Source: a virus. From it: a DNA stretch of 64,000 bases. Shown here piece after piece: positions 1 to 64,000 of the stretch. A model generated the notes under the pieces. The model was not told the DNA's origin and ran no database searches. It saw nothing but the letters and a program-made list of their open reading frames with translations. The stretch lies in IMG/VR virus record IMGVR_UViG_3300020473_002200, positions 1 through 64,000 of that record, one strand, 5' to 3'. The first letter of the stretch is position 1; each line of letters opens with the position of its first letter. The translations under genes and the position numbers were made by a program.

Positions 1-501
1 ATGGCGTCCAGAAAGCGAACACAAAATAGAAAACAAATTAAGTTTAAATCAGCTGGACAGCTTAAGTCAACAATAGATCAACACGAGAGAGATATCGCGT
101 TTGAAAAGTTGATTGGTATTAAAACGCCACTTGAGCTTGGGGTTGGCCGCGATGGTTTATTTCGTATGCATAAGAGTCTAAAAGATCAAATAAGGGATAA
201 TTTTAAAAACTTGCTTATGACAAATCATGGTGAGCGTTTGGGAAATTATAATTTCGGTGCCAATTTAGAAGAGCTGGCTTTTGAGCTAGCTACTGATGAT
301 ATAGAAAAAGAAGCAATTTCTAGAATTAATATGGCTATAGGAAAATATATGCCCTATATTTCCCTAAATGGTTTTGAGGCTTTTACTGAACATAACGATA
401 ATGAGCATACTGCGAAAATCGGGATAAGGGTTTCGTATTCTATACCCGGGTTAAATTTGAGTGATCAAGTGGTGGAAGTAATAATAAGGGCAGCTGGATA
501 A
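1..501 (+). CDS. gp25: gp25-like baseplate wedge subunit (possibly 5'-truncated by the window edge)
   Basis: This 166-aa protein resembles the GPW/gp25 family, the small wedge subunit that links the sheath-initiating end of the baseplate to gp6 in contractile tails. The diagnostic segment is at about residues 68-95, where LLMTNHGERLGNYNFG is followed by a helix (LEELAFELA). This is the family's usual 'T..GER....FG..L' core. It is somewhat longer than T4 gp25 (132 aa) because of a basic N-terminal extension. The ATG is the first base of the window, so an upstream start or longer N-terminus cannot be excluded. Its stop TAA overlaps the next ATG by one base (TAATG), so translation is coupled to the gp6-like gene. 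The gp25-gp6 order is the classical wedge order, which strengthens both calls. Confidence 0.88.
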   Translation: MASRKRTQNRKQIKFKSAGQLKSTIDQHERDIAFEKLIGIKTPLELGVGRDGLFRMHKSLKDQIRDNFKNLLMTNHGERLGNYNFGANLEELAFELATDDIEKEAISRINMAIGKYMPYISLNGFEAFTEHNDNEHTAKIGIRVSYSIPGLNLSDQVVEVIIRAAG

Positions 502-2426
502 TGGAAAAAGATATTAGGAATAAACAGAAAAAGATCGTAAAAAGATCTTATCTTGCTAGGGATTTTGACGGATTTAAGAATAATTTGGTTCAGCATGCCA
601 GGACATTTTTTCCCGATAATTTAGAAGACTTTACAGAGACCGGCCTAGGTGGCATGTTCGTAGACATGATTTCCTATATCGGTGACTCTATGTCATTCTA
701 TTTAGATCATCAATTCAACGAATTACGATGGCAAGATGCTGTAGAGATTGAAAATTTAAAAAAGCATATCCGGCTAGCTGGGGTCGAAACGCATGGCGCT
801 AGCCCTGCTACAACTTACGTTTCATTTTATATAGAGGTCCCGTTAGATGGCGATGGTAAAGTTATTGAAGAATGTTTACCAACAATTAAAAAGGGTACCC
901 GCTTAATTTCTGGAAATGGTATTACGTTTAATCTAATGGAAGATGTAGACTTTACACTAAGAAGAAAAAATGATGATCGTGATTTTGTCTGGAAATTTTC
1001 GACCCCGCAACCCCCCAGAGACGGTATCGAAGCAAATGGAAAATCTAGAAAAATTATAAACCTAAAAGGTCTATGCGTGTCTGGTGAGATAAGGGATGAA
1101 TCATTTTCAATACCAGATAGTTTTATACCTTTTAGAGAAATATCACTGTCAGAACAAAATATAAGTCTAATAGAAAGTGTGACTGATTCTGACGGTAATG
1201 TGTATTATGAAGTTGATAATTTATCTCAAGATAATGTATTCTCTGTAATGGATAATAAGAATATTAGTCAAAAAACCGTAGAGCAAACGCTGGTCGTTAC
1301 ACCAGCGCCCTACAGATATACTAGATATTTCGATCCGCAATTACTTTCTACTACGCTAACTTTTGGTGGCGGCGACGCAACTGCAGATGACAATGATATT
1401 TTACCAGACCCGGGTGACCTAAGCATGCCGCTATACGGTAAGCGCGTATTTTCAAGATTTGCACTGGATCCGAATTCTTTGCTTAGGACGAACACATTAG
1501 GCGTTGCCCCTAGACAAACAACGATAACTATTAATTATCGTCATGGTGGTGGCCTAATTCATAACGTGTCTGCAGAATCGATAAGAACTATAGACTTTCT
1601 AGATATGACATTTCCGACAGGCGTTGATCACGAAGATGCCCGACTAACTAGGGCTAGTTTGGCAGTTAGAAATCACCAGAAAGCTTCTGGCGGCGCACCC
1701 GCACCAAGCATAAATGAACTTAGGGATCAAATTCCTGTTGCCAGAAATTCACAATCAAGAATAGTGACAAAAGAAGACCTTGTGGCTAGGATTTACGCAT
1801 TACCATCTGCGTTGGGTAGGGTATTTAGGGCTGCAGTTTCAGAAACACCAGACGCAAATGGTCAAATTGAGATAGCGTTAATAAGCAGAGGCTCAAGCGG
1901 CAGGTTGGTTAAGTTTGGCTCAATGGACACTTCTTCATCTCCCCTAGAGGTTTCAGGTGATAATCTTAAACTAAACTTAAAGACATACTTGGAGTCATTT
2001 AGACTAATAAATGATTCTTATATAATCATGGACGCTGCAGTTCATAATTTTGGATTGAATATTAATGTAATTGCAGTCCCTGGTGCACAAAAGGCCAACG
2101 TTGTACAGTCTATAATCACAAATTTAAAGAAGCTATTAAGTATTAAGAATTTTCATATAAATCAACCATTATCTTTGGGCGACATCAGCTACGCAGTGAT
2201 GTCTTCTGATGGTGTTGCTTCTATTCATGATTCAGATGGCTTAAAGGGCATTACTGTGGTATCAAAAACAGGTGTTGTGCTGGAGGGCGATGGGGTTAAC
2301 ACTTACGACTATGGTGGTAGTGAACCCTTCGAACCGCTTTTAGAAAAAGGGTATATATTTCCAAAGAAGAATGGTATCTTTGAATTAAGGTACCCTGACT
2401 TCGATATTAGGGTGAGCGTGAGATAA
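501..2426 (+). CDS. gp6: gp6-like (baseplate J family) baseplate wedge protein
   Basis: The 641-aa product matches T4 gp6 in length (660 aa) and layout. Residues about 20-100 carry the N-terminal conserved block (FFPDNLEDFTETGLGGMF, then MISYIGDSMSFYLDHQFNE), typical of gp6-like wedge proteins. Residues about 410-465 carry the baseplate-J-like core (R.VTKEDLVARIYALPS followed by a 'GRVFRAAV' strand). The protein should dimerise around the tube to form the baseplate inner ring and transmit the contraction signal. It overlaps gp25 by one base upstream and the next gene by one base downstream (TAATG both times), so the three are a coupled translational unit. There is no sign of frameshift or truncation. 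Confidence 0.88.
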   Translation: MEKDIRNKQKKIVKRSYLARDFDGFKNNLVQHARTFFPDNLEDFTETGLGGMFVDMISYIGDSMSFYLDHQFNELRWQDAVEIENLKKHIRLAGVETHGASPATTYVSFYIEVPLDGDGKVIEECLPTIKKGTRLISGNGITFNLMEDVDFTLRRKNDDRDFVWKFSTPQPPRDGIEANGKSRKIINLKGLCVSGEIRDESFSIPDSFIPFREISLSEQNISLIESVTDSDGNVYYEVDNLSQDNVFSVMDNKNISQKTVEQTLVVTPAPYRYTRYFDPQLLSTTLTFGGGDATADDNDILPDPGDLSMPLYGKRVFSRFALDPNSLLRTNTLGVAPRQTTITINYRHGGGLIHNVSAESIRTIDFLDMTFPTGVDHEDARLTRASLAVRNHQKASGGAPAPSINELRDQIPVARNSQSRIVTKEDLVARIYALPSALGRVFRAAVSETPDANGQIEIALISRGSSGRLVKFGSMDTSSSPLEVSGDNLKLNLKTYLESFRLINDSYIIMDAAVHNFGLNINVIAVPGAQKANVVQSIITNLKKLLSIKNFHINQPLSLGDISYAVMSSDGVASIHDSDGLKGITVVSKTGVVLEGDGVNTYDYGGSEPFEPLLEKGYIFPKKNGIFELRYPDFDIRVSVR

Positions 2427-4333
2427 TGCAATTAATAATTACAGCCAGTAAAGACTGTTATATAACAGACAAGATAGTTGATAACAAAAATCGCTCAAAG
2501 AGATCGAACACTGGTAGGGCAGCAACCTTAGATCTATTCAAGCTTTTTGAGGAATCAGGAGTAATTGAGTCTGGTAATTTTGTAACTGCAAACGTATCAG
2601 AGAAATCAGCTCTACTAATAAAGTTCGACTACTCCGAAATAGGGAAATTAACTTCTAGCATTTTAGACATAAAAGGAAGCACAGGGTTTAAGGCGTACTT
2701 GGAGTTACAAGACGTAAGTTCGGGTTTACAAAAGCCATTTAATTTTTCTGCTATCTGTAATCCGCTCGTCCGCGATTTCGAAGAAGGATTTGGTATTGAT
2801 GTTAATTCATTTGACGACTTAGGATCAGCGAACTATATAACTTCTTCTTATTACGCTGCATCCCCAATAGCTTGGAAAGCTGAAGGAGCGTCTGCGGCTG
2901 GCGGTAATGATAATGTTAAAGCGTCTGGCTCTATAACTGTTGCTGGTGCGGGCGGATGGGATAACACTGTTGGATTTACACTAAATGATGGCTCTAATAG
3001 CGTATCATTTTTAGCTAACGCAGCGTCCCCCAATCCAGCACGAACTGATTCAACAAATTATACTTTTGGGATCCAGGGCGCATCAACTGTCGCACAATTA
3101 GCTGACAAAATCTACGCAGGTATTGCATTATCAAAAACGCAGGGTGATCTAAAAATAACCGCTACAGATCCAGGGTCTGGATCAACCATTCCGCTTAAGC
3201 AGGATTCTGCCGGTCTTACGGGAAACACTAATATAACATTAGCAAACGCCGGTGGCCGTCTGACTATTTCGAAATTTGCAGGCGGTCATAGCACAGAGCA
3301 CATCGACATAATAACTTCAGCGTCTTTTGGGACTACGAACGTAGATCTAGGATCATCTTTATATTTTTCAGATCCTAATCAAGACTTGATTTTGGATGTA
3401 ACAAACGCAGTGTCGGCTAGCCTAAAGGGACTTATTAATAATAACGGCTTCAGAATAGGGTTCAGTGGTTCTTATGACACAGATAACAAGACTAGATTTG
3501 TTAAAAGATTTGCGTCTAGGCACATAAAGAATAAATTACTTATACCGAAATTAAGAGTTACATTTAACGATGAGATTTCTGATGATTCGAATAGAGTATT
3601 TATCGATGAACCGAATATCGTCACCTTAAAAACAAAAAGACTTTTTAAAAGTGCAAATCTCCGTGATGGCTCGAATGCGCAATTAACTGGCAATGATTGT
3701 GGTGTTTTAAAAATAGTTTCTGGCTCATACACTAGTTCTGTAAATTTTAGCCAAGTTGATAAATCGTCTGATGGTGATCGACTAAAGGGTGTATATCAGG
3801 CAACATTCACTTTGCCTAGCAACAACGCTTATATTAAAGAGGCTTTGACTGCCAATCCGGACGGATTTAGTGTAAACCTTAAGTGGCAAACAAGCGACGG
3901 GACAATCACATTTTTAGACAAGCCTACGAAAGTTTATAATAGCGCATTTTCTACGTTTGATATAACCGCAGTCTCAACAGCTTTTAAAAATAGAAAGTCA
4001 GAATATCATGAATCTGAGGAAATTGTAATCAATTGTGTTGCAACGATGAGCGGAAAAGAGTATTCAACAGCGAAGATAAGGAAAGATCCTGATTCATTCC
4101 CAGGGCAGCTATATTATAAAATAACTGAGTTACTTTCCGGAAAACAAGTCCTTCCACTTAACTTTAGTCAGCAAAAAGATACTGTAAAGATGAGTTTTTA
4201 TGACGGCGTTTTTTCTGCAACAATAAAATCTGGAACACTATCTGCTGGATATTCTTATAAGCTGGAATTACTTACTGATTTAGACGGTGATATTTTCAAC
4301 TTTGATTCTTCATTCACTTTTAAGGTAATCTAA
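2426..4333 (+). CDS. Baseplate/tail structural protein with an inserted beta module
   Basis: This 635-aa protein is unnamed, but its flanks look like a phage structural family I recall from large phages. The N-terminal block (residues about 6-145, starting SKDCYITDKIV and containing AATLDLFKL and FEEGFGIDVNSFDDL) is continued after residue about 300 by SLYFSDPNQDLILDVTNAV and FVKRFASRHIKNKLL. Between these halves, residues about 168-291 form a separate beta module ending QDSAGLTGNTNITL and FAGG. The same module type recurs in four other proteins of this window, and its placement implies insertion into a loop. The C-terminus (about 530-635) looks like an immunoglobulin/FN3-type beta domain. 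It lies between gp6-like and the gp7-like gene with one-base overlaps at both ends, so a baseplate role is likely. The exact position in the virion is unknown. Confidence 0.7.
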   Translation: MQLIITASKDCYITDKIVDNKNRSKRSNTGRAATLDLFKLFEESGVIESGNFVTANVSEKSALLIKFDYSEIGKLTSSILDIKGSTGFKAYLELQDVSSGLQKPFNFSAICNPLVRDFEEGFGIDVNSFDDLGSANYITSSYYAASPIAWKAEGASAAGGNDNVKASGSITVAGAGGWDNTVGFTLNDGSNSVSFLANAASPNPARTDSTNYTFGIQGASTVAQLADKIYAGIALSKTQGDLKITATDPGSGSTIPLKQDSAGLTGNTNITLANAGGRLTISKFAGGHSTEHIDIITSASFGTTNVDLGSSLYFSDPNQDLILDVTNAVSASLKGLINNNGFRIGFSGSYDTDNKTRFVKRFASRHIKNKLLIPKLRVTFNDEISDDSNRVFIDEPNIVTLKTKRLFKSANLRDGSNAQLTGNDCGVLKIVSGSYTSSVNFSQVDKSSDGDRLKGVYQATFTLPSNNAYIKEALTANPDGFSVNLKWQTSDGTITFLDKPTKVYNSAFSTFDITAVSTAFKNRKSEYHESEEIVINCVATMSGKEYSTAKIRKDPDSFPGQLYYKITELLSGKQVLPLNFSQQKDTVKMSFYDGVFSATIKSGTLSAGYSYKLELLTDLDGDIFNFDSSFTFKVI

Positions 4334-7300
4334 TGGCAAGAAGATCATTAACATTTGAGAATGTAAAATTTTTCACAAAAAGGATGCTCCGAAAATACAA
4401 GACTTCACGTGGGGTATTGTTAGATCAAAATCAAAAAAAATTAACTGTTACTCATGTTAATGATGATGAGACTTCATTTAGAAGAAAAAATGAAAATCAT
4501 GGGCTGGTGTCAACACAGCAACTTCCTGTTGATAATTCACTGTTTCAAAATAACACATTCTTTGGTTCTGCTGAGGCTAAAATTAATATAGCTTTCGATA
4601 AGATTATTAATAAATATCCTTTTGATGGAACCCTTCAGCAAATAGAGCAGTTTGAAGATAGTTTATCATCTTTAGAAAAATATGTTTTAGATAAATTTCC
4701 AAAACATAAAGGGTTTTTGACTTTTGACTCAAGTAAAAGTCAATATATCACTGTAAAAGATAAGTCTGGAAATCTAAACCAATCTTTATTAAATGGTGAA
4801 CAGGGTCTCGCATATATTAACCCTAAACTTAATCCTTTCTCGATTGAATGCGCGCTAAGACTTCCCACAGAAAGTAATGAAAACAGCTTTATATGCCACA
4901 GCGTTCATAAAACTTTAAATACTGGTTTCGCGATATTCATAAACCAAACATCTTCAGAAAAAACAGGCACAATTAATTTCGCCATAGTCAGCGGTAGTGA
5001 CAATTATGCAACAGCTAGTTATCCCCTTAAAAAGGGGAAGTGGTATAATTTATCATTTTTCTATGATAATAGGGCGGAAAAACAAACAGTTAGTATAATG
5101 TCTGGATCTAATACTTTAGCGAAAAGTGATTTTTTCGATTATCCAGGGTTAAACACATCGAATGCTGACTTAATAATCGGTGACGGCAAAAATTTGTCTG
5201 CTGGTCATTTAACGTTTAATAAAAGCAATTCGTTTAGCGGTTCTATAGACGAGTTTAGAATATTTCATGGAGCGCGCTCTACTGATGAAGTAGAGTATTA
5301 CTCTAGAAGAAATATATTTGCGCATGATAATCTAAGGCTATATTTTCGCTTCAACGAACCAGCAGGATCACACTCGAATAATGACGTAATTTTAGATCAT
5401 AGCGGAAATAGCCTACATAGTAGAATATCAAACTATACAGATGCGATAAGGGCCCCTCGTGAAGTAATTGATCCAATGTTTTTAGAAGATCGAAGGTTTA
5501 GTCCAGTACTTTTCCCGAACTATCCGGCAGTTATCAACTTTAACGCAAAGCTATTAGAGCTCGCAACAGAGTATGATATTAATAACCCAAATTTAATAAC
5601 CAAGCTAATTCCTAACCACTATTTGCAAGAGGGCGCATATTCTGAAGGTGTAAGTGTTGATGGTAATATTGTAGAAGCATATAGCTCTATGGGTACTCTT
5701 CCAAAAGCCGGCCGAATTGGACATGTTCAACTAATGTCTTTAATGCTATATTATCTTGCTGAAGAATTAGATCAATATAAAATGTATCTAGATCAAGCTT
5801 CACAATTTTTACACCCAGATTATATGGGCGAAGATGGTATAGCTGATGCGTTTTTACCTGATTTAGCTAAATATTATGGCTTTGAATTACCTAAGATTTT
5901 TGGTGATGTATCATTTGAGCAATTTCTTGGAAAAGAAAATCTAGGTTTGGAATATTCTGTTTATGAAAGAAATCTAAATGAGGTTCAAAACTTGGTTTGG
6001 CGCCGAGTTTTAAAAAATATAAGCCATATTTTTAAATCCAAAGGTACGAAGTATGCATTAAAAACGATTTTTAGATCGGCTGGTATTGAGCCAGACAGAC
6101 TATTCAGGCTGGTTGAGTACAATGGTGTCGATGAGTTTAGGATGGGTATCTCACGGCAACAAATTACTGAAATGTCTACAATTTTAAATTTCTCTGGTAG
6201 TATTTCTAAATTTGTGGAGACTTCCAGACCTGACGGTACAATCATTAATCGGCCAACATTGCTAACAGCGCCATTAACAGCTAGTAGGATTGAGCCTGGA
6301 TTTCCTGAAATTTCTGGAGGTAATGTATTGGCTTCTGCCAGTATACATTTTCACCCATTTGATGAGACTGCAATTCCCGCTGTAGATACAAAGCTTACTA
6401 TCCAAGACGCGTTTAATAATACAGAGACGTTTCAATTTAAAGATACAAGCTCTCATTTGGCTGCGACTGCAACATTAACCTATAGCCAAAATCCCCCAGA
6501 TACTCAGGCAATAACGTTGATTTCTTCTGATGGGACATCTCGTACATACGAAATTGATATAGGGAATGGAGTTACGGCCGGTAGCGTTCCTGTGGTTCGA
6601 GGTGATAACGGCGACGCAACATACGCTAACTTAAAGTCTGCAATAGAAAGCAAGTCTGGACATAATGAAAAAATAACAATACAACATAATAATGGTGGTG
6701 ATTCAAACGATGCAGGCTCTTTAGTTCTGACACAGGCTGTCGCTGGTTATGCTGGAAATACATCGATTACTCATAATCTAGCCGGTGTATCAGGTCTAAC
6801 AACATTTTCAGGTGGTACGAAAGTCATAAGTAGAGTAAACTATAAAGCGACCCTTACTGCTGCCAGCGCGATAGCTGCTCACGGTACAACTGAGAAGCAG
6901 TCTATTACTCTCATATCTACTGATGGCACTTCAAAGAAGTATGTGATTGTCCACGGCGGCTCAGATGGGAAATCAGCGGTGCCAACGGGGACTGTTTTAG
7001 CTAGCGATTCTGATACGGGCTCTGGGACAGCTGGTGGTGGAAATGTTGGCGGCATTGCGGTCAATATATTAAGCGGAGATAATCAAAGAGATGTTCTAGA
7101 TGAGCTCAGAGTGGCTGTTAATCACGGAAATGGTCACAACGCTGGGACTCCTAATTCTAAAATAATATTTCCTGTAGTTCCTGATGCAATCGCCGGTCAG
7201 CTAGTTGTAACATTGATGCAAGCCGTTGTGTCTTCTGATTCTGCAAAGACCATTACTGAAGACATAAGCAATATTACAAAAACAAATTTCACCTTAGATA

Positions 7301-10300
7301 CAAAAAGATCAGCGCTTATAACGACTGATTTAAATACGATAATTGCATCTTCATTTCCAGATACTCTGGTAACAAAAACAAAGAATAAATCTGCTGGTAA
7401 TAATATTGATACGATTGAATTAACCACAAAAAGTTTTAGTCGTAGTAATATTGGGAACCATCTTTTGTCGATCGCTTCTCCAAAGATACCAAAAGTGTGG
7501 CTTAGGATGTCATCAACTGCCCCCACTAACTTAGGGACAACGACTGTAGCTTCCGAATATCAACCTCGTGCCGCTCATGCAACGTTACAAGTAGCTACAG
7601 GTAATGCTGCTCATGGTACAACAGAACTTCAGGCTATTACTCTAATATCGACAGATCAGACTACCAAGACGTACACACTGGTTAACGGAGGCGGCAGCGG
7701 ATCATCAGCGGTGGCAACTGGTACGGTGCTGGCTGTTGGTAGTGATATTGGCTCTAGAGTGATTGCGGCAGACACTTCTGCAAATTCCCTTGTGGGAGGA
7801 AGAAGTTATAGGATAAAAACAGTTGGTAGCACCTCAAATTGGTCTTCATTAGGCGCTTCTTCAAATACACCGGCTATTGGGGAGGTATTTACGGCTGCTA
7901 ACGGGGTATCTGCCACAGGCTCAAGTCATGGAACTGTTGAAGAATCTATAATCGGCCAGATAGCAGTCAATATACTTACTGATGATAACCAAAGAGAGGT
8001 TCTAGCAGAACTAAAGACAGCCATAAATCATAGCAATGGACATAATAATGGCAGCGCTGATAGCAAAATTATAATTCCCGCTGTGCCTTCCGCAGCAGGA
8101 TCAGCACAGTCTATAATATTAGAGCAAGCGACTGTAGGTAGCACGGGTAGTACCAGCTCGACTGAAAATATAGCGAATTTGACCATAACAAATTTCGGTG
8201 GTAATCCAATAGCTATATCAAGTGAAACAATAGGCGAGATAACCAGGCAGGCTGCTACTTTCGATGGTTATAACGATTCGATATCAATCGGATCAGCTGC
8301 TGTGTGGGATGCCATTATAGGCGATGACACTGCTGGTGGCTCAACAAAGAAGATGTCTTTTTCTATATGGATCTATAAAACTGCTGATGGCGAAGGTGAC
8401 CTAGGCAGAATATTCGATTTCGGTAATAGCGATATCTTTTTATATAGTACATCTACTGAAATATTGGCTTTTAGCGTAAGATTGAATGGTAGCCTTACGG
8501 AGTGGAGAACTGATGCTTCATATTTCAATTTAAATGAGTGGACGCATATCGTCATAACTTACGATGCAACTGATACCGCTAATAATAATCCTGTAATATA
8601 TGTAAATGGTCAAAGCCGGACTGTTGCACACGTCGGTTCATCCGCTGCTAAGCATGCATCATTTTCCGGTATCGCTACTGAGGCATGCTTTATTGGGAAT
8701 AGAAATGCAGAAGATAGAGCGTTCCAGGGCAAAATATCAGAATTTCAGGTCTTCAATGATATATTAACTGCGAATGAGATTTCCAAAATTTACGCTGCGG
8801 AATCTGATGAATGTATGCCACCGTTTATAGCGGCTAAAGGGTTTGCTGGCGGTAATGGGTTCGTAAGAGCGAACACTCCAGGCTTTGAGTATGCGGGAAT
8901 TTCTGCTACTCAAAATGATGGTCTTTTAACGTCTGGATCTTGGACCGTAGAAGGTGTATATCAGTTTTCCAGTAATTTGTCGAAAGAAAGTATAAGAAGT
9001 CTTTCGAGAATAGTAACACAAGGTAAGACGACTGGTCAAGACTGGAAAGACAAGCATGGCGTATTAACAAACTTAGTGCTTTCTCCATTCGGAGATCAGT
9101 TGAGCTTATATGTAAGAAGTAAGCATAAAAATGATGCCCCGGTGCTTATGACAGTATTAACCGGTGCGAATTGCTTAGATGGTCAAAAGTGGTACATAGC
9201 CTACGGCCGTCAACGAAATGATGAAATTAGTCAACCTGTAAGCTCTTCATACTTTATAAGGGCAGCGTCATATAATTTTGATAAAATGACGACATTTATT
9301 ACAACAAGCTCTTTATTTGATGAAGGCTCTGCTAATGACAACGTATTCCAAAATACAAAGCAACTAGTTTCTACTAGCACCTATGAGTATTTTAACCCAA
9401 CTCAAATTTTAATAGGCTCTCAGTCAATGGCGAATACCAGTAATGGTAAGTTTTTAAATAATTCAGATACCAGCGTAGTTCCTTTTGACGCAAGAACGAC
9501 ATATTTCGATGGAAGAGTGGGCCACCTTAAGTTTTGGTCAAAATGTCTTACAGAGGAAGAGTCCAAAGAGCATGCTCGTAACTTTAAGTCCGTAGGTACA
9601 GACAACCCACTTGTAAATAACACATTCAGTAATACTAGATCTGGTTCGTTTCAAAAACTAAGATTAAATGTATCCACAGACCAAGTTAATAAAAAAACCA
9701 ATATAGACGGTTCCTTAAACCTATTAGATTTTTCACAAACATTTACACCTAAAAATGAGGCTAAAGTTCAATCGGGCGTATACACTAGTATGTCTGGTGC
9801 TTTGTGTTTTGGATTTGAGTCTTTTAAAGATGTGGTGGAGAATACTAGATTTGATTATACAATAATATCGCCATTTTATGATGAATATTTGGAAAGTGAT
9901 AAAATAAAAATAGCTGGATTTTCCGAAGGCCCCAATATAAAACTTTATAATTCTAAGATTGCTCCCGTAACAGAAATACTGCCTTTTGAAAAGAAAGTAA
10001 ACGATAATCGATTTGAGATTCAAGTGCACCTACAAAGAGGTTTAGATGAAGATATTATGAATATATTCTCTGCTATTGACGCTTTGGACGACGCTCTTGG
10101 AAAACCAGAGTTGGTATTTGCTCAAGAATATCCAGACTTAAGAAGAATGAGAGATCTATATTTCAATAGGCTTACTGATAAGGTAAATTATAGAAACTTT
10201 TTTGATTTATTTAGATGGCTAGACGATGCTTTCTCTGATATGGTGGAGAAATTTGTGCCTAGAAACAGTAATTTTCTAGGAATCAATTTAATTATAGAAT

Positions 10301-10428
10301 CACACGCTCTAGAAAGATATAAAATAGCTTATGGTCATCAAGAAATATACAAGGGAGAAGATGAGCGAGCGAAATTACGTTCTAAAATTTTAGTATCACA
10401 ACGCTCAGGTGTATTAAGGAGATTTTAA
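4333..10428 (+). CDS. Giant baseplate wedge/adhesin protein: LamG domains plus tail-protein-I (gp7-like) region
   Basis: A 2031-aa multidomain virion protein. Residues about 127-370 form a first LamG/concanavalin-like domain (GKWYNLSFFYDN, then GSIDEFRIFHGARS). Residues about 461-593 resemble P2 gpI-type tail proteins: LAEELDQYKMYLDQ and LPDLAKYYGFELP, then RRVLKNISHIFKSKGTKYAL, a 'structure by templated chain' motif common in baseplate proteins. Residues about 711-1291 hold three tandem beta modules. Further LamG-like domains lie at about 1309-1493 (LNEWTHIVITYDA) and 1533-1753. The last 135 residues form a block (NFFDLFRWLDDAFSDMVE, FVPRNSNFLGINLIIESHAL) that I recall from other phage tail proteins. 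gpI is the P2 counterpart of T4 gp7, so next to gp25 and gp6 this is the best gp7 candidate, carrying adhesive domains that T4 lacks. The gp7 equivalence is inferred. Confidence 0.72.
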   Translation: MARRSLTFENVKFFTKRMLRKYKTSRGVLLDQNQKKLTVTHVNDDETSFRRKNENHGLVSTQQLPVDNSLFQNNTFFGSAEAKINIAFDKIINKYPFDGTLQQIEQFEDSLSSLEKYVLDKFPKHKGFLTFDSSKSQYITVKDKSGNLNQSLLNGEQGLAYINPKLNPFSIECALRLPTESNENSFICHSVHKTLNTGFAIFINQTSSEKTGTINFAIVSGSDNYATASYPLKKGKWYNLSFFYDNRAEKQTVSIMSGSNTLAKSDFFDYPGLNTSNADLIIGDGKNLSAGHLTFNKSNSFSGSIDEFRIFHGARSTDEVEYYSRRNIFAHDNLRLYFRFNEPAGSHSNNDVILDHSGNSLHSRISNYTDAIRAPREVIDPMFLEDRRFSPVLFPNYPAVINFNAKLLELATEYDINNPNLITKLIPNHYLQEGAYSEGVSVDGNIVEAYSSMGTLPKAGRIGHVQLMSLMLYYLAEELDQYKMYLDQASQFLHPDYMGEDGIADAFLPDLAKYYGFELPKIFGDVSFEQFLGKENLGLEYSVYERNLNEVQNLVWRRVLKNISHIFKSKGTKYALKTIFRSAGIEPDRLFRLVEYNGVDEFRMGISRQQITEMSTILNFSGSISKFVETSRPDGTIINRPTLLTAPLTASRIEPGFPEISGGNVLASASIHFHPFDETAIPAVDTKLTIQDAFNNTETFQFKDTSSHLAATATLTYSQNPPDTQAITLISSDGTSRTYEIDIGNGVTAGSVPVVRGDNGDATYANLKSAIESKSGHNEKITIQHNNGGDSNDAGSLVLTQAVAGYAGNTSITHNLAGVSGLTTFSGGTKVISRVNYKATLTAASAIAAHGTTEKQSITLISTDGTSKKYVIVHGGSDGKSAVPTGTVLASDSDTGSGTAGGGNVGGIAVNILSGDNQRDVLDELRVAVNHGNGHNAGTPNSKIIFPVVPDAIAGQLVVTLMQAVVSSDSAKTITEDISNITKTNFTLDTKRSALITTDLNTIIASSFPDTLVTKTKNKSAGNNIDTIELTTKSFSRSNIGNHLLSIASPKIPKVWLRMSSTAPTNLGTTTVASEYQPRAAHATLQVATGNAAHGTTELQAITLISTDQTTKTYTLVNGGGSGSSAVATGTVLAVGSDIGSRVIAADTSANSLVGGRSYRIKTVGSTSNWSSLGASSNTPAIGEVFTAANGVSATGSSHGTVEESIIGQIAVNILTDDNQREVLAELKTAINHSNGHNNGSADSKIIIPAVPSAAGSAQSIILEQATVGSTGSTSSTENIANLTITNFGGNPIAISSETIGEITRQAATFDGYNDSISIGSAAVWDAIIGDDTAGGSTKKMSFSIWIYKTADGEGDLGRIFDFGNSDIFLYSTSTEILAFSVRLNGSLTEWRTDASYFNLNEWTHIVITYDATDTANNNPVIYVNGQSRTVAHVGSSAAKHASFSGIATEACFIGNRNAEDRAFQGKISEFQVFNDILTANEISKIYAAESDECMPPFIAAKGFAGGNGFVRANTPGFEYAGISATQNDGLLTSGSWTVEGVYQFSSNLSKESIRSLSRIVTQGKTTGQDWKDKHGVLTNLVLSPFGDQLSLYVRSKHKNDAPVLMTVLTGANCLDGQKWYIAYGRQRNDEISQPVSSSYFIRAASYNFDKMTTFITTSSLFDEGSANDNVFQNTKQLVSTSTYEYFNPTQILIGSQSMANTSNGKFLNNSDTSVVPFDARTTYFDGRVGHLKFWSKCLTEEESKEHARNFKSVGTDNPLVNNTFSNTRSGSFQKLRLNVSTDQVNKKTNIDGSLNLLDFSQTFTPKNEAKVQSGVYTSMSGALCFGFESFKDVVENTRFDYTIISPFYDEYLESDKIKIAGFSEGPNIKLYNSKIAPVTEILPFEKKVNDNRFEIQVHLQRGLDEDIMNIFSAIDALDDALGKPELVFAQEYPDLRRMRDLYFNRLTDKVNYRNFFDLFRWLDDAFSDMVEKFVPRNSNFLGINLIIESHALERYKIAYGHQEIYKGEDERAKLRSKILVSQRSGVLRRF
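6463..8205 (+). repeat. Three divergent tandem copies of a beta module inside the 2031-aa protein
   Basis: At protein level, three consecutive copies are seen at about 6463-6833, 6841-7300 and 7567-8205. Each opens with a strand pair like AITLISSDGTSRTYEI, SITLISTDGTSKKYVI or AITLISTDQTTKTYTL. A helix such as NLKSAIES, ELRVAVNHGNGHN or ELKTAINHSNGHN follows, and the copy closes with a 'Q...G..G...IT' strand. Copies 2 and 3 are closest to each other. Copy 3 carries an extra insert of about 55 residues. The copies are too diverged to look like recent DNA duplication. Confidence 0.75.
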
Positions 10429-13400
10429 ATGGCATCAGTAAGAGATTCTGCTGAAGTAAAATTAATTGGCTTTGAGCAAGGTGTAAGTGTAAAAACAAAA
10501 GAGCAGCTATTGTCTCAAACAAGGGCCAGATTTCACCCATTAGCTAATCCAACTATTTCTATAACAAACAAGGTCGACAAAAATGCCACTGCGACATTAA
10601 GGGTAAAGAATATTCCAGCTGACCCCGGTGATGGAAACTATACTTTGCACCTACAATCACATAAGGGTTCCGCATATGACCTAAAAATACGCACAGTTGG
10701 TCAAACAACTGCAACGTCTGTTGTAACTGTGAACACTGGTGCGACAGTAAGTAATTTAAATAATCTAACAATTCAACTTACTGATTTTTACAAACCAAAT
10801 GCAATAACGACATATATCACTTTTACATTTTCTTCATCATCTACAAGGATTATTAGGAATTCCTCAACCTCCTGGAGTATAGGGTTAAATGGTGTTACCG
10901 GTGATGCTGCCGCTGTAAGGGCAGGAATAGCTGAACGTATCTATAACGCAATCTACAAAGCTCAACTAGACGGTGAATTAGATATTACCCCAGTTTTAGA
11001 TGGCCAAACAGTCAAACTAACACAAGATAACGCTGGTACTAGAGGTAATGCTAAACCCGGAGGATCTGCTTTATTAACGCCTTCTGCAAGCAGTAGCTAT
11101 ATTTCTATTCCAAATTTTACGGGTGGTACACTAGGCCTATCTAGAACATTAAACATAGGTAATCTTCGTCACCCTAAAGATGATACAGCTGTTGCTCTAG
11201 GCTTACTAGATCCGCCTGGTTATTATGTAGAGGAAAATGTGGGTGTTGGTGCTCCGTATGCTGACATAATCAATACTGACGCTCAAAAAATAAAAAGATT
11301 AACGTTTGACTTAAATAGAATCATAAATTATAATTCAAGATCTTTGTCTGCCGGAACTATATTACAATATAAGCAGAATCCAGCAGATGCACAGAAAATA
11401 ACATTGGTTTCTACCGATGGTACTTCTCGTATCTATGAAATAGACACAGGCAATGGTGTGTCTGGTGATAATATCGCAGTCACATTAGGTGCTACTCCAA
11501 ATGATACATACGCTAATTTAAAGTCTGCAATAGAAAGTCCAGCTGGTCATAGCGGTAAAATAACAGTATTCCACAACATCGGTGCTCCATACCCATCTGA
11601 TGGCGGCTCTTATGGTGAGTGGGATATAGGAGAAATTCATTTGACCCAACTCTCCGGTGGTACAGGTGGAAATAGGGCGATTACGCACGATCTAACAGGT
11701 CTTTATTACTCACCAGCATTCTCGGGTGGTGTGGATGGCACCGGTATAACATCTAAGATAATTTTAGACGATACTCTTTTTCTTGTTCAAGATCATCGTG
11801 ACCGACCTATTAGCGCCGGTTCATTTGTTTCTGGGATTAAATACGAAATACTGGCTGTTGGTAATACAAACTTTAAATCAATTGGTTCATCGCTAAATTT
11901 AGTGGGTACAAGTTTTACTGCCACAGGTCCTGGCACCGGCACTGGGACAGCAAGAGTGCATTTAGATTCAGCCATAGGTAAAAAAGCGAAACAGGTTGGA
12001 CTTGACTCTTCAGGCGCTGCGCAACAAGAGATCATTTTTGGTTTAGAAAATTGGAAGCTTGTTTCAAAAGATTCTGACGACTTTCTTTTTCATGATCTGC
12101 CAACAGCTCATAGGCAATGGGATTCTAGTAAAAGATCAACTAAAGTATTATTAAATTTTCCAGATTTACCAAATTTACGAACGTCTATCAAGAGACTTTT
12201 TATGACCATTGAATACACATTATTCAATGCAAATGTACCCACAGAGCCAACCAATAACCCTGAAACAATATCAAGAATCAAGTTTTACATTAATAATGGT
12301 ATAGATAATGATAAAAAGTTTGCAATTGTTTATAACTCGAAAGAAAGAGTGACAGAAGTATTAGTCAACCCATATAGCACTTCATTTGCACAATTAGCGT
12401 CAAACTATAGAGAAGACAATTTCGTTTTTTGCCTTCAATCTGCGCTAAATACGCTCACGGATAATGCGCCATTTAAGTTCGAACTAAAAGAAAAATTAGC
12501 TGCCAATTATGAATATTTCATAGAAATTACAGAGAAGGGACTTAAAACAACTTATTTTTCTGCATTTTGTGAACAAAATCTATCTGCTTTAACAAATAAT
12601 TCATTTATGGGTTTCTTTAGGGATAAAGACAGCTTTTTAGAGGGGTTTGAAGAAATTCTTATTCGTGATGGTGATGGATCGCAATCTATACCAGCTAAAA
12701 CAATATCGCTAATGCCAGATAGCGCACTATATAGCCCAAAGCTAGACGAAGCTTGGACTGAGCTTCAAAATAAAAAAGTTTATAGAGTTGGATTAAAAGA
12801 AGTATCCAGTATTAGCGATATAAAAGATAGGATATTTGATACGATTTGGCTAGCAAATAGTGAGGGTAACGTTGATATTACACCGTCAATGTCTGTAGCC
12901 ACCGCTAGAATAACTGTGCAAGATTCGCATTTAGCTCATGGGACGAGCGCACTATCAGATAGCATTACAATAAAATCGGCGTCTGGTGTTCAAAAGAAAT
13001 ATACTATTGTTCGTGGTGGATCTGGTGGCACCAGCGCAATTGCAACCGGTGAGGTTATTGTGGAGGGCTCAGCCGCTTATGCAGGACATACTGTTGGTTC
13101 TGGTCACGCTAGTATTGGATCGATCGCAGTAAATGTAAAGAACGCGTTCACTCGAAGAGACGTATTAAGAGAATTAATACTTGCAATAAATAGCAAAAAT
13201 GGTCATAATGGGGGAATTCCGAATAGCGTAATTAATGTTGGGGAAATTAATAAAACGGGTGATGATAATACAAAGACCCAACGAATATACTTAAAGCAAG
13301 TTGTTGCCGGATCTGGTGGTAACGAAACCATAACTAAGACTGCAATGAGCCTCTATGCTATTGAGGGTTTTTCTGGCGCTGATGATTATGTGTCTCGTAA

Positions 13401-14355
13401 TTCAATAAAGCTAACAACATCTCTGGCTCGCGGTTATCCATTCATGTTAACCAGAAATAAGGTTAATATTCCCAATGATGTACTCGTTTCTAGAAATATG
13501 TACACTTTGGATGATTTCTCTGCCCCTGTTTTTTCAATTGATTTAAGGGATGGTGCCGATAATAATTCATACTACATAAAGCCCAATCACGATGTAGAGG
13601 TTAGAAGTTTTGGTTTCGGTAAGAAAACAAACGATCTAAGGGTATTCGATGATCTTTCTATGAATGGCCCAAGGCTTCATTCTGGTGATTATCCAAAGAC
13701 GCTTGATATTGATCCTGTTTTTTACCTAACTGCCTCACCAGAAGTAAGATTTCCGATCCAGGTTAATAACTTGGGCAATGTATTGGGTTTCGAGTATGAT
13801 GGCGTTATCGAGCCTCTTGGCTTAAGAGAATTAATGCTGGGTAGGCTTGTAGCTGAATCTCCTATGAGGGGTCTTTCTGCTGAGATGGGGGGAAATTATA
13901 GTTTTTCCTCAATTAGAAAAGAAGCCGCGCTTATTCATAATAACATAACATTCGAGGAAGCAAAAAATGTTGCATTTTTTGATAATTGCCCATCAATCTC
14001 TGAAGTTATAAAGGGTGAAGGTTATACAACATACAGTTTTCGAGACCCAGCGGTCTCATCAGCTGCTAATAATGTTTTTTACGCTAGAATTCCTGGTATT
14101 ATTTTTAAGAATGAAGCTAAAATTCAGCCTTATATAGACACTGAGGAAAGGGTATTTCAGGCTAACCCTCTAAATGGTAATAACCCTGAAACAAATGAGA
14201 TGGATATGCTCGTATTACATGTGCAAGAGCTGAACCATAAAGATGATAGAAATCTAGGGGCAGAAAACTTTCGCCACAGAGCTGGTTTCGATTTTTCCTC
14301 TTCTCCTCATCCTGGGACTGACTCAATAGCTTTTGGTGGTTTACGATATGTTTGA
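10429..14355 (+). CDS. Modular virion structural protein (1308 aa), probable baseplate/tail periphery
   Basis: I do not recognise the whole protein. Its N-terminus (SVRDSAEVKLIGFEQGVSVK) and C-terminus (about 1080-1308, including VRFPIQVNNLGNVLGFEYDG) look like a compact phage structural core. Between them are three copies of the beta module found in neighbouring proteins. They are at residues about 123-238 (closing LTQDNAGTRGNA and FTGG), 308-438 (KITLVSTDGTSRIYEI, NLKSAIES, FSGG) and 823-986 (GVQKKYTIV, ELILAINSKNGHN, FSGA). A short 'GIKYEILAVGNTNFKSIG...FTATG' motif sits at about 463-511. The start ATG directly follows the stop of the preceding gene (TAAATG), and the end overlaps the giant gene by 8 nt. 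A role in the adhesive shell around the baseplate is inferred from neighbours only. Confidence 0.65.
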   Translation: MASVRDSAEVKLIGFEQGVSVKTKEQLLSQTRARFHPLANPTISITNKVDKNATATLRVKNIPADPGDGNYTLHLQSHKGSAYDLKIRTVGQTTATSVVTVNTGATVSNLNNLTIQLTDFYKPNAITTYITFTFSSSSTRIIRNSSTSWSIGLNGVTGDAAAVRAGIAERIYNAIYKAQLDGELDITPVLDGQTVKLTQDNAGTRGNAKPGGSALLTPSASSSYISIPNFTGGTLGLSRTLNIGNLRHPKDDTAVALGLLDPPGYYVEENVGVGAPYADIINTDAQKIKRLTFDLNRIINYNSRSLSAGTILQYKQNPADAQKITLVSTDGTSRIYEIDTGNGVSGDNIAVTLGATPNDTYANLKSAIESPAGHSGKITVFHNIGAPYPSDGGSYGEWDIGEIHLTQLSGGTGGNRAITHDLTGLYYSPAFSGGVDGTGITSKIILDDTLFLVQDHRDRPISAGSFVSGIKYEILAVGNTNFKSIGSSLNLVGTSFTATGPGTGTGTARVHLDSAIGKKAKQVGLDSSGAAQQEIIFGLENWKLVSKDSDDFLFHDLPTAHRQWDSSKRSTKVLLNFPDLPNLRTSIKRLFMTIEYTLFNANVPTEPTNNPETISRIKFYINNGIDNDKKFAIVYNSKERVTEVLVNPYSTSFAQLASNYREDNFVFCLQSALNTLTDNAPFKFELKEKLAANYEYFIEITEKGLKTTYFSAFCEQNLSALTNNSFMGFFRDKDSFLEGFEEILIRDGDGSQSIPAKTISLMPDSALYSPKLDEAWTELQNKKVYRVGLKEVSSISDIKDRIFDTIWLANSEGNVDITPSMSVATARITVQDSHLAHGTSALSDSITIKSASGVQKKYTIVRGGSGGTSAIATGEVIVEGSAAYAGHTVGSGHASIGSIAVNVKNAFTRRDVLRELILAINSKNGHNGGIPNSVINVGEINKTGDDNTKTQRIYLKQVVAGSGGNETITKTAMSLYAIEGFSGADDYVSRNSIKLTTSLARGYPFMLTRNKVNIPNDVLVSRNMYTLDDFSAPVFSIDLRDGADNNSYYIKPNHDVEVRSFGFGKKTNDLRVFDDLSMNGPRLHSGDYPKTLDIDPVFYLTASPEVRFPIQVNNLGNVLGFEYDGVIEPLGLRELMLGRLVAESPMRGLSAEMGGNYSFSSIRKEAALIHNNITFEEAKNVAFFDNCPSISEVIKGEGYTTYSFRDPAVSSAANNVFYARIPGIIFKNEAKIQPYIDTEERVFQANPLNGNNPETNEMDMLVLHVQELNHKDDRNLGAENFRHRAGFDFSSSPHPGTDSIAFGGLRYV

Positions 14356-17300
14356 TAGCAGAAAAAAAAGAATTATACCAGATTTATTATCTGATATACA
14401 ACATAGGAGTGGCAGAATAAACCTCAGTAAAGATGTCATTGCGAATTTTGTATTTGATAGAATCACTGACGATGTTGTTGCAAATCGCTATCTTGAAGAA
14501 GACGGCTTAAACGATTTAATTTTCATTAATGAAAAATTTCTAAAAATTGAAGGCGTTAATAATAAGTTGATTAGCGGCGCTTCCGGTTCTGATGGCACTT
14601 TTTCTAGGAAGGAAGTAGATCCAGCAAGCCCACCTGCATCAATAGAAAATACAGCTATAGAATATTCTTCTTTTCTTACTAATTCATCTCCATTTAAAAA
14701 TAAGTCGATTACTTTAGGCGATAAGACATTCGCTGCAAATTATTATTTCTCTTATAGGCCCGAAAATTATAGTTCTAAAATATTAACAAGGTATAATGCA
14801 AGATCATTATCTATTGGGACATCTTCTCCACATATAGCAAAGATTTCTATTAGTGGATCTGTGCCTTTTCATAGAAATGAGATATCCGGTTCGAGATTGT
14901 CAATAACTGTCCCTCAGATAGGTGAATCAAATGTAACTAAAAATTACACCCCACTATTTTTTGAAGAGCGACAAGAGAAGGCGTTTCAAAGTCTGGTTTT
15001 ACGAAGCGGGATTTCTGCAAATAGTGGCGATTTTTTTGGTCTATCTAATGGTAGAAAAGCTGATTTCGAAATTTCTATTGCTGATTTTAAGATTTCTCCT
15101 ACAAGAAAGAGGTACAAGATAGATCCTGTTGCGACCACTATATTCGCCACTGGATCGTATTCAACGGCTTATCCTAATACAACAATTATTCCTAACGCTG
15201 GGTATGATTTAGCTAATCGATTTAACTACTACGCTTCTGGCTCAACAGAATCAGGTGATCCAACAACTCCCACATCCTATGAGAGAGTGTACGCTTCAGG
15301 TAGCTTGGATCTAATAAGCGATTCTAAGCTTTGGATTGGTAATTTTGTTGACGCTACTCCAGCTAATTCTGGGTCGGCTTCGGTAACATTTGCATTTCAG
15401 GATACTCCTGATGACAGTAATACGTTCACTACTCAATTGATAGATGGATTATACAGGAATACCTTCGATACCTCTAGGGATTCTAGCCAAAGGTTATATA
15501 TGGGCCATGCGAATCAATGGGCCGGCCTCACTGGCGCATCTTCAGGTGGTAAAAGTACATTTTCTTGTTGGGTAAAACCGGTAAAGGCCCAAGGTCATAC
15601 AAATGATCATGTTATTTTTTCATCGCAAGACGATAACTACTTAATAAGCATACCTGATAGCGGTAAGATTAAATTTACTAGAAATTTTTCAAGTAGTACA
15701 GCGTATACTGTAGAAACTGAAAAGCGTGCATTTAGTGTTACGAGTAGTAGTTCTAATAGGTTCGAGAGCGCACAGTGGACGCACATCTGTGTAACCTATA
15801 ACGGCCCCGCGTATAATGGGACAGCAGCTGTATATATAAATGGTATGCCTGTTGCTATGGCAGCCGCCAGCGCTACTCCAGCTTCAGATAAAACAATAGT
15901 CACCGTGACAGGTACTGATAATGGTGATGGGGCCACCTTAGGAGATAAACCCGGTGGCACGCGAGGATTATACGGCCAATACGCTGATGTAGGTTTCTGG
16001 AATAGGGTCTTAACAGCTGACGAAATTTATGAGTTATATTCTAGACCATTAGCTAACTATAAATCTAGCACAAATTTACAGCTCCACGCTCAACTAACTG
16101 ATCCTATAACAAAGAAAGGCGCTGCAGCAGTAAGTCCGTCTTATTTTATTAATTCGACTATAGGAAAGCTCACGGATAACGAAATAGGGTCTAGAACTTA
16201 TTCTGCATACACGTTTTCTGGTGAAGATGATCGAATTGATATTGGCAAAGTCTCTGTGTGGGACGCAAAGATCGGTGATGCATCTGGATCGACAAAGAAA
16301 ATAACATTATCAGCATGGGTTTACCAAAAGGGGGATTCACCAACCAGCAATAGGATCATCACATTTGGCGCTAATAATGTGATACTTTATACGCATGATA
16401 ACTCTCCCAACAATGATGGCCCATGGGATCTTAGGTTTTATTTAAATTCAGGAGGCCCAGATCAGGGAGGGGCTGGTACAGGTGGCGCTTGGTCTGCTTG
16501 GGCAGCAAATAAATATCATTACTGGAAAGTCGACGATGCAATTACAAAAAATACATGGCACCATGTTGCTGTTACATATGATGCAAACACAAATACTTCG
16601 GCTCCAGTATTCTATGTTGATGGTGTGCGTAAAACCACTGCAGCTGGTGGTAGTGATCACAGTATTGGTTCTCAATCAAGCTGGGGTAATTGGCAAGGTC
16701 TTGTCAATATTGACAAGTACAACTACGGGAAATTAGTAAACGGTATCCCCAGACCGGTTCCATTAGGTCCTAACGTTCTTAATAGCTATTTATTAACTAA
16801 TACTGCAACAAATATATCTGTAGGTAGCAACGGTAATCTTACATTCAATTCAAACACTCTTGCTGCCGCATTCGCTGCCGTATTCCCAGTTGGGTCCATT
16901 GTCAGGCTTCAGAATCCAACATTGACAGCAGATTTTATAGTTGGTACATATTCTTCTGGTGCAACAGTGCCGTTCACAGCGTCAGTAAAAGTTACAGGTA
17001 GTGGCACTACATTGTCTCTAAATACCGTCACATTAATGCAAGAAGTTTTAGAACAATCCTGCCATATCGGAAATGCAACCAATAATAGCAAGTTTTTTAA
17101 TGGCTTGATCGCAGAAGTCGCAGTTTGGAACTCAATACTAACAGACTCAGAGGTATTTGCCGTCTATTCTGCAACTCAATTTGCTCATGATAATTCTCTT
17201 ACTACAGTTGCGGATAACTTGGTTAATACTATAAATTCAGATACTAGCTTAGATATCAAGGCAATAAAACATCAAGGGAATAAAACTTCTGCAAATATAA

Positions 17301-20300
17301 CACTACAGCAAGAGTTAGGTCTGGCGCAAGTTAAATCTGGGCTTACGAGTAGCGTATTACTACCACATTTAACCCAAAGCTCATGTGGTATTCGCTATCC
17401 CAACGCTGGTAGAAGATCTACTGCACCCGCATCTTTTTCTAATGCAAAGCCCATAACTAATTTGTTTATTGATGATCACCGGATACCAACGGGCAAACAA
17501 TTAAAGATTACTGATCATAGTAATAATACGATCACATTTACTTTTGATAATACACAGGCTGCAAATTACATAACATCTGGCGATGGGACAATTCATGGAA
17601 CTACACCCACTTTGGGGCTGCAAAACGTAACATCTTCAGAAGGGCTAAGAGATGTATTGGTAAACGCTTTTAGTGTAAAATATTCAAACACTATAACTAC
17701 ATCATCTATTGAGTTTGGAAATAACTTACGTCTCTCAGCAAGACCAAAACAGCGTATTACAATAGAGTGTCCGTCCCTTTCTGACGCAAAAGATAAAAAG
17801 CTTCACTTAGTAGACACAAAAGGAAACAAGTATAAGCTCGAAATAACTGATTCATCATCTGCTTCTGTCACCAGCGGATACACAGCAGTCCGAGTTGCGA
17901 ACGCAAAGACTGTCACATTTTCTGGTAATTTTGGTAGCTCTAACATTGGCGCTGGCGATGTATTAACGATTGCTGATGGTTCTTCTACTGTAAATTATAC
18001 AACGGAAACTACTAGCAACGCAGATGCTACAAACGCAGACAAAATAGGCGTAGGATCTAATAGGGCTGCCACTGCAGTTGTCGATGAATTTGTTAAAAAA
18101 ATAAACGCTAGTAATCTAGGAATTGTTGCAATTGATGTAGGCGGTACTGCAACTTCTGCAAGTATGATTCTTCAACCTATTACAAACAAGTCTTCAGGCG
18201 CATTAAGGACCATTACTATTACCGAGGACGGAAGTGGGAACAATGTATTCGGCGGATCTGCTGATTTTTGCACTATTACAAATACTGATGCAACGACGCT
18301 TTCTGATCAAAGAGTGGCTGCAGCATTAGAAGATATAATTGAACATCTTCCATTGTCGACAATTTCCGATCCATATACCGGACAATATTCATCCTTTAAC
18401 TCTTTTGTCAATGGAAAACTAATAACAGTAATTCAGACAGCTTTTGGATCACCATTTTTCCCAACTGAAGTTGTAGACGCTACTGCCCCTGGTGTATTTA
18501 CAATAAATCCGGAACTTACTGGTGAAGAAGATGAAGCAGGATTACAAGTAGAGGGCTCAGCTATTAGCGATGGCTATATCGGCACAGTCTTCAGTGCTTA
18601 CGAATTTTCAAATCCGAAATATAATATTCCAGACAATGGCCAACCATTAGCGTTGGGTTCGTATGATGGTATTGGTCTTGTTGGGGCGAATGACCCCAGG
18701 CTTGGGGATGTGGTCGTTAGGTATCAAAAAGACTTTAATTATTTAGGCTTTTTTGATAATTTGAAAGATGCGATCTCTAATCCTAGAAAAGCCGGGCATG
18801 GTGCACCAACAAGAAGTAATTCTTTGTCTAGCACATGGGGATCAATTTCAGCACCTTCTACTTTTGGAGCAGCCTCGATATCTCTTCAAGTAAGTAGCAA
18901 TTTTGGCACTAGCTACTCCGCGGGCCAAAAGTTTTACTTCACATTTAGGGGAGGCGCAGAGTATGTTTATACGGCTAATAGTAACATATCAAATAGTGAC
19001 AATACTGCTGCGTTAACTTTGGACGCCGTCAACTCTACGACAACTAGCACCCTAAACAAAACAGCAGTAAGTGCATACGGTACTTTTGCTCCTAAGCAAA
19101 TAATTGGTGCCGCGGTCTTAGGTCCAACTGCTCCTCGCAAATTGCATGGCGAGATATTAAGAGAAAGCGAAATTACGCTTTTATTAAGAAATTCTGATGC
19201 CTATACGCCAGCTGATCAAGCGGCTGGTGTGAAGATTACGTTCAATGGCAATTTTGGAATGGGTTCTTTCGGCACTGCTCCAGATCCAAATGCTGGCAAT
19301 GGCTCGCTAAGGATTAGCGATGGCACAAAGAGCGTTGACATTATTGGCTTAGATTATAGTAACTCACCCGGAACCTTTGTGCTGGTTATAGAGGCTGCTG
19401 CAACGAAAACAAATCTACATAGTAAGACATTCGACATTGCAGATTCAAGTAATACACAAGTACAGTTTAGGTTCGATAATACTGTCTCTACTACATCTGG
19501 CGTAGTTATTGGTTTGCAAAACGCTGACAATGTTAAGACAATAGCTACTAGAATAAGAACGACCATTGCAAATCATTCGTTTAATATTTACGCCTCCGAC
19601 GAATCTTCGAGTGCTGGTAATGACGCTCGTCATATAATCAGTTTAACTTCTACTAATACTACGACAACTTTTACGTCAACTGCTTCTACTAGTCATTTTC
19701 TTCATAAATTAGGTGTAGGCGCTGGTGGAGATAATGCGGCTAGTTCAGTCGTCAGTGAGCTAGTTTCAAAAATAAACGCTATATCGTGGCTAAACGTTAC
19801 TGCTGCTGTTGTGACAGGTAACACTTCGGAAAACGCTTCTTTGACTTTGACACACTCGGACGCCGGCACAGTAACCGTAACAGAAGATCCGGACTCTACG
19901 AATAGTAATTCAGGCGCTTCAGGTCATTTTGGCGGGTCTTCTGGTTTTACTACGCTGGTATCAACTCCGGCTTCTCAAGGAATATCAGGATTGGTAACGT
20001 TTACGTCTGGCTCTGTTGATATGACTTCAAAAATAAAGACCTTATCAGTAAATAAGTTTTCTGGTGGGTTTCAAAAAGCCGCATTAATGACTCAAGGCTA
20101 CGCAGGACTTGCAGCAAGAGGCCCTAAGACAATAATCACTCGTATTTATAATAACGAAACCAGCTCTACAGGCGTAATCTTTACTCTATCTGGGGACTTA
20201 AAGAGCAGGTATTACCTATTAGCAGATCAAGGGAAATTTGAATTTCGTTTACGCCCTCTAGGCGCTAGCTCTAATTCTGTATACTGGAAGGCGATTATTG

Positions 20301-23300
20301 AAAGACCGTCGTCGATACCAAAAGACAAATGGTATACTCTATTTATTGTTTTTGATGAAGCTTCCTTTGAAAGAAGCGATTCTGCTAATTACATAGCACT
20401 TTATGATGTTGAGAATCATGGAGCGATGGTAGCGTATGCGAACTTCGTCCCTAATGATGCTGCACCAGAGGGTGTGCAGTCAGCTGAAAACAATTTATCT
20501 GACGGAATAGAGAGGCCTAGATTATTTATTGGGTACGGAAATAAAGACTCTGGTGGTTTGGCAACAAATTTCGGAACTTCTCCGCAATTGCCAGCGAATG
20601 AAGCAAGCTTCTATAATAACTTCTACCTCGCAGAGTTAAGCATTTTAAAGAAGCGCCTATCACTGGACGAGGCCGACAAAATTGCTGAGTCACATCTGGT
20701 ATTGAGGACTAAGTCGGGTTTTAGGACTGATTTACCAAAAAAAGCACTCCATGAAAAATTCCAGCAAAATAATATCATAGAAGGAGATTTCACTCCGTTC
20801 GTAGAAAGCTCAAAAACAACAGAGGATTTAGTTACTGGTGACGTCACCTATCCTCACATGATGTCAGCGGGTACCACTGGTTCTATTGTATTCACATTTA
20901 CTGATGTCCCTGCCGATAATTCGGGATTTAGTATTAGATTGCCTAATGGGAAAGACTTCCAAGTAATTTTTGACTCTTCTTCGACAGTTATAGATGGGTT
21001 TACACTGGACACAGCAACTTCTGTCATAACTGATTCGAATAATATTCGTGCTTATAATTCTGCACAAACTCGATTTAAGTGCGGAATAGAGGGGTTAATT
21101 TCTAGAACGGCAATTGTGGATCAACTGCAAAAGCTTATTAAAAATATAAATAGATATTCCGGTATCCCAGTTCAGGCATCTCGTACATCATTTAACGCTA
21201 TAAAGCTAGAATGTCAAGATCCTGGTTCATTTAATACAGAATATAACGCTGCATCAAAAGTTGTCACATTTAATAACACATTTGATGAAGATAATATCTT
21301 GGCTGGTAATATACTACAAATAATAGATTCTAGAGATGTTAGTATTACATACACAACTATATCGACCTCTGGGGGCAGTACGCCATGGGCTTCTGGCAAT
21401 TCTCAAAAGATCGGTGTGGCGCCAGGTAGGCCAGCGACCTTCGCCGTTGATGAATTAGTCTCGAAAATAAACGCAGTTTCTTCATACGAAGTATCAGCTT
21501 ATGATTTGGGCGGATCAACCACTAGGGCTAGTATGCTATTGGTTCCTGATCAGGATAAGGAAGTTAAGGTAATTGAGATATATAGTCGATATGGTAACAG
21601 AGACGATTTCACTATAGTTACCAACGCTCCTACATCATTATGCGTTGTGTCTAATAGCCCGGCTTCGAACATAGTAGTGTCAGATGATAAATTGTCTGGT
21701 CAGATTTTTCGTAATTCAAAATTAGAAGATTTTTCTTCAACATCTAGACACAATTCGATTAACACTGGGGCTAAAGCGCTTGAAGATGTAAAGGCGACAA
21801 TAAAGTGTAACGCTGCACCTCTTACGACATTCATTAATAATTCCAGCGTCACTGTTGAATATCTCAATAGGGTTTTAAATGATGATAGGCTTGACAACGA
21901 TATTCCACAACAGATAGTCGACGTACAAAATCTATCTCGCGGAATAAAGGACACAACTATTCCTCGTCGGCCTATCATAAAGTTTAAGATTCAAAATATA
22001 GAATATGTGGCTAGATTAGATAGTAAGCTGCAGTTAGCAGAGTCTAATAAATTCAATATAGGGGTTTCTGATGTTAATTCTAATTCAACATTGGCTACTT
22101 CTGTTGCTAATTCAATATCTGACGCCGTTGCTAAAGATAATTTGGGCTTAGTCGTAAGTGTTAACGATGATACAATTACTTTAAATCCGAATAATAAAGA
22201 TTCAAGTCTAAGTAGGGTCAACTTTCTAGGCGATGGTATTGGATCAATTTCCGAAGGCTTTATGTTCGAAACTTCAGGGTTTAATTTAATGTTAAATCCA
22301 GAAATGACAACTGACGCTAGAGAAAGTCTAACAATCCGAAAAACCACGTCATCTAGTAAGCCGTTCTTAGATGATGATAGGATGAATTTAGGTTTAGCAT
22401 TTTTTGCTAAAGGTTCAGCACTTTCAGGTTCCGCTAGCAGATTTATGGCAGCCACGCGTAATAGAGTTAGAATAGAGATTGACATTAACCCTGTTGAAAA
22501 AACTACTTTAGGATTCACTACTGGTTCTGGGACATCTGTCACAGATGGTTTTTCTGCTGGCAACTATAATCCGATGGGTTATTTTAATTTTTCTTCAAAA
22601 AAGTGGGAATCAATTTCGCCAACATTTTCTCCTAAGATTGAAACAAAAAAGGATGCAAATGAAGAAGGTCAAACCCGAGACCAAGCTATCAATGATGCCG
22701 TTTCTGATTTTCAAGCTTCTGCGCCCATCGGGTTTGGCGGGACTTACGGCTTTTCTATTCATCGAAAAGACACTTCTGATCACGCTTATGCTTGTATCAC
22801 TCATGTAAGCTCTAGCAATTTCGCCCTTACTGCGACAGGAGTAGTATCGAAGGTTGTAAAACTTAATGAAAGAATTAGGCTTACATCTACATCTGGTAGG
22901 GAAGTTGACTATATCATAACCAATAAGTCGGGCATAGGTTCGGGGGATGCTTTAACAGAGTCAACGAATATTAGCGATGATAATAAAAAACCTTTTACAT
23001 CTGCTAGAGATGGTGCTCGCGCGATAAATCTAGACTTAGATAACGGGAACCTAACATTTACAACATTTATGATAAACCTATCAGTAGCAATAAGCCGCGG
23101 TCACTCTGGTCATATTGAAGCAGAGCCACTTTGGCCTGATTTATCTAGCACTTTTGGTGCAATAACTAGCCCGGCTGACAGCACAAATATTCAGGGCTCG
23201 GGTTTAACGTTAACTTTTACAAATCCATTAGGTCGAGCGTACAAGGTGGGAGATAAATTTTATTTTCACGATACCAATGGCAACTACACCATCGTAACGC

Positions 23301-26300
23301 TCACAACAGATCGTTCACCTACTGATAAAACGATAACTGTTGATTGGGACTCTTTCAATTCAACTTCAAACACAACTGCAATAAGCCAGGTACGTTCATG
23401 GGGCTATGCAGATTTTTCAACTCCCAAACTATCACTTAAATTAAAACAACTAGAGATGGGCCCCGCGGGCAATACAAGGATCCTTAATGGCTTAGGGGGT
23501 ATAAGGGTAGAGGGCCATGCGAAAAGTACTCATACATTGACTTACACGGGTCAGCCCGCTGCTGGTCAAAGTTTGGTTATTCATAGTAACGGGGGTAATA
23601 CAAACAATTTTGGGTTTGTGTCAAACACTACTCAAACCGATGATCACACTTCAACATCACTTCCATCCGGGTTCGCATTGAATTATGGAAACTCTAGTAT
23701 AGTTGGCAAGATTGGAATAAATAAAACGATCACTGTTGCGGGAACCGCATATACATCTGGAAATGCAAAAATATTGGTTATGGGCGGCCAAAATGGATCA
23801 AGTCAAAACACTATTTTATTCATTAATCCAAAGATCCCAAACGGTACCATACTTGTTGTTTCTTTTTACGCATCTAGAAACGATTTCTATTCTGGTTATA
23901 ACGCCATGGGTACTGATGCAAATGAAGAAATAAAAGCCCGATATTCCACAACACTCGGCGGCAGCTCGGATGTGAGCCAAAAACATTTCGAAAAATGGAA
24001 CGGCTCAGCTTGGGTTACTCTAAGCTCTGCGGGCACTATCGCTGGTGGCGATATTACAGATACTACAACTTTAGATCATTTTAGAATAAAGTTTGATAAC
24101 CACCAGTCCGATGGCCTTTATTACTCAATTGAAAAAGAGGCGGCCGGCGCGTCTGACAGTACAATAGGTATATTCGGTATTCGATATGACATTTTACCCG
24201 GTCATCACGGGGCACCTGTGGCAATAGGATCGGATGCTGACGAGACATATGCAAATTTAGTAACTGCTATAAATAATAATTTATCTTCCAGCATTTCACC
24301 AGCTTACTTAAACCCTGCTGATGATTCAAATAATTCAGGCTCATTTATTTGGTCGAACCCTGGAGATCATGTTGCAATATTCGATATGACACCGCCGTGG
24401 CTCCCGAACACCGCAATCGATAACGCTAGTTTGGTAACTAACAAATCGTATATATCAAATAGCGAAAATATTTTTGCTGGAAAATATTCATCTTTTGTAG
24501 GTGGCATTATTACAAGCGATAATGAGCCGAATAAAGATTCTACCTTTAGCGGCCTACACTACGCAGAGCTACCCCTAAGAGGCCGGCCAGTATCTAATTT
24601 TGGTTTCCCATTTTCTGATACTTTTAAACCCGCTGAAGGCCAAAAGTTAGATCTTTCCAATTATCTAGACGGTCCCTTTTTGTTAGAGAAATTTGAAATT
24701 ATTTGTAGTTCATCGATTCGAGATGAAGTACAGGAAGGCGTAGGTAGAGTGTTACCAGAAACACATACTGATTTACCATTTTCCAATTATGGTCAATCCA
24801 ATGAAGCCTCTCAATTCTTCTCAGAAGAATCGTGGGTGTATAATGACAATTCCGCAACATCAATGAGCTATCACGGAATGTATGATGATCGATTTCGAAA
24901 CCTAGAAGCCCAACGTATGTATGACCGATTTTACCCATGGACTTCAAGAGACCTTCATTGGAGCGTCTTATCTCAACCATTCGGCAATAGATTCAAGTAT
25001 CATGACGGCCTTTGGGGCCATACTCCGCTTGTGGGTAAGAGCACTTTCACAAAGGAAAGGATTCAAAAAGAAGGTGCGTATCATCGTGTCGGTGGTAATG
25101 TATACGCTAGACAAGGCCAAGCCACAGACTATTTAATAAATGATAGCGTTTCGAACGCAAATACCGTTGAGGGTAGTGCATGGTGGCGATGCGATACTTT
25201 CTTTTTGATGCGGGAAAAACAAGCAATAGACGCTAGATATGATGTACCGATACCAAGCGCCGCAAAGTCAACTGGGCAAAATAATTCAGAAGCGTTCGCT
25301 GCAGGCACCCTTTACTTTTACGCGCGATATAAATATTACTCATATGATACCAACCCATACACCTACGATACATACTACGATGATGGCGCGTGGATAGCCA
25401 ACTCCTGGAAGTCTGTAAATAGCCCATGGGTTCCAGGGACTGGATACGAATCTACAGCAGAATGGTTGGCTAGAGTTGTTGTAATGACGGATGTGCCGTA
25501 TATAGAGATAAAGTCTCATAACCCTATTTTCGATCCATCAGTGTCGCCGTTGGTTGCTCATAGAAAATATAAAATTATCTCAGTCCCAGGTTCAAGTAAG
25601 CCAGATCTTTCTTCCCGCGGTGGTCCTGCGTCTGATAGCTCTGACAATGTCGCCGGATATACGTTTTATTCTACTTCAGCAGGAACAATTTCTGGTGCCG
25701 GTGCTACTCGCTTACAAGAGCACGCTAGGATCATACGTATATATTTTGTAACACGTAGTCAATTTGCATACCCGGAAGAAGTTGCTGCTGCTGTTCCTGA
25801 ACCGGGTACGTCAACATCTGAAATAGATAAACGCTATAATGGGTCAATTCGGTATGCTATTGATATTGACTATGCGCATTGGGAAGACGTATTTGGTATT
25901 CATATTCCAGCTTTAAGCAATATATTGTCTGCGATTAAAGTCACAGTTGATGCTGCAATGAACAGGGGTCATCTAGATGGATTTGAAATAACTGCCCCAG
26001 GCTATTCCGCCATGCACTTGCGGTTCCGTATAACAAACGCAACAACAGATGATTTTTCTGGAGATACATTCAATACAACAGCACAAATCACTACATCTGA
26101 TCATTTAATCGCGATGGAATTTACTAACCAGATGTGGGGATCTTGGTTTGAAACCACCGACATCTTTAATTATCATCCTTTTCACGACGCAACATCAATT
26201 ATAGGCAGCACCGCAGCTCCTTACGCCAGGGAAGATCTAGTGTACAATGGAGCAAGAATTAATAGAACGGAAGTCTCTAAAACCGGCCAACGTTCTGGCT

Positions 26301-29300
26301 ATGATATTTTAACTCAAAGTCATAATATTACATCGACAACAAGGGAATTAATCTCATATGCACAGGTAGCATATCACGGTTACGCGAATATGAACCACCG
26401 TACAGTGGGTGGCGTTGGCTATGGCCACTATTATTTTGTAAATGACCCAGGGTATATGTTTTATAGAGGTGAAGACTATAATTCTTCTGCGTCAGCGAGT
26501 TTTCCAGATGGCGCTCAGAAAAGCACTATGGAACATCCTCACCTTACAAGGTTTGGTAGCTTCGAGATAACTGGCTCGAATGGTCTAACTTTATTAGAGA
26601 ATGGTTTGGGTCGTGAATTAAATATCAAGATAGGTTCTCCAAAATATGAAAATCCTCATGTTAGCGCTGTGAACACTGCCCTGGTTCAACGTCAAACGAT
26701 TAGCGATGTTAAGATATCGATACCAAAATCTATTAGAAGTAGCTATCACCCTATGCAGAGAGTCGCGACACTTACGGTTCGTATAGCGTCGACTGCTAAT
26801 GTAGATATTTCAACGCTCAATAATGGTGACTCTATGGACGGCGTATCTCTGGCTACCGATGATTTAATATTACTAAAGAACCAAACAAGCGCTGTCGAAA
26901 ATGGTGTATATAAGGTTGGCGCATCTAATGGACAAACTGTTAGGAGCAATTATGATGTTGGATCTGTTATTTATAATATCGAAATAACGCCGTCTGCTGG
27001 TGGTCAAGCCAATACTAGATACGCGGTTACAAACACTAGTATTAATTCTGTCGTTGGGACACACTCATTATCATTTACTGTACGTGGATCTTCTAAATTC
27101 GCGAAAATTGCCGCTGAAGATAATACTCCTCTATTAAATTCTGAGGGTGTTGAGATAGGATATTCCCCCACAAGTCTATCACTAATTCGGATTGAAGACA
27201 ATGCTTCTACTGAGACTTTTAGAAAATCTTATACGAACCTTGACGTAACATATAATTTGTTCGACGGCATCTTAGAAATTAAGGGCGATTGTAAGACTAC
27301 TCCTAGGTTAGAAAAATATTTTCCATATAGGTTAGCTGTATTAGATCAATTTGATAATCCAGCTGTTTCTGGTGCTTCATTACCGCAATTTGTGACTGTT
27401 ACGCCGGCCTCTACCTTCATAGGCGGTTATGACTTTGATGGATTAGGCGGTACTCGAGCGACATTCCCTGTGGTGGGTGATAAACCTTCTGGTCAATATT
27501 TTAAATTAAATCAAATGTCATTTTATTTAGACGACTTTGACAGGATGGATCCTTCAAAAGAAAGTGCGCAGTACACATATTCAGACTCTGTTTCAACTGG
27601 TATAAATTTTGAGCAAAACAATCCGTATATACTCGCACCAGATGATAAACTAATACTAGGATTTCAGACAGCTGTCCCGGGATTTCATTCCGGGTTTACA
27701 TCATTTGCTAATCTTGGCGGCGGTATAATTCCCCCACAATTAGATGATCAAGGAAATTTGCAAACGGTACACACTGCAGGATCCCGCTCTCGGGCAATCG
27801 ATACTGGTAAATGCATAGAGACTACTTTCGCACCGTACATTAAATCGAAACTTGTTTTATACGGCTCATATATGCAGAATGGCGCTCCTAAATATCCTAC
27901 GAGGAAAGATGAATTTAGTACATCGGGGGTTGTTTATTCTGTAATAGGGGGAACCGATTATGATCAATATGAATTGTATTTAGACTCTGAATTTTCTGGC
28001 TCAATGAACTCAGAGATGATATCACCTACAGAGTTTTCACGCATAGCCAACGCTCGAGATGTGCTTTCTATAACTTTCGGCTCTAGATCAAACGACATCG
28101 GTGGGAACCCTAAACATTTATTCACCAGCGGATCTGTTGACAGATTTACCACAATATACACTGGTGATAATAGCGATCCTACTAATGATTACGATTTAGT
28201 TTATTTTGATTCGTTGCCTGTTGATTTAACAAACTATATACAGGTCGCCTCAGATGAAAAAAAGATTATCCCCGTTAAATACTTGGCTTCCGGGCAAAAA
28301 GCCGCTGATGAAACTCATGTGATGATCCCATCCTTAATAACGAGTAGAACAGATGAAAATAAGATAGACGAATCTGGGTTGGCGATGTTTATCGGCGCGC
28401 CAACTAGGCAGAAAAACGTATATTACTATAATACACTTGCTAAGCTATTAGAGAATATTGGGGATAATTTGTCAGGTGATATCTCTCTTGCTGAGGCAAC
28501 AACAGAAATTGCCCTAACTGCAGACCAGGTCATAATGCTGGGCGTTTTACCATCATTTTCTACAATATCATTTGATCCGGGCGGGGTACCAGCGAATGTT
28601 ATAAAATTTAATATTACTGGTACAAAGAACTCTGGCGCAACGCTAGAGGTTGCATGGATTTCTGGAGCACCGCTTACTTTAACAAATTCAAATAAGGCTA
28701 ATATTCGAATTAAGGTTGAGTCTTTATTAGAGACAGATCGTTTTACGAATTTACCTGTTGCAAAGTTTGAAAAGCAATTTATAACAGATTGGAGACAACG
28801 GTTTATATTTGAAAGATATACTTTCGCTAGTGATGATAGCGTTGTATCAATTTTTCCAAACAAGGAATTCGATCCAGCTGACTCTAGATTGAGATCGAGA
28901 AAAGAGACTTTTGCTAGTTTTGGTATCGATACCGATGATTCAAAATATGCAGAACAATTGGCACATAGTGAGTCAGGACTAAAGATATTCCAATCTCCCA
29001 CATACGACACTAGGCAGTGGGTAGTAGTAAACAATGACGGCTCAGACGCAGTATTTTCCACAAGTAATAATGCGAATAAAGATAAGCTGGTTGCGGTCAT
29101 GACCAAGATAAAAACAATTAGCTCTGACTACCACACATATTTTGATAAAGATACCGGTCAAATAAGGGTGACTGATAGATCTGGTAAGTCGCTATCGTCT
29201 GTATACACTAATCAAGTCAATCAGGTTAATGATAGTGAATATAGGCAAGCTGCAGCGACCTTGTTCGGTTTTGGCTCTGAGACAAATAGAAGTCTTAGCA

Positions 29301-29893
29301 CTTTTACAACGGAAGACATTTCAGGTTATACAGGGTCAAATCCCTTAGACACGTTTCAGGTAGATACCGATGGCGCCGGTGGCGTAGATACAACATATAA
29401 GCTATTACCTGGTCACGCTAGACAATCATTAGAGCACCCTAAGGGAGTCAAGTATGGGATGATTAATTACGATCATCTTCGTCCAAAAGTGGTTTTTAGT
29501 CGTACACACTATGGGCACTTTGCTGATTTACTTGAGGGAAGAAAAAACGCAGTATATACAACATTGTCTGCATATTCTAATAATAGCGAATTTACGCCAG
29601 ATAAAAGAACGATGACTGTAAAGGTTAAGTTCTTCGATCCATCTAGACGATTAATAACTAATGAAGATGCGCTAAAGTACTTATTTTCACAAAATCTAGA
29701 TAAGTATCAAAGGTCTCGTGTTCCATTCTTTGATTTACCTAATCCTGTAATATATAGCGAAGATGGAACAGCTAGCGTCTCAGATCATGCGAAGGGTGGT
29801 CGAGTAAGACTTAGGAAGCATGTTCTAAGAGATCAGGTTTCTATTTTTGATTCTAGCGGTAATGATCCATTTGCAGAATTTAATGAAGACTAA
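14348..29893 (+). CDS. Giant modular virion protein (5181 aa), probable tail fibre/baseplate adhesin
   Basis: This is one uninterrupted frame of about 15.5 kb. A TTG at 14333 could add five residues, but the ATG at 14348, overlapping the previous stop by 8 nt, is the more natural start. Domains in order: LamG-like at about 366-573 (FESAQWTHICVTYN, GFWNRVLTADEIYELY); a second LamG at 616-942 interrupted by an insert of about 115 aa; beta modules at 1186-1315, 1627-1876 and 2303-2434; a third LamG-like domain at 1909-2117; an aromatic-rich region at about 3450-3800; and a fibre adaptor at 4139-4249 (LTVRIASTANVDIST, LLKNQTSAVENGVYKV). The C-terminal region contains NNPYILAPDDKLILGFQ and, near the end, YGHFADLLEGRKNAV, which I recall from other giant phage structural proteins. 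No signal peptide or membrane segment is evident. Host-surface binding is inferred from the LamG and adaptor modules. Confidence 0.75.
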   Translation: MFDSRKKRIIPDLLSDIQHRSGRINLSKDVIANFVFDRITDDVVANRYLEEDGLNDLIFINEKFLKIEGVNNKLISGASGSDGTFSRKEVDPASPPASIENTAIEYSSFLTNSSPFKNKSITLGDKTFAANYYFSYRPENYSSKILTRYNARSLSIGTSSPHIAKISISGSVPFHRNEISGSRLSITVPQIGESNVTKNYTPLFFEERQEKAFQSLVLRSGISANSGDFFGLSNGRKADFEISIADFKISPTRKRYKIDPVATTIFATGSYSTAYPNTTIIPNAGYDLANRFNYYASGSTESGDPTTPTSYERVYASGSLDLISDSKLWIGNFVDATPANSGSASVTFAFQDTPDDSNTFTTQLIDGLYRNTFDTSRDSSQRLYMGHANQWAGLTGASSGGKSTFSCWVKPVKAQGHTNDHVIFSSQDDNYLISIPDSGKIKFTRNFSSSTAYTVETEKRAFSVTSSSSNRFESAQWTHICVTYNGPAYNGTAAVYINGMPVAMAAASATPASDKTIVTVTGTDNGDGATLGDKPGGTRGLYGQYADVGFWNRVLTADEIYELYSRPLANYKSSTNLQLHAQLTDPITKKGAAAVSPSYFINSTIGKLTDNEIGSRTYSAYTFSGEDDRIDIGKVSVWDAKIGDASGSTKKITLSAWVYQKGDSPTSNRIITFGANNVILYTHDNSPNNDGPWDLRFYLNSGGPDQGGAGTGGAWSAWAANKYHYWKVDDAITKNTWHHVAVTYDANTNTSAPVFYVDGVRKTTAAGGSDHSIGSQSSWGNWQGLVNIDKYNYGKLVNGIPRPVPLGPNVLNSYLLTNTATNISVGSNGNLTFNSNTLAAAFAAVFPVGSIVRLQNPTLTADFIVGTYSSGATVPFTASVKVTGSGTTLSLNTVTLMQEVLEQSCHIGNATNNSKFFNGLIAEVAVWNSILTDSEVFAVYSATQFAHDNSLTTVADNLVNTINSDTSLDIKAIKHQGNKTSANITLQQELGLAQVKSGLTSSVLLPHLTQSSCGIRYPNAGRRSTAPASFSNAKPITNLFIDDHRIPTGKQLKITDHSNNTITFTFDNTQAANYITSGDGTIHGTTPTLGLQNVTSSEGLRDVLVNAFSVKYSNTITTSSIEFGNNLRLSARPKQRITIECPSLSDAKDKKLHLVDTKGNKYKLEITDSSSASVTSGYTAVRVANAKTVTFSGNFGSSNIGAGDVLTIADGSSTVNYTTETTSNADATNADKIGVGSNRAATAVVDEFVKKINASNLGIVAIDVGGTATSASMILQPITNKSSGALRTITITEDGSGNNVFGGSADFCTITNTDATTLSDQRVAAALEDIIEHLPLSTISDPYTGQYSSFNSFVNGKLITVIQTAFGSPFFPTEVVDATAPGVFTINPELTGEEDEAGLQVEGSAISDGYIGTVFSAYEFSNPKYNIPDNGQPLALGSYDGIGLVGANDPRLGDVVVRYQKDFNYLGFFDNLKDAISNPRKAGHGAPTRSNSLSSTWGSISAPSTFGAASISLQVSSNFGTSYSAGQKFYFTFRGGAEYVYTANSNISNSDNTAALTLDAVNSTTTSTLNKTAVSAYGTFAPKQIIGAAVLGPTAPRKLHGEILRESEITLLLRNSDAYTPADQAAGVKITFNGNFGMGSFGTAPDPNAGNGSLRISDGTKSVDIIGLDYSNSPGTFVLVIEAAATKTNLHSKTFDIADSSNTQVQFRFDNTVSTTSGVVIGLQNADNVKTIATRIRTTIANHSFNIYASDESSSAGNDARHIISLTSTNTTTTFTSTASTSHFLHKLGVGAGGDNAASSVVSELVSKINAISWLNVTAAVVTGNTSENASLTLTHSDAGTVTVTEDPDSTNSNSGASGHFGGSSGFTTLVSTPASQGISGLVTFTSGSVDMTSKIKTLSVNKFSGGFQKAALMTQGYAGLAARGPKTIITRIYNNETSSTGVIFTLSGDLKSRYYLLADQGKFEFRLRPLGASSNSVYWKAIIERPSSIPKDKWYTLFIVFDEASFERSDSANYIALYDVENHGAMVAYANFVPNDAAPEGVQSAENNLSDGIERPRLFIGYGNKDSGGLATNFGTSPQLPANEASFYNNFYLAELSILKKRLSLDEADKIAESHLVLRTKSGFRTDLPKKALHEKFQQNNIIEGDFTPFVESSKTTEDLVTGDVTYPHMMSAGTTGSIVFTFTDVPADNSGFSIRLPNGKDFQVIFDSSSTVIDGFTLDTATSVITDSNNIRAYNSAQTRFKCGIEGLISRTAIVDQLQKLIKNINRYSGIPVQASRTSFNAIKLECQDPGSFNTEYNAASKVVTFNNTFDEDNILAGNILQIIDSRDVSITYTTISTSGGSTPWASGNSQKIGVAPGRPATFAVDELVSKINAVSSYEVSAYDLGGSTTRASMLLVPDQDKEVKVIEIYSRYGNRDDFTIVTNAPTSLCVVSNSPASNIVVSDDKLSGQIFRNSKLEDFSSTSRHNSINTGAKALEDVKATIKCNAAPLTTFINNSSVTVEYLNRVLNDDRLDNDIPQQIVDVQNLSRGIKDTTIPRRPIIKFKIQNIEYVARLDSKLQLAESNKFNIGVSDVNSNSTLATSVANSISDAVAKDNLGLVVSVNDDTITLNPNNKDSSLSRVNFLGDGIGSISEGFMFETSGFNLMLNPEMTTDARESLTIRKTTSSSKPFLDDDRMNLGLAFFAKGSALSGSASRFMAATRNRVRIEIDINPVEKTTLGFTTGSGTSVTDGFSAGNYNPMGYFNFSSKKWESISPTFSPKIETKKDANEEGQTRDQAINDAVSDFQASAPIGFGGTYGFSIHRKDTSDHAYACITHVSSSNFALTATGVVSKVVKLNERIRLTSTSGREVDYIITNKSGIGSGDALTESTNISDDNKKPFTSARDGARAINLDLDNGNLTFTTFMINLSVAISRGHSGHIEAEPLWPDLSSTFGAITSPADSTNIQGSGLTLTFTNPLGRAYKVGDKFYFHDTNGNYTIVTLTTDRSPTDKTITVDWDSFNSTSNTTAISQVRSWGYADFSTPKLSLKLKQLEMGPAGNTRILNGLGGIRVEGHAKSTHTLTYTGQPAAGQSLVIHSNGGNTNNFGFVSNTTQTDDHTSTSLPSGFALNYGNSSIVGKIGINKTITVAGTAYTSGNAKILVMGGQNGSSQNTILFINPKIPNGTILVVSFYASRNDFYSGYNAMGTDANEEIKARYSTTLGGSSDVSQKHFEKWNGSAWVTLSSAGTIAGGDITDTTTLDHFRIKFDNHQSDGLYYSIEKEAAGASDSTIGIFGIRYDILPGHHGAPVAIGSDADETYANLVTAINNNLSSSISPAYLNPADDSNNSGSFIWSNPGDHVAIFDMTPPWLPNTAIDNASLVTNKSYISNSENIFAGKYSSFVGGIITSDNEPNKDSTFSGLHYAELPLRGRPVSNFGFPFSDTFKPAEGQKLDLSNYLDGPFLLEKFEIICSSSIRDEVQEGVGRVLPETHTDLPFSNYGQSNEASQFFSEESWVYNDNSATSMSYHGMYDDRFRNLEAQRMYDRFYPWTSRDLHWSVLSQPFGNRFKYHDGLWGHTPLVGKSTFTKERIQKEGAYHRVGGNVYARQGQATDYLINDSVSNANTVEGSAWWRCDTFFLMREKQAIDARYDVPIPSAAKSTGQNNSEAFAAGTLYFYARYKYYSYDTNPYTYDTYYDDGAWIANSWKSVNSPWVPGTGYESTAEWLARVVVMTDVPYIEIKSHNPIFDPSVSPLVAHRKYKIISVPGSSKPDLSSRGGPASDSSDNVAGYTFYSTSAGTISGAGATRLQEHARIIRIYFVTRSQFAYPEEVAAAVPEPGTSTSEIDKRYNGSIRYAIDIDYAHWEDVFGIHIPALSNILSAIKVTVDAAMNRGHLDGFEITAPGYSAMHLRFRITNATTDDFSGDTFNTTAQITTSDHLIAMEFTNQMWGSWFETTDIFNYHPFHDATSIIGSTAAPYAREDLVYNGARINRTEVSKTGQRSGYDILTQSHNITSTTRELISYAQVAYHGYANMNHRTVGGVGYGHYYFVNDPGYMFYRGEDYNSSASASFPDGAQKSTMEHPHLTRFGSFEITGSNGLTLLENGLGRELNIKIGSPKYENPHVSAVNTALVQRQTISDVKISIPKSIRSSYHPMQRVATLTVRIASTANVDISTLNNGDSMDGVSLATDDLILLKNQTSAVENGVYKVGASNGQTVRSNYDVGSVIYNIEITPSAGGQANTRYAVTNTSINSVVGTHSLSFTVRGSSKFAKIAAEDNTPLLNSEGVEIGYSPTSLSLIRIEDNASTETFRKSYTNLDVTYNLFDGILEIKGDCKTTPRLEKYFPYRLAVLDQFDNPAVSGASLPQFVTVTPASTFIGGYDFDGLGGTRATFPVVGDKPSGQYFKLNQMSFYLDDFDRMDPSKESAQYTYSDSVSTGINFEQNNPYILAPDDKLILGFQTAVPGFHSGFTSFANLGGGIIPPQLDDQGNLQTVHTAGSRSRAIDTGKCIETTFAPYIKSKLVLYGSYMQNGAPKYPTRKDEFSTSGVVYSVIGGTDYDQYELYLDSEFSGSMNSEMISPTEFSRIANARDVLSITFGSRSNDIGGNPKHLFTSGSVDRFTTIYTGDNSDPTNDYDLVYFDSLPVDLTNYIQVASDEKKIIPVKYLASGQKAADETHVMIPSLITSRTDENKIDESGLAMFIGAPTRQKNVYYYNTLAKLLENIGDNLSGDISLAEATTEIALTADQVIMLGVLPSFSTISFDPGGVPANVIKFNITGTKNSGATLEVAWISGAPLTLTNSNKANIRIKVESLLETDRFTNLPVAKFEKQFITDWRQRFIFERYTFASDDSVVSIFPNKEFDPADSRLRSRKETFASFGIDTDDSKYAEQLAHSESGLKIFQSPTYDTRQWVVVNNDGSDAVFSTSNNANKDKLVAVMTKIKTISSDYHTYFDKDTGQIRVTDRSGKSLSSVYTNQVNQVNDSEYRQAAATLFGFGSETNRSLSTFTTEDISGYTGSNPLDTFQVDTDGAGGVDTTYKLLPGHARQSLEHPKGVKYGMINYDHLRPKVVFSRTHYGHFADLLEGRKNAVYTTLSAYSNNSEFTPDKRTMTVKVKFFDPSRRLITNEDALKYLFSQNLDKYQRSRVPFFDLPNPVIYSEDGTASVSDHAKGGRVRLRKHVLRDQVSIFDSSGNDPFAEFNED
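17902..21655 (+). repeat. Three paralogous 'TFSGNF...IGVG...KIN' modules in the giant protein
   Basis: Copies lie at about 17902-18295, 19219-19980 and 21241-21655. Each begins with TVTFSGNFGSSN, KITFNGNFGMGS or VVTFNNTFDEDN. Each continues with an 'IGVG.....A..VVDE.V.KINA' helix (DEFVKKINASN, SELVSKINAIS, DELVSKINAVS) and a strand with ASMILQP, ASLTLTH or ASMLLVP. The middle copy is split by an insert at about 19370-19700 that resembles another segment near 17480-17700. Confidence 0.72.
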
Positions 29894-29916
29894 CTAAAAC
29901 ATTTCCGGCAAATAAT

Positions 29917-29926
29917 TATTTAACAT
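29917..29926 (+). promoter_or_regulatory. Candidate promoter element TATTTAACAT before the 883-aa gene
   Basis: The 10-mer TATTTAACAT lies in the 51-nt gap after the giant gene, about 19 nt before the ATG at 29945. The identical 10-mer occurs at 36526-36535, before the 1089-aa gene. If it acts as a -10-like late element here, the ribosome site GGAAG (29932-29936) would lie inside the transcript. The AT-rich background makes chance occurrence possible. Confidence 0.25.
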
Positions 29927-29944
29927 GGACTGGAAGTATAGCTA

Positions 29945-32596
29945 ATGTCAGGAATTGAAAGTAGAGAAAAGTGGAAGAAGACTGGTTTACACCATGTCCC
30001 TACCGCTACAAGGATTAGTTATAGTGTAGCTCCCCATAATTTTCACATCGGACTTCCCAACGATCCTGAGTTTAAATCAAATCTAAAAGTTATGGGCGCC
30101 GCGCTCGTTAGATCAGGTATTACCGGTTCGTTACAAAAACTTCCTGATGGAACAAATTATTTAAGAGGTTCAAATGATATCACTATTACGAATAATAGCG
30201 ATGGCTCTATAACTGTTGGAACAAGCGCATCTGGTTTTTCTGGCAATCTAACAAATCCTTTAACAATTGGAGACGGCGTACAATTAAGCTCTGGTGGTTC
30301 TACGTTTAACGGCTCTGCAGCTGATACTTTGTCTATATCTTTGGCAACAAATTCTGGCTTGGGAATATCTTCAAATAAGCTAAAGGTAGATATTAACGCA
30401 TTAACAGAGGCAACTCCAGCTGCTGGTGATTTTTTAATAATGAGGGATGCGACTGATAGCACTCTTAAGAAATTTAATTTTTCCAGTATAAGCACTTCAG
30501 CACAAGCCAACGTAACACTTCAGAATTCTTTAGTCGCAGGACAAGGTTTAGATTATACAACTTCTGGTAATTACAATAATAGCGCTGCCAAGACCATGAA
30601 GATAGATTTTGCAACAAATTCTGGTTTGGCATTTAGCACTGGTAACGAATTAATAATAAGTCCTGCCGCAGCTGCATCAATAAGCTCAGCTGCAGATGAT
30701 GACGTTATATTGATCGGTGATACATCTGATAGCGGTAATGTTAAAAAAATTGCCGTTAGTGCATTAAGACCATCTGCTTTATCTAACGCCCTAACAGCTG
30801 GTAACGGTGTGGAGTATACCACATCTGGAGCCACTTATGATAATACTGCCGCTAAGACTATGCAAGTAAAGGCAAATGGCGCCACGGTGTCTGTTTCTTC
30901 CTCTGGTATTGCTGTAGCCTCCACTCCTGGAGCGCTCACACACTCGACGGGAATATCTGCACTAAATTTTAATGGTTCGTCAAATACTACAATCGGGATT
31001 GACACAAGTGTTGTACCCCAGCTGGGCGCATCAACTAACACATTCACAGGAAACATTACGGTTGGTGGAAATTTACAAACCAAGGTGCTTCATGGTGGCG
31101 ACGGTAATGATCTAATAAAGGCTGGATCTAACGTTTCTATTTCTAAAGACGGCTCACACGGTACAATCACAATTAGTGCATCAAACACAGTGGACGTTGG
31201 ATCAATGTCTAGCGCAACTCCTTCTCGTGATGACTTAATGTTAATTGAGAAAGGGGGTGCGAATAAAAGAACAACAGTCGCTGCGGTAGCTGATGCAGTA
31301 GATCGTTCGTCTCTTGTGTTGGGTAGTGATACAATATCTTCAGTAACGCCTAATCCAGCCACAGCAGCCACGCTGTCTGTAAAGATTGCGGATACCACCA
31401 TTGGAACTACAAACTCTGGAATACATGTCCAGAGGGTCCCAAATAAGGTTATTGATGGGACGGGTATTTTGGACTTTTCCTATGATGGCTCTGCGGCCTC
31501 GACTGTCGCAATAGATAATTCTGTTGTCGCAACACTTACGGGATCGGTTTTTTCTGGTAATGTTAAATTTAGTACAGGTGTTTCAGGCTCAATGCAAACG
31601 TTGGCGACAGGTGAATCTTACATCATCGGTGGTACTGGAATATCCGTAACTACATCTTCTATAGGTCAAGTCCTTATTACAAATACTTTCGATCCTCTTA
31701 TCACACTAGCTGCTGATGATATTGTTTCTGGTGATTCACAAATAGATTTGGTAACATCAAACGGCGGCATTAATATGAAGTCGCCTGGTGATATGATCGT
31801 TGATGTAACGAAAACAATCTTTAGTGGATCGATAAAGGCTCTTAATGGACTAACAGGATCACTGCAAATGCTATCAAATGGAGCGCCCTATCTAAGATCT
31901 GGAAATAACGTAAGTATTACAACAGGTAGTGATGGTGCGGTGACGATTAGCGTTGATAATATGCGCGATAAAGATATGTACATCTTGTCTGCAACCAATG
32001 CATTTACAGATATAACAATCTCTAGCACTGACGCCGCGGCAGTCGAATACGATCCTCACCTTATAGACGTATTCTTAAACGGTGTTTTATTATGCTCAGG
32101 TTCAGCTACAGAGGTACAAAATTCGCAAGCAGACTATTGCTTAACAGGTACGGATCAATTAAAGTTTTCTTTTGCTGTTGAGGCTAATGATTTATTGGGT
32201 GTCGTTGTGAATACAGCGTCTGGTGGTGGTGGTTTCGCCGGTGCGGCCGCTCCGTATATTACATTCGGCGCACACGACGTTCTAGAAAATGAAAGGGTTC
32301 TCCGCGTATCTGATTTTATGTCACTAACCACAACGGACGCGGGCTTTATAGATTTAGACGTAAAAAGAAAGAAAATAATGATACCAATTACAGCTACACT
32401 TTCTGCTGGTTCTCCACTAAGTTCTGGATTTGATTTTTCAAAAGCACTATATGATCCAGAAAGAATTGATGTATTCGTAAATGGGACTTTGCTTACCACG
32501 GGTTCTGCGTATGATTATTCTCTGCAACCTACCAGCAACGTAATTTTTACGTTCGATCTTTTTATTGACGATAATGTCATAATAAGTGTGACTTAA
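29945..32596 (+). CDS. Repeat-rich tail fibre-like protein (883 aa)
   Basis: This is a low-complexity, Ser/Thr/Gly/Ala-rich, beta-repetitive protein typical of phage fibre shafts. It is built from three internal repeat types. Four copies of a 'G.TGSLQ.L..G..YL..G..ISIT...DG.ITI' unit lie at residues about 57-93, 380-411, 544-579 and 632-669. Three copies of a 'GL.YTTSG.Y..SAAKTM.I' unit lie at about 107-155, 197-240 and 285-325. Three copies of a 'P...D.LLI.D..D...KK..VS.L' unit lie near 160, 250 and 425. The C-terminus has two similar domains (VFLNGVLLCSGSA and VFVNGTLLTTGSAYDYS), and this domain recurs at the C-terminus of the 928-aa protein. The start is supported by GGAAG 8 nt upstream. 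An earlier ATG at 29924 runs into a stop after six codons. Confidence 0.75.
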   Translation: MSGIESREKWKKTGLHHVPTATRISYSVAPHNFHIGLPNDPEFKSNLKVMGAALVRSGITGSLQKLPDGTNYLRGSNDITITNNSDGSITVGTSASGFSGNLTNPLTIGDGVQLSSGGSTFNGSAADTLSISLATNSGLGISSNKLKVDINALTEATPAAGDFLIMRDATDSTLKKFNFSSISTSAQANVTLQNSLVAGQGLDYTTSGNYNNSAAKTMKIDFATNSGLAFSTGNELIISPAAAASISSAADDDVILIGDTSDSGNVKKIAVSALRPSALSNALTAGNGVEYTTSGATYDNTAAKTMQVKANGATVSVSSSGIAVASTPGALTHSTGISALNFNGSSNTTIGIDTSVVPQLGASTNTFTGNITVGGNLQTKVLHGGDGNDLIKAGSNVSISKDGSHGTITISASNTVDVGSMSSATPSRDDLMLIEKGGANKRTTVAAVADAVDRSSLVLGSDTISSVTPNPATAATLSVKIADTTIGTTNSGIHVQRVPNKVIDGTGILDFSYDGSAASTVAIDNSVVATLTGSVFSGNVKFSTGVSGSMQTLATGESYIIGGTGISVTTSSIGQVLITNTFDPLITLAADDIVSGDSQIDLVTSNGGINMKSPGDMIVDVTKTIFSGSIKALNGLTGSLQMLSNGAPYLRSGNNVSITTGSDGAVTISVDNMRDKDMYILSATNAFTDITISSTDAAAVEYDPHLIDVFLNGVLLCSGSATEVQNSQADYCLTGTDQLKFSFAVEANDLLGVVVNTASGGGGFAGAAAPYITFGAHDVLENERVLRVSDFMSLTTTDAGFIDLDVKRKKIMIPITATLSAGSPLSSGFDFSKALYDPERIDVFVNGTLLTTGSAYDYSLQPTSNVIFTFDLFIDDNVIISVT
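30113..31950 (+). repeat. Interleaved internal protein repeats of the fibre-like protein
   Basis: Four copies of the GSLQ/YL/SITV unit alternate with three copies each of two other units. The order suggests successive duplication of a composite fibre-shaft block rather than a simple tandem repeat. Short DNA identity persists between two copies (gcaacaaattctgg at the 'ATNSGL' segments). Confidence 0.7.
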
Positions 32597-32625
32597 TATT
32601 TATAGATAGAACAAGGGGAAATGTT

Positions 32626-32847
32626 TTGAGTGACGCTAGATACATCACATCCGATATAGCTATAGCAGCCTACCTTATGTTAAGAGGCTTAAGGTTGCTT
32701 ACTGCATCTCGTGAAGTGAGTGGAAAGTTTAAGTTTGAGTTTGAAGATTCTAAAAAAGAGGCGCAGTCTTTAGCCGTTGAATATATTTCATCGGAATTTT
32801 GTGTGTTTGATACGCATCTTAAGAATCTAAAAAAGTTGTTGTACTAG
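32626..32847 (+). CDS. Small DUF5659-like protein (73 aa)
   Basis: The pattern TSDIAIAAYLMLRGLRLL, then KFKFEFEDS, then a helix ending LKNLKKLLY matches my recollection of the DUF5659 family: a 'sD...AAyL...G..l' helix, a 'F.FeD' strand, and a final 'a...lk.LLY' helix. Members are common in phages and their function is unknown. The start is TTG at 32626. It is supported by a strong ribosome site, AAGGGGAA (32613-32620), five bases upstream, while the nearby ATG at 32621 stops after two codons. It is the only very small gene within the structural block and sits before the longest intergenic gap. Function unknown. Confidence 0.65.
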   Translation: MSDARYITSDIAIAAYLMLRGLRLLTASREVSGKFKFEFEDSKKEAQSLAVEYISSEFCVFDTHLKNLKKLLY

Positions 32848-32924
32848 TTGAATTGTTGAGTAGAGTTACATTCGTTGTACTAAGTTTCGTTTTTTTAAAA
32901 AAAGTATGTTACTTTAAGTTCCTA

Positions 32925-32933
32925 TGATATAAT
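32925..32933 (+). promoter_or_regulatory. Candidate extended -10 promoter (TGaTATAAT) for the 928-aa fibre gene
   Basis: The 208-nt gap 32848-33055 is the longest non-coding stretch in the window. It contains TGATATAAT, a perfect extended -10 (TGnTATAAT), about 120 nt before the ATG at 33056. No good -35 lies 17 nt upstream (TATGTT), which an extended -10 can tolerate. The hexamer sits inside a short inverted repeat (CCTAT at 32921-32925, ATAGG at 32935-32939). The gap also holds a T-run/A-run near 32890-32903 that could weakly end transcription from upstream. The downstream gene differs in composition from its neighbours and ends in a strong terminator, which fits an independent transcript. 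Confidence 0.5.
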
Positions 32934-33041
32934 TATAGGCGTTCCTTTCTTTAGTTTTTATTTCAATCAAATTTCATTTTTTTACGTGTAGTTCTAATTA
33001 GGCAAATCGATTTGTCTGATTTATAGAAACAGCTATTATAT

Positions 33042-33047
33042 AAGGAG
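33042..33047 (+). promoter_or_regulatory. Strong ribosome binding site AAGGAG of the 928-aa gene
   Basis: AAGGAG is followed by an A-rich spacer of 8 nt to the ATG at 33056, close to an ideal Shine-Dalgarno. It fixes the start and suggests high translation. Confidence 0.75.
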
Positions 33048-33055
33048 AAAAATTA

Positions 33056-35842
33056 ATGGCTAGAACACAAATACAATTTACCGCAGTTTCGGGATCACTT
33101 CCCTCAGGCGGAGGCAGCGCGACGGCCGCGTCGGGGATGTCTGTAAGTGCACACGGTAGTCTAAAAGACACACTTGATCTTTTAGCAAGCAGTATCGCGC
33201 GTATTCACGGGTCTACAGACTGGTCAAACGTCGCCGAGGGCATTTTCAATGCTGCAACAAAACATGGTACACAGGCTGGTAGTGGTGTCGACGCACACTT
33301 CTATACTGCAGGTACAGCTGCTCATGTCGGTCTTCATTGGGATGCCGACGGTAATACAGAAGGTACGTTGATCGGTGGTGCTGATGACCACGGTGTCGAC
33401 TTTAAATTCTTCGGTGAGTCCTCTGGCAAGTACGTTCAGTGGGATATGTCTGGAGACGAACTAGTCCTCGCGTCTTCCGCTAAGTTGTCATTCCATGACG
33501 CTGCAGGCGACGAAAACATTGTTGCCTCAGCTGATGGTCACTTGGAAATTAATTCAGGTACCACTCTCGACATGACAGCTCCAACCGTCGATATTAATGC
33601 CTCAACAGCAGTAACACTCGATACACCAAGTGTTGTTGTTGCTAGTTCCACGACTGACAAGCCAGACTTTGTTATCAAGAACACTAATGATGATGCTACC
33701 GGCCCTGAGCTACAGCTTACTCTAGATACATCTTCTAGCGCAGCTGCTGACGATGTCGCAGGTACCATTAAATTCATTGCTGATGATGCAGGAAATAATC
33801 AAACTGAGTACGGTAGAATTCAGGTAACAGCAGCTGCAGTAACAGCTGGTTCTGAGTCAGGTAAGCTGGCTCTGGGTGTTGCTACAACAGGATCAGGCGC
33901 ATACGCTAATGTTATTGAGATTACTGGTGGGGCTACCGCTGCAGCCAGTACTACAGTCATTAAGGGCCATCTGCAGGTTGACGGTACAACTACAACTGTC
34001 AACTCAACAACAGTCACCATTGATGATCCAATCTTTACATTAGGTGGTGATACAGCACCTAGTTCATCTGACAGTAAAGACCGTGGTATTGAATTCCGTT
34101 ATTACGCAGATTCCGCTGCTAGAATTGGTTTTATGGGTTGGGATGATAGTGCAAGTGGTTTTACACTGCTTAGCGCTGCATCAAACAGCTCGGAAGTATT
34201 TTCTGGTACTGCTGCGGACTTGGTCATGGGCGGCTTGACAGCTACGACTATTGGTGCTACTGGCGCCTGTACTCTAGCCAGCTCCTCCGGTGTGACCACC
34301 ATTGGTTCTACCACTGGTGCCACTATTTCGGCAGCGGGCGTTTTAAATGTCAACAACGCAACTGATTCAACAGCAGCCACTAACGGTTCTTTACAGACTG
34401 ATGGTGGTTTAGGTGTTGTTAAAGACATTATTGCTGGTGCCGATGTTAAACTACTCTCAGATTCATCATCGCTCTCTTTGGGTGAAGATAGCGACGCTAC
34501 TTTTACTCATGACGGTACAACTGGGTTGACTATTGCTGCCACCCCCATTAGTGTTAACTCTACTGGTGACTTAACTTTGGATTCATCCACTGACATCGTT
34601 CTTGATGCTGCTGGTGCCGACATTATTTTGAAACATAACAGCACTGAATCAGCAAGGCTTACAATGGCTAGCACCACAAGCGTTGAATTGGCAGCTATAG
34701 GTGATATTATATTAGATCCAGCTGGCGGAAACGTACAGCCTGGTAGTGATGGTGCCGATACTCTAGGCTTGGAATCAGTATGGACGTCCAATTCAGAGGC
34801 CTCTATATCCGACTTTGGTTCGAATGCTAATACTTCTGTCTCGATTGATATGACATCATCTCGCCTGTTAGCCCTTCAGTGGGGATCGAGCATTAGCGCA
34901 GGTTCTGGTTCGTCTATTAGCAATCTGAGTAACAGTAATATTGGCAACGCTGACCAAATCGATGCTGACACTACGACCATCACCATCTCAGGCAGTCCAT
35001 CAAGCGTGTCGGTAGCTGCTGGTACTCTAATAGGTCTTTCAGATTCTTCAGGTACTATGTATTTTTACGTGACTGAGGCCTATAGTTCTGGTTCATCTTT
35101 ATATGTGGATTATGCTCACAATATTGCCTCGAATGCGTCATCATTGACGTCATGTAACAATCTCCAGTCGTTCTCTCCATCCTCGTCCAGCGCTTATGGT
35201 GGTGGTGGTATAACAGCTGATAAATACATACAAATTACCGTTAGCGGTACGGAATACCACTTCCAGGCTAAGAGTACAATTTCAACTAACGGTCTCTATC
35301 TGCTTGTTGATCCACTCCCAGGATCTAGTACCGGTGGAGCAACAACTTATACACACACCACTAGCCCAAGCTCTGTGAAGACAAATTCGTCTGCACCAGC
35401 TTCGAGAGTGGCCTGGGCCGGAATTGAGACTGACTCACTTCGGTTAAATGATGTAAGTGGCGCAAAGGGTATTGCTGTAACTCAAATCCTTGATGAAGAT
35501 GCGATGGGTTCTAATAGCGATACAGCTCTTGCGACCCAACAGTCAATTAAGGCCTACGTTGATTCGCAGGCTTTTACACCTGACTTGTGGATTCAGGTAG
35601 CAACAGATACGACCTCCGCGAACAATGCATTCACGATCAGTGGATCTGCGGTCTCTGGTTCAACAAGCGGCGCTTCATTTGGTACTAGTACTACACTGAA
35701 TGCACTACAGGTATTTGTCAATGGTCAGTTGCAATATATCGGTTCTGGTAAAGACGTTACAGTCACCGGTACAAAGGAACTAACGTTCACTTATGATATC
35801 GTTGCTGATGATGTTATTGCAGTCCACTACTACGGTGACTAA
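33056..35842 (+). CDS. Tail fibre-type virion protein (928 aa), probably highly expressed
   Basis: This Ala/Ser/Thr/Asp-rich beta-repetitive protein has landmarks I recall from marine phage fibre proteins. These are a 'DFKFFGESSGKYVQWD' unit (residues about 119-136), then VDGTTTTVNSTTVTIDDPI and FTLGGDTAP (about 310-340), then DRGIEFRYYADSAARIGF and a 'DLTLDSSTDIVLDAAGADI' unit further on. The C-terminus (LQVFVNGQLQYIGSGKDV) is the same domain that ends the 883-aa protein. The DNA is visibly GC-richer than its neighbours. The gene is bracketed by a candidate extended -10 promoter and a perfect-stem terminator and has a strong AAGGAG site, so it is likely a monocistronic, abundant virion component. 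A long fibre or other repeated fibrous appendage is the simplest reading. Receptor and exact location are unknown. Confidence 0.72.
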   Translation: MARTQIQFTAVSGSLPSGGGSATAASGMSVSAHGSLKDTLDLLASSIARIHGSTDWSNVAEGIFNAATKHGTQAGSGVDAHFYTAGTAAHVGLHWDADGNTEGTLIGGADDHGVDFKFFGESSGKYVQWDMSGDELVLASSAKLSFHDAAGDENIVASADGHLEINSGTTLDMTAPTVDINASTAVTLDTPSVVVASSTTDKPDFVIKNTNDDATGPELQLTLDTSSSAAADDVAGTIKFIADDAGNNQTEYGRIQVTAAAVTAGSESGKLALGVATTGSGAYANVIEITGGATAAASTTVIKGHLQVDGTTTTVNSTTVTIDDPIFTLGGDTAPSSSDSKDRGIEFRYYADSAARIGFMGWDDSASGFTLLSAASNSSEVFSGTAADLVMGGLTATTIGATGACTLASSSGVTTIGSTTGATISAAGVLNVNNATDSTAATNGSLQTDGGLGVVKDIIAGADVKLLSDSSSLSLGEDSDATFTHDGTTGLTIAATPISVNSTGDLTLDSSTDIVLDAAGADIILKHNSTESARLTMASTTSVELAAIGDIILDPAGGNVQPGSDGADTLGLESVWTSNSEASISDFGSNANTSVSIDMTSSRLLALQWGSSISAGSGSSISNLSNSNIGNADQIDADTTTITISGSPSSVSVAAGTLIGLSDSSGTMYFYVTEAYSSGSSLYVDYAHNIASNASSLTSCNNLQSFSPSSSSAYGGGGITADKYIQITVSGTEYHFQAKSTISTNGLYLLVDPLPGSSTGGATTYTHTTSPSSVKTNSSAPASRVAWAGIETDSLRLNDVSGAKGIAVTQILDEDAMGSNSDTALATQQSIKAYVDSQAFTPDLWIQVATDTTSANNAFTISGSAVSGSTSGASFGTSTTLNALQVFVNGQLQYIGSGKDVTVTGTKELTFTYDIVADDVIAVHYYGD

Positions 35843-35883
35843 TTTTTAATGATTTAATCTTTAACGATTAGTTGTTGACTTTT

Positions 35884-35917
35884 GAAGGGGAGACTTTGTC
35901 TCCCCTTCTTTTTTTTT
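35884..35917 (+). terminator. Strong intrinsic terminator after the 928-aa fibre gene
   Basis: A perfect 11-bp stem (GAAGGGGAGAC at 35884-35894, GTCTCCCCTTC at 35898-35908) encloses a TTT loop. It is followed by nine consecutive T residues (35909-35917). It lies 41 nt past the stop codon at 35842 and is the clearest terminator in the window. Confidence 0.93.
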
Positions 35918-35962
35918 AACTCTGAACTGCTTTTTCTTAAAATTCAACAAAATGCTTATACG

Positions 35963-35968
35963 AGGAGG
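35963..35968 (+). promoter_or_regulatory. Ribosome binding site AGGAGG that decides the start at 35973
   Basis: AGGAGG sits 4 nt before the ATG at 35973 and lies inside the frame that would start at the earlier ATG (35952). That argues for initiation at 35973 rather than 35952. Confidence 0.75.
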
Positions 35969-35972
35969 AAGT

Positions 35973-36485
35973 ATGACTCAAACGCTTTTAGATGAAAAAC
36001 TTCAACTAGAAATAGATAAGTTAAAAAAAATGCAACAATCTGATTTAAACAGCCAGAGGCTAATTGATGGTTTCACTGTTCATTTCAAGAAAAAACTTGA
36101 AGAGCTAAAAAATATTGATGATGGCCAGCTTTTATTACAAAGCGCAGTTGAACTATTGAATAGCGTCCCCGCGCTATTATTAGATTTTGCAGCCGAGGTA
36201 TCAAACACTAGAAGAGAGCAAGGCGCGCGCATTAACGCTATTCAAGACTGTCGTGATGTATTGGTCGAAGAAGCAGAAGCCCAAGCTAGAGAAGAAGCGC
36301 GTATTCAAGAGCTAGCTGATAAAATTAAGGATGGCGAAAATGTCAAATCTAGAAAAATAGGAGAGCATCCATCTAGATTAAAAGAGATTAGAAAGGCTCA
36401 AGATCTAGTGTCTGAAGAGCAGCAGATCGAAGAAGAAGCTGATGATGTCGAAGTTATAGAAGACGAAGAGCAAAAAGAAGAGTAG
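35973..36485 (+). CDS. Acidic coiled-coil protein (170 aa), function unknown
   Basis: The product is almost wholly charged and helical. Residues 1-50 have heptad-like spacing (LQLEIDKLKKMQQ). The middle contains ARINAIQDCRDVLVEEAEAQA, and the last about 35 residues are strongly acidic (EEQQIEEEADDVEVIEDEE). No known domain is recognised. An ATG at 35952 would add seven residues, but the AGGAGG site favours 35973. It follows the strong terminator of the 928-aa gene and precedes a LamG-bearing tail protein. Size, charge and position would suit an assembly chaperone or small scaffold for the neighbouring fibre proteins, but nothing in the sequence proves this. Confidence 0.6.
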   Translation: MTQTLLDEKLQLEIDKLKKMQQSDLNSQRLIDGFTVHFKKKLEELKNIDDGQLLLQSAVELLNSVPALLLDFAAEVSNTRREQGARINAIQDCRDVLVEEAEAQAREEARIQELADKIKDGENVKSRKIGEHPSRLKEIRKAQDLVSEEQQIEEEADDVEVIEDEEQKEE

Positions 36486-36525
36486 TCCAGCTGCTTAATT
36501 TAACCCACAGAATCCCGAGAGTGTA

Positions 36526-36535
36526 TATTTAACAT
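36526..36535 (+). promoter_or_regulatory. Second copy of the TATTTAACAT element, at the 1089-aa gene start
   Basis: TATTTAACAT is identical to 29917-29926 and is preceded by TA, giving TATATTTAACAT. It lies directly before the ATG at 36537, leaving no room for a conventional ribosome site; the nearest purine run, GAGAG, is about 16 nt upstream. It could be a promoter giving a near-leaderless transcript, or chance in AT-rich DNA. Confidence 0.22.
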
Positions 36536-36536
36536 C

Positions 36537-39500
36537 ATGGCTGGAATTCTTGATCCAAAATCTAGATTTTTCGATACCTTTTTAACGAAAGAAGGTCGAC
36601 GACAACTCGCTAATGGCGAAATACGCACTAGATTTGTGTCTTTCTCAGATAGCTTAACGGCGTACGATCAATCAGAGTTAGGTGTTATTGATCAAAAAGA
36701 TGGCTCAATTTTCTTTGAGGCTATGTCTAGACCTCAAGACCAAATAGTGACTGAAAACCCAAGCGTTGTCAATATGATGGAGCTGAGGAATCCTTCTGCT
36801 CAACCCGCATTTTTAGCGAAAGAAATCCACAACCCCAAAACAAACGTTACCCAAACAGCGATGACCAATGCTACAATGTTTGGCAAAGAGATCTTAGTTC
36901 CCCCCGACGGCCGTGAAATTCTGGTTGTAACCAGCTCTGGTATAGATAGAAAAACTATCGATTATGATCCAAGATCTTCATTTTACATTAGCGGTAGTCG
37001 TTCACAAGAGCTGTTTTATGATCCAAGTGTAACGGGATTTAAGGGGTGGTGGATATTCGATGAAACTGTAACACAACTAAACGAATTTACTGAGCCGGCT
37101 TTTTTGAACTTTGAAAGAAGTATAGTTTCTAGTCGCACAATAACACATACTAATGACGAGGCCGGTGGTCCTTTACGCGATAATACAACATCAATTACAT
37201 TTAGCGGGAATCTGGAATTCGCTGCAACGCAAGGTGATATAATTGGATTTAAGGATGATGGTACCGGGGAAAGGATAGCGTACACTGTACAGACAACAAT
37301 TTCTGCAGACAGCACAAACACTTTGAGCGTAAAGTTTTCCCCCGCGTTTTCCGTTAATTTACACCAGGTCGCAAAAAATGACAAAAACTCTAAGAGAGAT
37401 GCTCATCCTGAAATGTTTATGCTGGCCAGTGCTGTCGATAGTTTTCACTTCTTGGCTGCGAATGTTAGTCAAAATTTATCTTCAAGTAGTCCACTGTCTA
37501 CCAACGCGGCATATATGGTGTATAATTCAACATCTAATACCAACGTAATCGATTCTACTCCTGTTTTCGATGATAGACATTTATCTTCTATATCTGAGCT
37601 AGGGAAGGCTTATAAAACGAGAGAAGATAGCTTTATTCAGATTAACTTACGCGAAAAGCATTACGCAACAGGAAAAGATTCTGAAGGAAAAGACTTATAT
37701 GGCGCTGACTGGGGTGCCCCTCCCTTTATGGCTGATTCGTCTACAAACGAAAAAAATGCGTATATAAACCAGATCTCTGTATGGTTTTATATACAATCTG
37801 AAGGTTTCGACTCTGGGAACGAACAAACAATAATGCAGCTTTTTTATGATTCTACTAAAAAGGCAGTAGAGGTATTTGCTGCTAACCAGGTTCTAAAAGT
37901 AAGGGCATATACGAACCAAGACTCAAATATTCAAAAATATACAGAGTTAACTGTTAGTTCAACGGGCATTGAATCTGAAAAATGGCATAGGGTATCATTG
38001 GTATATGGAAAGCACGCTGGCCGTAGAATACGTGGAAACGACGGCCAGTATTATTACGACTATTATCTTCATGTAACGCTAGATGGTGATAGAAGAAAAT
38101 CTTTTAGAAAAATTGTAACAAAAAATTATCAACTTGGTAATATGACTGATTTAATTTTAGGCGCAAATTTGGAAAATTTATCTTCCAGACCTTCTGATAA
38201 TAGGCGCTTGAAAGGTTTTATTCAAGAGTGTCAATATTACATTAAAGAATCACCACGAAAGCCCAAGTGGATAGAGACTCGGGGCGCTGTTCCTGCTCTA
38301 TTAACAGGGTCAATAAACGATAAATATAATGATGAAATTAAGAATCTTGAGACTTCTGATATCTTTAATATGTCTGGGATGTTTCCAGAAAATGCAGAAA
38401 AACCAAGCAAGACAGAAGTTGACGGCCTAGTCAGGTATAGATCATCGCTGAAATCAGTGGGTGGCCAACATGTAACGCTAAGCGGTTCAAAAATTAGCGT
38501 CCGTGATTCTTTAAGGGAATGGGTGCATTATAATCCAATTAGGAATGAGTCTGCGCTATATTTCGCGGGTATGGGTTCAAAGACGTACGTAAAAGAGCAG
38601 CAACTTGAGAGAGGATTAAGTAGGACAACAGTTAAGCAAATCGTTGAGAGAGCCAAAATGACAATGTCTGGTAGCTTGATAGCTTATAGACAGCTTGGTT
38701 TATTGCAGCATGTAGATTTAGATGTACCGGTTTCAGGAAGCGCTCCATTAACCATCGTAAGATCACGCTTGGTTGAAAAGGAAACTGAGACTCCTGGTGA
38801 GGCCGAGTTCGTAAGAACAGTCGTTGCCGAATCAGACACTACAAAATTCAATACAAGGCTTAAAGTTTTTCCAACGATAGAACCCATATACGGTAAGGCT
38901 CCAAACAATTATTCTGTTTTTGAGCCCAAGAGTATTGAGACCGCGCTCGGCCCCGCGTCCGGACGCTTTCTAGAAAATGCTGGTACTGTTTTCGCTTTGG
39001 AAGAAATTATGGATAATGAGCTTGATAGTGACGAATTAACATTTTCAAGCTCAAGATTGCCAAATTACTTTTTGCTTCCACCTATCGCTGCTGATCACTT
39101 CAAGTTTGACCATGACGGAGAGCCAGATAGCCTTGTAGACTTTATGTCATGGAGAGAGTTTCTAAGAAGACGTCATATTCGGCATGAACAAGATTTCGAT
39201 GAGGCAAGAAAAGGTAAGATTAAAGAAAAGCAGGTTACTTTTTCTGCTGCTCGTGAGAGATATTATGAGCTAATGGAGTCTTGGTATAAGACTTTAATTC
39301 CAGAAGATACGCTTAGGGCCTTAGTCACTCGCTTTGGCACCAGTTTATGGTCCGACACAAACGAAGGCTTAATGAGGTACTTGACTCGTGATGCGAATGT
39401 ATCAGGGGGTGGTAAGCGTAATGCAATAGATTACCCTCTAGAACAATTTAACGAAGAAATTCTTTTTACGAAGACCAGTTTACTTAATAAGTCGTTTATA

Positions 39501-39806
39501 CAAATGTTTGAGGTTGCTAAGGAAGATGGAAAAGCTACGTTTACGAAGCTTATTATTAGAGATTTAGGCGTAATGAGGAAAGGTCCTCGGGGAAGTTTGT
39601 GGCGCTATGTTTGGGGTCGTGATCAACGTAAGTTTCGAGGTGTGGCCTCTGATCCATTATCTGATAACCCTGCAAACTGGACAGGATTAGAGCATGTATT
39701 CGCTTTTGGAAAAATAATAGACAAAAAGACGAACCCTAATGTTCCTGGAACAGAAATATATTTCTTTCCTTTATTCACTCTGGCTTTTGATATAGAGGTA
39801 AATTAA
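36537..39806 (+). CDS. Tail structural protein with tail 'LT..GR' N-terminus and LamG domain (1089 aa)
   Basis: Residues 1-45 (GILDPKSRFFDTFLTKEGRR, then FVSFSDSLTAYD) resemble the start of the 253-aa protein at 53161 and look like a shared virion-assembly domain. Residues about 219-275 hold a beta segment similar to the giant protein's modules (TSITFSGNLEF, GDIIGFKDDG). Residues about 392-582 are LamG/concanavalin-like (ISVWFYIQSEGFD, SEKWHRVSLVYGKH, LILGAN). The C-terminal half is mixed alpha/beta with charged helices (FLRRRHIRHEQDFDEARKGK) and no recognised domain. The ribosome site is weak. It begins a run of four large proteins (1089, 897, 2752 and 770 aa) separated by 0-3 nt, so these are probably co-expressed parts of one sub-assembly. 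A baseplate or tail-periphery role is inferred. Confidence 0.65.
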   Translation: MAGILDPKSRFFDTFLTKEGRRQLANGEIRTRFVSFSDSLTAYDQSELGVIDQKDGSIFFEAMSRPQDQIVTENPSVVNMMELRNPSAQPAFLAKEIHNPKTNVTQTAMTNATMFGKEILVPPDGREILVVTSSGIDRKTIDYDPRSSFYISGSRSQELFYDPSVTGFKGWWIFDETVTQLNEFTEPAFLNFERSIVSSRTITHTNDEAGGPLRDNTTSITFSGNLEFAATQGDIIGFKDDGTGERIAYTVQTTISADSTNTLSVKFSPAFSVNLHQVAKNDKNSKRDAHPEMFMLASAVDSFHFLAANVSQNLSSSSPLSTNAAYMVYNSTSNTNVIDSTPVFDDRHLSSISELGKAYKTREDSFIQINLREKHYATGKDSEGKDLYGADWGAPPFMADSSTNEKNAYINQISVWFYIQSEGFDSGNEQTIMQLFYDSTKKAVEVFAANQVLKVRAYTNQDSNIQKYTELTVSSTGIESEKWHRVSLVYGKHAGRRIRGNDGQYYYDYYLHVTLDGDRRKSFRKIVTKNYQLGNMTDLILGANLENLSSRPSDNRRLKGFIQECQYYIKESPRKPKWIETRGAVPALLTGSINDKYNDEIKNLETSDIFNMSGMFPENAEKPSKTEVDGLVRYRSSLKSVGGQHVTLSGSKISVRDSLREWVHYNPIRNESALYFAGMGSKTYVKEQQLERGLSRTTVKQIVERAKMTMSGSLIAYRQLGLLQHVDLDVPVSGSAPLTIVRSRLVEKETETPGEAEFVRTVVAESDTTKFNTRLKVFPTIEPIYGKAPNNYSVFEPKSIETALGPASGRFLENAGTVFALEEIMDNELDSDELTFSSSRLPNYFLLPPIAADHFKFDHDGEPDSLVDFMSWREFLRRRHIRHEQDFDEARKGKIKEKQVTFSAARERYYELMESWYKTLIPEDTLRALVTRFGTSLWSDTNEGLMRYLTRDANVSGGGKRNAIDYPLEQFNEEILFTKTSLLNKSFIQMFEVAKEDGKATFTKLIIRDLGVMRKGPRGSLWRYVWGRDQRKFRGVASDPLSDNPANWTGLEHVFAFGKIIDKKTNPNVPGTEIYFFPLFTLAFDIEVN

Positions 39807-39807
39807 A

Positions 39808-42501
39808 GTGACTTTACCCTTTTTTAAAAAAGTATACCAGCTCAAGAATAGAATAGCAAGAGATCTTCCTGATATTCCTCAGTTGGTCAATTCTGAAATG
39901 CTGGTTATAAAAAAAGATTTTTATCGTGTAATCACAAGGCAATTGAACCGAAAAACTAGTCAGATTGATACCGATATAAGACTTACAATGTATTATAACA
40001 TATTCGCGTTAGCATTCGGCTATGATACACTAGAAATATATTTTGAGGAAAAAGGGAAAAAGAAGCACGTTAAATACATAAATCTTTATGAAAAAATGTC
40101 TACTAGAGAGCAAGCAGTAATTGATTACATTTCAGGTATTCTGAAGTATATGCAAGAGTTAGATAACTTGATCGGTAATAAGAGAACGAAGTATAGAGAC
40201 AGTGCTGAAGAAAGATTATCATATACTGATTTATTCACTATTGATGATAAGATGACCAAGTTTACAGGATTAAAGGTTCAAACAATTCCAGAAAAGTTTC
40301 CTGAAATTAAAGTCGTCGATGAAATAGCTTATATGTATAATAATTCATATTTTGAAAATGCGAATAAAGCTGGTCTAGAATCTCCGCCTTTAAAGGTTCC
40401 ATTCACTAACGAATTTAGAGAAATTTCTCAAATCGTCAATAATAATACGTCTATTGACGCAAATGCTTTTAAAGAAAGCTGCCATCAATTAATAACTAGA
40501 GGAATAGACCCTCTCCAGGTCTTTATAAAGGCTAATTTTATAAAGGCCGCTGAAAGCCGAACTCCAATTAACGATATAACTTATGAGGAAAAATTAACGT
40601 TAGCTAATTTTTTTAATGTTTTAGGTTTAAGACCTCCCTCACTAATTCGTAATGACGGTACAACAAGATCTATTAATAGTGATATAAAGCTAGTTAATGG
40701 CTTGTCAAATTTAAAGAAAATAAGCACCGTTTTGTTTTTTGAAGGATTTGATCAAGAGACCCTTAAATCAATGCGGATAAGCTTAACCAAGAGGAACGTA
40801 GTAAAAAAAGATGTAATACAAATTATAGACCCTTCTAATGAGTTCTTGGCGCAAAACTCAATTTGTGATTTAGAAAGAACAGGTGATCTTGGGAGTTTTC
40901 CAGTAAATTTTTCTAGAAGCAAGATGAATCCGGATGATGAATCATCTCTTATAAAGGATATTGCAATAGAGAGAGATCAAAAGCTTGACGAAGAAATAGG
41001 CATTTTCACAGAAAATAGAATTGTTAGCAGAGATCTTCATTTAAACGGAGGCTTTGCTTGTACTGATTTAAAGAAATCGCAACAGTTAATATCGACAGTT
41101 GATATGGCGGTTATAGGTGATAGCCTGCTAAAAAGAGACGTAATTTTTAATTACAGGACAGGCGAGTTTTTGGTAAACTCCACAATCACACCAAACAAAA
41201 TATTAGGACACTATAATAAATCGAAAATTGAGCAACTGGTCGCTAATATTACGTTACACGCTGCAACAATACCCCGAGGTTCTGGAAATTATAGGGGATT
41301 CCCAAAAAACGTGATAAGAATTATAGGGAAATCTCCAGAGTTATTGATTTCGAGAATAGTCTGTGAGCCCTTCGGTTCTGGTACACCATTTTTGATCCCT
41401 GTATTCGATCGCGATATGAAAGAATTTCAACACATAGATCCTATTGGGGGTGTAAAGTACAAATATAGGATATATTTTGCGGGTTTGGATGGAACACTCA
41501 GCGTAAATAGCGTAGATATTGCACATAGAACATACCCTAGGGCTTTAAGCGATATTGAGCTTAAGCTAACACAAAAGACAAAAGATTTTATAAGAGTTGA
41601 TGTGCTAGAGGACTCTGCTCTAAATATCGCAAAAAATATAGAGGACTCTTTACAGAAAATATTCGCAGATTCGCCTTCAGCGGCTACATTTTATAATGAT
41701 TTTTTTAAAGAAAAGGTAAATGAAAATCTGCAAAATATTGGAAAGTTATTTCAATTATATGTTCAAGTTTATGATAAGACATCATCAAGTACTTCTACCA
41801 GTATTATGGAGCCCCTAAAGGATACATCTGGAATAGACTATTTTCGTATACCAACCTCGGGTAACGAAAGAAATAATATTATTACATATCATTTGATAAT
41901 TACGAACCCATTAGAATTAGTATCCTCAGGCTTTGAGTCCATCGAAGATCCAGCAACTAGGGAAAAATTCACAAGAAGAACAGCTGCTTTTTTTAATACA
42001 TTTACCCTAGCTCAAGGAACGATACCAGCTGAGGTTATAAATAAAAAAACTGGTGCTAAATTTTACACAAGTAATCCTAGAGTTGGTCCTTTAGACCCTT
42101 TTGGTAAGATAACATGCATTGGCGGTATGTTGGATTCAAATCTGGAACCCGAGCCTGTATATCATAATATTTGGGCTCTAACCAGTATATATAATCCGGA
42201 TGATGGTGAATGCACTGTAGAATGGAGATGTATACAAGCAGCGAATCACCCAAGCGTCCGAAATGTCCATATAGACTTTTTTGTAGTAACCGCAGAAATT
42301 AATGGTGTGGAGTTCCCTGTTAGCGCATGTCCTTTTGTGGGTTTTACATTTTATAAAATAAGGACTGATTCATTTCTAGGCGCAGCCTTTCAAGTTAAAT
42401 TTCGTGTATACTCTGTATATAATGATTTTCATATACAGGCAAATCGATCAGTGGCAACTACCAGCATAGTAGATATTAGAAAAACGACGCAGGAGTTATA
42501 A
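39808..42501 (+). CDS. Large virion-associated protein of unknown function (897 aa)
   Basis: Not recognised. It starts with GTG one base after the previous stop (TAAaGTG), in a coupled arrangement. The N-terminal third is alpha-rich and charged (MTLPFFKKVYQLKNRIARDL, then LDNLIGNKRTKYRDSAEERL). The middle (about 440-600) and the C-terminal part (about 680-890) look like beta-sandwich domains of FN3/Ig type (VEWRCIQAANHP, AAFQVKFRVYSVYNDFHIQ). It lacks Ser/Thr-rich fibre repeats, LamG domains and the inserted beta modules common elsewhere in the window. Together with the next two genes it forms a compact trio. A structural role is inferred from position only. Confidence 0.6.
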   Translation: MTLPFFKKVYQLKNRIARDLPDIPQLVNSEMLVIKKDFYRVITRQLNRKTSQIDTDIRLTMYYNIFALAFGYDTLEIYFEEKGKKKHVKYINLYEKMSTREQAVIDYISGILKYMQELDNLIGNKRTKYRDSAEERLSYTDLFTIDDKMTKFTGLKVQTIPEKFPEIKVVDEIAYMYNNSYFENANKAGLESPPLKVPFTNEFREISQIVNNNTSIDANAFKESCHQLITRGIDPLQVFIKANFIKAAESRTPINDITYEEKLTLANFFNVLGLRPPSLIRNDGTTRSINSDIKLVNGLSNLKKISTVLFFEGFDQETLKSMRISLTKRNVVKKDVIQIIDPSNEFLAQNSICDLERTGDLGSFPVNFSRSKMNPDDESSLIKDIAIERDQKLDEEIGIFTENRIVSRDLHLNGGFACTDLKKSQQLISTVDMAVIGDSLLKRDVIFNYRTGEFLVNSTITPNKILGHYNKSKIEQLVANITLHAATIPRGSGNYRGFPKNVIRIIGKSPELLISRIVCEPFGSGTPFLIPVFDRDMKEFQHIDPIGGVKYKYRIYFAGLDGTLSVNSVDIAHRTYPRALSDIELKLTQKTKDFIRVDVLEDSALNIAKNIEDSLQKIFADSPSAATFYNDFFKEKVNENLQNIGKLFQLYVQVYDKTSSSTSTSIMEPLKDTSGIDYFRIPTSGNERNNIITYHLIITNPLELVSSGFESIEDPATREKFTRRTAAFFNTFTLAQGTIPAEVINKKTGAKFYTSNPRVGPLDPFGKITCIGGMLDSNLEPEPVYHNIWALTSIYNPDDGECTVEWRCIQAANHPSVRNVHIDFFVVTAEINGVEFPVSACPFVGFTFYKIRTDSFLGAAFQVKFRVYSVYNDFHIQANRSVATTSIVDIRKTTQEL

Positions 42502-45500
42502 GTGGCAGGAAATAAAAGAATAGGATCTTTGGTGAATGCCCATGCTAGCATTGTCAGTAACGCTAATGCGGATTCTAAAAATAGTTCAAAAGTCCATAAA
42601 GGATTAAAAAAGAAGAAGGCGATGCCAGATGTTAGCATCCCACTCGTTTTCACGTTACCCGATCCAATTATTGTAGAAGTACCATTTAGCGGAGGTGTGA
42701 TCAGCGAAGCTGGAACACGCTCAAATTTCTTATCTAGCCCATCGCAAGATGTGATAGCAGGTGTGTCTGCACATTTCAATTATAACGATAGAGATATTTT
42801 AGAATTCTTAAAGACTAATGAAGGAAAAATATTCCTCCATACCCAAAATACTCGAAGACCCGTTCATATATTGGCTGATTTTGATTATGCGACCCTGAAC
42901 AAGGTTTTAAACCCTCGTGAACCAGATCACAGTGATTCCGGCGCTGCAAGGATGTGGTCAAGAAATGCTAACGCTCGAGCGTGGAGAGATTGGGTATCTA
43001 GTTGTTTAATACTTGAGATGGGATTGGGTCCTGAAAGCGGTTCTGATGAAGGGTTTAGAATAAGAACCATAGCCGAAGACCAAATGACTGTAAGGATGGA
43101 CGGCCAATTTGTCCCATGGACAGGAGTAATAGGGTCAACCCATGGCCTCTTTGGAAATAAAGCCACCAAGCATATATTACATAATCTAATAGACGGTTAT
43201 ACGATGGTTTATTATTTAGAGGATTTTATAAACCAAGTGTTTAGTATGAACCCGTATATAGAGCCCAATATGGCTAGGGGTTATAATTTGATGATGTGGA
43301 TGATGCATTATTTCGATTTAACTTCACTCGGTAGTGTTAACACAACGATGGTCAATACGATCAAAAAAATAGCTAAAAGATTCCACCAAGTTATTGATCC
43401 TGATCATGATGGACAAAACAGGCTACGACATGGTTTTTCTTATTTACCCACCACAAGAAGGGATCCATTATTATTTAGATTACACCACCCAAATGATCAA
43501 CAGGGGTTTATTAAATCTGTTATAGAGTCGACCAGGTTAATAGCTCACTACCTAAATACATCTGAATTTTGCTATAGGAATGCAGACTCGAATGCATCAT
43601 TGGAAGGTGAAAATAACCCAGAGTGGATTGAAGATCAAGATTTTAATCGATATTTCGGTGAAATACGTACGTGGAACACTCTTCATTCCACCGGTGTTAG
43701 AGGCATAGACTACGATATCAGCGGTGACATATACAGAAAGTCGTTTAGGGTTAGAAAGAGGTTACTAGATTCTGTTTATTTGTCCAAGCAAACGAACAAC
43801 AGGGTCTATATTAAGGGGATTAGCTCTATAAATAAAAGTCAATCAAGCGTAATAGACGTCGAGGGTGATTTTGGGTCTCAAGATGATATAGAAAAACTCC
43901 TTGCAAGAGTTCATCGTTTAGATAGCGAGAACATTATCACTATAGCGCCTTATCTCCTTGGCGATTATGTTTCTAGAACTGATGATGGAGAAATCAATCA
44001 TTTTCTGACAATGTCAGATATTTTTACGTTAAAAAAGAAGACTACACTTGATCTTTTTAAGGCGAAAAGAAAGAAAAAAGAAACAGAGTACAATCAATTA
44101 GTGAAAAGTCTTGAGAGATTTACATTTAACCATGGTCCACAACAGCTAAGAGGACTAATGGGAACGCTAAGGAAACAATTTTGTCCAATTACAAAAAATA
44201 GCTCTATAGATGAAAAGCGAGGCTTGTTATTAATAGATCAAAGAAACATCGTCGCTCATCTCACCCGTGGGAAAGCTGCTCAAGCAATAATGTCTGCTGC
44301 GCTAGAAAAGGTTTATAGAACCGCAACAAATTCAGGTCATTCTGAGCCATTTTATAAGATGAAGATCTTAAATAAAAAAGTCACGTCTGAACCGAACACG
44401 CGCCAGCGCGCCGCCTGGGATATCTATGATAACGCTGTGGATGAATCCCAGGCGGGAATAATGATATCTAATGTAAATACAGATAGATCAACTAACATAA
44501 TATCTCGTAGAAATGAGAGAAACGAAACAGCGGTTGTTTCAGGTTTTCTAGATGAGAAAAAAGAGATTTCGGATGATTTAATACATTTATTAAACGCAGC
44601 ATTTACTAAGTCGCTAGACAGTCCATCAAAAAGAGAATTTATGTTTTGGTGTATATTACTTCAGCTTTCTGACGTTTCTTTAGTGGACGAAAACAAGACT
44701 CCATTCTTTATGCAACAACGTGTTGTTGCCAGTGAAGAAATGCAAAAAAAGAAACTGCCCGGTATTGCTGACGTGTTGTTTAATGAATATATAAATAGAT
44801 TAAATGATCATAGTTTTTTTATGGCAGCGCCAGGAAATAAAGTTTCTAACTTTTTTGAGAGGGCAAAAGAGGATCGCCCTGTAGCATTTTCAGTTGCTCC
44901 TTTGTCTAGTAAGGTGATTGTCACAAACTATTTGATCAAAAAAATAAAATCTAAAACCCTGGATACAAGAGCTGGAGGTCCGATAAAAAATGCATTTGAT
45001 GACATAGCTAGCCTACAAGATAAAATTAACAGACTTCCTAATATGATGGATAATGCATATGAAAACTATCGCTCTGTTATATTTGATTTACTTGATAGAG
45101 TAAGTAGGACTGTGCCGGCTGACGGTAACGAGTACGCTCAATCAGCGGCTGAATTTTTTGCAAATCAACCACCGGGTAGATCTGATAGCTGGTCAGCTGT
45201 AATACAAGATTTTGTACATCCCGGCGGCGCTCATCAAGCAACACTTGAAGACGGTGCAGGTGCTTTTACGAATAGGGGCGCAACAGCTTTACAAACCAGT
45301 ATACGTCTTGATGGCGATAGAAATACATATTATTGGGATACTCTAATCAATGGTCAAATAACCGGCATTCGCGGTAGGACTGCCGGCGGCGCCCGCGGAG
45401 CGTCGGGATTTGCGTCAGCTAAAATAAGAGATGGTGAAAGGCTCCACGAGAATTTTAAAAATTCTGCGTTAGAAGGGATAGCAGATCATATATTAAATTT

Positions 45501-48500
45501 TGATAGAAATACAAACATATTAATAATGCTTTCTGAAAATATTTGCGCCCAACTATTCTTTGGGTTCCCTGCAGAAGACTCTGGTTTAATGTTCGATCAA
45601 CAATACTTATCATCTTTTGAGAGAAACGAAGAGGGCATACTCAGATACTTGAATTTAATAGATGATTCAGGAACCATTAGAATGACCCAAGCAGAATTAT
45701 TCGATGTTGTTTGGGAATACTGCGTAATTGCTGATCAGCTTACCCAACAATTGCCAACAGTAAATCTAGAGTTTCAGTTTGATAGATCTACGTTCAGAGA
45801 TCATATAGGGATGGCCCCAGAAATAGACGAAGAATATCATGACTTTGATTCCGTATATTCTCTTCAGCGAAGCACTAGTGAGTATAACGCTTTACTAAGA
45901 TCTTCGCAGCAGGCTAGAAATAGATTAAATACTTATTTGCCACCAGCAATGTTCGAAGGTAGAGACGCAACATCTTCTGCTGCTGGATCAAAGAGCGGTA
46001 GCCACGAAGTTGCGCGTCAGCAAATAACGTTTGGTGGAACAACAGAGGCCGAAGCACTACAAAGAAAGCAGACTCTTGTAAATGATGTATTTGATCTTGC
46101 TGCACGAGCTGCTATATTTTTCCATTATGCTGAAAAAGAAATAGCCAAAGAACCAGAGTTCAGCTTAATTTTAAAAAAGGAAAATAACGATAGTACGAAT
46201 GTATATACACAGTTGTCGGCAAATCTAAGATTAGGATTTTTAGATCATATTACTATTGATAGCGATTTTTCACGACATGCAATGAAATTTATGAAAGATG
46301 CTAATCCGAATAGTCATACTAGGAATGATCCTCGTCGAGCTCCTTATCTTCTTGCACCAGCTACAATAGATAAGTACGTAGGCTTAAAAACCTCTCAATT
46401 TAAATTTGACTTGACCGATAACCTTATGGGTCGTATAGGTGATGAGAACTTTAATTTCTCTGTTATTTCTGCTGAAAATGAGCCTGACGAAAATTTAGTG
46501 CCTTTTTCAAGCCGCGCTAGAGTTGTTTATCACCCCGACTATAAAGTAGATGAAGTGGCTATTCATGAAAGTCAGTGGGGCATAGATGAAGTAGAGCTTT
46601 TTACAAGTTTAGAAATTAACCCAAGATCATGCTTTGGGTTTGTATATAATCTAGGTGTAAATCAAGCAAATAATACTGCTGTAGATAGTCAACATTTTAA
46701 TTCCAACTTTGCGATTAATAACGCTGGCATATTGGAAAATGAACAACGTCGTGGCGATAATCTCCTTAATCGATTTGAGGGTCAAGGAGCTAGATTTTCA
46801 AACCAAGCGAATCCTATAGCTGCTGATGCAACAATGACATCTGGGTTTGGTTTTGATTATTTAAATGAATATTATTCTAAGCGCCTAGGTCTCACACCGC
46901 CAGCTATTTACACAAAGCTGTTGCAAAAAATTAAAGATCTACCAAACGCAATAGAGGAGATTAAGGGGACTACGTCAGTCACAGAATATAATAGGGTTGT
47001 TCATCAAACTCATGTTAATACTGCTGAGTTTAAAATACGCCAGCTTGAAGAGCCGGTAGAAAAAACAAGAACAAAAATTGTCGTAGAGTTTGCTGTTAAA
47101 AAACAGACTTATCAATTTGTGAAGGCTTTTCAAGTTGAGCCAAACGTTCCGTTAAGGGTGGGTGAACCATGGGACGGCCAAATTTATGGCTCCATTACAG
47201 CTGTTAGGCCCTATAACGCCCAATATGGAAGCTGGAGGTCACCTAGGCAATTATTTGCTCAATTAGCTGATACAGCTGCTACATTTCTTGACGCCGGTGA
47301 CGTCCTCACCTTTAACGAAATGTACACTTATCCTGAAGAGACAAGGCTCGGTATTGTTATACGACAAGGTGCCCCAGCCTCAGTCGACTTAAACTCTCTT
47401 GGGAACTATGTGAGAGGCCGAACTTATGGACCGATTCCTGTTGAGGGACATCCCTATGAAGACATATACGGTAAACATAATTTTTATTGGCATATGAAAA
47501 TGTTGTGTGCCACTTTAGGTAATAGTAGCGTTTTCGGGACAGATTCAAGCCACGATCCGTGGATAACCGATGATCACACCAATTCAACGACAAGGGCCAG
47601 CACCACCTTACAACACACTCAGATTGTAGATAATGGTTTACGACCGGGTGTAGAATATGATACTCTAGTTGCGAGGGCTAGGCGCTATTCAGCTGTTGAT
47701 GGAGAAGTAACTCTAGGTTCCACCTTGTGGAAATTTATGACTAATGGGACGCATGCGAAAAAATACCTGGGTCGAGCCAGCTCTATAAATCCCGAGGGCT
47801 ATGATGGTAATTTTTGGCAAGATTATTGGAGATGGGTTAGTACCGCACCGACGCCGTTAATCCTTCGCGCAACTACAAGAACTTACCCTGACGACGTTCA
47901 TCCAGTTGCTTACTATCCCTCAGAAACTCCAACTGAGGCCGCTCAAACGATCTTTAGCACCCGTCTTCATGGCGAGCCTTATTTTTTCAAGGATAATGTA
48001 AAAAATAAGTGGTCATCGCTTTGGGAAGGTTCTCAAAATTTTCACTTTCATTATCCAGAATTTCATACTACAAATAAGATACTCGGCACTATAGGTCAAG
48101 CAGCAGATCCAAAGATCAGAGTAGAGTTTTATTTGGCTAAAAACGGAAACGGGGAATGGTCACATTTCTCTACAACACCAATTTATAATGATGAAACAAA
48201 CCACCCAACTGCACGTCCTATTTCTAGATTAAGGGAGGGAGGTCATGATGCGTACCAGGCGATTTGCCTTCGACCCGACATAGTAGCCAAATTATTTTAT
48301 AGATTTGTTGGTGGCTTTGATCCACGATATTATGGCCCATACGTACCAGGCCAGGGCTTGGTGGGCGATCAATTAATAGATGGATATAACGTAAATGATA
48401 CGTTACCCTTTATCGAGATGGTTCCTTGGGGATCTTATCTCCAAGATGCCCTTACCCGCAACAATCTAAATGTTGGCCGACAAGATTTTATTTCTAAAGA

Positions 48501-50760
48501 TAATCCTTATGAAAGAGAGATCACAACAGAGGAAATGCTGGGGATTACTACTCGTGATTTGGATCAACATTTTAGAGCTAAGTCTGAAAAAGTAACAGAA
48601 GCCACTCGGCCTTACGCAATACAGTACCTTGATAGCGTCCGCTGGGCCATAGAAACGTATATTAGCGAAAATGTTGAATTAAGTGCAGACAAACAAAAAT
48701 GGTTAAGAAAAGTTATTGGCTATATGCCTTATTTTTATGAGTGGTCTATTGAGTACCCTTCTCTAGATCTTAAAATATACGTTGAGTCTGAAAAGATTGT
48801 AATTCCACCAGATGTGTATATAGATTTCAATTGGGATCTACTAAAAGCAAGAACAAATAGCTTTGCTGGACAACGTGCGTATGGTAGCGCGACCCGAAGT
48901 TACGAAGCACAGTACAGGGATGAAACAATAAGCAGGGTCTATAAATTAGAAAAAGAGTATCTTCAATTTCTTTATTCAATGTACGACTATGCAGATCTTA
49001 CATCTAGTACTTTTACGGCTGGTATGACATTATATGAAGACGTTGTCAACAGATTTTCCGCTGTTCCCAATGAGGCCGATGGTAATCACAAAAACGCAAT
49101 AATCAGATCTGATAATAAGTATATTTTAGATGAAATAGGTAAGTTTGTAGAGGGTAATGGTATAGTTGATGTAACACCAGATGTTATAGCTAACCTAGAC
49201 TCTATATATCGACTATATTTAGAACAATATGAATCTAGTTATGCTAGTGATCCGGAACGTCATAAGGCTCGTGGATTAAAGATATTGCCGCTGGTCTCAA
49301 CCCATACTCCATTTAAGATATCACCTTATGATATAAGAACCCCAACACAATTACGAAATCGTAATTCAAATAGCGATAACGATTCAATTGCCAATGAACT
49401 AACTAAGTGGAAGTACTATGAAGATAATCTGGTGATACCAAGGGGCGGCCCAGCATTCGAAGATGCAAAAACGCGAGTATGCTTTATAGGTATAGAGGCT
49501 GGCGAGCTCCATAAGATTTTGCACTCACCATCTCAAAACTACGGCGGCAAAAATAGGACTGAAGGAACATTCCGCCAAGCAATATACGATCCAAACAATA
49601 ACACCGAGAGAAACTTGGCTCTTAGTAATAAGACCGAAAAATTTCAAGTTAAACTAGAGTTATTCGATTTCTTTCGACCGTGGTTAAGGTTTAAAAACAC
49701 AAATAAAATTATAGTGAGTAGAGCGAAACCGTATAGAGTGCTTAGGCCACTAGAGTTTTCAGTGGGCTCTACGGGCTCACGAGCTGGTAATCTTCACGAA
49801 GATCATCTATGCTCACCTATAATCGATAATCTTTTAAAAGAACAGTATTGGAGAGAACCTGTTGCGGAAGAGTTGACAGTTACTAGTAATCAAGGAAAAA
49901 AACTTAGCGGCGGCTCAACTCACCTAAGGGGTTATGATATAATAGATATATTCTTAAAGGCGTACGCGAGTAACGTCCTTGGTCTAGATTTCTTTTCATT
50001 TATGATCCCAAGCTTAGGGACGACACCCCCTATTGCTGATTATCAACCAGATTTATCGAACCAAGGACAATTACCAGAAGAAAGAAATTATCAAGAATAT
50101 CTAAACGAATATGCTGGTAAATTGATTACATTAATTCAAAACGCAGATGCTGGATCAGATTTTACTTCGATTAATCATTTATTGAAGTATTTTCTAGATA
50201 GAAAGAACCTTAGAGCCCAAACAGGGCAAGACATGATTCGACATTTTGATAATGTCGGTAGAGTAACGCTGATTCCTGGTGACGCTTTATCATTTGGATT
50301 ACTGGAGAAAAATGCTGTTGACACCAGTGATCCTGAGCACCCGAAGTTATATCCTTTTAGGTTTTCTAAGCCTATTACAAAAAAGAGCTTAGTCGCTTCT
50401 GAAATATTAACTGCCGTGAATGAATACACCATAAATCCAATGAAGGAATTTAGGGATGGGTTTGCATTTGATAGGGTGGTCGGGATACCTTACAAGTTAA
50501 GCGATTTCAAATTAACAGATACATGTAGAGATAATTTAAATGGAGAAGAAATAGATATTAGTCAACTAAAGGGTTCTGCTAAGAATCGCAAGGTTTATAA
50601 CGACGGTGATGCTGGCTGGAAACTAACAGAAGAATATTATAATGAATTATTAAAGAGCCTAACATATTTAGACAAGGATAAAAATGACGGAACTGTTTTA
50701 GATAATTCTCTTTATCCTTTGACTTTAAGGGCAACGATTTGCCGAATAGAAGAGGATTAA
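42502..50760 (+). CDS. Very large protein of unknown function (2752 aa), probable virion structural
   Basis: Not recognised. The frame is 8.3 kb, opening with GTG immediately after the preceding TAA. Residues about 1-45 are a basic, low-complexity leader (SKVHKGLKKKKAMPDVSI). The rest is well-mixed globular sequence with many Trp, Tyr and Asp residues and no obvious internal repeats, LamG domains or beta modules. It is therefore compositionally unlike the fibre proteins. No Walker A, polymerase, protease or lysozyme signature could be seen, and no continuous coiled coil, which argues against a tape measure protein. It is embedded between the 897-aa and 770-aa genes with no promoter-sized gap. 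It may be a baseplate, neck or injected virion protein; position alone cannot decide. Confidence 0.6.
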   Translation: MAGNKRIGSLVNAHASIVSNANADSKNSSKVHKGLKKKKAMPDVSIPLVFTLPDPIIVEVPFSGGVISEAGTRSNFLSSPSQDVIAGVSAHFNYNDRDILEFLKTNEGKIFLHTQNTRRPVHILADFDYATLNKVLNPREPDHSDSGAARMWSRNANARAWRDWVSSCLILEMGLGPESGSDEGFRIRTIAEDQMTVRMDGQFVPWTGVIGSTHGLFGNKATKHILHNLIDGYTMVYYLEDFINQVFSMNPYIEPNMARGYNLMMWMMHYFDLTSLGSVNTTMVNTIKKIAKRFHQVIDPDHDGQNRLRHGFSYLPTTRRDPLLFRLHHPNDQQGFIKSVIESTRLIAHYLNTSEFCYRNADSNASLEGENNPEWIEDQDFNRYFGEIRTWNTLHSTGVRGIDYDISGDIYRKSFRVRKRLLDSVYLSKQTNNRVYIKGISSINKSQSSVIDVEGDFGSQDDIEKLLARVHRLDSENIITIAPYLLGDYVSRTDDGEINHFLTMSDIFTLKKKTTLDLFKAKRKKKETEYNQLVKSLERFTFNHGPQQLRGLMGTLRKQFCPITKNSSIDEKRGLLLIDQRNIVAHLTRGKAAQAIMSAALEKVYRTATNSGHSEPFYKMKILNKKVTSEPNTRQRAAWDIYDNAVDESQAGIMISNVNTDRSTNIISRRNERNETAVVSGFLDEKKEISDDLIHLLNAAFTKSLDSPSKREFMFWCILLQLSDVSLVDENKTPFFMQQRVVASEEMQKKKLPGIADVLFNEYINRLNDHSFFMAAPGNKVSNFFERAKEDRPVAFSVAPLSSKVIVTNYLIKKIKSKTLDTRAGGPIKNAFDDIASLQDKINRLPNMMDNAYENYRSVIFDLLDRVSRTVPADGNEYAQSAAEFFANQPPGRSDSWSAVIQDFVHPGGAHQATLEDGAGAFTNRGATALQTSIRLDGDRNTYYWDTLINGQITGIRGRTAGGARGASGFASAKIRDGERLHENFKNSALEGIADHILNFDRNTNILIMLSENICAQLFFGFPAEDSGLMFDQQYLSSFERNEEGILRYLNLIDDSGTIRMTQAELFDVVWEYCVIADQLTQQLPTVNLEFQFDRSTFRDHIGMAPEIDEEYHDFDSVYSLQRSTSEYNALLRSSQQARNRLNTYLPPAMFEGRDATSSAAGSKSGSHEVARQQITFGGTTEAEALQRKQTLVNDVFDLAARAAIFFHYAEKEIAKEPEFSLILKKENNDSTNVYTQLSANLRLGFLDHITIDSDFSRHAMKFMKDANPNSHTRNDPRRAPYLLAPATIDKYVGLKTSQFKFDLTDNLMGRIGDENFNFSVISAENEPDENLVPFSSRARVVYHPDYKVDEVAIHESQWGIDEVELFTSLEINPRSCFGFVYNLGVNQANNTAVDSQHFNSNFAINNAGILENEQRRGDNLLNRFEGQGARFSNQANPIAADATMTSGFGFDYLNEYYSKRLGLTPPAIYTKLLQKIKDLPNAIEEIKGTTSVTEYNRVVHQTHVNTAEFKIRQLEEPVEKTRTKIVVEFAVKKQTYQFVKAFQVEPNVPLRVGEPWDGQIYGSITAVRPYNAQYGSWRSPRQLFAQLADTAATFLDAGDVLTFNEMYTYPEETRLGIVIRQGAPASVDLNSLGNYVRGRTYGPIPVEGHPYEDIYGKHNFYWHMKMLCATLGNSSVFGTDSSHDPWITDDHTNSTTRASTTLQHTQIVDNGLRPGVEYDTLVARARRYSAVDGEVTLGSTLWKFMTNGTHAKKYLGRASSINPEGYDGNFWQDYWRWVSTAPTPLILRATTRTYPDDVHPVAYYPSETPTEAAQTIFSTRLHGEPYFFKDNVKNKWSSLWEGSQNFHFHYPEFHTTNKILGTIGQAADPKIRVEFYLAKNGNGEWSHFSTTPIYNDETNHPTARPISRLREGGHDAYQAICLRPDIVAKLFYRFVGGFDPRYYGPYVPGQGLVGDQLIDGYNVNDTLPFIEMVPWGSYLQDALTRNNLNVGRQDFISKDNPYEREITTEEMLGITTRDLDQHFRAKSEKVTEATRPYAIQYLDSVRWAIETYISENVELSADKQKWLRKVIGYMPYFYEWSIEYPSLDLKIYVESEKIVIPPDVYIDFNWDLLKARTNSFAGQRAYGSATRSYEAQYRDETISRVYKLEKEYLQFLYSMYDYADLTSSTFTAGMTLYEDVVNRFSAVPNEADGNHKNAIIRSDNKYILDEIGKFVEGNGIVDVTPDVIANLDSIYRLYLEQYESSYASDPERHKARGLKILPLVSTHTPFKISPYDIRTPTQLRNRNSNSDNDSIANELTKWKYYEDNLVIPRGGPAFEDAKTRVCFIGIEAGELHKILHSPSQNYGGKNRTEGTFRQAIYDPNNNTERNLALSNKTEKFQVKLELFDFFRPWLRFKNTNKIIVSRAKPYRVLRPLEFSVGSTGSRAGNLHEDHLCSPIIDNLLKEQYWREPVAEELTVTSNQGKKLSGGSTHLRGYDIIDIFLKAYASNVLGLDFFSFMIPSLGTTPPIADYQPDLSNQGQLPEERNYQEYLNEYAGKLITLIQNADAGSDFTSINHLLKYFLDRKNLRAQTGQDMIRHFDNVGRVTLIPGDALSFGLLEKNAVDTSDPEHPKLYPFRFSKPITKKSLVASEILTAVNEYTINPMKEFRDGFAFDRVVGIPYKLSDFKLTDTCRDNLNGEEIDISQLKGSAKNRKVYNDGDAGWKLTEEYYNELLKSLTYLDKDKNDGTVLDNSLYPLTLRATICRIEED

Positions 50761-50763
50761 ATA

Positions 50764-53076
50764 ATGGCGAAAAAGGAAGATATCAAATATAGTTTTGACG
50801 GTATTTCTGCAAAGTTTTCGAAAGCAGTAGTAATTGCAATTTCAAAGCCCCCTAAGTGGAGATCACCGCTCAGCTCTGATGGTACAAATGACGAATTATT
50901 TGACGTAAAAAATTTAAATTTTGAAAATGTCTTTGTGTATAATTTCTATACTCAAGATGAAAGAACAAAGTATAATTTTAGGAATTCAACATTTAATGAA
51001 AGCCCAGATGGCTTGGTCGATAATATTTTGGTCGATAAGACAATTAGAGACATTACTGGTAAAAAGATTAGGGGTAGATCTCACATTTCTGAAGTGACTA
51101 GTAATATGATACCTTCCTACATAAGACTTTCGTGGGAGCCGCCTCCTGGATTTACCCATAATAGTAGGATTGCAGACAAATCTAGAATAGATGCCTTTAA
51201 GTATCTGGCTGGGTTATCTAGGGCACCAAAGGGCCAGACATATGAAATAGACCCTGTTTCTAGAGAAAATTTTGAATTACAACAACAGGACTATGTGCGA
51301 GCAACGAACGAGTATCTGGATATGTTCAGCTTTGATCCGGATGGATCATCTGTGAATAATTGGTTCGCAGAAGAAATAGACTCTACTCATTTCCAGAGAA
51401 GGATGGATTTTTTATATCAGGAAATTGTTAGCCCAGAAAAACATTATAAGAATTTTTCTGGACCTGGGGTCGGTACTGGCGAAGATCCCAATATAGGTGA
51501 AAACATACTAGACAGTACAGCTGATGAATTCAATAATACATCGATGGCGGAAGAACACTCTGTAGTGCAAGTGTACGATAGTGCTCTATTAGAAGATCTA
51601 AACTTTCCTTCTTGGGATAGGGCTTTGCCAGAGGACACAACTATAGTATTAAATACAGATTGGGCGTGGTCAATCGCTGGTGCTTCATCTAAAGCTTCTG
51701 GAATGCTGCTGGGGATGCAGACAAGGGTTAGAAATATAAAGTATTGGCAAGAAGTCTTGATTAAGTCTGGGACAGGTAAAATTGCACAGGTAGATTTTGA
51801 TAATATACTAAAACCAACCGGTAGAGCCGCTGGGCCGCTTGAGCAAATAGTTGAAAATTCATTTCCATATGACATAGAGGATTTAAATAGGCATGCCGGC
51901 CAAACTGATTTAGATTTTAAGCTCGTTGGTTTTGTGATAGAGAAAACGCAACGCGTAGAAACTGAGAAGACTGAGAGAAAGCCCGAAGGTGAGCAAGACG
52001 AAGTGCAGTGGGCATACGAAAAGTTCCCATTAATTTTTGTACCTTGTAACCCAAATAACATAGTGACTAGTCATATAGACGCAGCAGTTAATTATGATAA
52101 AGAGTATGACTATACAATCAGGGCGGTTTTTTCTTTTAGTTTGAACGTTCCTGTTGAGGTTGATGGAGCTATTAAGAATTTAACATTTCATTATTTTTTA
52201 AATTCTCCACATTCAACAATCCTAACAGTAGAGACACGAGAAGTTCAACCTCCTCCTTATCCTCGCGATGTTTGGGCTTTTCATGAATACTATACTGGCG
52301 ACGATGGTGCTCTAGCTCTACACTGGGCATTTCCCGTTAATAAGCAAAGAGATGTAACATACTTTGCAGTCTTTCGTAGAAGCTCGATATACGAGCCATT
52401 TCGACTATTACGAGTATACGATTTTAATTACTCTATCTCTAGTCCAGAGCAAAGTGCGGCAGAAATAAAAGCAAGAATATACGGGCATTCTCCTGGAGAC
52501 TTTAATTTTTTTAATGAAGGTGAAAACGACACGAGGGGAAAAATAAAGCGCCTTCGGCCAGGCGAAGTTAACACCATGTTCAAAGACAAGGAATTTAAAC
52601 CAAACACAGACTATATATACGCTGTTTGTGCAATAGACGCTCACGGTCAAATGTCAAACTATAGCGCTCAACTTAAGGTTCGTTTAGACAGTAGGTTATA
52701 CAAATTAGACATAAGACAGATATCACCTCCTGGTGCACCGCTGGTATTACCTAACTTTTTTATAAAGACAAAGGCATTTGAGGATGTTGCGAGGACAGCG
52801 AATTATAGGAAAGCGACATTGCGTTTTCGTCCTGATTATAAGTCTGTGAAGGTCAATAACGCTGTTAAGAAATTAGTTCATGGAATTGATGAAAGACCAG
52901 ACGCAGGTGGGGATGAATCTAATTGTTATTTTTTGCAAATAATAAATCCTGATCGCGCAAATGATATCGTACTAAGATATCAAATTAATGATAAGCTAGA
53001 ATTAGAAAATGATGAAGAAACGCTGGCCGTTGTAGCACACTTGGCTGGCCTACCAAAGAACAATTTAAAGACTTAA
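50764..53076 (+). CDS. Virion-associated protein with FN3-like region (770 aa)
   Basis: Residues about 115-130 (PSYIRLSWEPPPGFTH) and 495-640 (DGALALHWAFPVNKQRDVTY, FAVFRRSS, then FKPNTDYIYAVCAIDAHGQM) show the W, Y and 'Y.Y.V.A.D..G..S' spacing of fibronectin type III domains. FN3 domains are common on phage virions. The C-terminal about 100 residues are a separate beta/alpha piece without recognised family. It starts 3 nt after the 2752-aa gene and ends before an 84-nt gap, so it closes the group of four large genes. FN3-type domains are here inferred by eye. Partner and location are unknown. Confidence 0.6.
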   Translation: MAKKEDIKYSFDGISAKFSKAVVIAISKPPKWRSPLSSDGTNDELFDVKNLNFENVFVYNFYTQDERTKYNFRNSTFNESPDGLVDNILVDKTIRDITGKKIRGRSHISEVTSNMIPSYIRLSWEPPPGFTHNSRIADKSRIDAFKYLAGLSRAPKGQTYEIDPVSRENFELQQQDYVRATNEYLDMFSFDPDGSSVNNWFAEEIDSTHFQRRMDFLYQEIVSPEKHYKNFSGPGVGTGEDPNIGENILDSTADEFNNTSMAEEHSVVQVYDSALLEDLNFPSWDRALPEDTTIVLNTDWAWSIAGASSKASGMLLGMQTRVRNIKYWQEVLIKSGTGKIAQVDFDNILKPTGRAAGPLEQIVENSFPYDIEDLNRHAGQTDLDFKLVGFVIEKTQRVETEKTERKPEGEQDEVQWAYEKFPLIFVPCNPNNIVTSHIDAAVNYDKEYDYTIRAVFSFSLNVPVEVDGAIKNLTFHYFLNSPHSTILTVETREVQPPPYPRDVWAFHEYYTGDDGALALHWAFPVNKQRDVTYFAVFRRSSIYEPFRLLRVYDFNYSISSPEQSAAEIKARIYGHSPGDFNFFNEGENDTRGKIKRLRPGEVNTMFKDKEFKPNTDYIYAVCAIDAHGQMSNYSAQLKVRLDSRLYKLDIRQISPPGAPLVLPNFFIKTKAFEDVARTANYRKATLRFRPDYKSVKVNNAVKKLVHGIDERPDAGGDESNCYFLQIINPDRANDIVLRYQINDKLELENDEETLAVVAHLAGLPKNNLKT

Positions 53077-53128
53077 TTTTGGTTCTATGGGGTGGTACAT
53101 TAAAATTTTACTGTTTTTTGTGCCTAAG

Positions 53129-53136
53129 TATATTTA
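53129..53136 (+). promoter_or_regulatory. Candidate AT-rich promoter element TATATTTA before the 253-aa gene
   Basis: The 84-nt gap 53077-53160 contains TATATTTA about 25 nt before the ATG, similar to the TATATTTA at 36524-36531. A start site soon after it would leave the AGGAG ribosome site (53150-53154) intact. A T4-late-like TATAAATC at 53142-53149 is also present, but it would start transcription on top of the ribosome site. Confidence 0.3.
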
Positions 53137-53160
53137 GAAAGTATAAATCAGGAGAAAAAT

Positions 53161-53922
53161 ATGGGATTTTTAGATCACAGCACCAACAATATTATAGTAG
53201 ATGCTGTTTTAACTGATTTGGGCAGAAAGAGGCTATCACAAAACGATGGTTCATTTTCAATTGTAAAATTTGCCTTAGGTGATGATGAAATTGACTATGA
53301 GATAATCAAAAAGTTTGGGTTGACAGTTGGGCGTGAAAAGATTGAGAAAAATACGCCTATTTTTGAAGCACAAACCAGTTCAAATTTAGGGTTAAAATAT
53401 AAATTGCTGAGTATGTCAAGTCAGGTCGAGACATTTATCCCTAGTCTTGTAAACACCGGTGCGAGTAATGCAACGTCGACAGTCTTTACGGGCGCTAGCG
53501 CATTAACAAGAACACCTATGAATGAAATTGTTGTAAATCTATCTCAAACAATAGGTTCTGGTGGAGATATACAAGGCGGCTCTATTCCGATTGATTTACA
53601 AGAATCTGTTTTTATGATAAAGGCCTCAAATAGATTTCTGACAGTAGGGACAGGTGCGGGTGTATTACCAGCAGCTTATATTTCTGAAAGAGATCAGATG
53701 AGTACCTATAGGGTTTCAGCGAATGTTTCACGCGCCACCGGAGACAGTAGCAATTCTGCTACTCCGGGTCTATCAATTACACTTCGAGCCAAGACCAGTT
53801 TGAATCAGACTGTGTTTAATACGTTCGGTGATTCAGAGGGCGTAATAACGACTGTTGTAGTAGTCACAGGGTTGTTAACTGGAATTCAGCACCATATTAC
53901 CGTACCCTTAAAGTATAGTTAA
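53161..53922 (+). CDS. Conserved-type tail structural protein (253 aa)
   Basis: The N-terminal 90 residues (NNIIVDAVLTDLGRKRLS, FSIVKFALGDDEIDYEIIKK, REKIEKNTPIFEA) strongly resemble a small virion protein I recall from marine and other large phages, where it occurs beside proteins like the next gene here. The C-terminal half is beta-rich (ITLRAKTSLNQT). The start is well supported by AGGAG 6 nt upstream. The same N-terminal pattern opens the 1089-aa protein. Its precise place in the tail or baseplate is not established from sequence, so the call stops at 'structural'. Confidence 0.7.
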   Translation: MGFLDHSTNNIIVDAVLTDLGRKRLSQNDGSFSIVKFALGDDEIDYEIIKKFGLTVGREKIEKNTPIFEAQTSSNLGLKYKLLSMSSQVETFIPSLVNTGASNATSTVFTGASALTRTPMNEIVVNLSQTIGSGGDIQGGSIPIDLQESVFMIKASNRFLTVGTGAGVLPAAYISERDQMSTYRVSANVSRATGDSSNSATPGLSITLRAKTSLNQTVFNTFGDSEGVITTVVVVTGLLTGIQHHITVPLKYS

Positions 53923-53966
53923 TGATGTGCACAGTTTATAGTTTTAAGTTTTAGGGGATTATTTAA

Positions 53967-55316
53967 GTGGCTGTTTTTAAATCTTTGTTGAATAATGATG
54001 TTAAGACTACTAAGTCTATTTTGAATCAGCTGGTAGACATTGTAAGAGAAGATGTCTCAGGTTCAAATTCCAGAAAAAGTTACGAGGTTTTCGTAACATC
54101 TAGTTACGGCCCTGGCGTAACGTCTTCTTTGTATCAAACTGTTTTTGATCAAGACTTTAGTCTTCAAACGTCTAACAGTCTTTTCGATATTACTTTTGGC
54201 TTTTATCCTGAGTCGACCGAAGCCAAGGAGCCTACCACGGCTCCGGGCGCATTTATCACAGAGGATACGGCGGGTAAAAGAAGATATAAGCATACTTCTT
54301 TAATGATGAGAGAAAAGCAGGATATCTATAAGCAGTTTGCGGCAACACTTTTGGGTAATCCCACTGCTGTCTTTAAGGCTCCCTACTCAATGGATACATC
54401 AACAACGGTGGGTAATATCAATGCAGCGCTATTCATAAGTCTTCACAGACTATTTGTACGTGATGGTATAAAGAGGGAAACATTTGCAATGCGAATGAAT
54501 TACCATATAAATAACGCCCTAGGTACCGGAGGGACCTTCACTGATAATTTGTTTCAGATAATGGGTAATACTGAACGAATTTATACTGATTTTGGTTCAT
54601 CAACGAATAGACCTACCGCTGTAGGTGGTGAGGTTGGGAATATTGTTTATGCATCTGATACCAGTCAGGTTGTTGGGCTTATATTCTATGATCACGGCAC
54701 AATAGTTCTGGATGTTGAGAAAGTGTTTTCTAAAACAGACATAGGTCATGGCAAAATAGACGCCATGACAGCTGCTGCGTCTTCTGGCTCTGCTGGTAGC
54801 GTATATAGCGCTGCCGGCGCAATACCAAGAGGTAAAGCCTTGTTCGGTCCTCCGCTTAAGACAGCTGGTGGAGCCCTTACATTCGGTGCAAATGGACCGG
54901 GTGATGCAACAATCCCAGCATCTGCTATTACTGCAGGTGGTACTATGTGGCCATATTTTTGGACGTCTGGTTCAATTGACAATATTGTTGATCACATATG
55001 TGTAACAAGATTTGGTAGTGATGCTGGTACAGCAATTACGTTCCAAAATGCAACAGAGATAAATTCTACGATTTACTTTATTAGAGCGCAACCTGACGAA
55101 TTTAATTATTCTTCTAATCCAACGTACGTAGCTTCGAATGGACAGATTATTGTGACAGACGATTCTGTTAACAGTCTTAGTAAGCCATTCTCGTATATCA
55201 CTACGGTGGGCCTTTATGGCGATTATGATGACTTATTGGCTGTCGCAAAGGTTTCTAGGCCAATAGAAAAGAATGATGAAAAAGATCTAACGATCAGAGT
55301 AAGGTTAGATTTCTAA
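53967..55316 (+). CDS. Conserved-type virion structural protein (449 aa)
   Basis: The N-terminus (NDVKTTKSILNQLVDIVRED, then KSYEVFVTSSYGPGVTSSLYQ and DQDFSLQTSNSLFDIT) resembles a phage structural family I recall beside the preceding 253-aa type. The middle is beta-rich with Gly/Ala-rich loops. The C-terminal motif AKVSRPIEKNDEKDL...VRLDF closely parallels the end of the next protein. The start is GTG at 53967 with AGGGGA 8 nt upstream. The next gene begins 12 nt after its stop, behind an AAGGGGA site. Likely part of the same baseplate or tail sub-assembly as its neighbours. Confidence 0.68.
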   Translation: MAVFKSLLNNDVKTTKSILNQLVDIVREDVSGSNSRKSYEVFVTSSYGPGVTSSLYQTVFDQDFSLQTSNSLFDITFGFYPESTEAKEPTTAPGAFITEDTAGKRRYKHTSLMMREKQDIYKQFAATLLGNPTAVFKAPYSMDTSTTVGNINAALFISLHRLFVRDGIKRETFAMRMNYHINNALGTGGTFTDNLFQIMGNTERIYTDFGSSTNRPTAVGGEVGNIVYASDTSQVVGLIFYDHGTIVLDVEKVFSKTDIGHGKIDAMTAAASSGSAGSVYSAAGAIPRGKALFGPPLKTAGGALTFGANGPGDATIPASAITAGGTMWPYFWTSGSIDNIVDHICVTRFGSDAGTAITFQNATEINSTIYFIRAQPDEFNYSSNPTYVASNGQIIVTDDSVNSLSKPFSYITTVGLYGDYDDLLAVAKVSRPIEKNDEKDLTIRVRLDF

Positions 55317-55328
55317 GAAGGGGATAAA

Positions 55329-58300
55329 ATGGCTCTAATCCCTATTCTACCCGAGGACATAAAAGTCAGTTCGGTGAAGGTTCATCCGAATCAGCATTTT
55401 GTTTCGTCTTCTAACGGCGGAATCAAAGGCGACATATTTTTGTTTGCTGAGAGAAGTCAAACCTTAAAAGAAATTACAAGCGAATTAGAAGAATATACTT
55501 TTGATATTAAGTCAACACTTTCCGTAGATGATGCAGGATTGACAATAAGGAAAGATCAAAAAAGGTCTAGACACGATATATCTGGGCTTGTTGATAACTA
55601 CTTTATAAATCTAGGAAAACTAGCTGGCTCTCTTGATAATACCAAAAAACTAATAGTCTATCGTTTTGACATGCCTCATCGCTTTAATGCGAACACAATA
55701 AGAAAATCTGTTTTCATTAAAAATTTGTTACCCTTTTACCAAGGTGAGTATGAAAGACCAATGTCATTTGGGTTTTCAAATTATCATAGCTTAAATTTCT
55801 TTACTTCTTCTGCTGCATTTCCCTCAAACGTTCCTAGCAATACTGCTCTAATTTATCCAATACCCAGTAGTGGTAGCAAACCATCTAGGTATTATCCATC
55901 TGGATCATTTAGCTTTGAATTCTACGTGAACCCTAGATACACTACAGATACGGCGAGCGATGCATATACTCCTGGGACTATAATGCACTTACCGAACTGT
56001 TACGCAGTATCGCTTGTGTCTGGATCTCATAAAGATGAGCTAGGTCGCCCAAGATCATTTAGATTAATGTTACAATTAGGAGATCATTCTGCACTTCCAC
56101 CGTCTAAAGTTTATGTCGATCCAAAAGATGCCGCAACGGGTAGCATCTCTACAAGAACATTCATTTCTGCAGACGGATTTTTGGAGAAGGATAGGTGGAG
56201 CTATTGTGCGATTAGATGGGGTGGCCCAACTCAAAATGATTATACTGGAAGCTTTTATATAAATGGTCAAAACGCAGGTAACTTTGTAATTCCAGATACT
56301 GATCTATCGTTTGGCCGTACGGTATTTACAGACGCAAACGACATCCCTTCAGCTTTGCTAATAGGAAATAGGTATAGAGCAAGTAATAATCTAAGCGTAG
56401 ATGATGATGATTTAATCACAGTCGTAGATGGTGCTTCTTATACTCCTGCTGTGCCCAATACCCATGCTTCTGGAAGTTTTAAAATAACATTAACACCAAC
56501 AGCAAACCCAAGTAATAAGATAACCAGAGAAATATTATTTCAAGCGCCAACAGGTAGCGTACCAACAGATATGGTCGCTCTTAATAACAGTTATACACCA
56601 GCCAATAATGTAACAAATTTAAAAAATGCGATTGTTGGTGCAGCAGTAGATCGCACAGGGGATTCTGGTTCAGCAGCAATGGCTACAATAATCTTTACTA
56701 ACGAATTAGCAGCAAATAGTTCTATAACAATTATTAATTCTGCAAATGTTAGCAAGACCTATACAGCTGTTAACGATGGGTCCTCAAATTATAACGATGC
56801 CTCCGGCTCTAAATTTAAGCGTGGAAGTGCTAGTGGAACTGCTTCAGCCAAGGCTGCTATTGCGGCCCAAAGCCTGAAGGAGGCTATAAATGCAGCAGCT
56901 AATAGTTCAGGTGGCGGTCATGGTGGAACTATAGTCGCGACAAGCGCGGCTGGTAGAGTAAATTTAGTTCAAGCGACAAAAGGCATTGGCGGAAATAAAA
57001 ATATTACAACTTCTCCATCTTCAATTACAAATGCAACAGTACCATCTGCATTCACGGGCGGTGTTACTATAATGAATCCTGCTTTAACGGGGTTATCTGC
57101 GCAAATAATAGGTAATGATATTAATCTTACTTATGGCGCCGGTCGAATAGACATTTTTGCATCAAGCTCAGTTCAGATTCCAACGCTGCAAAAGGCTTCG
57201 GAAAGTCATGGTAACTTTCTAACTAGTCTATTTAAGCCATCTTCGCAAAACCCTGTTTACGGTAATTCAAATTCTAGAGCTGCTAAGACTGGGTTTCTTT
57301 TTGATTCTGGATCAGCTGAGACTTTTGGGACCGTAAATTTATTGGGCGACATTACCGATGATGAAAATCTTACCCACTCTTTAGATTCACCTCTTAATGC
57401 AGAGTTGCAGGATATTAGGATTTTTAGTAGGTGGAGAACAGATAGCGAAATTAAGTCGACTGCAGAGACTGGATATTATGATTTTGGTGATAAGCATTTC
57501 TTGTTTTATCTTCCACCCTATTTTGTGCCATCGAGTTCTGTGCGCCAAATGTTGAAAACAGTAACTCAAACGCATTATTCGAGTAGTCATACGCCGTTTA
57601 ATCTTGATCTTTCATTTGGCCAGGGCGGTCGATTATTGAATTTAGAAAATTTTACTTATGATTTAGTAACCGGTACTCAAGCACGTTGCTATAATTTATC
57701 AGCGACCCCTCCTTCTGGGACATGGTCTGATTTTTCTGCTGATGATTTTGACTTTATGCCTGCAAGCGACGCAATTTTACTTAAGCCAGAAAATAGAAAA
57801 AGAAATTTAACAATATTACCAAGCGATCTGGGCCAGCTGAAACCAGGCCTCAGCTTCCTTGATGCTCAAGTGTCTAAAATAACAAATAAGCAATCTGATT
57901 TATTTTTCGTAAATGATCAAAAGCAGCCTGCAAAGGGTATGGTAACACTTAGGGACATGATTTCTATGGGCGCTCAATATAACGAACTTGTTTCTTTTGA
58001 CGAAGAAACTGGAAATATTGACTCTATGGTGGATAGTTTATTCCCAAGTATAGAGGTTGCAATTCCAGTAGACATGGACAAAGACGGTACAGCAGACTTT
58101 AAAGAAATTGCTCACTCTAAAGCGTATGGTCAACAAAGCGCAATCGGGTTAACTGTGCTAAATAGGACCCGCGATGTAAACTCAAGTGAAATTATGTTTT
58201 TGGATATATCTAATATATTCTACGGGGATATGATCAAGCGTGAATCATTTGTTATGCATGATCCATATGTCACTGGGTCTGCAGGTAAGATCAAACTAAC

Positions 58301-58718
58301 ATTTAGGGATAACGGTACCGGTGGTCTATATAGGTGTGACGCTTCTGGTAGTCATCCGACATGGTCTTCTGCTGGAATTATTCTTTATGAAGAGGGTATC
58401 GCGTGCCTAACAAATCCGACAATCCCAGCGTTTGGAGCTCAGCAATTTACAACAACCTTTAAGGGTGATAGAAATTTGCACATTTTGGAAATGAGGGTTC
58501 CAATTGATGCGGAAGAAGCTAAGATTTCTTCAAACCCGACGTACAAAAAATTGTCCCCCACTGATTTACCTTCTGATCGTGAAATTGGGTGTAACTTTAT
58601 TACAAACATGTTCATACATGATGAAAACCTCAACGTAATAGGTAAAGTGAATCTTTCTAGGCCAATAGTCAGAAAAGACGAAGATAGATATGTATTTAAG
58701 TTTAAGATGGACTTCTAA
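55329..58718 (+). CDS. LamG-bearing tail structural protein with module insertion (1129 aa)
   Basis: Residues 1-110 form a charged N-terminal domain (FLFAERSQTLKEITSELEEY). A LamG/concanavalin-like domain begins at about 191 (SFSFEFYVNPRY, KDRWSYCAIRWGG, GSFYINGQNAG) and appears to finish at about 655-711 (LQDIRIFSRWRTDSEI). Between its halves, residues about 378-581 hold one or two beta modules of the window's recurrent type (ITIINSANVSKTYTAV, SLKEAINAA, ATKGIGGNKNITT, FTGG). Residues about 915-925 contain DMDKDGTADF, which looks like a calcium-binding loop. The C-terminus (KVNLSRPIVRKDED ... FKFKMDF) matches the end of the 449-aa protein. It is the last virion gene before the replication genes. 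Carbohydrate or surface binding is inferred from LamG. Confidence 0.7.
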   Translation: MALIPILPEDIKVSSVKVHPNQHFVSSSNGGIKGDIFLFAERSQTLKEITSELEEYTFDIKSTLSVDDAGLTIRKDQKRSRHDISGLVDNYFINLGKLAGSLDNTKKLIVYRFDMPHRFNANTIRKSVFIKNLLPFYQGEYERPMSFGFSNYHSLNFFTSSAAFPSNVPSNTALIYPIPSSGSKPSRYYPSGSFSFEFYVNPRYTTDTASDAYTPGTIMHLPNCYAVSLVSGSHKDELGRPRSFRLMLQLGDHSALPPSKVYVDPKDAATGSISTRTFISADGFLEKDRWSYCAIRWGGPTQNDYTGSFYINGQNAGNFVIPDTDLSFGRTVFTDANDIPSALLIGNRYRASNNLSVDDDDLITVVDGASYTPAVPNTHASGSFKITLTPTANPSNKITREILFQAPTGSVPTDMVALNNSYTPANNVTNLKNAIVGAAVDRTGDSGSAAMATIIFTNELAANSSITIINSANVSKTYTAVNDGSSNYNDASGSKFKRGSASGTASAKAAIAAQSLKEAINAAANSSGGGHGGTIVATSAAGRVNLVQATKGIGGNKNITTSPSSITNATVPSAFTGGVTIMNPALTGLSAQIIGNDINLTYGAGRIDIFASSSVQIPTLQKASESHGNFLTSLFKPSSQNPVYGNSNSRAAKTGFLFDSGSAETFGTVNLLGDITDDENLTHSLDSPLNAELQDIRIFSRWRTDSEIKSTAETGYYDFGDKHFLFYLPPYFVPSSSVRQMLKTVTQTHYSSSHTPFNLDLSFGQGGRLLNLENFTYDLVTGTQARCYNLSATPPSGTWSDFSADDFDFMPASDAILLKPENRKRNLTILPSDLGQLKPGLSFLDAQVSKITNKQSDLFFVNDQKQPAKGMVTLRDMISMGAQYNELVSFDEETGNIDSMVDSLFPSIEVAIPVDMDKDGTADFKEIAHSKAYGQQSAIGLTVLNRTRDVNSSEIMFLDISNIFYGDMIKRESFVMHDPYVTGSAGKIKLTFRDNGTGGLYRCDASGSHPTWSSAGIILYEEGIACLTNPTIPAFGAQQFTTTFKGDRNLHILEMRVPIDAEEAKISSNPTYKKLSPTDLPSDREIGCNFITNMFIHDENLNVIGKVNLSRPIVRKDEDRYVFKFKMDF

Positions 58719-58733
58719 TTATTATAATTTTTT

Positions 58734-59297
58734 ATGATTTTAGGGCTTGATATATCTACATCCACTATCGGCCTCTGTGTGGTTAATACCACCGGTGCCG
58801 TAACTCTTTTAAATTTTTTAGACTTATCTAAGGAGAAGTCCTTATTTGGTAAAGCAGCAAAATTTAAAATAGCGCTTCAAAAAATCTACAATGATTACTC
58901 AATAAGCGATATTGTTATAGAGGAAAATCTCCAGGCTTTTAGGCCTGGATTATCCAGCGCTAAGACAATAGTCACATTAGCAAGGTTTAACGGAGTCTGT
59001 ACTTATATCGCTTCTGAGGTTTTTGGCATAAATCCAGAGTTTATGAATGTAAATGCAGCAAGAAAGCTAGTCGGCATAAAGATAAATAGAAAATCTAAGA
59101 AGAGCACTAAAGAGCAGATATTAGAGTTTGTGCAAAATAAAGACTCAAGCCTTCAATGGCCAACAAAGGTTTTAAAAAGCGGCCCCAGAAGAGGAAATGT
59201 AATTCTTGTAAAAGAGTGTTATGATATGGCTGATGCATATATCATCGCACAAAGTGCAGTAATACAGGAAGAACATTGTCAAGAACAGAAAAAATAA
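58734..59297 (+). CDS. RuvC-like Holliday junction resolvase / RNase H-fold nuclease
   Basis: The 187-aa product has the layout of the RuvC superfamily. Asp6 lies in the first strand (LGLDISTSTIG), Glu63/Glu64 in IVIEEN, a conserved-looking NAARKLVG segment at 107-114, and a C-terminal pair Asp164/Asp167 in CYDMADAYIIA. These would be the four acidic residues that bind two Mg2+ ions. Phage RuvC-type proteins cut four-way and branched DNA, resolving recombination intermediates before packaging. The ATG is 15 nt after the previous stop with a poor ribosome site. The 3' end overlaps the primase gene by 22 nt. Substrate preference cannot be read from the sequence, so another RNase H-fold nuclease is possible. 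Confidence 0.82.
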   Translation: MILGLDISTSTIGLCVVNTTGAVTLLNFLDLSKEKSLFGKAAKFKIALQKIYNDYSISDIVIEENLQAFRPGLSSAKTIVTLARFNGVCTYIASEVFGINPEFMNVNAARKLVGIKINRKSKKSTKEQILEFVQNKDSSLQWPTKVLKSGPRRGNVILVKECYDMADAYIIAQSAVIQEEHCQEQKK

Positions 59298-60241
59298 CTT
59301 TTCTCAAAAGAGCATTTTCAAAGATAAGATTGACATCTAATAATGATAATGTAGAAGTTTCGTGCCCAAATAAAAAATGCAAATCATTTAATTCTTCAAA
59401 ACTTAAGCTGGTAATACATCTAGAAACCCAACAATATAACTGCTGGGTTTGTGGAGAGTCTGGTATAGGCGTAAAGAGATTAATTTCGAAATATAAGAAC
59501 TCGCTAATTTCAGAGGCCGCATTAGTATTTAAGGGGTTTTCAAAGTCTAAGGAGGTTGAATCCGAACAAGAGTATCATATAGAGTTGCCAGATGGCTTTA
59601 TTTTACTCGCTGAAGCACGAGGGCACCCAGATCCAGATGTTAAGGCATCTATTAAGTACGCCGAGCTTAGAGGGATGTCTACACGTGATTTATGGTACTT
59701 TAAGATGGGTACTGTTTTAAATGGCAGGTTTAGGAGAAGAGTGATTATTCCTTCGTTCGATGATCAGGGCGATTTGAATTATTTCGTTGCTAGATCTGTA
59801 AGTAATATGTCAAGAATGAAATATATTAATTCCAAAGTTCCAAAAAAGGATGTAATATTTAACGAAATAAATATAGATTGGAAATCTGAGTTAACGCTTG
59901 TTGAGGGCCCATTCGATTTAACAAAGGCTAATGAAAATGCGACTTGCTTACTTGGGTGTACTTTAAAGGAAGACCAGATATTATTTAAAAAGATAGTAAA
60001 GAATAATACTTCGATTTGTCTTGCATTAGATCCGGACGTAATTGATAAATCGCATGAGATTGCTCGCTTATTAACATCTTATGGTATAAGCGTTCGAATT
60101 TTGGATTGTTCTGGCTATGAAGATGTGGGTGCAATGTCGAAAGAAAATTTTTACGAACGCTTACAAGCTGCCAAGCCATTTGGCAGAGATGATAGACTTT
60201 TGGGTTTGATATCATCTATTAGATCTGGATCAATAGTCTAA
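59276..60241 (+). CDS. DnaG-type DNA primase (T4 gp61-like size)
   Basis: A 321-aa protein, close to T4 gp61 (342 aa). A zinc-ribbon is formed by Cys30, Cys35, Cys56 and Cys59 (CPNKKC ... CWVCG), as in primase DNA-recognition domains. A Toprim core follows: Glu210 in LTLVEGPFDL, and Asp252/Asp254 in CLALDPDVI, the metal-binding residues of RNA primer synthesis. FNYFVARS-like strand LNYFVARSV and the YINSKVP segment precede it, as in DnaG-type proteins. The start is TTG at 59276, supported by AGGAAG about 5 nt upstream. The gene overlaps the resolvase by 22 nt, so the two are translationally coupled. It would make lagging-strand primers with a helicase encoded outside this window. Confidence 0.85.
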   Translation: MSRTEKITFLKRAFSKIRLTSNNDNVEVSCPNKKCKSFNSSKLKLVIHLETQQYNCWVCGESGIGVKRLISKYKNSLISEAALVFKGFSKSKEVESEQEYHIELPDGFILLAEARGHPDPDVKASIKYAELRGMSTRDLWYFKMGTVLNGRFRRRVIIPSFDDQGDLNYFVARSVSNMSRMKYINSKVPKKDVIFNEINIDWKSELTLVEGPFDLTKANENATCLLGCTLKEDQILFKKIVKNNTSICLALDPDVIDKSHEIARLLTSYGISVRILDCSGYEDVGAMSKENFYERLQAAKPFGRDDRLLGLISSIRSGSIV

Positions 60242-60252
60242 GGTATTTTTTA

Positions 60253-63200
60253 ATGGGATTTAAGTGCGCTCACTTTGCTGATATACACTTTCGTGGTCTA
60301 TCACGTCATAACGAGTACAAAGAAGTTTTTAATAGCGTATTCAAAGAGTTGTCGGGCATGGAGCTTGACGCTATTTTTATTGGCGGAGATATTGTACATT
60401 CTAAAACCCAGGGAATATCACCTGAATTAATAGATGTGCTAGTGTGGTGGTTTAAAGGATTGGCAGAAATTGCTCCTGTTCATGTAATATTGGGAAATCA
60501 TGATGGCTTAATATTGAACAAGGATAGACAAGACGCGATTACTCCTATAATCCAAGCGATTGGTGATGATAGAATATTTCTATACAAGGATTCCGGAACA
60601 TATCGTTTAGAGCCACACGGGGTAAGCTGGTGCGTATTTTCATGCTTTGATGAAGAGTCATGGTCAACTGTCAAACCAGACCCAGAGACAATAAATATCG
60701 CCCTTTTCCACGGTCCAGTTCAGGGATCAAAAGTAGACAGTGATTGGGAAATAGACGAGCCAAACCAGATTACTGTGGATTTCTTTAGAGATTTCGACTT
60801 CACTTTTTTAGGTGATATTCATAAGTCTCAATTTTTGGATCATGATAATAGGGTCGCGTATTGTGGTTCAACAATTCAGCAGAATTATGGCGAAGATCTT
60901 GAGAAGGGATTTTTGGTTTGGGATATAGAGGATAAGGATAATTTTTCTACTAAATTTTATCCTGTTAAAAATAGATTTTCTTTTTACACAATTCCATGGG
61001 CTGGAAGCGTTGAAGAGACACTCACTAATATCACTGAAGACATGACATTCGGTCGTTTTCGAATTAGATCAAGTAAAACAATTCCTCAAAGCGAAATAAA
61101 GCAATTATTTAATGAGCTAAAAGAGTCATATAAAGCAGCAGAAGTAGTTTTTAAATGGGATATAGAGGAAAATAAAGACGATATTATAAGCATAGGAGAT
61201 ACGACACTTGATAAGAGTGATCTACTAAATCCTGCTACCCATGTTAAGCTTATGGGCGACTATACTAAGACATTTGTTTTAAGTGACGAAGAAAGAGAAA
61301 TACTAGAGTCAATGACAAAACGAATTGCCTCCGAGGCTGCTCGTGGTGAATCTAGAAAAAATCTTAAATGGTCATTAAGAAGATTAAATTTTGATAATAC
61401 TTTTGGGTATGGCACTGGTAATAAAATCGATTTTGAAAAAATGAATGGAATAACAGGCATTTTTGGTAAAAATAGAACTGGGAAATCTTCAATTCCTGGA
61501 ACAATTATGTACGGCTTATTCAATTCCACAGACCGCGGCGCGATTAAAAATCTTCATGTAATTAATTCTAGAAAAGGGTTTTGTAAGGTTGAGATTGATT
61601 TAAATGTCAATGGTAAACCCTATAGGGTAGAAAGGCAATCAGCAAAGCACACCAGCAGGGCCGGCAAAACATCAGCCTCCACCGCGTTGAATCTTTGGAA
61701 GATTGATGCTGCTGGTAATAAAGTTGAAGACTTAAGTGGCGAACAAAGAAGAGAAACTGAAAAAGATTTAAAGGCGCTTGTTGGTAATGCTGATGATTTT
61801 TTATTGACTTCTCTGGCTAGCCAAGGCTCAATGAACAACTTTATTAAAAATGGAGCGACGGTTAGAAAATCGATTCTTACAAAATTTTTAGATCTTGGTA
61901 TTTTTGATAATATGTTGAATATTGCAAAGAATGAATTTTCTGAATTAAAGGGTTCTATGAAAAGTGCGCCAGATAGAGATTGGGCAACAATTATCAGAAG
62001 TAAAAGACTAGAGCTTGAATCATTGACAAGCGATAGAGATGAAACAGAACAACAATGCAAAAAAGTTAGAGAAGAAATAGACAGTATAAAATTGCTGTTG
62101 GCTACTCATGAAAACTCTGAATCGTTTACAGAGGATGAGATTGAAACGCAAGAACAGCTACTAAAAAAGCTAAAATCGAGAAGCGATATTATGAAGAATA
62201 AAATTATCGCGGTTTCTGATGAAATTTCTGAAATTGAAGGCAGGCTACAAAAAATTGCTGCGCTAAGAGAACAATTTCCAGTTGAGGAGCTAAAAGAAAA
62301 ATTAATACAACAAAAAGAGATTGAAAATAGCCTACAAAATATTCAATACTCTTTAGAGAAAGAAAGAACTTTATTAAAGACGCAGAAAAAACGAGCTAGT
62401 ACGCTGGAGGTTGTTCCTTGTGGAGACGCTTTTCCAACATGTAAATTTATAAAAGACTCTCATATTTCTAAAAAGAAAATACCAGATCAGGAATTACGCG
62501 TAAAAGAAATATCTGATAATTGTTCAGCTATTAAGCGAAATTTAAAAAAAATGTTGGGTGAATCTCTGGAAGAAAAAGTCAAGAAATATGATGATATTCT
62601 TAAAAGCGAGTCTGATCTAAAGCTTGAGCGGGGTAATAGCCTGGTGTCTTTAACTGAGCTTGAGGTTGATGATTCTAATTTATCACAAACGCTTGTAGAA
62701 GAAAAAAAGAAATTGTCTAAAATGAAATTAAATGCGACACAAGGCTCTGAGACAAAAGAGATATCTAGGCTTAAGGGTACGCTAAAGACTCTTACAGGAA
62801 GATCCAACTTTCTAGATGCTGAAAAACTTCGATTAAGCGAAAAAATTGGATTAATTCAACAACAGCTAGTCGATTCCGAAGAAGAAAGACTAAAGTTTGC
62901 AAATATGAAAAAGCAATGGAACGCATATCACGCATTCCTGCAGGCTGTTGATAAAAAAGGAATTCCATTAAAAATAATGAGCGTCCAATTACCCGTAATC
63001 AATTCTGAAATAGAGAAAATTTTGCACGGTGTAGTTGAGTTCACTATAGAAATTGAAGCTGATGATTCGACAAACGCTCTAGACGTTTTTATAAATTATG
63101 GAGATTCTAAAAGGATTATAGAGTGCGCGTCAGGGATGGAAAAAATGTTATCATCACTAGCTATTAGGGTTGCATTAATTAATGTTTCTAATTTACCGAA

Positions 63201-63402
63201 GTCAGACTTACTTATAATTGATGAAGGTTTCGGTAGTTTGGACGAAGGAAATATCGAGGCATGTAGTAGGCTACTGGTTGCATTAAAAAAGTGGTTTAGA
63301 CACATTTTCGTAATATCCCATATTGACGCAATTAAGGATGTTGTAGATAATGTTTTGGATATTAGGAGTAAGGGTAAAAACTCTTTAGTTGTTCATGAGT
63401 AA
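60253..63402 (+). CDS. SbcD-SbcC fusion (T4 gp47-gp46 type) nuclease/ATPase
   Basis: A single 1049-aa chain. The N-terminal Mre11/SbcD phosphoesterase shows Asp10/His12 (FADIH), Asp46 (GGDIVH), Asn82/His83 (GNHD), His153 (LFHGP) and His190 (GDIH). The SbcC/Rad50 ATPase half has Walker A at 405-412 (GKNRTGKS), a coiled coil at about 590-900, the ABC signature at about 959-964 (ASGMEK), Walker B Asp990/Glu991 (LLIIDEGFGSLD) and switch His1023 (VISHID). The hook region carries Cys723 and Cys730 spaced C-x6-C rather than the usual C-x2-C. In T4 and bacteria these are two proteins (gp47 339 aa, gp46 560 aa). The complex processes broken DNA ends for recombination. Both active sites look intact. 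The stop overlaps the next ATG. Confidence 0.92.
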   Translation: MGFKCAHFADIHFRGLSRHNEYKEVFNSVFKELSGMELDAIFIGGDIVHSKTQGISPELIDVLVWWFKGLAEIAPVHVILGNHDGLILNKDRQDAITPIIQAIGDDRIFLYKDSGTYRLEPHGVSWCVFSCFDEESWSTVKPDPETINIALFHGPVQGSKVDSDWEIDEPNQITVDFFRDFDFTFLGDIHKSQFLDHDNRVAYCGSTIQQNYGEDLEKGFLVWDIEDKDNFSTKFYPVKNRFSFYTIPWAGSVEETLTNITEDMTFGRFRIRSSKTIPQSEIKQLFNELKESYKAAEVVFKWDIEENKDDIISIGDTTLDKSDLLNPATHVKLMGDYTKTFVLSDEEREILESMTKRIASEAARGESRKNLKWSLRRLNFDNTFGYGTGNKIDFEKMNGITGIFGKNRTGKSSIPGTIMYGLFNSTDRGAIKNLHVINSRKGFCKVEIDLNVNGKPYRVERQSAKHTSRAGKTSASTALNLWKIDAAGNKVEDLSGEQRRETEKDLKALVGNADDFLLTSLASQGSMNNFIKNGATVRKSILTKFLDLGIFDNMLNIAKNEFSELKGSMKSAPDRDWATIIRSKRLELESLTSDRDETEQQCKKVREEIDSIKLLLATHENSESFTEDEIETQEQLLKKLKSRSDIMKNKIIAVSDEISEIEGRLQKIAALREQFPVEELKEKLIQQKEIENSLQNIQYSLEKERTLLKTQKKRASTLEVVPCGDAFPTCKFIKDSHISKKKIPDQELRVKEISDNCSAIKRNLKKMLGESLEEKVKKYDDILKSESDLKLERGNSLVSLTELEVDDSNLSQTLVEEKKKLSKMKLNATQGSETKEISRLKGTLKTLTGRSNFLDAEKLRLSEKIGLIQQQLVDSEEERLKFANMKKQWNAYHAFLQAVDKKGIPLKIMSVQLPVINSEIEKILHGVVEFTIEIEADDSTNALDVFINYGDSKRIIECASGMEKMLSSLAIRVALINVSNLPKSDLLIIDEGFGSLDEGNIEACSRLLVALKKWFRHIFVISHIDAIKDVVDNVLDIRSKGKNSLVVHE

Positions 63403-63655
63403 TTTTATTGATATTTATATAAGTGAAAGAAAGAAGCCGGTACCTGTATCTTGTGAGATTTGTGATAATGTGCTACAGTCTCTTGAAGACGCAGTTTGTG
63501 CCTATAATGAAGGTAGTTGTAAAGATTGCTTTATTTCCTTTGTGGAGCCTAATAGAAATATGTTGGGTGAAAATTGGAAACCAAGCAAAAAAGAGATAGA
63601 TGATTGGTTATTAAAAAAGAATGTACAGTTCAAACCTATGTATAAATTCTTTTAG
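63395..63655 (+). CDS. Small Cys-rich (zinc-ribbon-like) protein, 86 aa
   Basis: An 86-aa product starting at the ATG 63395, inside the end of the SbcDC gene (8-nt overlap). A TTG six bases earlier is less likely. It has two cysteine pairs, CEIC near residue 20 and a C-K-D-C pair near residue 45 (EGSCKDC), spaced like a small zinc ribbon. The C-terminal part has aromatic and Trp residues (MLGENWKPSKKEIDDWLLKK). No family name is recognised. The overlap with SbcDC and the neighbouring replication genes suggest a DNA-metabolism accessory or small regulator, but this is inference. Confidence 0.65.
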   Translation: MSNFIDIYISERKKPVPVSCEICDNVLQSLEDAVCAYNEGSCKDCFISFVEPNRNMLGENWKPSKKEIDDWLLKKNVQFKPMYKFF

Positions 63656-63664
63656 GAGAAAAAA

Positions 63665-64000
63665 ATGTTAAGTTCAAATGAAATAAATATCTTGGGGCAG
63701 GTTTTTAATCATAGCTTTGGCTATTCTAGCGAAACAATGAAAGTAACCTCTAGCATCCATGGTGATAGTCTTGTTTTAAAATATGTTGCCGTAATTCAAT
63801 TTGCGAGTGAAGCTTCCATGGAACAGCAAAAAGCCCAATATGAAAAAGAGGCTAATGATTGTATCGCTGATGCGTTAAAGAAGATGAAGGCAGAATTTAG
63901 GGAAAAAGCTGAAAGATCGATTAAGGTTACTGAGGAATCACGAGATGACTCTGTCGAGCTTATAAGCGTTTCTGCTCATACACCTAGAAAGTTGGCGTAT
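63665..64000 (+). CDS. Conserved-type phage protein of unknown function, truncated by the window end
   Basis: The frame opens with ATG at 63665 behind AGGAG (63654-63658) and stays open for 112 codons to the last base. The visible part begins MLSSNEINILGQVFNHSFGY, has a beta strand pair (SLVLKYVAVIQFASE) and a charged helix (EQQKAQYEKEANDCIADALK). It ends with SVELISVSAHTPRKLAY. It resembles a hypothetical protein I recall near recombination genes of marine T4-like phages, but no function is known to me. The true length is unknown because the gene runs off the window. Confidence 0.75.
   Translation, partial: MLSSNEINILGQVFNHSFGYSSETMKVTSSIHGDSLVLKYVAVIQFASEASMEQQKAQYEKEANDCIADALKKMKAEFREKAERSIKVTEESRDDSVELISVSAHTPRKLAY

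Follow-up and report, generated by a model that had tools for sequence, protein, structure and literature searches.

Domains of the FliD or Mu-sheath type have so far been reported singly in tail sheaths and capsids, and the accessory domains of sheaths have mostly been taken as Ig-like, with adhesion guessed as their role. An insertion domain in the N-terminal domain of the sheath of Vibrio phage XM1 resembles FliD D3 and has been called unique to this phage (PMC10457771). In crAss001, a domain of FliD/FliC-like fold (FD) is inserted in a virion protein, the auxiliary capsid protein gp36 (PMC10172136). Additional sheath domains sit away from the tube and have been proposed to aid adsorption or stability (Evseev et al. 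2022, PMC9230969). Here we describe one sequence-detectable module family that occurs in at least six proteins of a single phage and for which close relatives show empty sites. Five of these proteins are encoded in the window, which is the whole 64,000-nucleotide stretch analysed (positions 1 to 64,000 of IMG/VR virus record IMGVR_UViG_3300020473_002200).

A first-pass annotation had counted at least ten copies of a small beta module in five proteins of 635, 2031, 1308, 5181 and 1129 aa. All five proteins do carry modules, but a profile search found nine clear copies and one weak copy in the window (Table 1), namely three each in the 2031-aa and 1308-aa proteins and one in each of the others. 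The modules are about 105–170 aa in size, and the nine copies matched a 26-row profile with E-values of 2.5e-38 to 9.1e-5. This profile holds no row from the 5181-aa protein, while the other eight window copies are among its rows or, in the case of copy 4, are close kin of rows. The genome as a whole contains about 13–14 copies, of which 4–5 lie outside the window in a 1675-aa tail sheath, and the first set of loci by itself already yielded 75 copies. The expectation that a profile of three copies would detect the others held in part: two further copies were matched strongly (E = 9e-22 and 1e-15), but the 1129-aa copy scored 7.8 bits, which is the noise level and equals the best shuffled control, and the 635-aa, 5181-aa and first 1308-aa copies were not detected. 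The missed copies reached significance only after more copies and relatives had been added, and the three-copy profile by itself was rejected as too narrow. With the enlarged profiles, shuffled controls scored at most 10.7 bits and real copies scored far above this. Mean column identity among modules is about 30%, and their surfaces are very variable. The most conserved positions (Q96, I76, N104 and F120 in the numbering of the first row) look structural, and the module alignment showed no conserved residues suggestive of binding or catalysis. Copies in different genes share up to 50% identity, and 69.8% at the DNA level. On these profile comparisons, the module family is judged genuine but divergent.

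Table 1 Modules and associated features in the window
Feature	Position	Strand	Evidence
Module copy 1, short subtype, 635-aa protein (aa 161-293)	2906..3304	+	E 3.6e-22
Variable block, 2031-aa protein (aa 668-1520), with copies 2-4 and a LamG/ConA-like domain	6334..8892	+	length differs among relatives
Module copy 2, compact subtype, 2031-aa protein (aa 706-834); AlphaFold target	6448..6834	+	E 2.4e-36
Module copy 3, long subtype, 2031-aa protein (aa 834-992); adjoins copy 2	6832..7308	+	E 2.5e-38
Module copy 4, long subtype, 2031-aa protein (aa 1077-1294), split by mini-module	7561..8214	+	two pieces, E 1.9e-7 and 9.0e-19
Mini-module of about 54 aa (Y.I...G.T.W..lGAs...GevFTA) inside copy 4	7780..7941	+	row of the 3-member profile, so matched by construction
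Laminin_G_3 (concanavalin A-like lectin/glucanase), 2031-aa variable block	8341..8784	+	Pfam PF13385, E 3.1e-27
Module copy 5, short subtype, 1308-aa protein (aa 90-238)	10696..11142	+	E 9.4e-23
Module copy 6, compact subtype, 1308-aa protein (aa 305-438); apparently the youngest insertion	11341..11742	+	E 1.0e-34
Mini-module, 1308-aa protein (aa 463-514)	11815..11970	+	one of the 3 mini-module profile rows, by construction
Module copy 7, long subtype, 1308-aa protein (aa 819-990)	12883..13398	+	E 2.0e-37
Module copy 8, 5181-aa protein (aa 2822-3055); insert of about 100 aa ahead of the last strands	22811..23512	+	E 9.1e-5
Possible divergent module adjoining copy 8, 5181-aa protein	23519..23797	+	weak, E 0.014
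Module copy 9, compact subtype, 1129-aa protein (aa 445-582)	56661..57074	+	E 2.6e-28

The modules occur in tandem (copies 2 and 3), as the annotation had also described, and nested within other modules. The 3-member mini-module profile detected two additional copies in the related locus L010 (E = 1e-17 and 3e-16). LamG domains occupy the same variable blocks as the modules, and the 1129-aa protein also bears LamG. The 5181-aa protein contains possible further repeats with apparently the same layout near aa 940-1140, 1200-1300, 1690-1860 and 2300-2400, which score near noise; none of these several divergent look-alikes was significant in the profile search.

As the annotation had suggested, a single copy was submitted to structure prediction. 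The AlphaFold model of copy 2 is a confident beta-sandwich with one helix, which sits between strands 4 and 5 (pLDDT 84.9, pTM 0.81). In a Foldseek search of the PDB, this model matched FliD D2/D3 (E = 1.9e-3, probability 1.00; 5h5v, 5xlj, 5h5w, 6kty and 5fhy with E of 2e-3 to 7e-3 and probability 0.98–1.00) and the Mu sheath (9khy_a, E = 6.2e-3, probability 1.00; also 9ki1_1), together with Bas63 (9mt4_Q) and FliC D2/D3 (8erm). These E-values are moderate, with TM mostly 0.43–0.53. In a viral structure library, E reached 5e-9 (TM 0.77), and baseplate-J-like and tail sheath proteins were among the matches. From this one modelled copy, the module fold is predicted to be of the FliD D2/D3 and Mu-sheath lateral-domain type. 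The annotation, which knew no function for the modules, claimed too little here: a name can be given to the fold, which is already published from sheaths, crAss capsids and the flagellar cap protein FliD. The full-length model of the 635-aa protein was poor (pLDDT 45), leaving module orientation in the carrier unreadable, and was excluded from the evidence. The strand-strand-strand-helix order at aa 183-238 of that model still agrees.

At the profile level, hhalign matched 26 short copies to the lateral domain of the Mu sheath (Mu L aa 98-226) with P = 4.3e-6 and a probability of 87%, and all copies with P = 1e-4. Sixty column-permuted controls reached at most 1.0, against 31–38 for the real comparison, and the remainder of the Mu sheath outside the lateral domain had no hhalign match to the module. 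We regard this profile link as moderate, not overwhelming. Across the entire record of this phage, neither the sheath HMM phrog_165 nor PF07196 (Flagellin hook IN) gave any match at E ≤ 10, and no family member matched PF07196; when one module copy was searched by itself, its E against phrog_165 was 0.25 (HMM positions 107-207). Scans of the members against Pfam and PHROGs returned scattered chance-level matches only. Searches of 50,697 phage records by tblastn, with the 1308-aa protein and with a canonical module, gave no match, and no module match was found in cultured phages. Two coarse scans of bacterial genomes revealed no relative; because each scan used two short peptide patterns, they exclude close relatives only. 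Three dehydrogenase/reductase matches in a PDB sequence search (E = 1.7–2.8) were discarded as unrelated.

Clean empty sites for whole modules were found in related phages for all six carrier proteins. Copy 1 corresponds to a clean 128-aa gap in the homologues of L011, L012, L014 and L015. In the same four loci, the variable block of the 2031-aa protein is represented by 11 residues, and it measures 642 residues in L008 and 1086 in L010. Copy 5 is common to L008 and L010, and the site of copy 6 spans 135 aa in the present phage versus 3 aa in these two. Copy 8 has an orthologous copy in a 5220-aa homologue, and the G003 orthologue of the 5181-aa protein contains a module for which the protein described here has a clean empty site. 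In place of the region at aa 366-648 of the 1129-aa protein, L006 has 44 residues and L007 has 13. The number of modules depends on the lineage, some relatives having many and others none, and large related phages (134–298 kb records) had no modules in the records searched. Inspection by eye of the DNA on either side of one empty site showed no obvious duplication.

The sixth carrier is the 1675-aa tail sheath (G000 84588-89615), in which 4–5 module copies per subunit lie between the N- and C-terminal parts of the sheath core. Modules were present in 11 of 59 distinct core-complete sheaths, and the sheath tree requires at least six module gains or losses. Sheath modules occupy about three to four different loops. 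Sites were read by whole-block deletion, and clear ones came from single-module sheaths only, since in multi-module blocks conserved sheath segments stand between the modules.

In the module tree, the 12 full-length copies of the phage take 12 separate positions and form no joint group, which rules out a recent within-phage amplification of all copies. A copy usually lies next to the one that occupies the corresponding site of a relative. Some subtypes bridge proteins: one clade joins the 2031-aa (copy 2), 1308-aa (copy 6) and sheath copies (support 99/94), and another joins the 1129-aa (copy 9) and sheath copies (98/83). With the clean empty sites and the scattered tree positions, these subtypes make insertion of modules and their exchange between genes a well-supported reading of the sequences. 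The exchange appears to be mostly older than the divergence from the nearest relatives. Only copy 6 looks like a young local transfer, its nearest kin being copy 2 of the same phage (with the DNA identity given above extending over 202 bp) and the copy 2 orthologue in L008. The GC3 of the modules equals that of their carrier genes, ruling out a recent foreign origin detectable by base composition. The domain shuffling between genes proposed by the annotation is therefore backed by the clean gaps and cross-gene subtypes, but most copies did not arise by recent duplication within this phage.

We read the observed copies, the fold of one of them, the clean empty sites, the cross-gene subtypes and the presence or absence of modules by lineage jointly as one accessory fold, inserted by recombination into exposed virion loops and giving weak host adhesion (probability about 0.55). 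The modules would be copies of a single accessory virion domain with the Mu-sheath lateral or FliD D2/D3 fold. In one contractile-tailed lineage, exposed loops in at least six of the virion proteins would have received whole modules by recombination. These proteins include the tail sheath, proteins encoded beside the baseplate wedge, the 5181-aa protein and the LamG-bearing 1129-aa protein, and modules would have moved from gene to gene, stacked in tandem and become nested in each other. The module-bearing loops probably point outward, and the core machinery presumably functions without them. Repeated weak domains, together with the lectin-like LamG domains, may engage the cell surface through many contacts of low affinity, which would hold the virion on its host until the real receptor step. 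We infer adhesion to be the likeliest role of the modules, and the annotation's suggestion that they vary or thicken the adhesion surface is plausible. More tentatively, a domain of the sheath-lateral type, by origin or by common ancestry, may have become a self-spreading, interchangeable coat part across the genome. In some lineages of large phages, it would have colonised the sheath, the baseplate and giant surface proteins as whole modules inserted from gene to gene, some of them within other modules, so that the entire outer tail surface would be composed from one exchangeable set.

It is rather unlikely, on balance, that the modules are structural cement or spacers whose neighbouring copies touch and stiffen a very large tail, with cell contact being incidental. 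Such a role would suit the 4–5 copies per sheath subunit, the contact of the crAss001 FD domain, which has the same fold, with the major capsid protein (PMC10172136), and a proposal cited in PMC9230969 that the lateral domain in phage 812 stabilises the sheath disk. However, module presence changes at the same sites among close relatives, the large related phages show none in the records searched, and the very variable surfaces are unlike a conserved mutual interface. Modules within a sheath that contracts in a dense array could equally act as cement or filler.

Still less likely are near-neutral selfish insertions of an insertion-tolerant fold, which would spread within a phage lineage as similar sequences recombine and would hardly benefit the virion. 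The uneven distribution among phages, the nesting, the mini-modules and the location of the copies found in long structural genes are in line with such spread. However, most copies are old, their frames are intact and fold-defining residues are kept at 20–70% identity; with the matching GC3, this points to selection for folding. Retention of about 5 kb of useless coding sequence would also be unlikely in a phage genome. It is very improbable that the modules belong to the promiscuous Ig-like domains known from phages, which are likewise small beta domains inserted in variable copy number in virion proteins; no module member had an Ig-type Pfam match, the Foldseek probability for Ig was at most 0.18 versus 1.00 for FliD and the Mu sheath, and a helix separates strands 4 and 5 of the module. 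Convergence among beta proteins rich in glycine and serine, to which the copies missed by the three-copy profile and the noise-level look-alikes in the 5181-aa protein might point, is refuted for the nine clear copies by E-values down to 1e-38 against the shuffled controls, by the protein and DNA identities between genes and by module-sized clean gaps at module boundaries.

Because close relatives have empty sites, insertions can be dated, donor and recipient genes named, and protein versions with and without a module compared for function. With a module profile, long proteins of uncultured viruses now called "hypothetical" would gain an annotation, whereas Pfam and PHROGs detect essentially none of the module copies. 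Among known systems, FliD D2/D3 and flagellin D2/D3 are the best PDB fold matches and are outward accessory domains on a filament core, but PF07196 had no sequence match in the phage record. The XM1 insertion domain, likened here by description only, is a single copy. The crAss001 FD domain is on the capsid, with one copy per subunit, and occurs in most crassviruses (PMC10172136). Promiscuous phage Ig-like and additional sheath domains (PMC9230969) behave alike in evolution but have another fold, whereas here one family dominates one genome. The lateral domain of type 2 tail sheaths (Mu L; Bas63, phiTE and Adele) has the same fold by Foldseek and is similar in profile over the helix, "..L.a...G..GN.I" and "..GG". 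Its placement between the N- and C-terminal sheath core is shared by the copies in the 1675-aa sheath, while the window copies lie in other proteins. Type 2 sheaths have one integral copy each, while the present family comprises several subtypes and has numerous copies, as polymorphic insertions, across at least six proteins, and this genome-wide proliferation of a module family appears to be new.

The clearest single test of the module family was a 26-row profile, containing no row from the 5181-aa protein, that was run on the whole source record (188,264 bp, of which the window is bases 1-64000). It recovered nine of nine window copies (E 2.5e-38 to 9.1e-5), bearing out the first-pass annotation that beta modules recur in the 635-, 2031-, 1308-, 5181- and 1129-aa virion proteins, and found four to five copies in the tail sheath outside the window; one additional stretch was weak (E 0.014). 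The three-copy profile proposed in that annotation, built here from two copies of the 2031-aa protein and one of the 1308-aa protein, reached only part of the family: two further copies were matched (E 9e-22 and 1e-15), the 1129-aa copy scored 7.8 bits, not above the best shuffled control, and the remaining copies were undetected. Enlarging the profile to five copies gave E 2e-4 for the 1129-aa copy and 0.0025 for the 635-aa copy, and the 5181-aa copy reached E 2e-4 before its inclusion when the profile was iterated with copies from related viral contigs. Shuffled controls of the enlarged profiles scored at most 10.7 bits. At noise level, the 5181-aa protein (14348-29893) has more strand-strand-helix-strand stretches near aa 1044-1300, 1690-1860 and 2180-2400, which may be very old module copies.

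The five proteins are encoded, with others, after the baseplate wedge genes. By eye, the N-terminus of the ORF at 59276-60241 looks like a zinc finger (C..C...C..C) and its layout like that of a primase; it overlaps the end of a 187-aa ORF that resembles, also by eye, a resolvase-type nuclease.

Features of the baseplate and sheath loci and positions of the modules
Feature	Position	Length	Evidence
gp25-like baseplate wedge protein	left end of window	166 aa	phrog_261 E 6e-10
gp6-like baseplate wedge protein	left end of window	641 aa	phrog_219 E 7e-8, phrog_6 E 2e-7
Tail sheath	84588-89615	1675 aa	phrog_23 E 4e-54; Pfam Phage_sheath_1C 1e-8
Sheath module block	1675-aa sheath, between '..NPYAG' and 'GRTHFL'		read from sequence
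Sheath single module	1675-aa sheath, after 'LMKESAPS'		read from sequence
Sheath single module	1675-aa sheath, after '..LAASRTAITNN'		read from sequence
Mini-module	7780-7941, 11815-11970 (window); own sheath locus (L004), sheath aa 392-445; related contig L010, two copies

The modules are insertions, and relatives have empty sites. Four homologues of the 635-aa protein align with a clean gap in place of the module. The variable block of the 2031-aa protein has 853 residues versus 11 in four homologues (642 and 1086 in the close relatives L008 and L010), and the 1129-aa protein has 283 residues versus 44 in L006 and 13 in L007. Since the sequences on either side of the 1129-aa module look like the halves of one LamG-like domain (Pfam E 0.0024, below cut-off), this module may sit inside such a domain. 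In the 1308-aa protein, a 135-residue module (aa 304-438) faces three residues in L008 and L010. In the L010 phage, the orthologue of the 5181-aa protein (5220 aa, 43-52% identity in the long alignable parts) has an entire module flanked by 'ALDVG' and 'AASLILQP'; the corresponding sequence here is uninterrupted, 'AIDVGGTATSASMILQP'. The target stretch is itself laid out like a divergent module.

In the sheath, modules occupy more than one loop, flanked by conserved sheath segments, and a paralogue of at least 842 aa without modules adjoins it. Related contigs yielded 59 distinct core-complete sheaths, of which 11 have at least one recognisable module; the sheath tree implies at least six module gains or losses. 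The position also varies: the single module follows '..AGIQ' in L086, L093 and L100, and lies later, ahead of the '..QSFVM' segment, in L055. Most relatives (L040-L118) have two adjacent sheath paralogues, and L096 has three; in this phage (82001-89615 of the record) only the second has modules.

Module subtypes are common to different genes. In a tree of 81 copies, the 12 full-length copies of this phage take 12 separate positions, and two clades mix genes: one of 2031-aa, 1308-aa and sheath copies (support 99/94) and one of 1129-aa and sheath copies (98/83). Most of the 12 neighbour a relative's copy from the same site, and therefore most insertions predate those relatives. The most recent insertion is the copy at aa 305-438 of the 1308-aa protein: both nearest relatives lack a module at that site, and it is most closely related to the copy in this phage's own adjacent 2031-aa gene (69.8% DNA identity over 202 bp) and to the L008 orthologue of the latter copy. 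Module GC3 equals that of the carrier genes.

A long-subtype query found 21 viral contigs. Among 17 records searched whole, which may be fragments, G001, G003 and G006 gave 10-17 matches each, and four large records with related sheath or baseplate genes (G004, G011, G012 and G013; 178-298 kb, perhaps fragments) gave none. There was no match by tblastn against 50,697 phage records or in a coarse pattern scan of 84,980 prokaryote genomes.

The AlphaFold model of copy 2, computed with 25 relatives, has the element order E-E-E-E-H-E-E-E-E (pLDDT 84.9, pTM 0.81). Its best 23 PDB matches are FliD, flagellin D2/D3, and phage Mu and Bas63 sheath or tail entries; Ig folds rank below these (probability at most 0.18). 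An hhalign comparison aligns the modules with the lateral domain of Mu-type sheaths, at P 4.3e-6 with 26 short copies and about 1e-4 with the full set, and gives no match to the remainder of the sheath; permuted-column controls score at most 1.0. Because the sheath HMM phrog_165 and PF07196 do not detect the modules, our claim of membership is kept modest.

LamG/ConA-like domains also recur in the module-bearing proteins (8341-8784, 15545-16027, and near aa 190-360 of the 1129-aa protein). A mini-module of about 50 aa (Y.I...G.T.W..lGAs...G..FTAt) is found in three proteins; in both the sheath and the 2031-aa protein it interrupts the larger module, at a different loop in each.

We propose, with a probability of about 0.5, that the modules serve adhesion. 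Module-bearing loops would point outward and the core machine would stay intact despite the inserted domain, while many weak contacts, together with the LamG lectin-like domains of the same blocks, would lengthen the stay of the virion on the cell. A role as cement is a less probable alternative, and near-neutral spread of the modules is unlikelier still.

The literature searched contained no case of one sequence family present in six or more proteins of a single phage alongside natural empty sites. Earlier reports already describe the fold and the notion of accessory sheath domains. In the Adele paper, the lateral sheath domain is a beta-sandwich of seven strands flanked by a helix, has no direct part in contraction, and also occurs in FliD and flagellin, in the nozzles of podoviruses and in auxiliary capsid proteins (PMC12846349). 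The insertion domain of the XM1 sheath is FliD D3-like (PMC10457771), crAss001 gp36 has a FliD-like FD domain (PMC10172136), and a survey of additional sheath domains by Evseev et al. proposed roles in adsorption or stability for them (PMC9230969).
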